DNA of 36,478 nt from positions 1 to 36,478 of the forward strand of contig JAHFMV010000012.1 in NCBI GenBank assembly GCA_023267655.1, given 5' to 3'. The position numbers were made by a program, and so were the translations under genes. A model generated the notes under the pieces. That model did no database searches. It was not told the DNA's origin and worked only from the letters and a program-made list of their open reading frames with translations. This DNA comes from Candidatus Kaiserbacteria bacterium. Lineage in GTDB: Bacteria; Patescibacteriota; Minisyncoccia; Phycocordibacterales; UBA2100. The stretch's first letter is position 1. Each line of letters begins with the position of its first letter. This document shows, piece by piece, positions 1 through 36,478 of the stretch.

Positions 1-65
1 TCACGGGGTATCGCATCATACATATGAGGCTAGCGGCTAATGACATGCCGCCATTGTGTGAAAAA

Positions 66-93
66 ACACCTCAGAAGTCGCCTTCTGAGGTGT
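66..93 (-). terminator. Rho-independent terminator, minus strand
   Basis: ACACCTCAGAAG-TCGC-CTTCTGAGGTGT, 12-bp perfect stem with 4-nt loop; followed on the minus strand by TTTTTT (61-66). Confidence 0.75.
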
Positions 94-146
94 CACCGAT
101 GTGTCTCATCTTCTTCAGACTGTCGAAACGACCGCCCACGAACTCG

Positions 147-173
147 AATGCGCAAGGCTTAGCCTTGCGCATT
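147..173. repeat. 27-nt perfect palindrome (13+1+13), copy 1
   Basis: AATGCGCAAGGCTTAGCCTTGCGCATT; identical copy at 24409-24435. Confidence 0.9.
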
Positions 174-313
174 TGTGCGATGCGGTAGAGCATCATACAT
201 AGGGTTACCCTCTGTATTTCTTTACGGCGCTGATGCTGGTTCTGTGCCAGTTGGTGGTGAAGGTGATGCAAATTGGGCGAGGTTGTCCAGCGCATCGAGG
301 TCGGCACCAGCTC

Positions 314-2311
314 TTAACACGCTCCATCGTACCTCATAGTCCAGGGTATTGTTGTTTGGAGGAGTGTCGTGGTGTCATCAGGACCCCCTGCGGCTTTGTA
401 ATTGTTGAATGACGCATAGCCGCAGTACGCACCTTGGCCGTTCGAATAATAAATGCTGTATGGATCACCATACTGCTTAAACTGGCCGATCGGAATGAAG
501 GATCGCCGGGAAGTCGGATAGTAATTTGCTATATCGGATAGATACGATTGGATTTCATTTCTTGCAGCGGTAAAATTTTCAATTCCCCATGAGGTGCCAT
601 GAGCGCTTGCTTGATATACGAACGGAAATAATGCGCCGACTTGATTTGTGGCGAGGTATGGTTTAAGAATCATCTCCCATGCGTAGATTTGATTGAGCAT
701 AGCAGCATCATCGACTGCCGTTGGATCGGTTTGCCACCAACCGTCGAGCGTTATGTACAAGCGCTGGCTACTTGATTTCGCGTTTGCGATCGTTTGAATG
801 AGAGACATTACTTTATCTGGCGCGCACACTGCGCCAAACTGAAGGTAGCAGTTGACGCCTATGAGATCGAGATTTGGTGGAATAAGGGAAGCGAAATCGC
901 TTCTTAGTACTGTGGGATACGCAAATGTTGTCATCGCAACTCGTCCCGGTGCCTTTTGATGCATATAGTCAACCAGAAGTGCTATATCCGCTTTCAGCTT
1001 TGCATCATCGGCGGGCGTGACGAGACCCGATCCATCCCCATATGGTTCATCGATGAATTCGAACCCGACAATACTGGACTGGTACTGAGCAAGCGCAGCC
1101 CATAGTGAATCAAATCGTGCTTTGTAGTCGCTCGCGAGGGTAGGACCTACCCTGGAGTCGTTAGCAAAGAATAGTTGCTGGTCCCATATCACTATCTTTT
1201 TGCCCTGCTGTACCGCTTCGGCTATTTTTTGCATCGCATACGGAGAAACCGGCGCGTTCGGCGTTGAATTGAGACTAGCCAGTATGAACGCAGTGTTGGT
1301 GTAAGGTGCCGTTTCCGCGAGATAATCGCGATTATCCAAATCGCCCACGTCGCCGATGATGCCCCAGAACCCGACCATGACGGCGGGCGGCGTTACTGTT
1401 GCGGCGGCCGTTTGTACGCTGCATGCGGCGTTCGTGTAACTGCCGTTTAGGATACCGTTGGTACAGGTGCGGCTCTCGCTCACGCATTGCGATCCGGGGG
1501 CGACGGATGATGATTGATATGCAGTAACGGAGCGTCCATGACCGATCGACTGACCGTTAAAAACGCAGGGATAGAGCACAGGCCCTATAAGTGGCGGAGA
1601 TATTGGAGTTGCAGGAACGGTAGCTGATGCCGTAGGAATTATTGGTGGCGGTGGATTATACGGAGTCGGGGTCGATGCCCTATTATTCGTGATGAGTGCT
1701 CGCGTCTTCGGGCCGACCGATCCATAGCCCGTCGTCGATGGGGAACCTGAAGATACAATAGTTTTTGACCTTTGAAATGATTGAACGGCGGCAAGTGTAA
1801 GCGAGCCGAAGTAGCCGGAGGCGTTCCCCGATGCAAGAAAGCCGAGCGTAGTCAGCGATTGTTGGAGCGCCATGACGTCGTCGCCACGCATGCCGAAGGT
1901 GAGCGTGCGAACTGCGCCGCTCGTTATGTTGGAGGGCGCAGGTGTCGTTCCCACGATCGGCAACGGGGAAGGCGTCGGCGCTACTATCGAAATGGCTGAT
2001 GCGCACCGTGCAATCGCCGCGCGCGTCTTTGGACCCGTGATGCCGTAGCCGGTCGTCGCCGGTGTTCCAGATGAGACAATACCGCGGGATTTCTGCCACG
2101 CTCGCAGCGCCTGCTGCGTCGTGATATCAAAGTAGCCGCTCGCGGGGACACCGAGAAATTGCTGGAGCTGCGAGACATCAGCGCCACGGTCGTCGAGCCC
2201 GAGTGTACGCAAGAGCGTCGGGCATGTCGCGCCGATCGAAAGGTGCGGCATACCGACAGAAGCCGCGAGCGCGAGAACGACAACCGCTCTATGTAAGCGA
2301 CGGGAGTTCAG
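314..2311 (-). CDS. Secreted protein with two peptidoglycan-binding (PG_binding_1-like) domains, a Cys-rich module and a C-terminal TIM-barrel glycosidase-like domain
   Basis: PG-binding repeats (LGLDDRGADVSQLQQFLGV..GYFDITTQQALRAWQ; FGMRGDDVMALQQSLTTLGFL..GYFGSLTLAAVQSFQ); GFEFIDEPYG motif. ORF track starts at ATG 2251; an in-frame 20-codon extension from CTG 2311 adds a signal-peptide-like segment (LNSRRLHRAVVVLALAASVG). The 3' end appears frameshifted. Confidence 0.7.
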   Translation of the reverse strand: MNSRRLHRAVVVLALAASVGMPHLSIGATCPTLLRTLGLDDRGADVSQLQQFLGVPASGYFDITTQQALRAWQKSRGIVSSGTPATTGYGITGPKTRAAIARCASAISIVAPTPSPLPIVGTTPAPSNITSGAVRTLTFGMRGDDVMALQQSLTTLGFLASGNASGYFGSLTLAAVQSFQRSKTIVSSGSPSTTGYGSVGPKTRALITNNRASTPTPYNPPPPIIPTASATVPATPISPPLIGPVLYPCVFNGQSIGHGRSVTAYQSSSVAPGSQCVSESRTCTNGILNGSYTNAACSVQTAAATVTPPAVMVGFWGIIGDVGDLDNRDYLAETAPYTNTAFILASLNSTPNAPVSPYAMQKIAEAVQQGKKIVIWDQQLFFANDSRVGPTLASDYKARFDSLWAALAQYQSSIVGFEFIDEPYGDGSGLVTPADDAKLKADIALLVDYMHQKAPGRVAMTTFAYPTVLRSDFASLIPPNLDLIGVNCYLQFGAVCAPDKVMSLIQTIANAKSSSQRLYITLDGWWQTDPTAVDDAAMLNQIYAWEMILKPYLATNQVGALFPFVYQASAHGTSWGIENFTAARNEIQSYLSDIANYYPTSRRSFIPIGQFKQYGDPYSIYYSNGQGAYCGYASFNNYKAAGGPDDTTTLLQTTIPWTMRYDGAC

Positions 2312-2319
2312 ATACCTGC

Positions 2320-2325
2320 ATTATA
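2320..2325 (-). promoter_or_regulatory. -10 box TATAAT, 8 nt before the CTG codon at 2311
   Basis: minus strand TATAATGCAGGTATCTG. Confidence 0.5.
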
Positions 2326-2343
2326 GCCCGCCGCCGCAGTCAG

Positions 2344-2421
2344 TTAGTGCGGCAGGTTGACAATGATGCCCGCGACCCAGACGGCAACGATGAGAAACAA
2401 GATGATAGCAAACAGACGCAT
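2344..2421 (-). CDS. 25-aa single-TM microprotein MRLFAIILFLIVAVWVAGIIVNLPH
   Basis: Complete ATG..TAA ORF 3 nt downstream of the stop of the 1366-aa gene (TAA-TGC-ATG); almost entirely hydrophobic; too short for the supplied ORF track. Confidence 0.5.
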   Translation of the reverse strand: MRLFAIILFLIVAVWVAGIIVNLPH

Positions 2422-2424
2422 GCA

Positions 2425-5400
2425 TTAAGGGGTCACCGCGGAGGCGGGGAGTTGCTCGCTGGGAGCGCTATCGTTCGCTGCTGTTGGGAGATTGAGTGCT
2501 GGTTCTGGTGTGGGTGTGATCACGTCTGTCGTCGTCGCCTGCGAGGTGTCATTCGCAGCCGCCGGAGCGGCGCTTGGCGTTGTCGAAGCGGTGTCCGTAG
2601 TTGGTTCGTCTACCGGTGGTTCAGACGGTGAAGGAGGAGACGATGATACCGGTGCGGCGGCGGCTGATGATTGTGCTGCAGCGTCCTTCCCGAACACCGC
2701 TTGGAACTGCTCCGGCGTCACGCATGTGTCGCCGACGCAGAGTTTGTCTGAAAACTTACCTTCGTGCGCGTGGATGATGCTCGCGTAGAAATCCTTGATG
2801 CCATTGGTGGCGTCGGCGAACCAGGCGATCAACCTGTCTTTGAGGGCGGCGAAGAAGCGGAAGGGGAACGAGCTCTCGTCGAGATCCGGTGTCGTGGTCG
2901 CGAGGTCTTCGAGTTTGAGGTTGAGGTCTTGGATCGCCTTTGCGAGGAGCGGCGTGACACGGCCGTAATCAATCATCCACGCGCTCGATGTGGCGGTGAG
3001 TGGTGACACGCCGTCATCGGTTGCTTGTACGGCGTCTGGGTAGTATTTATAGAGATCCTGTGCGATGAAACCTTGCACTCGTTTTCCGGGATTTGAGAGG
3101 AAGTTAAAATCATCGACAGGAATTTTTAAGAGGGTTTCTAGGCCGGCGGTCGTCGTTGCAATATTTCCCTTCAAGCGGCGATCTGATGTCGTCTGATATG
3201 CCATGACACTGCCGTTATAATAAATTGCACCAACATTCGAGCCCTGTTTTGTGAAATATTGATAATTGACTGAGTTGGAACCTGATGATTCATCGATGTG
3301 AATGGCTTGCGTGTTAGGGAAGCTAATCGAGAGCGTCTCACTATAGGGGAAACTGTTTGTTTTCATGCCGACGGAGCTTAGTATGGTGGTGCCGTTCGGA
3401 TCGACGCGGTAGGTGCCGTCATTGCCGTCGAGCTCGGCTCCATTGAACCCGTACGTGCGATAAAGGATGTTGGTGACAGAGGTACTATTTGGGTCAACGT
3501 AAAAGTTCGTATCGTTCGAGTCGTAAATAAATGGCGTCCGAAGATCCGTCGTGAAGGTCGGTTGGGATGAGAGCACGACACTTCCAGAGCCCGTGGAGCT
3601 TGTGACTCCCGTGCCGCCGTTTGCCACAGCCACAGTAGTACCTGTCCAAACACCGGAGATGATTGTGCCGACTGATGTAAGGGATGAGCCTGTCACGCCG
3701 GAGCCGAGTGTAGTACCGTTCAATACTGACGTGCCCGCGATTTTATACGAACCGCCCGAAGCGAGGTTCACGGTGTTTGCGGTTGTGTTGAGAACGCCCA
3801 CACCGAGACCACCTGTCATGTATTCGTTGCCAACCGTCGAGAGTGTTGCCGCGGGGCTCGTCGTCCCAATGCCGACGTTGCCGGAGGAGGTGAGTGTCAT
3901 TGCTTGCGTGCCAGCGCCGGAGGCGGCGGTGAAGAACCCAAGATTTGAGCTGCTGTCGGTCTTGAGTGAAAACGTCGAAGTGCCGATGTTCAGTGTTCCG
4001 GCCCACAGCGCGTTCCATCGTGCGGTGGTCGTGCCGAGGTCGAAGACAGAGAGGTTGTTCGTGTATGGGCCGTTCGGGAGGATGGCATTTGCGGCGACTG
4101 TGCCATTGACCGAGAGCAGCTGCCACGGTGTCGTCGAGCCGATGCCGACGTTGCCGCTCGAGTTGATGAGGAAGTAGGTGGCTGTGCTGGAGCCGATGGC
4201 GAAGGAGTTCTGTCCTGTGCCTGCGTTGATCGAGAGGTTTGCCCACGGAGTTGTCGTACCAATTCCTACTCTTCCTGCACCATCTACTACTAGATGTGTG
4301 GCGGTCGAGGAGCCGACGACGAATTCAGGGACGCCCGAGCCGAGCGCGTTTGGATTGACGGAGAGCAGCGCCCACGGACTTGTCGTGCCGATGCCGAATT
4401 TCCCGGCGCTGTACGCCGAGCCGTCGTTGTTCACCTGGAAGAGCGTGGTGGACGCGGAGTTCGCGACGAGGAATGATTGCGTTGAAGCCGATGTGTCAGA
4501 GCCCCAGAGCGTGAGTTTAGAGTATGGGGTGGAGGTGCCAATACCAAGCTGTCCCGATGTCGTGAAGGTAGATGTTGCCGTGCCACCGAAGTACGCCTGG
4601 TATGCGGAAAGAAGCGATGAGGATGCAGCGCCGCTGAATATCATGAGTGAGGTGGTCGCGCTTTGTCCGGCCGCAGGGTGCGTGAAAGGATCATACGATG
4701 CAAGGTAGTCGGAGCCTGCTGTTGCTGCAGTCACTTGCCCTCCCGTTGTTGTTTTGAGGATCGCGCCACTGGTGATACCGGATACCCAAAGATTCGTCGA
4801 GCTCGCCGTCGTTGCGGAGATCATTGTTGTCGATGCAAACGGAATCGAAAGTCCCGTACCGGCTGGCGCAGCGAAGTTAATCGTGAGTGCAGAACCAACC
4901 AGTGCACCGCTACCGGAGAGTGAGATCGCAGTTCCTGCAACCGGCGACGAGGTGGCGACGGATTGATATGCACCACTACTTCCGCCGTACAAGAGTTGTG
5001 ATACCGGAGCAGTGGTGGTCCCGGTTCCGCCGTTGGTAATCGTGAGTGCCGTCGAGAGCGTGAGGGCGCCGGTGGTGCTGAATGACGATGTTGCCGTCGC
5101 ACCGAAGTATGCGGTGTACGCAGAAAATTGTGTTGATGATGCGTTTCCGTTAAAAAGAAAGAGTGATGTGGTTGCGCTCTGCCCTGCAACTGGATGCGTG
5201 AAAGCGTCGTACGAAGAAAGTCCGCTTCCCGCACCAATGCCAAGTGTGGAAGTCGCCATAAGGGCGTAGCCGCCCGCACCATCGCCGATGAGCACTTGGC
5301 CATACACAGGCGTGCCCGATGTCGCGGTGCCGCCTTTTGCGACACCAAGAACACCGGAGAAATCCGTTGCGGTGACTGATCCGCCGGAGATCGTTGCGCC

Positions 5401-6525
5401 GGTAATCGTCCCACCGTTGATCGTGGGAGTGTGCAATTTAGTATCAGTCAATTCTTCGACGCGCGTGGCCATACCGAGTGTCTCATAGACATTGTTGATC
5501 GTCGTTGAATTCGCATTCGTAAGCGAGAGCATGCGATTCGTTAGGTCTGAATTCAACGATGCGAGACGTTGATCGAGATAGTCTTGCGTGATACCGCCGA
5601 TTGAAATTATTTTCTGCGCCTGCCCCGTTAGAGGCCTCTGGCTCTCTAATGGGGTTTGCACCTCGCGCTGGATGATCCTCTCGACAACAGGTTGGGTACT
5701 AGTGGTCGGGGACAGCGATGCGACCGAAGGCGTTGGCATTGTAGGTATTTTCGGATGCTGCGTTGGCGCAGGTTGCACGCTTAGGTACACCGCGCCGCGG
5801 TTCGTCGTCGGCGTTGGCGTGATCGACAAATTGCGGAAGACCGCGTTCAGAATAAATCCGTCGATCGACGCGTTCACCGAACGCGCAAGGTTTGACAATA
5901 AATCAGTGGTCGCAGCGAGAGAAACAGCGGCAGCTTGTCCCGGATTGTGCGATACAGTGCCAAACTTATTTCCGGTCGCGCGCAGGAGTACAGAAATATG
6001 TGACGGCGAAATATGTGAAAGAGACTCCATGGCAGCGTGCGACGACTGTTGCGCGTCGGCAAAAAATGATTGCGTGGCACGGGGATCGGCAAACGCAAAC
6101 GTGCCAACCACCAATGCAATCGCCATGATGAGTGCGAGGATGCGATGTGCAAGATCCATCGCGGGATGTATCGCGTAGAGTGGCGCAGAGTTGAATGAAT
6201 GAGCCGCTAAATTCTTTTTTGCCACCGCAGTAGAAACGATAGTTGTGATAGGGTGAGGCGCTTCGTCCGTGCGGCGTTTTTGATATTCCACTTTGCGCTG
6301 CCGCACAAGTTCGTTCTGACGCTGCGATTCCTTGTATTCCTGATCTGCCACAAACGTGCGCAACGAGTTCTCATCGACGAACCAATTCTTGCCGACACGC
6401 TTCGCCCGCAGTTTTCCCTCGCGGCACAGGCGGGCAACGTAGTCGCTCGTAAAGTGGTGCAAAAGCGCCGCGTCGCTTGCGGAAAGATGGCGCACGCCGT
6501 CGAAGAATAGTTCGTCGGTTGACAT
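2425..6525 (-). CDS. Giant surface protein: N-terminal HTH-like domain, TM helix, tail-fibre-like repeats, S74-like chaperone domain, C-terminal LCxxxxC motif and Pro/Ser/Thr tail
   Basis: 1366 aa; N-term LFFDGVRHLSASDAALLHHFTSDYVARLCREGKLRAKRVGKNWFVDENSLRTF; TM ILALIMAIALVVGTFAFA; GIGTTSPW repeats; FYVDPN motif; SDRRLKGNI; AAGGAG upstream of the ATG. Confidence 0.85.
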   Translation of the reverse strand: MSTDELFFDGVRHLSASDAALLHHFTSDYVARLCREGKLRAKRVGKNWFVDENSLRTFVADQEYKESQRQNELVRQRKVEYQKRRTDEAPHPITTIVSTAVAKKNLAAHSFNSAPLYAIHPAMDLAHRILALIMAIALVVGTFAFADPRATQSFFADAQQSSHAAMESLSHISPSHISVLLRATGNKFGTVSHNPGQAAAVSLAATTDLLSNLARSVNASIDGFILNAVFRNLSITPTPTTNRGAVYLSVQPAPTQHPKIPTMPTPSVASLSPTTSTQPVVERIIQREVQTPLESQRPLTGQAQKIISIGGITQDYLDQRLASLNSDLTNRMLSLTNANSTTINNVYETLGMATRVEELTDTKLHTPTINGGTITGATISGGSVTATDFSGVLGVAKGGTATSGTPVYGQVLIGDGAGGYALMATSTLGIGAGSGLSSYDAFTHPVAGQSATTSLFLFNGNASSTQFSAYTAYFGATATSSFSTTGALTLSTALTITNGGTGTTTAPVSQLLYGGSSGAYQSVATSSPVAGTAISLSGSGALVGSALTINFAAPAGTGLSIPFASTTMISATTASSTNLWVSGITSGAILKTTTGGQVTAATAGSDYLASYDPFTHPAAGQSATTSLMIFSGAASSSLLSAYQAYFGGTATSTFTTSGQLGIGTSTPYSKLTLWGSDTSASTQSFLVANSASTTLFQVNNDGSAYSAGKFGIGTTSPWALLSVNPNALGSGVPEFVVGSSTATHLVVDGAGRVGIGTTTPWANLSINAGTGQNSFAIGSSTATYFLINSSGNVGIGSTTPWQLLSVNGTVAANAILPNGPYTNNLSVFDLGTTTARWNALWAGTLNIGTSTFSLKTDSSSNLGFFTAASGAGTQAMTLTSSGNVGIGTTSPAATLSTVGNEYMTGGLGVGVLNTTANTVNLASGGSYKIAGTSVLNGTTLGSGVTGSSLTSVGTIISGVWTGTTVAVANGGTGVTSSTGSGSVVLSSQPTFTTDLRTPFIYDSNDTNFYVDPNSTSVTNILYRTYGFNGAELDGNDGTYRVDPNGTTILSSVGMKTNSFPYSETLSISFPNTQAIHIDESSGSNSVNYQYFTKQGSNVGAIYYNGSVMAYQTTSDRRLKGNIATTTAGLETLLKIPVDDFNFLSNPGKRVQGFIAQDLYKYYPDAVQATDDGVSPLTATSSAWMIDYGRVTPLLAKAIQDLNLKLEDLATTTPDLDESSFPFRFFAALKDRLIAWFADATNGIKDFYASIIHAHEGKFSDKLCVGDTCVTPEQFQAVFGKDAAAQSSAAAAPVSSSPPSPSEPPVDEPTTDTASTTPSAAPAAANDTSQATTTDVITPTPEPALNLPTAANDSAPSEQLPASAVTP
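2890..3190 (-). other. Peptidase_S74-like intramolecular chaperone domain within the 1366-aa protein
   Basis: TTSDRRLKGNIATTTAGLETLLKIPVDDFNFL..GFIAQDLYKYYPDAV..VTPLLAKAIQDLN; Ser codon at 3184-3186. Confidence 0.75.
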
Positions 6526-6870
6526 GAAAATGGAGAACTCCTTGTAAGTCGGAAAGACTCGACTTAGCTATATTTTATTAGCTAAATCGGGCATACGAGT
6601 TTGCGAAAAAGAGCAAATGTGGATAACTGAAACTCGTCCAGAGTCAGCGGGTAGTTTTTAAATAAAAGTTCAAATAGCTAGATGTACTTAAAAAAGACAC
6701 CAAAATGCGGTCGAAATCAACCTGTCACGTAGTCGAGCAAGAGTTTATTTTAGAACTGCACCACTGCTTCTATTCAAAATCTCGGCGATACGAGATTCGA
6801 ATCAGAGACCCGGCGCGAAGAGAATTGTAATCGCCCTCTCAATATATCTATCCGGATCCGATCCTCAATT

Positions 6871-7806
6871 TCAGGCACCATTTCTTTTGTACAGCAGTTC
6901 TTTAGATACAAAGCTCTGCAACCATTCTGGAACTTGAAAACCTGACAATACTGTGTTTTTACCAAAAACACGTCCTATAGAAGCAACAGATCCTGCTGGA
7001 GATGCAGTCGTGATTAGCACAAATCCCCCAATAAGCACTAAGGTTAGGCCTAATATCGCCCCAATTGGAGCAAACTTGCGCCACGAGCTTGTATCCCGCT
7101 TGAATGAGCCTTGTTGCACAGGAGTATACGTCGTTCGTCGTTCTACGATGCGAATAGGTATCTCATAGGCTTCCTCCTCGTTAGTATATTCAGTATCAAC
7201 GGCCGAGATATCGTGATTTTCAATGCTATCTATCTCGGGCCGAATCAATTCTTCGTTTACAGGAATCGGCGTAACGACTTCTTCTTTGTAGGTGAAGTGC
7301 AACTCGCTCTCCTCCCGAACAGGTTCGACTGGCAATATTTCTGGCTTCTGGAGTCCCACTGATTCTGTCTGGACTGCTGCAAGGAGAGCATCGTTGTACT
7401 TCTTATGCTCCACAATGCCTTCGCGATCCACGTACCAGCGTGCGCCTATTTGCCGCGAAAGGATCTTGCCCGAACGCGCGAGCTGTCCGACGTAGTCCTG
7501 ATGATAGCCGGTTATTTTTGCAGCTCGTTGCGCTGATACGTAGTCTTTACCATCGAACGATACAGTAGTCTCGAGATCAACGGTAGGCGGTGGCAGCGGA
7601 GGGGGTGTCGGTTTAAATTCATCAGCTTTCGCTTTGTAGCTGCGCAGAGATTCCTCGACGACGTACCAGAGTCCCGAGACGCGTTGTGCGATGATATTTC
7701 CCGCACGTGCGAGCTGTCCAATGTAGTCTTGGGCGTAGCCGGTAATTTCAGCCGCTTTCTTCGATGAAATGTATATCGTCCCGCCGAGATTAATCTCTTG
7801 AGCCAT
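6871..7806 (-). CDS. Membrane protein with two N-terminal HTH-like domains, a linker and one TM helix
   Basis: 311 aa; IYISSKKAAEITGYAQDYIGQLARAGNIIAQRVSGLWYVVEESLR and YVSAQRAAKITGYHQDYVGQLARSGKILSRQIGARWYVDREGI; TM FAPIGAILGLTLVLIGGFVLITTA. Confidence 0.8.
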   Translation of the reverse strand: MAQEINLGGTIYISSKKAAEITGYAQDYIGQLARAGNIIAQRVSGLWYVVEESLRSYKAKADEFKPTPPPLPPPTVDLETTVSFDGKDYVSAQRAAKITGYHQDYVGQLARSGKILSRQIGARWYVDREGIVEHKKYNDALLAAVQTESVGLQKPEILPVEPVREESELHFTYKEEVVTPIPVNEELIRPEIDSIENHDISAVDTEYTNEEEAYEIPIRIVERRTTYTPVQQGSFKRDTSSWRKFAPIGAILGLTLVLIGGFVLITTASPAGSVASIGRVFGKNTVLSGFQVPEWLQSFVSKELLYKRNGA

Positions 7807-7815
7807 ACAAAAGAC

Positions 7816-7821
7816 ATTATA
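7816..7821 (-). promoter_or_regulatory. -10 box TATAAT, 9 nt before the ATG of the 311-aa gene
   Basis: minus strand GGGGTATAATGTCTTTTGTATG. Confidence 0.55.
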
Positions 7822-7883
7822 CCCCTAAAACAGACGGAGTGTGCAAGGCCTAGTACGATCTGGGGATGACGATCTCGCCAACT

Positions 7884-7899
7884 CCCCCCCCGGGGGGGG
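7884..7899. repeat. C8G8 homopolymer palindrome
   Basis: ccccccccgggggggg between the 311-aa gene and the upstream RAYT-like gene. Confidence 0.85.
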
Positions 7900-7913
7900 T
7901 AAACCCGTAAAAC

Positions 7914-8651
7914 CTATGTCCGCAATTTGAGGCCACGATACTGCATCCAGAACTGTAGCAACTGGTCAGGGCTTTTGGCACGAGAAAGAAATTTAGGAAA
8001 TGCCTCCGGTTCGGTTATTCGAGATGTTCCCGAGACATATTCCCCAATACTTGAATACCGATACGCGCACGCTTTTGCTGCGAGTGATCGAAGTTCAAGT
8101 GGATTCGCATTTTCCCATTCGTCATTAAACAGTTGCGCGGGAGCAAGATGCGTACGCGCAAATAAATATTTTAAGTGTTTTTCGGTTTGCGCCTTCTCAC
8201 TTATATACGGTCCGTGAAAAAGTCTTCCTGCGTGCGCATATTTTTTATTAAAGTACATGCTGTACGCAGTTTGCAATTTCTGCATGAACCGACCTATGCC
8301 GCCGCGAATCGCCGGTGTCGCGAGTATCAGAAATGATTTCGGTGTAAATGAATACGCACCAATCGCGACCAATCGCTCCGCCGGTCGGCTCTCAAAAATA
8401 TACTGCGCGCGCTCGCCGACGAACAGATTAGATGCGCGTGGACTCTCATGCGCGTTCAGTAGATGCAAGTACGCCTCAAAGCGATCATAGTCCTGCTGCG
8501 CGCTGAAAATCGTTCTCTTTTCGGCACCAAAATTAGACAAAAGGTAGTACTCAGCACCCTCCAAAGAGCCTGTTTTTAGGTCATGCAAAGGCACTTTTGC
8601 TCGACGCTCGCGATTTTGAGGCACAAAGCCGACTTTTGGGCGCTTTTTCAT
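7914..8651 (-). CDS. RAYT/Y1-transposase-like protein with degenerate HUH motif
   Basis: VAIGAYSFTPKSFLIL aligns with VAIGAYCLMPNHFHVL of the second RAYT; GRFMQKLQTAYSMYFNKKYAHAGRLFHGPY conserved. Confidence 0.75.
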   Translation of the reverse strand: MKKRPKVGFVPQNRERRAKVPLHDLKTGSLEGAEYYLLSNFGAEKRTIFSAQQDYDRFEAYLHLLNAHESPRASNLFVGERAQYIFESRPAERLVAIGAYSFTPKSFLILATPAIRGGIGRFMQKLQTAYSMYFNKKYAHAGRLFHGPYISEKAQTEKHLKYLFARTHLAPAQLFNDEWENANPLELRSLAAKACAYRYSSIGEYVSGTSRITEPEAFPKFLSRAKSPDQLLQFWMQYRGLKLRT

Positions 8652-8675
8652 CCTTTTAGTGTACTACGCCGTTAT

Positions 8676-8718
8676 CAGCAAGGTCGAACCCTGCTGGGGA
8701 AAAGTCGAACCCTGCTGG
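8676..8718. repeat. REP-like hairpin plus 15-bp direct repeat upstream of the first RAYT-like gene
   Basis: CAGCAAGG-TCGAA-CCCTGCTG (one mismatch); GTCGAACCCTGCTGG at 8683-8697 and 8704-8718, 21-bp period. Confidence 0.65.
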
Positions 8719-8792
8719 ACAAGGGCTGCTCCACCGTCATGGTACTAACGGGTATATTGACCTTTTTTCCTCTTAAAACGGTTTTTCGCGCG

Positions 8793-9254
8793 AAATTTGC
8801 AATTTGCAAGCCTCAATTTGCAAACTAAACCCCAATATACAAAGAACAAATCATTGCTCGCTGGACTTTCGGGCTATCGTTCCAAATATTTGATTTATCT
8901 CGTCAGTTTCCTTCCAGAGTATCTTACACTCTGCCACCGAGCCACCGTCTGCTCGTGCAATCATTCGTAACCAGTGTTTAGTTTCCCTAGCTTCTTTACA
9001 GCAAATCTTGATTTTGTTTCGGAAATCTTTCTTTGAACTCGCTTCATTTGCCTCCATGTAATTTGCGCCAATACTTGTTGCATATCTGACGATTTGACTT
9101 ATCAGAGGTCGCGTTATTTCATTCTTCGGAATTAATTTTGACAGATCGATTACTCGCTCACCGAACTTTGAAACGCGCTCTTCCAAATCGTATTTCATTT
9201 TGAGATTGCGATTTGTAATTTTGTTTGCAAATTGCAAATTGGCGCTTGCAAATT
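8793..9254. repeat. Inverted TTTGCAAATT-type repeats bordering the four-helix-bundle gene
   Basis: CAATTTGCAAAC (8814-8825) and GTTTGCAAATTG (9223-9234) are perfect inverse complements within longer repeats; the right edge reaches the gatB stop. Confidence 0.6.
8851..9198 (-). CDS. Four-helix-bundle protein (23S rRNA intervening-sequence protein family-like)
   Basis: MKYDLEERVSKFGERVIDLSKLIPKNEITRPLISQIVRYATSIGANYMEANEASSKKDFRNKIKICCKEARETKHWLRMI; likely start at 9198 because residues upstream are encoded by flanking repeat. Confidence 0.75.
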   Translation of the reverse strand: MKYDLEERVSKFGERVIDLSKLIPKNEITRPLISQIVRYATSIGANYMEANEASSKKDFRNKIKICCKEARETKHWLRMIARADGGSVAECKILWKETDEINQIFGTIARKSSEQ

Positions 9255-10692
9255 ATCCCTGCATCTTTTTTACAATTTCCTCTTTCAACTGTCCCGGATT
9301 CACCGCCCCCTTCAATGCTTTCATCCCTTGTCCAATCAAAAACTGCAGCGCTGCTTCTTTCCCCTTTTTATAGTCCTCAACAACTGATTGATTTTTCGTA
9401 ATGATGTCTTGTATTACGGAATCCAAACCGCCGGCTGCTTCACTCATGATGAGCTCCCTTTCTGCAGCAATCACTTTCGGATCCTTTTTCTCTGCTATCG
9501 TGTGCATAATAAGGTCTTTTGCACCACGTGACGAGATCTTTCCGTCACGAATCATAGAGATAATCTTTGAGAAATTATCGGCGGAAATCGGAATTTCAGG
9601 CTTAATTGCCGTATCTCGACCATCAATATCTCGTACGATACTCACTAAATCGTTAGCGACGTAGTTTCCGGCAAGGCGAATGAACTCTGAATCTGCTTCG
9701 TGGCCCTGCAAAACCTCATCTAGAAAGTTCCCGAGAGCTGGGTATGCAGCAAACTGTTCCGCGTCAGCTGGTTTTATTCCCATGGCGGCGTAACGATTCC
9801 TACGTCCTGTCGGTAATTCCGGCAGGGTCTTGAGGAGTGCATTTTCCGCGAATTCCGGTACTTCAGAGAGCTTTAACGAGGGTAAATCAGGATCAGGGAA
9901 ATACCGATAATCTGCACTGCCCTCTTTAATACGCTGGCTAAAGGTTGCTTGCTTTGCATCATCCCAGCCTCGGGTCTCTTGCACGACTTTCTCGCCATTC
10001 TCTAAAAGCTGCGCCTGCCGCTTGATCTCGTACTCAATAGCCCTCTCCATCGCGCGAAATGAGTTAATGTTTTTGACTTCCACCTTAGTACCAAGTTCCT
10101 CCCCTTCTTTTGCCATGGAAATATTCGCCTCAAGACGCATATGTCCCTTTTCCATATCAGCATCGGATGAGCCGAGATACCGTAGTAAAAGCTGGAGTTC
10201 TCGGCCGAAGTCACCTGCCTGTTTTTCGCTATGAATGACCGGCTCGGTGACCAATTCCATCAGCGGCACACCGGCACGGTTATAGTCGATGAGGGTCTCG
10301 CCCGTGCGGTCGTCGTGCGACGAACTCGCCGTATCTTCTTCAAGATGAACGCGCGTAATGGCAACGCCATTCAGCGATCCCCCCGATACGAGTGGAAATT
10401 CATACTGCGAGAGCTGATATCCCTTCGGAAGATCAGGATAGAAGTAATTCTTACGATCGAATTCCGTATAATCGGCCAATTTGCCCTTGAGAGCAACGCC
10501 AACACGAAGTACGTGTTTTACCGCTTCCCTATTTACGACCGGTAGCGTGCCGGGATGAGCCATACAAACAGGACAAATGTTTACATTCGCACCTGCCTCA
10601 AACGGATCATTCTTAGACGCGCAAAACATCTTAGAGGCGGTCTTGAGTTCCGCGTGAACTTCGAGACCTATTGTAGGAATGTAGTCAGACAT
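9253..10692 (-). CDS. gatB: Aspartyl/glutamyl-tRNA amidotransferase subunit B
   Basis: IPTIGLEVHAELKTASKMFC..VCMAHPGTLPVVN..DRKNYFYPDLPKGYQLSQYEFPL; ~480 aa. Confidence 0.97.
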   Translation of the reverse strand: MSDYIPTIGLEVHAELKTASKMFCASKNDPFEAGANVNICPVCMAHPGTLPVVNREAVKHVLRVGVALKGKLADYTEFDRKNYFYPDLPKGYQLSQYEFPLVSGGSLNGVAITRVHLEEDTASSSHDDRTGETLIDYNRAGVPLMELVTEPVIHSEKQAGDFGRELQLLLRYLGSSDADMEKGHMRLEANISMAKEGEELGTKVEVKNINSFRAMERAIEYEIKRQAQLLENGEKVVQETRGWDDAKQATFSQRIKEGSADYRYFPDPDLPSLKLSEVPEFAENALLKTLPELPTGRRNRYAAMGIKPADAEQFAAYPALGNFLDEVLQGHEADSEFIRLAGNYVANDLVSIVRDIDGRDTAIKPEIPISADNFSKIISMIRDGKISSRGAKDLIMHTIAEKKDPKVIAAERELIMSEAAGGLDSVIQDIITKNQSVVEDYKKGKEAALQFLIGQGMKALKGAVNPGQLKEEIVKKMQG

Positions 10693-10950
10693 GCAAGAAC
10701 TCTATCAGGTATCGATAAAAGCACAAAGTTTTACGAACAATTATTTCCGGAAATTACGGGCTTCATGCGCGTTTAGAACGAGTACATAGCCGAGATACCG
10801 TTTATTTAATTAACTCTTTTATCCGAGATCTGGACTATCGAGTAATCCACACGATCTGATCGCGCTAACTCCAATTTCACAAACGGAACATCACTCCGAT
10901 TTTATTCATAATTAAAAGCATTTTTTAGCGTTTTGTTTTTTTAAAATACG

Positions 10951-10966
10951 GGTACTAGAAAGTACC
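10951..10966. promoter_or_regulatory. Operator-like palindrome GGTACT-AGAA-AGTACC
   Basis: 6-bp perfect arms, ~45 bp upstream of the putative -10 of the giant gene. Confidence 0.35.
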
Positions 10967-11009
10967 AGTTATCAACATGCTTTGTGACAAATTTTATTTG
11001 CGACGGGCG

Positions 11010-11015
11010 TATAAT
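11010..11015 (+). promoter_or_regulatory. -10 box TATAAT of the giant gene
   Basis: gggcgTATAATgcatg; ATG at 11069. Confidence 0.5.
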
Positions 11016-11025
11016 GCATGTGTCT

Positions 11026-11054
11026 GGAAAAACTATATAAACATTAGTTTTTCC
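11026..11054 (+). promoter_or_regulatory. 5'-UTR hairpin upstream of the giant gene
   Basis: GGAAAAACTA-TATAAACAT-TAGTTTTTCC, 10-bp perfect stem ending 14 nt before the ATG; no obvious Shine-Dalgarno. Confidence 0.5.
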
Positions 11055-11068
11055 ATCACCTCTCCATT

Positions 11069-14000
11069 ATGTCCGCGGATGAAATATTTATCGATCGAAT
11101 TAAGTATATTTCTGCGCGCGACGCTGCAAAAAAAGTTGGGCTTTCGCACAACTATATTTCGAAGCTCTGCCGGCGCGGACTCGAGGGCACAAAGCTTGTC
11201 GAAGGCGTCTGGCATGTCAACGAGCGGGCTCTACGCGACTTTCTCGAAAAGAAGGATCGTAACCGTCAGCGACAACTCGAACAGCTGGCGAACACTCGTC
11301 GCGATGAATTAGTGAAATCCGGCAATACGCCAAGCCCATCGAAAAAAGAATACGATGAGATTAAAAAAGTCGTCAGCGAAACGCTTGCCATCACCGAGGC
11401 ACATAAAATGCAACGATCTCCCCTGCCGGAGCGACGTGACAAAGTTGATTTCGGTTTTCGAAAAATCATTGCGACGGTTGCGTCGTCACTCGCTGTTTTG
11501 ATTTTGTTGATCTCGAGCGCGGTCGCATTCCAGGCACTGTCACCATCTGGTCGCGCGGAGCGTGCCGCATTCCAGAAATACTATGGAAATAAAAACGAGC
11601 AACTTGCGGCGATCACGTCGATCCCACTCATCGACAAATTTGCGTCAAAAGTTTTCTTTACACTGTGCCCGTACATCTACGGATGTCCGAAAGTGCCGAC
11701 CACCGTCATTGTCGAAAAGAAGACCCCGGCCACGGCTCCCAAGCCCGTGCAAGCACAAGCGCCCGCGCAATCCTCCGACCTGTACGCAAGCCTCGCGCTC
11801 CTCATTCAAAACTCCATCGAAAAATCGTTTAACCGTTTTGCGAGCACGTACAATTTCTCATCGGTTGCATCGCTCCCACCAGGACTCGTAACTGAATCGA
11901 CCCTTCTCACCCGCTTGAGCGCGCTTGACCAAAAACTGACCGGGCAGATCAATGCCGTCAGTCTTGCAACAAGCAACAACGCAACAATCATCAACAACAC
12001 GTACGAGACACTCGGTGCGGTCGCGCGCATTGATAATTTGAGTGACATACACGTCACCGATTCGCACTGGACCGGTGGATTTATTACTGACGCAACGATA
12101 ACCGGCGGCAGCGTGACCGCGACTGCATTCAATGGCGTACTCCCTATCGCAAACGGCGGCACCGCAACGTCTGCCGCGCCGACCTACGGACAACTTCTTA
12201 TCGGCGATGGCGTCGGTGGTTACTCGCTCGTAGCAACATCATCGCTCGGTATTGGCGCAGGAACTGGCACTCCGGGCGGCGCAGACGGTACCGTGCAATT
12301 TAATTCAGGAAGCACATTCGCCGGCAATTCGTCATTCCTCTTCAACAGCACAACCAATCTTCTTTCATTTGCAAGCGCATCAACATCGATCGCATCCATC
12401 TTCGACCGCCTCTATGTCGGCGGTACCGCAACGACAACAATCCTCGGCTCTGCCACATCAACGTTCGGTGCCGGAGTACAGACAACCGCGCTCAACATCA
12501 CCTCAACGAGTGCAACGTCGACATTTGCAAACGGTATTCGTCTTTCCGGCGGCTGCTTCCAACTCGCCGATGGTACGTGTGCGGGGACGGGATCGGGAAG
12601 CGGCCTAACTGCATATGACGCCTTCACGCATCCTATTGCAGGTCAGTCGGCAACAACATCGCTTCTCCTCTTTAGTGGTAATGCATCATCGACACAATTC
12701 TCGGCGTACACGGCATACTTCGGCGCAACGGCAACATCGTCATTTTCATCAACCGGCGCACTGACTCTTGCTTCGGCTCTCACGATCGGCAACGGCGGCA
12801 CCGGATCAACCACCGCTCCCGTGGGACAACTCTTGTATGGTGGTGCGAGTGCGTACCAATCCGTTGCAACATCTTCCCCTGTCGCAGGAACTGCAATCTC
12901 ACTTTCTGGCTCTGGCGCACTTGTTGGAAGTGCACTCACCATTAATTTCGCCGCACCTCTCGGCACCGGACTTGCGATCCCGTTTGCAAGTACGACGATG
13001 ATTACAGCGACTACGGCATCATCAACCAATCTGTTCATCTCAGGAATTAATTCTGGATCACTCTTAAAGACAACTACGGGAGGACAGGTTGCAGCGGCCG
13101 TTACCGGCGTCGACTACCTCGCGTCATACGATCCGTTTACGCATCCTGCGGCAGGACAGAGTGCGACGACGTCGCTCGTGCTTTTCACCGGTGGCGCATC
13201 ATCCACACTCTTCTCCAACACGGGCATCGCCTACTTCGGTGGCACCGCAACATCATCGTTCTCCAGTGCCGGCGTCCTCACACTGACGAACTTGAACGGA
13301 CCTCTCCAGGCAAACGCCGGCATCGTTTCTGCGACTACCTCAATCCTCGCGCAATACGGCGGCACGGGACAGACATCGTACACGGCGGGCGATCTCTTGT
13401 ATGCATCAAATGGCACGACGCTCGCTAAACTCGCCATCGGTGGCGAGGGCACATTTCTCAAAGTGACAGGCGGGGCGCCGACATGGGGAGCAGGTGCAGG
13501 TGGTGGTGGGGGCACAGACGTGAACTGGACATTCGCAAACGGTGGCATCTACCCATCGACAACCACCAACCAAGTTATTATCGGGGGCACTGCAACATCG
13601 TCGTGGCTGAATCCTCTTGCAAAACTCGGGGTTACCGGCGGTGCGTCGTTTGATGCAGCCTCGACGACCAACGCACTTTTCGCCGCAAGCATCCTTACAT
13701 CCGGTGCAAAGTTCGGTGCAACCGCGACGTCATCGTTTGCATCGGATGGTTCTCTCACGCTCGCCTCCGCGCTCACCATCGGTAATGGTGGCACTGGTTC
13801 AACGACCGCGCCGATCGGGCAGCTTCTCTATGGTGGTGCTTCTGCGTACCAATCAGTCTCCACCACGTCAGTCGCGTGCGCTGGCACGGCCGCATGTACT
13901 GGCTTCACCGCTATCGGCAGCACTCCGATCACCATTACCGGGAGCGGCATCACTGCGTACGACGCGTGGACGCATCCTATTGCAGGTCAGTCGGCAACAA

Positions 14001-17000
14001 CATCGCTTCTCGTGTTGAATGGCAACGCATCATCAACATTGTTCTCAATTCTCGACACGCTGTACGTTGGCCGCACGGCAACAACCACGATCCGTGGCGA
14101 TGGTCTCGCGAGTACGATTCCTTTTGCAAGTACGACAATGATCACGACAACATCGGCATCGACGACGAATTTCACGATTTCGAGCATTAACTCCGGTTCG
14201 CTTCTCAAAACAACAACGGCGGGAGCAGTGACGGCGGCAATTGCAGGGACTGACTACGCAACTGCGGCGATGACGTTTGGGAAAGCGTGGGAGGTCTCGG
14301 GTGGCTTCCTCGCACCAACGACGACGCTGTACGTGACAAATATTCAACAAGCATCATCGACATTGTTCTCTGCGCTCACCGCAAAGTTTGGTTCGACTGC
14401 TTCATCGTCATTTGCCGCAGACGGCTCGCTCACGCTCGCCGCCGCACTCACGATCGGTAACGGTGGCACGGGATCGACGACGGCACCTGTTGGGCAAATT
14501 CTGTACGGTGGTGCTTCTGCGTATCAGTCGGTCGCGACGTCTTCTGTTAGCGCGGGTACCGCACTTTCTTTCACCGGTACTCCAGGCGCGCTCGTTGGCG
14601 GTTCTGCGCTCACGATCAACTTTGCTGCGCCCGCAGGAACAGGGCTTTCGATTCCGTTTGCATCGACAACGATGGTCTCTGCGACAACCGCGAGCTCGAC
14701 GAATCTTTGGATTTCTGGAATCGCAAGCGGCTCATTACTTAAAACAACAACGGGAGGACAGGTGACTGCAGCAACTGCCGGTTCCGATTTTCTCTCGTCA
14801 TACGATCCATTCACGCATCCTGCTGCGGGACAAAGCGCGACAACCTCGCTCCTATTGTTGAATGGTGCCGCATCCTCAACACTCTTTTCAAACACCGGCA
14901 CGGCGTACTTTGGCGGTACGGCAACCTCATCGTTCTCTGCAACGGGTGCACTGACGCTCGCCACAGCACTGACGATTAGTAACGGTGGTACAGGAACTAC
15001 GACCGCACCTTCCTCACAACTTTTGTACGGCGGAGGTGGTGGTGTGTATCAATCCGTCGCGACGTCATCTCCTGTTGCAGGAACTGCAATCTCACTTTCT
15101 GGTTCTGGCGCGCTTGTGGGTTCTGCACTCACGATTAACTTTGCTGCACCAGCGGGCACTGGTCTTTCGATTCCGTTTGCTTCAACGACGATGATTTCAG
15201 CAACAACAGCTTCATCAACGAATCTCATCGTCTCGTCCGCAGGAGGAACAGGAACGCGCTGCCTCCAAGTGGGAGCAGACGGCACGGTGTCCGCAAATGC
15301 AAGTGCATGTGCAACAAGCGGCATCACTACGTATGACGCCTTTACCCATCCGGCCGCAGGACAAAGCGCAACGACATCGACAATGTTCTTCACGGGCGGC
15401 GCTTCAACGACGCTCCTCTCCATCGTCGATCGCCTCTACGTCGGCGGCACGGCGACAACAACAATCTTTGGCTCGGCGACATCGACCTTTGGCGCGGGAC
15501 TGCAAACAACCGCTCTCGACGTCACATCCAACAGCGCATCTTCGACATTCGCCAACGGCATCCAACTGTCCGCGGGTTGTTTCCGCGGTGCGAGTGGCAC
15601 CTGTATCACGAACACCGACACCTCCTCCTTCGTGACCGGCAACGGCAGCGGCGCCAACACGCGCGTCGCCTACTGGACGTCATCGTCCAACCTCACGTCG
15701 AGCGCAAATCTCACGTTCGACGGCACGACACTCACGGCGAATGACCTCCTCATCTCAAAAACCGGTACCGCAATTCTCTCTATTAATGACACCGGATCGA
15801 CCGGCACCGACTTCCGCATCGATGTCGCATCCGGCGTAACGACATTCCAAGCCGACGTCGGCGCGGCGCTCACCGGCGAATATTTTGCGTTCAACACCAA
15901 CAACGACGAAAAGATGCGATTAACCGAGGGCGGTAGACTCGGTATCGGCACAACATCACCATGGGCTGCGCTCTCCGTAAATCCGACGGCGCTCGGCAGC
16001 AGTGTCCCCGAATTCGTCGTCGGCTCGTCGACCATGACACATTTCCTCGTCGATGGCTCGGGCAATACGGCGATCGGCACCACCTCTCCCTTTGCACTCC
16101 TCTCACTCCAAGCCACCTCCACTCTCACGAAGCTTAATCTCTTTGCGATCGGCTCGACGACCGCCGCCGGTGTCACCTCAACACTCTTCAAGATCGACAA
16201 CACGGGTATTGCTTCCACCACCGGTCTCGTCGTTTCCAACACCGGAGGCACGGGCACCCGCTGCTTGCAAGTCGGAGCTGATGGCACGGTCTCTGCAAAT
16301 GCTTCTGCGTGTGGTACAGGTAGTGGTGGTGATTCGTTCACGCATCCTGCGGCAGGACAGTCGGCAACAACCTCAACGATGCTCTTCTCCAACGGAGCAA
16401 CGTCAACTTCAATCGGTGCATTCTCTGCTGCGTTTGGTGCCACCGCAACGACGACGTTCACCGCTGACGGCAAGGTTGGTATTGGTACCACGACACCGTT
16501 TGCTGCGCTGCAGGTTGGTACGACAACGGGAAAGAATCTCGTGCTCACCGATCTGAATGCAGGAAATGATCTAAAGCATTGGTTGTTGTCGGTCCTCGGT
16601 GGCAACTTCGTTCTCTCAACCACGACGGATGCATATGCAACATCCACTGCTCCTGCATTCCAGATCACGAAAGCTGGACTCGTGGGCATTGGTACTTCGA
16701 CGCCTGGTTCCATTCTTGCTGTCCAAGGCGCTGCTAATTTCAATTCCACCGCAACCTCGACTATCTACAATGGTCTCGCAACTCCGCTTCTCAACCTCAC
16801 TTCTTCAACAGCATCATCGACATTCGCGAATGGTGTGAACCTCACCGCAGGTTGCTTCTCACAAAACGGTGTGTGTGTCATTCCAGGTGGCGGTGGTGGC
16901 GTGCTCCTCGGCACCTTCTCTACTTCAACCGTCGGCACCAACGTGCAAGTGGTCTTCACCGGAGCTGCAGGATCACAGCCATCATTCTCTGCCGGAGTGC

Positions 17001-20000
17001 TGACGCTGCCGAGCAACACATCATATGTGGAGACGGAGGTGTGGGGGGGTGGTGGAGGTGGTAGCGGAGGCGGAAATGCTATGGGGAATGGTGGCGACGG
17101 CGGCAGCAGTTGCTTCGGCACTAACTCAACGGCCTGCACGAGCCCCTTGCTTTCAGCATCAAATGGTAGCGGAGGCGTGGGTGGCTCAAACGGTGGCGCG
17201 GGAGGTTCTGGCTCCGGCGGAGACATAAACATGACGGGTTCTGGCTCCGGTGGCATTACAGACACATCTGCATCGCTATCATATTTCTCTGGATTTCCCG
17301 GAGGTAGCGCCCCGCGCGGTGGAGGCGGCGGCGCTGCAAATCGCGCGGCTGCCGGAAGCAACGGTTCCGCCTTTGGCGGTGGAGGTGGAGGTGGAGCGTT
17401 AGAAGGAGGCAATTCTGTCGCATTTCAAGGTGGCTCAGGCGGTGGAGGCGGAGGATATTCTCAAAAGCGCATTAGCCCGCTATCGGGCACGTACTACTAC
17501 ACCGTTGGTGCGGGAGGCTCCGCGGGTACTGCGGGAACAAGCGGCTATGCCGGAGGCACAGGAGGCGCAGGGGGTTTTGTCATCCGCGTGTATACATCTA
17601 TATCAGCCAATGGCACATCAGGCGGGCAGCTCCTCGGCATCTACTCGACTTCGACTGTCGGCACGAACGTGACGGTGAATTTGAATGGTACGGCTGGTAG
17701 TGCGCCGAGTTTCTCTGGCGGTGTCCTTACACTTCCGTCAAACACGTCGCACATGGTGATTCAAACTTGGGGCGCGGGTGGTGGAGGTGGTGGTACAGTT
17801 ACAGCAACAGATGGTGGCACCGGTGGCTCGACTTGCTTTGGAACTAATTCCACCGCTTGTACAAGCCCGGCTCTAAGTGCGACGGGGGGATCAGGAGGTA
17901 AAGCCGGTGCCGGAAGCAATGATGGTGTTTCCGGAGGCGCTGGCGGTGCAGGTTCCAGCGGCGACGTAAATATCACAGGTGGTGGTGGGGACGGCGGCCA
18001 GCCAGGAGTCGGCTCATCTTTTAATGGTAGCGGCGGTGCCGGAGGAAATGCTCCGGCGGGTGGAGGAGGAGGCAAAGGAATTATCAGTGGTGGAATCGCA
18101 GGCAGCGCGTTTGGTGGTGGAGGTTCGGGTGGCGGAGGTGGTGGTGGTGGTGGAGTTGGTGGAGGTGGCGGTGGTGGTGGTGGTGGATACTCCGAGAAAT
18201 TGATTACGAGTCCTTCGGGAACCTACTACTACACAGTCGGTTCAAGCGGTACCGCTGGTACCGGTGGAAATTCTGGCGGCGCCGGTGGCGCCGGAGGCCT
18301 CGTCATCGAAGTATACGCAACCGGATTAACGTCAGGCACGAACGGCAGCGGTACTACCGGTCAAGTCGCATACTACGCATCATCAGGAACAAACCAGACA
18401 GCAACGTCATCGCTGTTCATTGATACCAGCAGCAACATCGGTATCGGTTCAACCACACCCTGGGGCACACTCTCCATCACGAATGTGGGTACGAACCCAT
18501 CGTTGGTGGTGGAAGATGCTGCATCACCGGATGCTTCCCTGTTCATCATTGATGCAACAGGCATGACGGGTATTGGTACGAGTACCCCATGGGGACAGTT
18601 GAGTGTGAATCCGAATGCACTGGGGAGTGGCGTACCAGAGTTTGTGATCGGATCGTCAACGCGTACACACTTCCTTGTAGATGGTAGTGGCAATGTTGGT
18701 ATTGGCACCACGTCACCATTCGCGCTTCTTTCACTCCAAGCAACCTCTACTCTCACGAAGCTCAATCTCTTCTCCATTGGTTCAACTACTGCAGCTGGTG
18801 TGACTCGCACGCTCTTCAACATCGACAACACGGGTGTTGCAAGCACAACGGGACTGGTGATCTCGAATACTGGTGGCACCGGCACCCGCTGTCTCCAAGT
18901 GGGAGCAGATGGCACGGTGTCTGCGAATGCTGCTGCGTGTGGTACCGGTAGCGGTGGTGATTCGTTCACGCATCCTGCGGCAGGGTTTAGTGCGACGACA
19001 TCAACGATGGTGTTCAACAGTTCTGTTGGTGTAGGTGGTACGACGACGCCATATGCACTGCTCTCGGTTGTTGCGACTTCGACAAACGGTACAGGTGCGC
19101 CGGTTACTCTCTTTGCAATCGCATCGACGACAGCTGGTACTGCAACGTCCACACTGCTCGTCGTGAAGAATGACGGGAATGTGGGGATTGGCACTTCGAC
19201 ACCGTATGCCCTCCTCTCCATACAAGCAACCAGCACCATCAACACCCGCACACTGCTCTCCGTTGCTTCTACGTCTGCTGCCGGAGTGGTGACGACACTC
19301 TTTAATATTGCGAATGATGGGGTGATTACTTCGAGCGCACTTGCTACTTCTACGTTTGCTGCGGGGATACAAGCAACCAACCTTAATCTCACCTCGACGA
19401 CTGCCACAAGTACTGCTGCAAATGGCATTAATCTTTCTGGAGGCTGCTTCTCTATTAATGGTACGTGTACCGTCGGGTCTGGTGGTGGGGTGCTGCTCGG
19501 TGTCTTCTCTACTTCAACCGTGGGCACTAACGTGCAAGTGGTGTTTACTGGTGCTGCGGGATCGCAACCGTCGTTCTCCGCGGGAGTGCTGACGCTTCCA
19601 TCAAACACGAGCTATATGGAGACGGAGGTGTGGGGTGGTGGTGGTGGTGGACGTGGTGGTGGCGATGGGGGAAACGGTGGCAGTGGCGGACAAAGTTGCT
19701 TCAGCAATAGTTCAACGAGTACTGCGTGCTCGGGAGTTAGTGGACCACTCTTGAGTGCAACAGGTGGTGGCGGGGGCGCACTTACGCCGCCCGCGGGCGG
19801 CACGGGATCAAGTGGAGATCTAAATCTCACCGGTGAAGCTCCCACGTCCGGTTCGGGCGCATTTACTCCCGCAGGAGGTGCCAACAATGGAGGCACCGCG
19901 GGCGGTAGCGCACCACGCGGAGGTGGCGGTGGTGCTGGTGGATATTACGCAGGCGCTGGAACTGCCGGCAGTCCTTTCGGTGGTGGTGGTGGCGGCGGCG

Positions 20001-23000
20001 GAATGAATGGCGACACGGTTTCCCACATCAGCGGTACAGGCGGTGCAGGCGGTGGATATTCTGGAAAACTTATTACAAGCCCGTCAGGAAGTTATTATTA
20101 TACGATTGGAAGTGGCGGTACTGCTGGAACTGCGGGCACAAACGGACTTGCCGGCGCAGCAGGAGGCGCCGGAGGATTCGTGGTGCGCGTGTACACCACC
20201 ATTTCTGCAAACGGCACATCAGGCGGACAGCTCCTCGGCATCTACTCGACTTCGACGCCGGGCACGAACGTGACGGTGAATTTGAATGGTGTTGCAGGAA
20301 GTGCTCCGAGTTTCTCTGGTGGTGTCCTGACGCTTCCGTCAAATGCTTCGACGATGATCGCGCATACGTGGGGGGCGGGGGGTGGTGGGGGTGGGGGTGG
20401 TTTTGGAAGTACTGGCGGAACAGGTGGAACTTCGAGTTTTGGAAATGGTACAGGCTCAGGTCTCGCGACGACATCTGCAACTGGCGGCGCTGGCGGCGCA
20501 TCCACTGGGGTTAGTGCTGGCGGAGCGGGGTCAGGAGGTGATGTTAATTTGACGGGTGGTGGTGCTTCTGCAGGTGGTTCATCTAATGCCTCTACAAATT
20601 ATTACGCGGGCACGACTGGTGGGGCTGCTCCCCGTGGAGGTGAAGGGGGCACCGGCGACACAGGTACGAATGGTAACGCGGGGAAATCGTTCGGTGGCGG
20701 TGGCGGTGGCGGTGGCGTGGGTGCATCTAATTCGACTGCGCCAGCTGGAACAGGAGGAGGTGGCGGTGGATATGCGCAAAAACTTATCACCAGTCCATCA
20801 GGAACATATTATTACAATGTCGGTGCGAGCGGCGCGGGGGGTGCTGCAGGTGCGACATGCGGCGGTGGAACGTGTTACGCCGGCGGCGCCGGCGGCGCCG
20901 GCGGCCTCGTCATCGAAGTGTATGCGACGGGACTCACTTCAGGATCGGCGGGTACTGGAACCGCGGGACAAGTTTCTTTCTACAGCACGGCGGGAAATCA
21001 ATTGACGGCAACATCAAGTATTTTTGTAAACACGACGAACAGCTTTGTGGGTATTGGTTCGACGTCGCCGACATCGATGCTCTCGGTAGGCGGCGATGTA
21101 AACATCGCCGCCGGTAGTTGCTACCGTGTGAACGGCGTGTGTATCGGATACACAGTCAAGCTCTCACGAATTTACGCGACGACGACAACCGGTACGTATG
21201 TCACACCCGCAAATCTCTCACATGCGGTAATCGAATGTGTTGGCGGTGGCGGTGGCGGTGGCGGTGCATCCGGATCGGTAGCTGCCGGAGCGGGTGGTGG
21301 TGCCGGAAGTTATTCTCGGACATACGCCACCTCCACGCGGATAGGTACTACGCAGACGGTCACTATTGGTGCGGGCGGAGCTGCGGGAACTTCGGGAGGT
21401 GGCAACGGCGGCGCTGGTGGCGATACCAGTTTTGGATCACTCTGCGTAGGGAAAGCCGGCAGTGGCGGTGCTGGAAGCGCTACCGCAAGTAACATTACGG
21501 CACCGGGCGCTGGTGGTGTCGCGGGTACTGGAGATGTTACCGCGACCGGCGCTCCCGGCGGTGCGGGACAATCCTTAAATAACACTACGTATCCTGTCCC
21601 GGGTCACGGGGGTTCATCGCCCTTCGGCGGCGGCGGCGTTCCTGATGGGACCGTAAATGCCACAGGCTATGGCGCGGGCGGTGCAGGCGCATGGACTTTG
21701 GGGTCGTCTGTCGCCGGCGGCACGGGATCGGCTGGTCTGGTTGTCATTACAGAATACTCCACCTCGACACCGAATGCCGCTGGCAATGACTACGCAGAAA
21801 TGTTCCCCGTGTCGAACCCGATGATCAATGCAGCGGATATCGTAGCAGTGGATGTGGGTGTTCCCGTATCAATGAAGCTCGCAAAGAAAGGAGATACTTT
21901 GGCTGGAGTGATTGCGACTGCGCCGGGACAAGTGCTCGGGGATATTAATGCGCTCGGGCAGCGGCCGGTGGCCCTTGCAGGACGCGTGCCGGTAAAGTTC
22001 TCTCTGGAAAATGGTCCGGTGAAATTGGGCGATCGCATTGCGCCGTCATCCATTCCCGGTGTTGGTATGAAAGCCGGCTACTTTGATGATTCGATCGGTA
22101 TCGTGATCGGTGATGTCGAAGACGGCAAAGTCATGGTGTTCCTTGATTTGCAACAGGGGCTCGATATCAATCAGATTGCGATGGGACTGGTGAATTTGCC
22201 GGCAAATACAGCCGGCGCCGGAGGCGCCGGCCAAGGATTCGACTTCATCGGCGGGCTCATGCAGAAGATCTCGCAGCGCATGGCACAAAGCGCGCAGACG
22301 CTCCAGACCGCAAGCGCACTCAACGCGCTGAAGAGTTTGAGCCTTGCAAACGAAATCACGTACTCTGCAAACGCCCCGGAAGCAGACGCCTCATCAAAAG
22401 GTTTAACCTTTTCCGAGCCTCAACAGAGCCAAGATACAGCTAAATTCCTCGATTACTTCAGCGCTGTCCCCTATCTTGTCGGCGCAGTGACGGAACTGGA
22501 CGCAAAAATGGAAAGCATCATCCCTGCGAACACGCTCTCCACTACAGATTCATCGACCACTGCCACATCAACCCCATCATTCGCCGATCGCTTCTGGAAT
22601 ACGCTGTACGATCGCGTCGCGGACAAATTCGCGATCGAACTCGTTGCGACTTCATCACCACGCGCGAACGTCGTCCGCTTTGCTGATCTCGACAGCGCAA
22701 CGTCGTCGCTCTACGCACAGATTCAAAGCGACATCGCGACAGCAACATCGTCCCTCGACCTTTTAGGATATGCAAAAACAGAAGACGTCAGTCTCTTGCG
22801 ACAAGCATTTGAAAATAATCTCGGCGCGACGGCAACCGCACAAGACCTTCTTGCCGCTACATCATCGGACGCGACGACAACGCCACTCGCCGCGAGCTCA
22901 AGCCCGTGGTTCGGATCGTTTGCAAACGCTTCGCAGCCACTCAAGGACGCACTTGCTTCCCTCTCTGATACCGTCATTCATGTCTTTGGCAACGCGATCT

Positions 23001-23506
23001 ACGCCGTGACCGGTATTTTCGATCGCGTCCTTGCAAAAGAAATCACCGCACAAAATATCTATGCAGATTCGGTACATTCAAAAGAACTCTGTCTCGAAGA
23101 CGTCTGCATCACGAAGAAAGAGTTGCAAGATCTGCTCGAGCGGCACCTCGGCGCCGTGTTGAGCGCGACGTCGACGCAAGCACTTTTCAACACGATCGCT
23201 GGAAATGCGACGTCGCACTTAGTCGATGACACCGCCGTAGCAACCACGAACGACACGGCAACATCTTCAACATTGGTAATTGGTGACCAACCTGCCACAA
23301 CAGTAGCGCACGAAGTCCTCTCTCCCGATGTGAAAACAAACCACGCAACGACGACGCCCATAACGATTCCAGCGCAAGAACCATCAACGTCATCGACACC
23401 AGAAACTCCGCCTTCACCAGTACCCGCCCCATCTGCGGACTCCCCAACGCCCGACGCACCTACTCCCGAATCATCTACGACCACTTCAACAACCCAATCG
23501 GAATAA
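11069..23506 (+). CDS. Giant (4145-aa) membrane-anchored surface protein: N-terminal HTH-like domain, TM helix, tail-fibre-like repeats, five Gly-rich domains, C-terminal LCxxxxC motif and Pro/Ser/Thr tail
   Basis: Single uninterrupted ORF; IFIDRIKYISARDAAKKVGLSHNYISKLCRRG..GVWHVNERALRDF; TM IIATVASSLAVLILLISSAVAF; GIGTTSPW repeats; DYAEMFPV..VALAGRVPVKFS region; ELCLEDVCITKKELQ. Confidence 0.9.
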   Translation: MSADEIFIDRIKYISARDAAKKVGLSHNYISKLCRRGLEGTKLVEGVWHVNERALRDFLEKKDRNRQRQLEQLANTRRDELVKSGNTPSPSKKEYDEIKKVVSETLAITEAHKMQRSPLPERRDKVDFGFRKIIATVASSLAVLILLISSAVAFQALSPSGRAERAAFQKYYGNKNEQLAAITSIPLIDKFASKVFFTLCPYIYGCPKVPTTVIVEKKTPATAPKPVQAQAPAQSSDLYASLALLIQNSIEKSFNRFASTYNFSSVASLPPGLVTESTLLTRLSALDQKLTGQINAVSLATSNNATIINNTYETLGAVARIDNLSDIHVTDSHWTGGFITDATITGGSVTATAFNGVLPIANGGTATSAAPTYGQLLIGDGVGGYSLVATSSLGIGAGTGTPGGADGTVQFNSGSTFAGNSSFLFNSTTNLLSFASASTSIASIFDRLYVGGTATTTILGSATSTFGAGVQTTALNITSTSATSTFANGIRLSGGCFQLADGTCAGTGSGSGLTAYDAFTHPIAGQSATTSLLLFSGNASSTQFSAYTAYFGATATSSFSSTGALTLASALTIGNGGTGSTTAPVGQLLYGGASAYQSVATSSPVAGTAISLSGSGALVGSALTINFAAPLGTGLAIPFASTTMITATTASSTNLFISGINSGSLLKTTTGGQVAAAVTGVDYLASYDPFTHPAAGQSATTSLVLFTGGASSTLFSNTGIAYFGGTATSSFSSAGVLTLTNLNGPLQANAGIVSATTSILAQYGGTGQTSYTAGDLLYASNGTTLAKLAIGGEGTFLKVTGGAPTWGAGAGGGGGTDVNWTFANGGIYPSTTTNQVIIGGTATSSWLNPLAKLGVTGGASFDAASTTNALFAASILTSGAKFGATATSSFASDGSLTLASALTIGNGGTGSTTAPIGQLLYGGASAYQSVSTTSVACAGTAACTGFTAIGSTPITITGSGITAYDAWTHPIAGQSATTSLLVLNGNASSTLFSILDTLYVGRTATTTIRGDGLASTIPFASTTMITTTSASTTNFTISSINSGSLLKTTTAGAVTAAIAGTDYATAAMTFGKAWEVSGGFLAPTTTLYVTNIQQASSTLFSALTAKFGSTASSSFAADGSLTLAAALTIGNGGTGSTTAPVGQILYGGASAYQSVATSSVSAGTALSFTGTPGALVGGSALTINFAAPAGTGLSIPFASTTMVSATTASSTNLWISGIASGSLLKTTTGGQVTAATAGSDFLSSYDPFTHPAAGQSATTSLLLLNGAASSTLFSNTGTAYFGGTATSSFSATGALTLATALTISNGGTGTTTAPSSQLLYGGGGGVYQSVATSSPVAGTAISLSGSGALVGSALTINFAAPAGTGLSIPFASTTMISATTASSTNLIVSSAGGTGTRCLQVGADGTVSANASACATSGITTYDAFTHPAAGQSATTSTMFFTGGASTTLLSIVDRLYVGGTATTTIFGSATSTFGAGLQTTALDVTSNSASSTFANGIQLSAGCFRGASGTCITNTDTSSFVTGNGSGANTRVAYWTSSSNLTSSANLTFDGTTLTANDLLISKTGTAILSINDTGSTGTDFRIDVASGVTTFQADVGAALTGEYFAFNTNNDEKMRLTEGGRLGIGTTSPWAALSVNPTALGSSVPEFVVGSSTMTHFLVDGSGNTAIGTTSPFALLSLQATSTLTKLNLFAIGSTTAAGVTSTLFKIDNTGIASTTGLVVSNTGGTGTRCLQVGADGTVSANASACGTGSGGDSFTHPAAGQSATTSTMLFSNGATSTSIGAFSAAFGATATTTFTADGKVGIGTTTPFAALQVGTTTGKNLVLTDLNAGNDLKHWLLSVLGGNFVLSTTTDAYATSTAPAFQITKAGLVGIGTSTPGSILAVQGAANFNSTATSTIYNGLATPLLNLTSSTASSTFANGVNLTAGCFSQNGVCVIPGGGGGVLLGTFSTSTVGTNVQVVFTGAAGSQPSFSAGVLTLPSNTSYVETEVWGGGGGGSGGGNAMGNGGDGGSSCFGTNSTACTSPLLSASNGSGGVGGSNGGAGGSGSGGDINMTGSGSGGITDTSASLSYFSGFPGGSAPRGGGGGAANRAAAGSNGSAFGGGGGGGALEGGNSVAFQGGSGGGGGGYSQKRISPLSGTYYYTVGAGGSAGTAGTSGYAGGTGGAGGFVIRVYTSISANGTSGGQLLGIYSTSTVGTNVTVNLNGTAGSAPSFSGGVLTLPSNTSHMVIQTWGAGGGGGGTVTATDGGTGGSTCFGTNSTACTSPALSATGGSGGKAGAGSNDGVSGGAGGAGSSGDVNITGGGGDGGQPGVGSSFNGSGGAGGNAPAGGGGGKGIISGGIAGSAFGGGGSGGGGGGGGGVGGGGGGGGGGYSEKLITSPSGTYYYTVGSSGTAGTGGNSGGAGGAGGLVIEVYATGLTSGTNGSGTTGQVAYYASSGTNQTATSSLFIDTSSNIGIGSTTPWGTLSITNVGTNPSLVVEDAASPDASLFIIDATGMTGIGTSTPWGQLSVNPNALGSGVPEFVIGSSTRTHFLVDGSGNVGIGTTSPFALLSLQATSTLTKLNLFSIGSTTAAGVTRTLFNIDNTGVASTTGLVISNTGGTGTRCLQVGADGTVSANAAACGTGSGGDSFTHPAAGFSATTSTMVFNSSVGVGGTTTPYALLSVVATSTNGTGAPVTLFAIASTTAGTATSTLLVVKNDGNVGIGTSTPYALLSIQATSTINTRTLLSVASTSAAGVVTTLFNIANDGVITSSALATSTFAAGIQATNLNLTSTTATSTAANGINLSGGCFSINGTCTVGSGGGVLLGVFSTSTVGTNVQVVFTGAAGSQPSFSAGVLTLPSNTSYMETEVWGGGGGGRGGGDGGNGGSGGQSCFSNSSTSTACSGVSGPLLSATGGGGGALTPPAGGTGSSGDLNLTGEAPTSGSGAFTPAGGANNGGTAGGSAPRGGGGGAGGYYAGAGTAGSPFGGGGGGGGMNGDTVSHISGTGGAGGGYSGKLITSPSGSYYYTIGSGGTAGTAGTNGLAGAAGGAGGFVVRVYTTISANGTSGGQLLGIYSTSTPGTNVTVNLNGVAGSAPSFSGGVLTLPSNASTMIAHTWGAGGGGGGGGFGSTGGTGGTSSFGNGTGSGLATTSATGGAGGASTGVSAGGAGSGGDVNLTGGGASAGGSSNASTNYYAGTTGGAAPRGGEGGTGDTGTNGNAGKSFGGGGGGGGVGASNSTAPAGTGGGGGGYAQKLITSPSGTYYYNVGASGAGGAAGATCGGGTCYAGGAGGAGGLVIEVYATGLTSGSAGTGTAGQVSFYSTAGNQLTATSSIFVNTTNSFVGIGSTSPTSMLSVGGDVNIAAGSCYRVNGVCIGYTVKLSRIYATTTTGTYVTPANLSHAVIECVGGGGGGGGASGSVAAGAGGGAGSYSRTYATSTRIGTTQTVTIGAGGAAGTSGGGNGGAGGDTSFGSLCVGKAGSGGAGSATASNITAPGAGGVAGTGDVTATGAPGGAGQSLNNTTYPVPGHGGSSPFGGGGVPDGTVNATGYGAGGAGAWTLGSSVAGGTGSAGLVVITEYSTSTPNAAGNDYAEMFPVSNPMINAADIVAVDVGVPVSMKLAKKGDTLAGVIATAPGQVLGDINALGQRPVALAGRVPVKFSLENGPVKLGDRIAPSSIPGVGMKAGYFDDSIGIVIGDVEDGKVMVFLDLQQGLDINQIAMGLVNLPANTAGAGGAGQGFDFIGGLMQKISQRMAQSAQTLQTASALNALKSLSLANEITYSANAPEADASSKGLTFSEPQQSQDTAKFLDYFSAVPYLVGAVTELDAKMESIIPANTLSTTDSSTTATSTPSFADRFWNTLYDRVADKFAIELVATSSPRANVVRFADLDSATSSLYAQIQSDIATATSSLDLLGYAKTEDVSLLRQAFENNLGATATAQDLLAATSSDATTTPLAASSSPWFGSFANASQPLKDALASLSDTVIHVFGNAIYAVTGIFDRVLAKEITAQNIYADSVHSKELCLEDVCITKKELQDLLERHLGAVLSATSTQALFNTIAGNATSHLVDDTAVATTNDTATSSTLVIGDQPATTVAHEVLSPDVKTNHATTTPITIPAQEPSTSSTPETPPSPVPAPSADSPTPDAPTPESSTTTSTTQSE
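12600..15330 (+). repeat. Degenerate tandem ~170-aa modules (YDxFTHPxAGQSATTS..GNGGTGSTTAP..LLYGG..SALTINFAAP..IPFASTTM..)
   Basis: Multiple protein-level copies; exact 42-nt repeat ACGCATCCTATTGCAGGTCAGTCGGCAACAACATCGCTTCTC at 12626-12667 and 13970-14011; related copy inverted at about 4640-5250. Confidence 0.85.
15955..18360 (+). repeat. Segmental duplication unit A (LSVNP..KLNLF..GTRCLQVGADGTVS..two Gly-rich domains)
   Basis: Same module order as 18580-20945 at a near-constant offset (2589-2628 bp at five anchors). Confidence 0.8.
16900..18350 (+). other. Gly-rich (phage tail-fibre-like) domains 1 and 2
   Basis: VWGGGGGGSGGG..GGGGGYSQKRISPLSGTYYYTVGAGG..GGAGGFVIRVY, then a second copy. 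Confidence 0.75.
18580..20945 (+). repeat. Segmental duplication unit B
   Basis: See unit A. Confidence 0.8.
19485..20950 (+). other. Gly-rich domains 3 and 4
   Basis: Same signature, YSGKLITSPSGSYYYTIGSGG and YAQKLITSPSGTYYYNVGASG. Confidence 0.75.
21150..21760 (+). other. Gly-rich domain 5, most divergent
   Basis: LSHAVIECVGGGGGGGG..TVTIGAGGAAGTSGGGNGG..GSAGLVVITEY. Confidence 0.65.
22396..22412. repeat. Palindrome AAAAGGTTTAACCTTTT inside the giant CDS
   Basis: Core identical to the copies at 23550, 24294 and 28184; translated as KGLTF. Confidence 0.85.
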
Positions 23507-23549
23507 CCAACGCTACTAATCTCTTAATCCCCAACGCAAATATCTACAC

Positions 23550-23608
23550 AAAAAGGTTTAACCTTTTTGGGGCTTTAGATAAGCCATGGAAAAGGTTAAA
23601 CCTTTTTT
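23550..23608. repeat. Inverted palindrome pair 1 (BIME-like), downstream of the second RAYT gene
   Basis: AAAAAGGTTTAACCTTTTT (23550-23568), inner stem GGCTT-TAGAT-AAGCC, then AAAAGGTTAAACCTTTTTT. Confidence 0.85.
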
Positions 23609-23612
23609 GTCA

Positions 23613-24275
23613 TTATTTTAAGCCATCGACACTCGCAAAATCCAGCCATTCGTGCATCTCGTCTTTGAATGCTTTCGATTCATCGAAATAATCAGGGAAT
23701 TCTTGGCGCGAAAGTAACACTTCTTCGGTACGTTTTTTCTTTAGGTAGTCCATATAACTTGAATGCGGATACGTTTCCACATATCGTCGGTCTTTCGCAC
23801 TGATACCCTCTTCACGCCACCGCGCGTTGACAAGCTTCGCAGGATTTAGATGAATATACGCATAGAGATATTTCAAATAAATATCGTCTGAAGCATGTTG
23901 CGCTTTGAATGTCCCTTGAAAAAGTGAGCCCGTCCGATCGTTCATTTTATTAAAATACATAGTGTACCCTGTGGTAACTTTTTGCATGAATTTACTGACA
24001 CCGTTTTTTGATTTTTCGCGCACCAGCACATGAAAGTGGTTCGGCATGAGGCAATACGCGCCGATCGCAACGAGCGGCTCACCTCGATCGATCGACAAAA
24101 GCCCGGATAGTAATTTCCCTTCTTCTTCCAAATTGACCGCGCGCGTTCCATTAGAAATGTAGAGCAGCGTTGTAAAACGAGCGTAATCGTACGCAGTCAA
24201 GAAAATCTTTCGCTTTTCTACGCCGCGATTATAGAGGTGGTAATACTCATCATATGCAAAATTGAACGACCGCAT
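23613..24275 (-). CDS. REP-associated tyrosine transposase (RAYT/TnpA_REP, Y1_Tnp family)
   Basis: 220 aa; YHLYNRGVEKRKIF, MPNHFHVLV (HUH), KFMQKVTTGYTMYFNK (catalytic Tyr), GSLFQGTFK, YIHLNPAK. Confidence 0.92.
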   Translation of the reverse strand: MRSFNFAYDEYYHLYNRGVEKRKIFLTAYDYARFTTLLYISNGTRAVNLEEEGKLLSGLLSIDRGEPLVAIGAYCLMPNHFHVLVREKSKNGVSKFMQKVTTGYTMYFNKMNDRTGSLFQGTFKAQHASDDIYLKYLYAYIHLNPAKLVNARWREEGISAKDRRYVETYPHSSYMDYLKKKRTEEVLLSRQEFPDYFDESKAFKDEMHEWLDFASVDGLK

Positions 24276-24281
24276 CTCCGA

Positions 24282-24287
24282 AGTATA
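24282..24287 (-). promoter_or_regulatory. -10 box TATACT, 6 nt before the RAYT ATG
   Basis: minus strand TTATACTTCGGAGATG. Confidence 0.5.
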
Positions 24288-24293
24288 AGCCTG

Positions 24294-24350
24294 AAAAAGG
24301 TTTAACCTTTTTCATCCCGTGGTTGAGCTGTGGAAAAGGTTAAACCTTTT
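24294..24350. repeat. Inverted palindrome pair 2, upstream of the second RAYT gene
   Basis: AAAAAGGTTTAACCTTTTT (24294-24312) and AAAAGGTTAAACCTTTT (24334-24350). Confidence 0.85.
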
Positions 24351-24385
24351 GGATGGAGACTCTGGCTACGCTTCAAAGGTGACTT

Positions 24386-24401
24386 TGCCGAGGCCTCGGC
24401 A
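24386..24401. repeat. 16-bp perfect palindrome TGCCGAGGCCTCGGCA
   Basis: Direct reading. Confidence 0.8.
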
Positions 24402-24407
24402 TGACTA

Positions 24408-24436
24408 AAATGCGCAAGGCTTAGCCTTGCGCATTT
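24408..24436. repeat. 29-nt perfect palindrome, copy 2 of AATGCGCAAGGCTTAGCCTTGCGCATT
   Basis: AAATGCGCAAGGCT-T-AGCCTTGCGCATTT; inner 27 nt identical to 147-173. Confidence 0.9.
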
Positions 24437-24513
24437 AATCAGCCTCAACAACGTCATCGCAGGAGTAAAATCACTACGATGTTGACAAACGACGGTGTGC
24501 TCTTTTGACGTTC

Positions 24514-24519
24514 TATACT
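24514..24519 (+). promoter_or_regulatory. -10 box TATACT, 8 nt before ATG
   Basis: ttcTATACTacagatgtATG. Confidence 0.55.
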
Positions 24520-24527
24520 ACAGATGT

Positions 24528-26018
24528 ATGCACCTTCGTGTCAGGACATCGTTAGCGACACTCGCATTCCTTGTATCAGCTTTGATGCCTGCGCTCGCGA
24601 ATGCGCAATCATGCTCTATATCCATTTCGCCGCAGACCGGCGCAACGGGTTCGGGAAGGACGCTGTCGTGGGCCGCGTCCGGTTCAACGATAAATATGTA
24701 CATCAGCGGAATAGGATGGGTGATGGGGAGTGGCAATAATGGCAACGACGGCTGGTACTATTATATGTGCTCATGGGGCAATTCCGGTTATTGCAACACC
24801 CGTTCCGGTTCACTCACCATCTACCCTTCGTCGTCGTACACGTATACCGGAACCTCATACTATGACGCGGGCAACTCATTTTTATGCACCCCGGGCAATT
24901 GTTATGGCGGTGGCGGCACCGTCTCCTGCTCCGACACCGCCTACGCCTACCCACCTGCCTCCTGCTCCGTCTCCCTCTCTCCTGATCCCAAATCATACGC
25001 AGGAGCTTCGACGTTATCGTGGTCATCAAGTGACGCCCACTATTGGGTCTACATCAACAACGTGGGATATGTCGGTTCGTCGGGTTCAACATCAGTCTCG
25101 CCCACTTCCTCTACCGATTACTCGTGCTATGCATACGGATACGGAGGATCTGATGGCTGGCACAGTGCTGTTTTGAGTGTGAATCCACCGGCGAATTGTA
25201 CGTTTAATGGAGCAACGGTTAACCACAGCTCAAGCGTGACGGCGTACCAGGCAAGCACGGTATCGTACGGCAACTCATGCGTCTCGCAAACACGCACCTG
25301 TTCAAACGGAACGCTCTCGGGATCGTACGCATACTCGACGTGTACCGTAGATAATCCACCACCGACATGTTCATTATCCGCTTCCCCGACTTCAGTCGCA
25401 CAAGGTAATTCTTCAACGCTGTCGTGGTCGTCTTCCAATGCAACTTCGTGCACTGGCACCAATTTCTCAACCGGTGGTGCGACGTCGGGATCGGTGTCTG
25501 TCTCTCCTTCATCATCTACCACCTATCTCGCATCATGTACGGGCGCAGGAGGCACCGCATCATGCATCGGTACTGGTTCGGGCGGCATTGGTGCTGCACT
25601 CTCGATTTCGTGCACGCAAGCTTGGGCATGCACGGGAACGGGCAGTGCGACGATCACACGCACGAATACAGATTGTTCAACAACGAACATCGATACTTGT
25701 GTCTCGCCGCTGTTCTGTTCTCCTGGCTCGGCCACCTGCCTCTACAACGCAATCACGGGCTCGATTTCTGCATCGCCGCGCATCGTTCCATCGGGGCGCA
25801 CCACGACTATCTCATGGTCGACTTCCAATGCTGTGGCTTGTACCGTGACCGGAAACGGTGATACGTGGACGGGCACATCAGGTTCACATACTTCAAGTCC
25901 GATTACACAGCTCTCACGCTATACCATCGTCTGTGATGACGCTGACGCTGATACGACGCAGGATGATTACTCGTCGTCGGTGACGGTGGTGCGGGTGCCG
26001 TCGTGGCTTGAGCTCTAG
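24528..26018 (+). CDS. Secreted Ig-like/Cys-rich repeat protein, paralog 1
   Basis: Signal peptide MHLRVRTSLATLAFLVSALMPALANA; C.FNG..SVTAYQ..CVSQTRTCSNG module; C-term VTVVRVPSWLEL. Confidence 0.8.
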   Translation: MHLRVRTSLATLAFLVSALMPALANAQSCSISISPQTGATGSGRTLSWAASGSTINMYISGIGWVMGSGNNGNDGWYYYMCSWGNSGYCNTRSGSLTIYPSSSYTYTGTSYYDAGNSFLCTPGNCYGGGGTVSCSDTAYAYPPASCSVSLSPDPKSYAGASTLSWSSSDAHYWVYINNVGYVGSSGSTSVSPTSSTDYSCYAYGYGGSDGWHSAVLSVNPPANCTFNGATVNHSSSVTAYQASTVSYGNSCVSQTRTCSNGTLSGSYAYSTCTVDNPPPTCSLSASPTSVAQGNSSTLSWSSSNATSCTGTNFSTGGATSGSVSVSPSSSTTYLASCTGAGGTASCIGTGSGGIGAALSISCTQAWACTGTGSATITRTNTDCSTTNIDTCVSPLFCSPGSATCLYNAITGSISASPRIVPSGRTTTISWSTSNAVACTVTGNGDTWTGTSGSHTSSPITQLSRYTIVCDDADADTTQDDYSSSVTVVRVPSWLEL

Positions 26019-26074
26019 CTACCGAACAATCCCCAGAGACACGTTGCGCCTCCCGGGACTTTGAAAAAACGCCG

Positions 26075-26080
26075 TATACT
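26075..26080 (+). promoter_or_regulatory. -10 box TATACT, 8 nt before ATG
   Basis: gTATACTagagttgtATG. Confidence 0.55.
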
Positions 26081-26088
26081 AGAGTTGT

Positions 26089-27609
26089 ATGCACCTTCGT
26101 GTCCGAACCACCCTTGCGACACTCGCGTTTCTTGCATCTGCGTTGATGCCTGCGCTTGCAAATGCGCAATGGGGACAAGACTGTTCTCTCACGCCTTCAA
26201 GTTCTTCAATTATTGCAGGACAAAGCACGACACTGACATGGTCAGCGACTGACGGGTGGGGCGTTGCTGATGATTATGGCACCGTGTTCATGTACGACTC
26301 GGGATACATAACCAATTACGGGAGCACGGGAGGATTTCCCGGATCGTACGGCGGACGAGTGAGCGGCTCCGTTACTGTCTCGCCTTCTGTTTCTACAACA
26401 TACACCTTTACGGCGCATTACGGAGTAAACACTATTTTCTATTCCCCCGTAACTGCAGATTGTGCGACAACAATCTCCGTCACTCCCGCATACGCACAGG
26501 GTTCATACTATGCCCAAGGCGCATACTATTCCCCTGCATCGTGTTCGGTTTCGTTGAGTCCCAATCCGAAATCATACGCAGGGAGTGCAACACTGTCATG
26601 GTCATCAAGTAGTGCGCACTACTGGGTGTATCTGAATAATGTGGGATATGTCGGTTCGTCGGGTTCAACATCAGTCTCACCGACTGCTTCTACTGATTAC
26701 TCGTGCTATGCATACGGATACGGCGGATCTGATGGATGGCACAGTGCTGTTTTGAGCGTGAATCCTCCTGCCAATTGTACGTTTAATGGAGCAACCGTGA
26801 CTCATGGATCCAGTGTGACGGCGTATCAAGCGTCGAGTGTTGCGTATGGTTCGAGTTGTGTGTCAGAGACGCGGAGTTGCTCCAATGGCACGCTCTCGGG
26901 CACGTATGCATATTCCACCTGTAGTGTGCTTCCTGCACCACCGACGTGTGCGGTATCCGTTTCCCCGACGTCCGTCGTGCAAGGAAATTCGTCGACGCTT
27001 TCGTGGTCGTCGACGGGTGCGACGAGTTGTACAGGCACTAATTTTTCAACCGGTGGTGCGACATCAGGATCAACGTCGGTGTCACCTTCTTCAAGCACAA
27101 CCTACACCGCAAGCTGCACGGGCGCAGGAGGCACCGCATCGTGTACCGGCACGGGATCTGGTGGTGTTGGCGCGCTGCTCACGGTATCGTGCACGCCCGC
27201 AACCAGCTATTCGTGCTCTGGCAGCACTGTCGTTCAAACCTCGACAAGTTCAGCGTGCGCGGTCACAACAAATGCATCCTACGCAACCTGCAACACGCCA
27301 ACATTCTGCTCATCAGGTTCGGCCACGTGCCTCTACAATGCGATCACGGGCTCGATTTCTGCTTCACCTCGCATTGTTCCGTCAGGAAGGACAACAACGG
27401 TGACGTGGTCAACCTCAAACGCTGTTGCGTGCACCGTGACCGGCAACGGCGATACATGGACAGGCACTTCCGGTTCGCATACCTCAAGTCCGATCACGCA
27501 GCTCGTCCGCTACACGATCGCCTGCGATGATGCGGATGCTGATACGGCGCAAGATGATTATTCGTCGTCGGTGACGGTGGTGCGGGTGCCGAGCTGGCTT
27601 GAGATTTAA
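26089..27609 (+). CDS. Secreted Ig-like/Cys-rich repeat protein, paralog 2
   Basis: Signal peptide MHLRVRTTLATLAFLASALMPALANA; near-identical middle and C-terminus to paralog 1; C-term VTVVRVPSWLEI. Confidence 0.8.
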   Translation: MHLRVRTTLATLAFLASALMPALANAQWGQDCSLTPSSSSIIAGQSTTLTWSATDGWGVADDYGTVFMYDSGYITNYGSTGGFPGSYGGRVSGSVTVSPSVSTTYTFTAHYGVNTIFYSPVTADCATTISVTPAYAQGSYYAQGAYYSPASCSVSLSPNPKSYAGSATLSWSSSSAHYWVYLNNVGYVGSSGSTSVSPTASTDYSCYAYGYGGSDGWHSAVLSVNPPANCTFNGATVTHGSSVTAYQASSVAYGSSCVSETRSCSNGTLSGTYAYSTCSVLPAPPTCAVSVSPTSVVQGNSSTLSWSSTGATSCTGTNFSTGGATSGSTSVSPSSSTTYTASCTGAGGTASCTGTGSGGVGALLTVSCTPATSYSCSGSTVVQTSTSSACAVTTNASYATCNTPTFCSSGSATCLYNAITGSISASPRIVPSGRTTTVTWSTSNAVACTVTGNGDTWTGTSGSHTSSPITQLVRYTIACDDADADTAQDDYSSSVTVVRVPSWLEI

Positions 27610-27614
27610 TCGGT

Positions 27615-27620
27615 TATACT
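27615..27620 (+). promoter_or_regulatory. -10 box TATACT, 7 nt before ATG
   Basis: gtTATACTtatacgcATG. Confidence 0.55.
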
Positions 27621-27627
27621 TATACGC

Positions 27628-28161
27628 ATGGATGTAAAAGAATTTGAGTACCGCCTCTATATGGTTCGCCGACAACTCATACTTCTCGCGCTCCTCCTCG
27701 CCTTCGTGGGGATTGTGTACCTGCTCTCCCCCGGAAAAATGCAGTCCAAGATGCCAGCACTCATCCCACAACAGCACACAATCGCCGACCAAATTCGCAC
27801 CGGAAAAATGGATCGGCCGATTTTTGCATCCTCGACCGAAGAAAAATTAAAGGCGAGTCATGGATTCCAGCATCTCGTCTCGTACACCGACGCCGGGTTT
27901 GAACCGGTAGAACTTGTCGCAAAGGTGGGCGAGACCGTTCGCTTCACCAACAACTCTTCGAACGACACATGGATCGCGGCTGATGGCACCGGTGCGCAAA
28001 TCTATCCACGCACCAAATCAGTCTGCGGCTCGAGCGATCTTGATTCGTGCGATCCGTTTGCTCCGCAAGATTTCTGGGAATTTACCTTTTCCGCTACCGG
28101 TGATTGGCAGGTGGTAAACAATTTGGATAAATCGAAAGGAATGACCGTGCACGTGCAATAA
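27628..28161 (+). CDS. Membrane-anchored cupredoxin-like protein
   Basis: 177 aa; N-terminal TM LILLALLLAFVGIVYLL; FEPVELVAKVGETVRFTNNSSNDTWIAADG..WEFTFSATGDWQVVNNLDKSKGMTVHV. Confidence 0.7.
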   Translation: MDVKEFEYRLYMVRRQLILLALLLAFVGIVYLLSPGKMQSKMPALIPQQHTIADQIRTGKMDRPIFASSTEEKLKASHGFQHLVSYTDAGFEPVELVAKVGETVRFTNNSSNDTWIAADGTGAQIYPRTKSVCGSSDLDSCDPFAPQDFWEFTFSATGDWQVVNNLDKSKGMTVHVQ

Positions 28162-28183
28162 GCCTTCCTCCCCCTCCACATAC

Positions 28184-28238
28184 AAAGGTTTAACCTTTTT
28201 CAGGCCTCTGTAGAGCCACGAAAAAGGTTAAACCTTTT
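28184..28238. repeat. Inverted palindrome pair 3, between convergent cupredoxin-like gene and secA
   Basis: AAAGGTTTAACCTTTTT, inner imperfect stem GGCCTCT-GT-AGAGCC, AAAAAGGTTAAACCTTTT. Confidence 0.85.
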
Positions 28239-28246
28239 GTAAGTCC

Positions 28247-30865
28247 TTATTCGAGGATTTTCCAGACGCCTGTCGCGAGGAGTGGTTCTGCTTTCTTGAA
28301 TTTCATCTCCTGCGTCTCGGTGCCGTCGGTGATGGTGATTTTGTCGTTGCGGCCGTATTTTTTTGCGCCGGAGTTTGCGGAAAACGTAATGGCGCGCGCC
28401 GCTTGCTGGACGCTTGCTGCCGCTCTTTGGCGACTCACTTCTTCTTGCGGCGCCTGTGCAACGCCAAGCGAGATCGGCAGCGTCGTTGCGACATGCGCTT
28501 CGTAATTGCGCTCCATGCCATTAAAGAGCTTGAGTCCTTCGCGTTTGTATTCGACAAGTGGATCACGCTGGCCATACGCACGCAGATTCACGCTTGAGCG
28601 CAAGTATTCCATCGCCTCCAAGTGCTCGACCCACAAAAGATCGATCGTCTGCAAGAGGAAGCGACGCGTGATGACGAAGAAGTTTTCAGATTGTTTTTCT
28701 CGTGCTTCTGCGATTTTCACCGCGAAATCCGATTTGTGCACTTCGCCGTCTTCGGTGACGAGATCCATATTGAGTGCTTCAATGCGTTTGATTTCTGCAT
28801 CCACTGCCTCAACATCGCCAATAAGGAGCTTGCGACGACGCTCATACACGCTCTTTCTCTGGATATTTAGAATATCGTCGTACGCGAGCACGTGTTTGCG
28901 CGAATCAAAATTCAATTCTTCTATTTTCGTCTGCGCCCGCTCGAGTGATTTCGTGATCATTGAGTTGTAGATTGGTTCGTCTTCGGGAATGCCGAAGGTG
29001 CCCATTACGCGCTTAATGACGTCGTTTGCAAAAATACGCATGAGACTATCTTCGAGCGACACAAAAAACTGCGTTTCGCCGCTGTCCCCTTGGCGGCCGG
29101 CGCGGCCGCGCAGCTGATTGTCGATGCGTCGCGCATCGTGGCGCTCGGTGCCAAGGACAAAGAGGCCTCCCGCGTCTTTGACTGCGGCAAACTCCTCCGA
29201 CGTCGCGGGATTCCCTCCAAGTTTGATGTCGACACCGCGACCGGCCATGTTGGTCGCGATCGTGACAGCACCACGACGTCCTGCCTGCGCGATAATCTCG
29301 CCTTCGCGTTCGTGGTTTTTCGCGTTCAAGACTTCGTGCGGAATACCTTCTTGTTTGAAATGCGCAGAAAGCACCTCGTTCTTTTCAACGGAAACAGTGC
29401 CCACCAATACCGGCTGCCCTTTTTCGTGCAGCACTTTCACGTGCTTTGCGATCGCGCGCATTTTCCCTTCTTCGGTCTGGAACATCATGTCGTCATGGTC
29501 GAGACGTTTCGGCGGGATGTTTGTCGGAATCGCGACGGTATTCAGTCCGTAGACTTTGTAAAACTCTTCTGCCGATGTTGCCGCAGTACCGGTCATGCCG
29601 GCGAGTTTTCTATACAAACGGAAGTAATTTTGGAACGTAATCGATGCAAACGTGCGGCTCTCCTTTTGTATCGCGACGCCTTCTTTCGCTTCAATTGCCT
29701 GGTGCAAACCATCAGACCAACGTCTACCGGGCTGCAGACGGCCGGTAAATTCATCGACGATCACAACTTCGCCACCACGCACGACATAATCCTTGTCGCG
29801 GCGATAAATCGCTTTTGCACGCACGGCGGTCTCCAGATGATGCACGTACTTAATTCCGGCGTCGGTATAGATAGAACCAATACCAAGCGCTTGTTCGGCT
29901 TTTTCAATGCCTGCGTCGGAAAGCTGGATCGAACGATGCTTCTCGTCTATTTCATAGTCAGCGCCTTCGTGGAGCGTCGCCGCGATTGCGGTAAATTTCT
30001 GGTACAGGCCTTCGGCATCTGCAACGGGCGCGGAAATAATCAACGGTGTACGCGCCTCATCGATAAGGATCGAGTCGATTTCATCAACGATCGCAAAGTG
30101 GTGGTTTTTCTGACGGATTTTATCGGGTTCGTATTCAAGATTGTCGCGCAAATAATCGAAACCGAATTCGTTGTTCGTGCCGTACGTAATATCCGCCGCA
30201 TATGCCTCGGTGCGCGTGCACGGGCGCAAGAATTCGTGCACGACATGGAACGAACCAATTTCATCGCGCTTTGCATCCAATGAATCTTTTGTGTCATTGG
30301 AATTTTGGGTTTCTTTGGAAATTGCAAATTGAGAATTGAAAATTTCACCTGCTTCTGCACGACCATGAGTTGGATCATACATAAAAGAACTCTCATGGTT
30401 CAGAACTGCAGTGCGTAAGCCAAGTAGGTGATATATTTGCCCCATCCAGACCGCGTCGCGGCGAGAGAGGTAGTCGTTGACGGTCACAACATGTACGCCG
30501 TTCCCTTCGAGCGCATTTAAATACGCGGGAAGTGTTGCAACGAGCGTTTTTCCTTCGCCAGTACGCATCTCCGCAATACCGCCCTGATGCAAGACGGCGC
30601 CGCCGATAAGTTGGACATCGAAATGACGCTGGCCGAGCGTGCGACGCGATGCTTCGCGAACCGCTGCGAAAGCTTCAGGCATCAAACTATCGAGTGTCTC
30701 CCCATCGGAGAGACGCCGCTTAAATTCGACAGTTTTTGCCTTCAAATCGTCGTCAGAGAGCGCTTTCTGGGCATCTTCAAGCGCATTGACCTGTGCAACA
30801 ATGGGCTCCGCGCGCTTGAGAGCGGCAGCGTTTTCATCGCCAAAAAATCGCTTCAAAAAAGACAT
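28247..30865 (-). CDS. secA: Preprotein translocase subunit SecA
   Basis: MRTGEGKTLVATLPAYLNAL, VHVVTVNDYLSRRDA, AYAADITYGTNNEFGFDYLRDN, GTVSVEKNEVLS, ATNMAGRGVDIKLGG, LRGRAGRQGD. Confidence 0.97.
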   Translation of the reverse strand: MSFLKRFFGDENAAALKRAEPIVAQVNALEDAQKALSDDDLKAKTVEFKRRLSDGETLDSLMPEAFAAVREASRRTLGQRHFDVQLIGGAVLHQGGIAEMRTGEGKTLVATLPAYLNALEGNGVHVVTVNDYLSRRDAVWMGQIYHLLGLRTAVLNHESSFMYDPTHGRAEAGEIFNSQFAISKETQNSNDTKDSLDAKRDEIGSFHVVHEFLRPCTRTEAYAADITYGTNNEFGFDYLRDNLEYEPDKIRQKNHHFAIVDEIDSILIDEARTPLIISAPVADAEGLYQKFTAIAATLHEGADYEIDEKHRSIQLSDAGIEKAEQALGIGSIYTDAGIKYVHHLETAVRAKAIYRRDKDYVVRGGEVVIVDEFTGRLQPGRRWSDGLHQAIEAKEGVAIQKESRTFASITFQNYFRLYRKLAGMTGTAATSAEEFYKVYGLNTVAIPTNIPPKRLDHDDMMFQTEEGKMRAIAKHVKVLHEKGQPVLVGTVSVEKNEVLSAHFKQEGIPHEVLNAKNHEREGEIIAQAGRRGAVTIATNMAGRGVDIKLGGNPATSEEFAAVKDAGGLFVLGTERHDARRIDNQLRGRAGRQGDSGETQFFVSLEDSLMRIFANDVIKRVMGTFGIPEDEPIYNSMITKSLERAQTKIEELNFDSRKHVLAYDDILNIQRKSVYERRRKLLIGDVEAVDAEIKRIEALNMDLVTEDGEVHKSDFAVKIAEAREKQSENFFVITRRFLLQTIDLLWVEHLEAMEYLRSSVNLRAYGQRDPLVEYKREGLKLFNGMERNYEAHVATTLPISLGVAQAPQEEVSRQRAAASVQQAARAITFSANSGAKKYGRNDKITITDGTETQEMKFKKAEPLLATGVWKILE
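30283..30346. repeat. A/T-rich repeat within the secA coding sequence
   Basis: GAAATTGCAAATTGAGAATTGAAAATT (30318-30344) matches AAAATTGTAAATTGATAATTGAAAATT (31265-31291) at 24/27. Confidence 0.65.
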
Positions 30866-30923
30866 ACTAATCGGCTCATCCTACAACAAATTCACTTCGA
30901 ACGCGATCATAAACTCGCAAAAG

Positions 30924-30950
30924 AAAAAGTCTCCGGAAGGGAGACTTTTT
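30924..30950 (-). terminator. Rho-independent, potentially bidirectional terminator
   Basis: AAAAAGTCTCC-GGAAG-GGAGACTTTTT, 11-bp stem with A/T tracts; 3' of the 16-aa ORF on the minus strand. Confidence 0.7.
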
Positions 30951-30979
30951 CAAGACAAGCTTCGTTACGAAGCGCCCTA

Positions 30980-31030
30980 CTAGCGGCGTCTCGACTTCTT
31001 TGCCTTCTTTGCCTTCTTTTTCTTTGCCAT
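30980..31030 (-). CDS. 16-aa highly basic mini-ORF MAKKKKAKKAKKSRRR
   Basis: ATG..TAG on minus strand; -10-like TATACA (31037-31042) 6 nt upstream; terminator 30924-30950 just downstream. Confidence 0.5.
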   Translation of the reverse strand: MAKKKKAKKAKKSRRR

Positions 31031-31182
31031 ATGATTTGTATAGTTTTCCCTAGGGACTAACAATATCGACCACACATTCGCAAAAAATAAGTGCGCATGC
31101 GTTTTATGAATTATTACACTCATTGCGCACAAAAGATTTTTTTATCACGCGCACTGTGGATAACTGCCCGCGGTGATCGCGG

Positions 31183-31294
31183 GAAATTTTCAATGCGCAA
31201 TTTTCAATTTTCAGAGAAATGCAACGCAGTGTTGTTTAAAAATTATTTCATTGATCCTTGATTGAAAATTGTAAATTGATAATTGAAAATTATC
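31183..31294. repeat. MITE-like inverted A/T repeat element
   Basis: GAAATTTTCAATGCGCAATTTTCAATTTTCA (left) against the inverse complement of TTGAAAATTGTAAATTGATAATTGAAAATT (right). Confidence 0.5.
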
Positions 31295-31376
31295 GGTGTT
31301 GCTTTTTTCCTCGCTGTTGTTATTATCATGTCGTGAGTGTCACAAAGTTTGTGAGACTTCCAAGAAAATCGCGTAG

Positions 31377-31397
31377 AACCCGCCTTTGGCGGGTTTT
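31377..31397 (+). terminator. Rho-independent terminator, plus strand
   Basis: AACCCGCC-TTT-GGCGGGTTTT. Confidence 0.65.
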
Positions 31398-31439
31398 GCG
31401 TTTATAGCATGCGACCTGTGATACACTATTTTTGGAAGG

Positions 31440-31510
31440 ACATACCGTGGAGGGCGGCGGCACTCACAGATTTTCACTTTGGAGCTCGCACCCGCCTTCC
31501 ACCGTAGGCC
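31440..31510 (+). ncRNA. Candidate structured RNA or 3' structured element
   Basis: GTGGAGGGCGG (31447-31457) pairs with CCGCCTTCCAC (31492-31502), 11 bp with one G-U, extended by TAC/GTA after one mismatch. Confidence 0.3.
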
Positions 31511-31513
31511 TTT

Positions 31514-33691
31514 CTACTTCCCCCCGTTTTTAACCTGTTCAATAAGCTGGTCAGCTTGCGCCGCAGATGCCGGAGATTCTTTTTTTGCATCCTCAAGTGC
31601 TTGAATAGCATCCGCCTTGTCGCCTGCGGAATAGTACGCGCCAGCGAGGACGAATCGCGCTTCGACGTCACTCGGAGTCTTCTGGAGGTGTGCTTTCCAG
31701 ATCGTGATGATCTTGTCGTAACGACCACGAGCAGCATACGCGGACGCGATGCGCGCATCAGTCGCTTTGTTCGCCGCCATCAATGTCTGGAGCATGGTAT
31801 CCGCATCAGCTTCTTTCCCCGCACGGATCAAGGCTGCCGTGTAATACGCCCTCCCATCGTCGAATTCTGGCGCACTGTCATACGCCTGTTTGAAATAGCC
31901 GAGCGCCTCGTCGGCCTGATTGCGTGCAAGCGCGTTGAGTCCCATTTCAAAGAGAATCGCTTGTTTCCCTGGTGAAAGCTTGTGCGCCATCTGCAATGCT
32001 GTGTTCGCCTGATCGTACGCACCAACATGATCGAACAGGATTCCCAAAAAGAACGGAAAGCGGGCATAGTACGGCGCGTCTTTTTCTTGCACATGCATCG
32101 CCGCAACCGAATCATTGATGAACTGTTTCTTTTGGTCGTCCGTCACACCCTGCGCATCCGCGATCGAGATTGCCGCCTGCGAGAATTGTTCGCGCGCCTC
32201 TTGATTGCCAACACTATTGTACGCAACCGCCGTGTTGAGGTAGGCAAGATTCTTCATGACGCCGCCTTGTTGCGGCGAAATACCCTGTATGATCGCGTGG
32301 TTCTGCGCAATTGCATTCGCATTCACGTACCACGCGCTGCCCCAGACGAGCACGGTGACGGCGGCGGAAATATACGGTAGCGATTGCTGTGAGACATTTC
32401 CGAGTGGGACCGACCGCGCGTCTTTGTAGGCGTGGAATGCGAGGTAGGCGAGCAGTGCAATGAAGACCAAGTAGCTCGTAATGTTGTCGAAGGTAAAGAT
32501 GAGATAAAAGAAATATCCGGCAAGGAGTCCCGTGAGGAGCGCGCGCTCATACGACGGAAATACACCCCGACGCCAAATAGCGGCAAATGAAAACAGGAAG
32601 AGCGATAGATACGCAACAAGGCCAAGGATGCCGCCCGCGATCAACCAATCAAAAATAATATCGTGGACGCGATCAAACCACGGTTCCTGCCCATACATTT
32701 CGGGGTTGTAATATTTGTCAAAGACGGCGGCATAATTTTCCTGACCCCAGCCGAGAAGTGGCCGCTCTTGAAATCCCTGCCACGCCATGCCCCAGTTCAT
32801 GCGGCGTGCGCCGGGGACGCCTTCGTCGGCGATCGATGCGAGGCGATGCAAGGGCTCGATGCGCTGGACCCACGCCTCATTGCGCACCATCCAAAAGGCA
32901 CCCGCAAGCACGATGCACGCCGCGATTACCGATCCCGCGCGCCATGCGACGCGTGAGCGAGGAGCGAGCGCGATCAAGATGCATGCCGAAAGCGCCGCAC
33001 CGCCGAGAAGTCCCAGAATCGCACCGCGTGTCGAGGTAAAGAAGAGGACAAACGTATCCAGCGCAATCAGGGCGCCATAGAGAGACGCATATTGAAACCG
33101 CTTGTTCGGTTCTTCAACCCATGCGCGCGACAGGTACAGCGCCGCGATAAAGACATGGAAAAGCATGTACACGCCGAGGTACGTCGAATTGCCGAACGTT
33201 GCATCGAGGCGGATGCCGCCTTGATTGATCGTGATGAAGCCCATCAATTGAAAGAGGGCATAGATGCCAACAAGACCCGAAACCGAAAGCGACGTGTGCC
33301 ACCATTGTTTCCAGAGCTTCTCTGTATTTAAGAGAGATTGCGCGACGATGAAATACGCGAGCAAGTGGATGAGGGTGATCCATCCGTCCATACGCTCGTA
33401 GTTACTCCAGATACTTTTGTGCGGATAGACGCCGGAAATATCGGCGACAAACATAATTGCAACGAATGCCGCGAAAGCGTACAGGAGCCAGGTGCGCTTC
33501 GGGCGGTACGCAGAATTGACGAGGGCGAGCGCGAGCCACGCTCCCGAGATAATCTCGACGATGATGCGGAACGCGAAATTTTTCCCCGTGATGAACGGGA
33601 AGAAGAGCGATTTCGAAACGTAGAGGACGATAAACGGAAGAATGAAGATACCGGCGAGGCATACGTACCGCAAGGCCTTTTCCAATGTCAT
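31514..33691 (-). CDS. O-antigen ligase/polymerase-like membrane protein with C-terminal TPR-like repeats
   Basis: Many TM segments, then YDQANTALQMAHKLSPGKQAILFEMGLNALARNQADEALGYFKQAYDSAP; start reassigned to MTLEKALRYVCLAG at 33691, avoiding overlap with the upstream CDS; TACAAT 7 nt upstream. Confidence 0.8.
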   Translation of the reverse strand: MTLEKALRYVCLAGIFILPFIVLYVSKSLFFPFITGKNFAFRIIVEIISGAWLALALVNSAYRPKRTWLLYAFAAFVAIMFVADISGVYPHKSIWSNYERMDGWITLIHLLAYFIVAQSLLNTEKLWKQWWHTSLSVSGLVGIYALFQLMGFITINQGGIRLDATFGNSTYLGVYMLFHVFIAALYLSRAWVEEPNKRFQYASLYGALIALDTFVLFFTSTRGAILGLLGGAALSACILIALAPRSRVAWRAGSVIAACIVLAGAFWMVRNEAWVQRIEPLHRLASIADEGVPGARRMNWGMAWQGFQERPLLGWGQENYAAVFDKYYNPEMYGQEPWFDRVHDIIFDWLIAGGILGLVAYLSLFLFSFAAIWRRGVFPSYERALLTGLLAGYFFYLIFTFDNITSYLVFIALLAYLAFHAYKDARSVPLGNVSQQSLPYISAAVTVLVWGSAWYVNANAIAQNHAIIQGISPQQGGVMKNLAYLNTAVAYNSVGNQEAREQFSQAAISIADAQGVTDDQKKQFINDSVAAMHVQEKDAPYYARFPFFLGILFDHVGAYDQANTALQMAHKLSPGKQAILFEMGLNALARNQADEALGYFKQAYDSAPEFDDGRAYYTAALIRAGKEADADTMLQTLMAANKATDARIASAYAARGRYDKIITIWKAHLQKTPSDVEARFVLAGAYYSAGDKADAIQALEDAKKESPASAAQADQLIEQVKNGGK

Positions 33692-33713
33692 GGCGAGGAT
33701 TGTACCACGGGCT

Positions 33714-34943
33714 TTACACAATACGCACCTGCGGCACGGGAATGATGAATTGCGTGCCCTTTTCGCGCAGTTCCTTTTCTTTCTCGAGGATTTGCGGCGC
33801 ATAATTCCATGCGAGGAGCAGTGCATAGTCCGGCACATCCGCACGGATTCTTTCGACGGGAACAATGGGAATATGCATCCCCGGAGAGTAGCGTCCATGC
33901 TTGAGGGGCGTCGCATCACCAATGTACTCGATGCTCTCCGTGCCGATTCCGCAGTAATTCAACAGTGTGTTCCCTTTTGCGGGTGCGCCGTATCCGACGA
34001 TGCGCGCGCCCTGTGCTTTCAGTCTGCGAATGGTCTCGATAATCTCCTCTTTATTGCGCGCAACACGCTCGCTAAAAAGCTGGAATGTTGCGAGCGAGTC
34101 CAGCCCCAACTCTTTTTCACTCGCTAAGATTGTCCCGACGGATGCTTTGATGTCGCCGCCCTTTCTGACATACACGCGGAGCGACTGTCCATGCGTCGAG
34201 ATATATTCAACATCAACGATATGGAGATTGAATCGTTTGAAGAGCGTGATGAGCGCGGTGAGCGAGTAGTAGCAGAGGTGCTCGTGGTAGATTTGGTCAA
34301 AGCCGCCTTCGCCGATAAGATTCCCCACCCAGTGCGCTTCCATGACGAAGACGCCATCGTCGCGGAGGAGAAGCTCAATCCCTGTGCAGACATCCTGTAG
34401 ATTTTCGAGATGCGCAAAAACGTTAGCCGCGAGAATGATCCGCGCTTTTCCGTACTTTTCTCGCAGCGTCTCGGCGACCTGCGCATTAAAAAAGACTTCT
34501 TCGGTTTGTACGCCGCTTTTTCTGCTCATCTCTGCAAGGCCGTGCGCCGGCTCAATACCGACAACGGTGCAATCGTCTTTGAGAGCCGCCGGAAACGTTC
34601 CATCATTCGATCCTATTTCCATGACAACATCACTCTTCACGAGGGAGAAGTCCTTTTTCAGTTTTTCCGCAAGATCGACGAAATGTTGTACTAAGGGCGG
34701 ACTTCCCGATGTCATGTACACGTAGTCTTTAAAGAGAATTGCCGGATCGACGACATCCTGTGTCTGCACCAGCGCGCAGTCCGTGCAAAATGAGACGGTG
34801 AGAGGAAAACGCTCTTCGGGTTTCTGTAATTCTTCACTCGTTAAAAATGCGTTTGCCGGCGGCATCGCGCCGAGATCAAGAAATTGCACGAGCGCATCGC
34901 TTTCGCACACGAGGCAGTTCTTTCGACGAGCGTATGGTGCCAT
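33714..34943 (-). CDS. C-methyltransferase (SAM-dependent) with N-terminal Cys motif
   Basis: CLVCESDALVQFLDLGAMPPANAFL..CTDCALVQTQDVVDPAILFKDYVYMTSGSPPLVQHF..VMEIGSNDGTF; start at 34943 follows the upstream stop. Confidence 0.85.
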   Translation of the reverse strand: MAPYARRKNCLVCESDALVQFLDLGAMPPANAFLTSEELQKPEERFPLTVSFCTDCALVQTQDVVDPAILFKDYVYMTSGSPPLVQHFVDLAEKLKKDFSLVKSDVVMEIGSNDGTFPAALKDDCTVVGIEPAHGLAEMSRKSGVQTEEVFFNAQVAETLREKYGKARIILAANVFAHLENLQDVCTGIELLLRDDGVFVMEAHWVGNLIGEGGFDQIYHEHLCYYSLTALITLFKRFNLHIVDVEYISTHGQSLRVYVRKGGDIKASVGTILASEKELGLDSLATFQLFSERVARNKEEIIETIRRLKAQGARIVGYGAPAKGNTLLNYCGIGTESIEYIGDATPLKHGRYSPGMHIPIVPVERIRADVPDYALLLAWNYAPQILEKEKELREKGTQFIIPVPQVRIV

Positions 34944-34945
34944 AG

Positions 34946-35791
34946 TCAAACATTTGTACCATGCGAGTGCGACAACTTCCACTCCCCCTCGAGATATTCG
35001 GCAAGTGCTTCTCGCCACGGACGCATCCCACTCGAGGAGATCATCGATTCATTCTTCAAACGCTCGGCCGCAAGTTCGAAATAATCGCCCTGCACAGGAA
35101 AAACGTTCGCCCGAGATTTGCTCTTCTCAACAACGTACTTTGCGACATCGAAGCGCGTCGCCACGCCGTCGTTCACAAGATGAAAAATGCCGTGCTTTCC
35201 GCTTTGCATAAGCGCGACGAGTCCTGCAACAAAATCCTTCGCGTAAGTCGGCGAGCCGCGCACGTCATCAAGTCCGGGAATTTCCGCGTCTGACAATTTC
35301 TTCATAATCGCGCCGATAAATTTACGATCATGCTCCGGTCCGCCGCCAAAAATCCAGCAGGTACGTACGATAAGGAAATTGGTGAGCATGCTCTGTACAA
35401 TGAGTTCTCCCATGTATTTTGAATGTGCGTATGCATTCTGTGGATTCGGTATATCCGTCTCGATGTACGAAGCATCTTTCGCGCCATCAAATATGCCGGA
35501 GGTGGACACATAGATGAACGTTGCACCGACAGCGCGTGCGGCGAGAGCGACGTTGTAGGTGCCGACGGCATTCATCATTACGGCATACTGCGGATCCTTC
35601 TCGCAGCGATCCATGTCGGTCGCGGCGGCGAGATGAATGATCGCCTGCGGTTGTATTTCATTCACGCGACGCGCGAGCGCCTCGCGATCAAGAATATCAA
35701 GATCGTTGCGATCAGTGCGCACGCCAAAATCGATGTATCGTCCGATCATGCCATCGGCGCCGGTCACGAGAACTCTCGAAAGGTCGATCAT
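34946..35791 (-). CDS. dTDP-4-dehydrorhamnose reductase-like (RmlD/SDR) protein
   Basis: RVLVTGADGMIGRYID..IHLAAATDMDRCEKDP..YVSTSGIFDGAKDASYIETDIPNPQNAYAHSKYMGE. Confidence 0.85.
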   Translation of the reverse strand: MIDLSRVLVTGADGMIGRYIDFGVRTDRNDLDILDREALARRVNEIQPQAIIHLAAATDMDRCEKDPQYAVMMNAVGTYNVALAARAVGATFIYVSTSGIFDGAKDASYIETDIPNPQNAYAHSKYMGELIVQSMLTNFLIVRTCWIFGGGPEHDRKFIGAIMKKLSDAEIPGLDDVRGSPTYAKDFVAGLVALMQSGKHGIFHLVNDGVATRFDVAKYVVEKSKSRANVFPVQGDYFELAAERLKNESMISSSGMRPWREALAEYLEGEWKLSHSHGTNV

Positions 35792-36478
35792 GCAGCTTTG
35801 CGCGCGATCTCGTTGCTCACGCGCAAGAGCGAGTCGAATGTTCCTGCGTCATACCACGACCCGGTGACGATCGAAAACGAGAGCTTCCCTTTTTTGAGGT
35901 ACGCGTTGTTCACATCGGTAATTTCCAATTCACCGCGTTTGGAAGGCTTCAGGTTTTTGATGTACGAAAACACCTCGTTGTCGAAAATATAAAACCCGAC
36001 TTGTGCGAAATTCGATTTCGGCTGCTGTGGCTTTTCTTCGATCATCGTGATTTTCTTTCCGCTTTTGTCGAAAACTGGTACCCCAAAGCGCCTCGGATCT
36101 TCAACGTCTTTGAAAAAAACCTGCACGCCTTTTTTGAACGCCCTCACCTCTTTTTTGAAATCTTGGTCAAAAATATTGTCGCCGAGAATGACGGCAACCG
36201 AATCACCTTCCGCAAAATCTTCCGCGTATCGCAGTGCATCCGCGATGCCACCGTTGTTCGTATCCTGAAGCGCATACGAGAGCTTGAGGCCGAATTCCTT
36301 TCCCGAGCCGAGGAAGTTCATAAAGTGGCCTGCGTGCTCGCGGCCGCAAACGATCATGACTTCCGTGAGGCCCGATTTCTTCAACGTATCCATCGCGTAC
36401 AAAATCATCGGCTTGTTGTAGACCGGGAGGAGGTGCTTATTCGTGATACGCGTGAGCGGATACAGCCGTGTGCCGAGT
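35788..36478 (-). CDS. Glucose-1-phosphate thymidylyltransferase-like nucleotidyltransferase (partial, runs off the window)
   Basis: LGTRLYPLTRITNKHLLPVYNKPMILYAMDTL..VILGDNIF..RFGVPVFD..MIEEKPQQPKSNFAQVGFYIFD; 5' end beyond 36478. Confidence 0.9.
   Translation of the reverse strand, partial: LGTRLYPLTRITNKHLLPVYNKPMILYAMDTLKKSGLTEVMIVCGREHAGHFMNFLGSGKEFGLKLSYALQDTNNGGIADALRYAEDFAEGDSVAVILGDNIFDQDFKKEVRAFKKGVQVFFKDVEDPRRFGVPVFDKSGKKITMIEEKPQQPKSNFAQVGFYIFDNEVFSYIKNLKPSKRGELEITDVNNAYLKKGKLSFSIVTGSWYDAGTFDSLLRVSNEIARKAA

Follow-up and report, generated by a model that had tools for sequence, protein, structure and literature searches.

A gatB-linked pair of predicted membrane-tethered winged-helix proteins and a candidate promoter dyad in Candidatus Kaiserbacteria and relatives

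Membrane-tethered regulators are a known class, and to our knowledge its described members use OmpR-type or similar domains. ToxR, CadC, and TcpP each have an N-terminal cytoplasmic winged helix-turn-helix (wHTH) domain, a single transmembrane (TM) helix, and a compact C-terminal sensor domain outside. Other proteins share single features with the locus described here. TraN of pIP501 is a cytosolic protein of a conjugation system, without a TM helix, that binds double-stranded DNA with two tandem wHTHs per chain, and RacA of Bacillus subtilis, which also has no TM helix, uses its MerR-like wHTH to bring DNA to the envelope through many chromosomal binding sites. BldC is a soluble protein of 68 aa that binds direct repeats. 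MYRF is a membrane-bound factor that combines a DNA-binding domain, an S74-type trimerizing autocleavage domain, and a TM helix in one chain, with the S74-like domain on the DNA-binding side, where cleavage frees the factor. The Patescibacteria are believed to live on other cells, and little is known about how they detect contact and regulate their surface fibers.

We examined a window of 36,478 nucleotides, which is contig 7 in its entirety (JAHFMV010000012.1) of a Candidatus Kaiserbacteria assembly (GCA_023267655.1; 1.09 Mb, 98.9% complete). Computation identified a family of wHTH proteins, their fold, a recurrent gene order, and a unique dyad specific to one of the genes and co-occurring with the proteins. 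Our main reading, to which we assign a probability of roughly 0.6, is that genes A and B form a conserved two-gene membrane-tethered module in which the wHTHs of A, B, or both bind a dyad at the B promoter and set B transcription from the membrane. The predicted topology is that of ToxR, CadC, and TcpP, but Pfam scans of the window proteins found no OmpR-type Trans_reg_C domain, and the fold is of the HTH_17/MerR type instead. Outside the membrane there is a giant fiber (B) or almost nothing (A), and, unlike the three known regulators, A and B appear to regulate their own or a neighbor's gene. BldC is similar in fold (TMt, 0.75; 1.8 A), in the arginine at a base-contact position in B, and in its AT-rich plus CG half-site, but the A and B domains are anchored in the membrane, and the strong site found at B promoters is a dyad. 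TraN is the best structural match of A. RacA shares the MerR-like wHTH, whereas A and B carry a TM helix and strong dyads occur only at B promoters. The B protein g1366 resembles MYRF in joining a DNA-binding-type domain, an S74-type domain, and a TM helix, but its S74 domain lies on the opposite side of the membrane.

What appears to be new, judged from sequence and models, is the fusion of MerR/excisionase-type domains to giant fibers, the tandem-wHTH partner, and the private promoter dyad; a search of the open-access literature found no description of this combination. Conserved beside gatB in a large lineage, such a domain on ectodomains of thousands of residues would extend the class of tethered regulators. 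The locus is a concrete and testable candidate that combines two tethered regulators and one giant fiber with a short DNA site found nowhere else in the genome. The coordinates of its features are listed in Table 1.

Table 1. Positions of genes, domains, and DNA elements in the window
Feature	Position	Strand	Details
Gene B (g1366)	2425..6525	-	1,366 aa; wHTH, basic linker, TM, coiled coil, tail-fiber-like repeats, S74 chaperone domain, C-terminal tail
g1366 Peptidase_S74 intramolecular chaperone	3028..3186	-	SDRRLK motif; Pfam 37.8 bits (cutoff, 22)
g1366 TM helix	6085..6141	-	Residues 129-147
g1366 wHTH	6334..6513	-	DYVARLCR
Type-1 dyad, g1366 promoter	6558..6590	-	CGATTTAGCTA-ATAAAATA-TAGCTAAGTCG; sole motif match in this genome
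Palindrome ATCTCGTATCGCCGAGAT	6779..6796	-	A-B gap; one mismatch to ATCTCGG-N4-CCGAGAT
Gene A (p311)	6871..7806	-	311 aa; two tandem wHTHs, disordered linker, single TM helix, short extracellular tail
p311 TM helix	7009..7065	-	Residues 248-266; hydropathy and AlphaFold
A wHTH2	7390..7563	-	Recognition helix QDYVGQLAR
A wHTH1	7621..7797	-	Recognition helix QDYIGQLAR
gatB	9253..10692	-	Conserved upstream neighbor of gene A in relatives; two small genes inserted between them here
Type-2 dyad	11025..11055	+	TGGAAAAACTA-TATAAACAT-TAGTTTTTCCA; 13 nt before g4145 start codon
Paralogous B (g4145)	11069..23506	+	4,145 aa; wHTH, linker helices, TM, ectodomain of >3,900 residues
g4145 wHTH	11081..11260	+	NYISKLCR
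g4145 TM helix	11465..11521	+	Residues 133-151; hydropathy and AlphaFold
g4145 glycine-rich region	20987..21796	+	Phage tail-fiber family phrog_863 (E 6.5e-32); DYAEMF motif at end

Protein family, fold, and predicted topology

A sequence-only reading of the window had described the three ORFs of g1366, p311, and g4145, and our ORF check agreed. Searching the whole genome with PF12728 (HTH_17) at E<=1e-3 returned these three proteins and a fourth paralog, g1959 (1,959 aa), encoded by a giant ORF on contig 3, outside the window. Every HTH_17-type protein found in the genome is predicted to be membrane anchored. The HTH_17 score of p311 (32.3 bits) exceeded the curated cutoff of 27, those of g1366 (17.6 bits) and g4145 (13.7 bits) fell under it, and the relatives L112 and L114 passed it; all of these domains align. 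Because single-protein Pfam scores were mostly below the cutoff, the family assignment rests on the mutual alignment of five domains from the window proteins and g1959, which has nine invariant columns, and on a family profile, which found several hundred more domains, many with an identical layout.

For p311 and the N terminus of g4145, AlphaFold and Foldseek supported the wHTH fold proposed from the letters. The AlphaFold (AF2) model of p311 contains two wHTH domains (pLDDT, about 97), and that of the g4145 N terminus contains one (pLDDT, about 97), followed by long helices and a TM helix at residues 129-157. The order of secondary structures, alpha1-alpha2-beta-beta-alpha3, is that of BldC. 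Foldseek neighbors included TraN (tandem wHTH), Xis, BldC-DNA, RacA-DNA, and RdfS; the closest matches had probabilities of 0.96-1.00 and domain rmsd values of about 2 A, and none reached E<=0.001, the domains being small. A sequence search of the PDB gave no credible match. In the BldC-DNA complex, the key base contact is that of Arg30; Lys26 also contacts a base, and Thr27, Thr29, and Lys33 contact phosphates (PMC5859096). A and B have two distinct, nearly fixed predicted recognition helices: in our own alignment of these helices to BldC, the Arg30 position is R or K in 48 of 50 B domains and Q in 65 of 68 A domains, and the Lys33 position is R or K in 117 of the 118 A and B domains.

Hydropathy showed one strong hydrophobic segment per protein, C-terminal to the HTH region (residues 118-136 in g1959). 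The claim that each HTH domain is followed by a linker and one TM helix therefore held for the presence of a TM helix in all three window proteins and failed for p311, in which two HTHs share one. The predicted cytoplasmic side carried 4.0 K/R per 25 residues versus 2.0 on the other side (62 cases versus 15), which predicts an N-in topology with the HTH on the cytoplasmic side. Thus, neither of the two grounds for doubt named by the sequence-only reading was borne out, as the positive-inside rule places the N terminus inside and the DNA-contact positions are retained in the alignment. Signal-peptidase cleavage of g1366 at AFA/D is conceivable, and a cleavable signal sequence in some B N termini could free the ectodomain from the HTH.

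Across the lineage, A proteins are about 310–370 aa long and have one or two wHTHs and a TM helix near the C terminus. In the models, no classical MerR C-terminal dimerization coiled coil or effector domain follows the HTHs of A, where there is a disordered linker, and B has a long helix after its HTH. An alignment of A proteins showed a conserved Y-x-x-D-x-x-x-L-x-P in the linker and a conserved E-[LI]-x-Y-x-R-like motif at the end of the extracellular tail, both of which are possible partner-binding motifs.

B proteins consist of a wHTH, a TM helix, and an ectodomain that reaches thousands of residues. Besides g1366, Peptidase_S74 was present in the B protein of L114; g1959 has SDRRIK and is S74-like by motif alone, and the domain was not found in g4145 or in the B proteins of most relatives. 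The three giants of this genome (g1366, g4145, and g1959, the last at L005 2492-8371) have a C-terminal L-C-x4-C-[IV] motif in common, which was absent from the other complete B proteins checked. Near-identical repeat blocks are shared by g1366 and g4145 (79% over 244 aa), which suggests recombination between these paralogs. Elsewhere in the window, positions 24495-27609 encode two adjacent secreted Ser/Thr-rich paralogs of ~506 aa, which are nearly identical to each other at both ends and divergent in the middle.

The gatB–A–B locus in relatives

We searched for the family with the five-domain profile at match thresholds of E<=1e-3 or 1e-4. It was found in 61 of 70 genomes of the taxonomic family, 95 of 197 sampled genomes of the order, 146 of 286 genomes of the class, and 50 of 287 genomes of the phylum, where matches include short soluble-looking proteins, so that this is not a count of architectures. 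Many matches open ORFs of 1,000 to 6,621 aa. A scan of named genomes found 357 relatives, and those kept are labeled Ca. Kaiserbacteria, Taylorbacteria, Zambryskibacteria, Vogelbacteria, Campbellbacteria, Nomurabacteria, and other Parcubacteria, which are tiny and probably host-dependent Patescibacteria. The fusion of an HTH to a giant ectodomain, which had been considered unusual, is the rule in this lineage according to the family, order, and class searches and 79 named loci.

In 40 loci fetched around matches, a short HTH-TM gene A was usually followed, after 20 to about 900 bp, by a same-strand HTH-TM gene B of 236 to more than 4,000 aa, and the protein cluster directly upstream of A was gatB in 34. 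Direct comparison with the window GatB placed gatB upstream of A in 63 of the 79 named loci, and B was detected downstream of A in 55 of the 79, with contig ends cutting some of the rest. Since the loci were chosen for their HTH matches, these fractions describe carriers and not all genomes; moreover, gene calls are simple ORFs, and contig ends cut many B genes. The gatB–A–B order is a conserved locus in Ca. Kaiserbacteria and relatives. This order had been missed by the sequence-only reading, as had the g1959 paralog and the two-HTH A protein as a separate partner component. Both g4145 and g1959 are extra B paralogs with no preceding A gene.

In most relatives, A stands directly after gatB with no insert. 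At 7914-9237 of the window, a four-helix protein of the 23S-rRNA-IVP type and a probable Y1/REP-type transposase are encoded between the two.

Promoter dyads and models of B control

B leaders share a type-1 dyad, CCGAnnTAnCTA–N8/9–TAGnTAnnTCGG, with a -10-like GTAAAATA in its middle. About 30 non-A leaders outscored every shuffled control, and about a third of the B leaders fell under the motif threshold. A leaders have essentially no type-1 dyad. Only one of them scored clearly high (22.8), and it most likely belongs to a locus in which three HTH genes follow one another and the assignment as A is doubtful. When the type-1 sequence model was run over 20 whole genomes, the B leader was the best match in most. 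The other matches in these genomes were few, namely, the palindrome's own reverse strand and two sites upstream of HTH genes (a 448-aa gene in G026, and G027:C7:36321, which lies some 35 bp ahead of an HTH giant). A further 20 genomes, most of them more distant, gave weaker scores; B leaders were again best wherever a good match existed, and seven genomes had no good match. Most genomes of the taxonomic family that carry the HTH family had a match at E 1e-8 to 1e-4, and 20 genomes without the HTH family had none below E=0.05. Of the 50 best matches in named loci, 33 lay outside the training set, and 32 of these 33 fell either between A and B or upstream of a gene for an HTH protein; held-out sites were defined by sequence, and some named loci are genomes used earlier, so that independence is partial. 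The type-1 sites of named loci commonly end 11-26 nt before the start codon.

A type-2 dyad, GGAAAnnCTA-N9-TAGnnTTTCC, is shared by g4145, g1959, and a giant in G036. It had three exact matches in 52 genomes, each just upstream of an HTH giant; the pattern was derived from these same three genes, so that the scan speaks to its rarity elsewhere. We regard the dyads as candidate sites for DNA binding at B promoters.

In the mechanism that we propose, the product of gene A would be a type II membrane protein that carries one or two cytoplasmic MerR/BldC-like wHTHs and a short outside tail, and that of gene B, directly downstream with its own promoter, would be a giant surface fiber with a related wHTH at the cytoplasmic end. 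The wHTHs would occupy the dyad overlapping or abutting the B core promoter, and B transcription would be governed from the membrane. A dyad that covers or adjoins the core promoter points to steric repression and hence, in the simplest form, negative feedback, which would match B output to the A and B already in the membrane; activation is possible instead. Binding of the dyad by A or B, the sign of the regulation, and the signal from the membrane are what we infer.

Which protein might bind was addressed in 46 loci with a tandem A by partial Mantel tests, which are prone to false positives. With gatB distance removed, operator divergence correlated with that of A's second HTH (partial r, 0.37; p<0.001), compared with r values of 0.10 for A's first HTH and 0.08 for B's HTH, the last being no signal for B's own HTH as the binder. 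The giants downstream of type-2 dyads have diverged in the recognition helices of their own HTHs, which would favor B acting on itself there. In the gatB locus, A is the likelier binder at B, probably through its second wHTH. On a further reading, which we consider unlikely, the giant adhesins are themselves membrane-tethered transcription factors, and host contact with the fiber changes the state of the wHTH and alters its own promoter through the dyad and A.

Membrane-anchored wHTHs might instead anchor the B gene or the chromosome to the envelope, aiding transertion of a 4,000-residue protein or segregation as with RacA. RacA-DNA is among the structural neighbors, no HTH_17-type protein without a membrane anchor was found in the genome, and a site at a gene's own promoter would achieve tethering automatically; transertion with a membrane-localized locus is documented for Vibrio T3SS2 (PMC9977878). 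We nevertheless rate an architectural role as unlikely, because strong dyads occur at B promoters alone and are not scattered over the chromosome, a pattern more suggestive of gene control than of global anchoring. Tethering of the gene would also follow from binding and is compatible with regulation. RodZ, an HTH-TM protein whose HTH binds MreB and not DNA, is a precedent for an HTH that serves as a cytoplasmic protein-protein anchor of a surface fiber. Such a role is quite unlikely here, given contact positions that are nearly invariant and basic in B, the co-occurrence of a conserved B-specific dyad with the HTH proteins, and Pfam scans of the window proteins with no RodZ-type HTH or periplasmic DUF4115.

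The dyad could also be an RNA hairpin, or just the strong core promoter of giant genes, unconnected to the HTH proteins; the start codon follows shortly after it, and the type-2 arms are near-perfect complements. Pair counts along the dyad arms do not support a hairpin, since several internal positions mostly do not pair and the remaining pairs are preserved through sequence conservation and not covariation. With about one dyad per genome, at genes for HTH proteins, and none in the 20 genomes searched that lack these proteins, we find this explanation very unlikely. That the genes are a phage or prophage tail-fiber gene and its regulator, and not a cell-surface system, is brought to mind by the phage tail-fiber families that both g1366 and g4145 match. 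It is extremely improbable, as a search of a viral contig collection found no relative of A, the position after gatB is fixed across many families, and the annotated parts of the window contain no phage structural gene.

Other palindromes and DNA elements

A search against Rfam gave no match. The sequence-only reading had pointed to a palindrome at 10951-10966 as a possible binding site. The sequence exists, but as an operator it was rejected, being seen in none of the relatives' leaders that were read, and the conserved dyads are those at 6558-6590 and 11025-11055. Its opposite strand also scored as a terminator-like stem.

The ATCTCGG-N4-CCGAGAT palindrome occurs at 50-odd sites in 52 genomes of the genus, compared with a handful for the reversed control; further examples are G000:C3:158226 and 158261. 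CCGAGAT palindromes are enriched in A-B gaps but also occur near other surface-protein genes, clpC/degP-like genes, and dnaN, and some fall inside HTH coding sequence. We therefore did not retain them as the HTH site; they could be RNA hairpins or protein sites. Finally, TTATCCACA, which is identical to a DnaA box, is present in A and B leaders (e.g., at about 6618-6626 of the window, minus strand). It was rejected as a module-specific site because it is also enriched in forward orientation upstream of unrelated genes. Upstream of genes in these genomes, it occurs almost exclusively in that orientation, and it looks like a general promoter-associated element.
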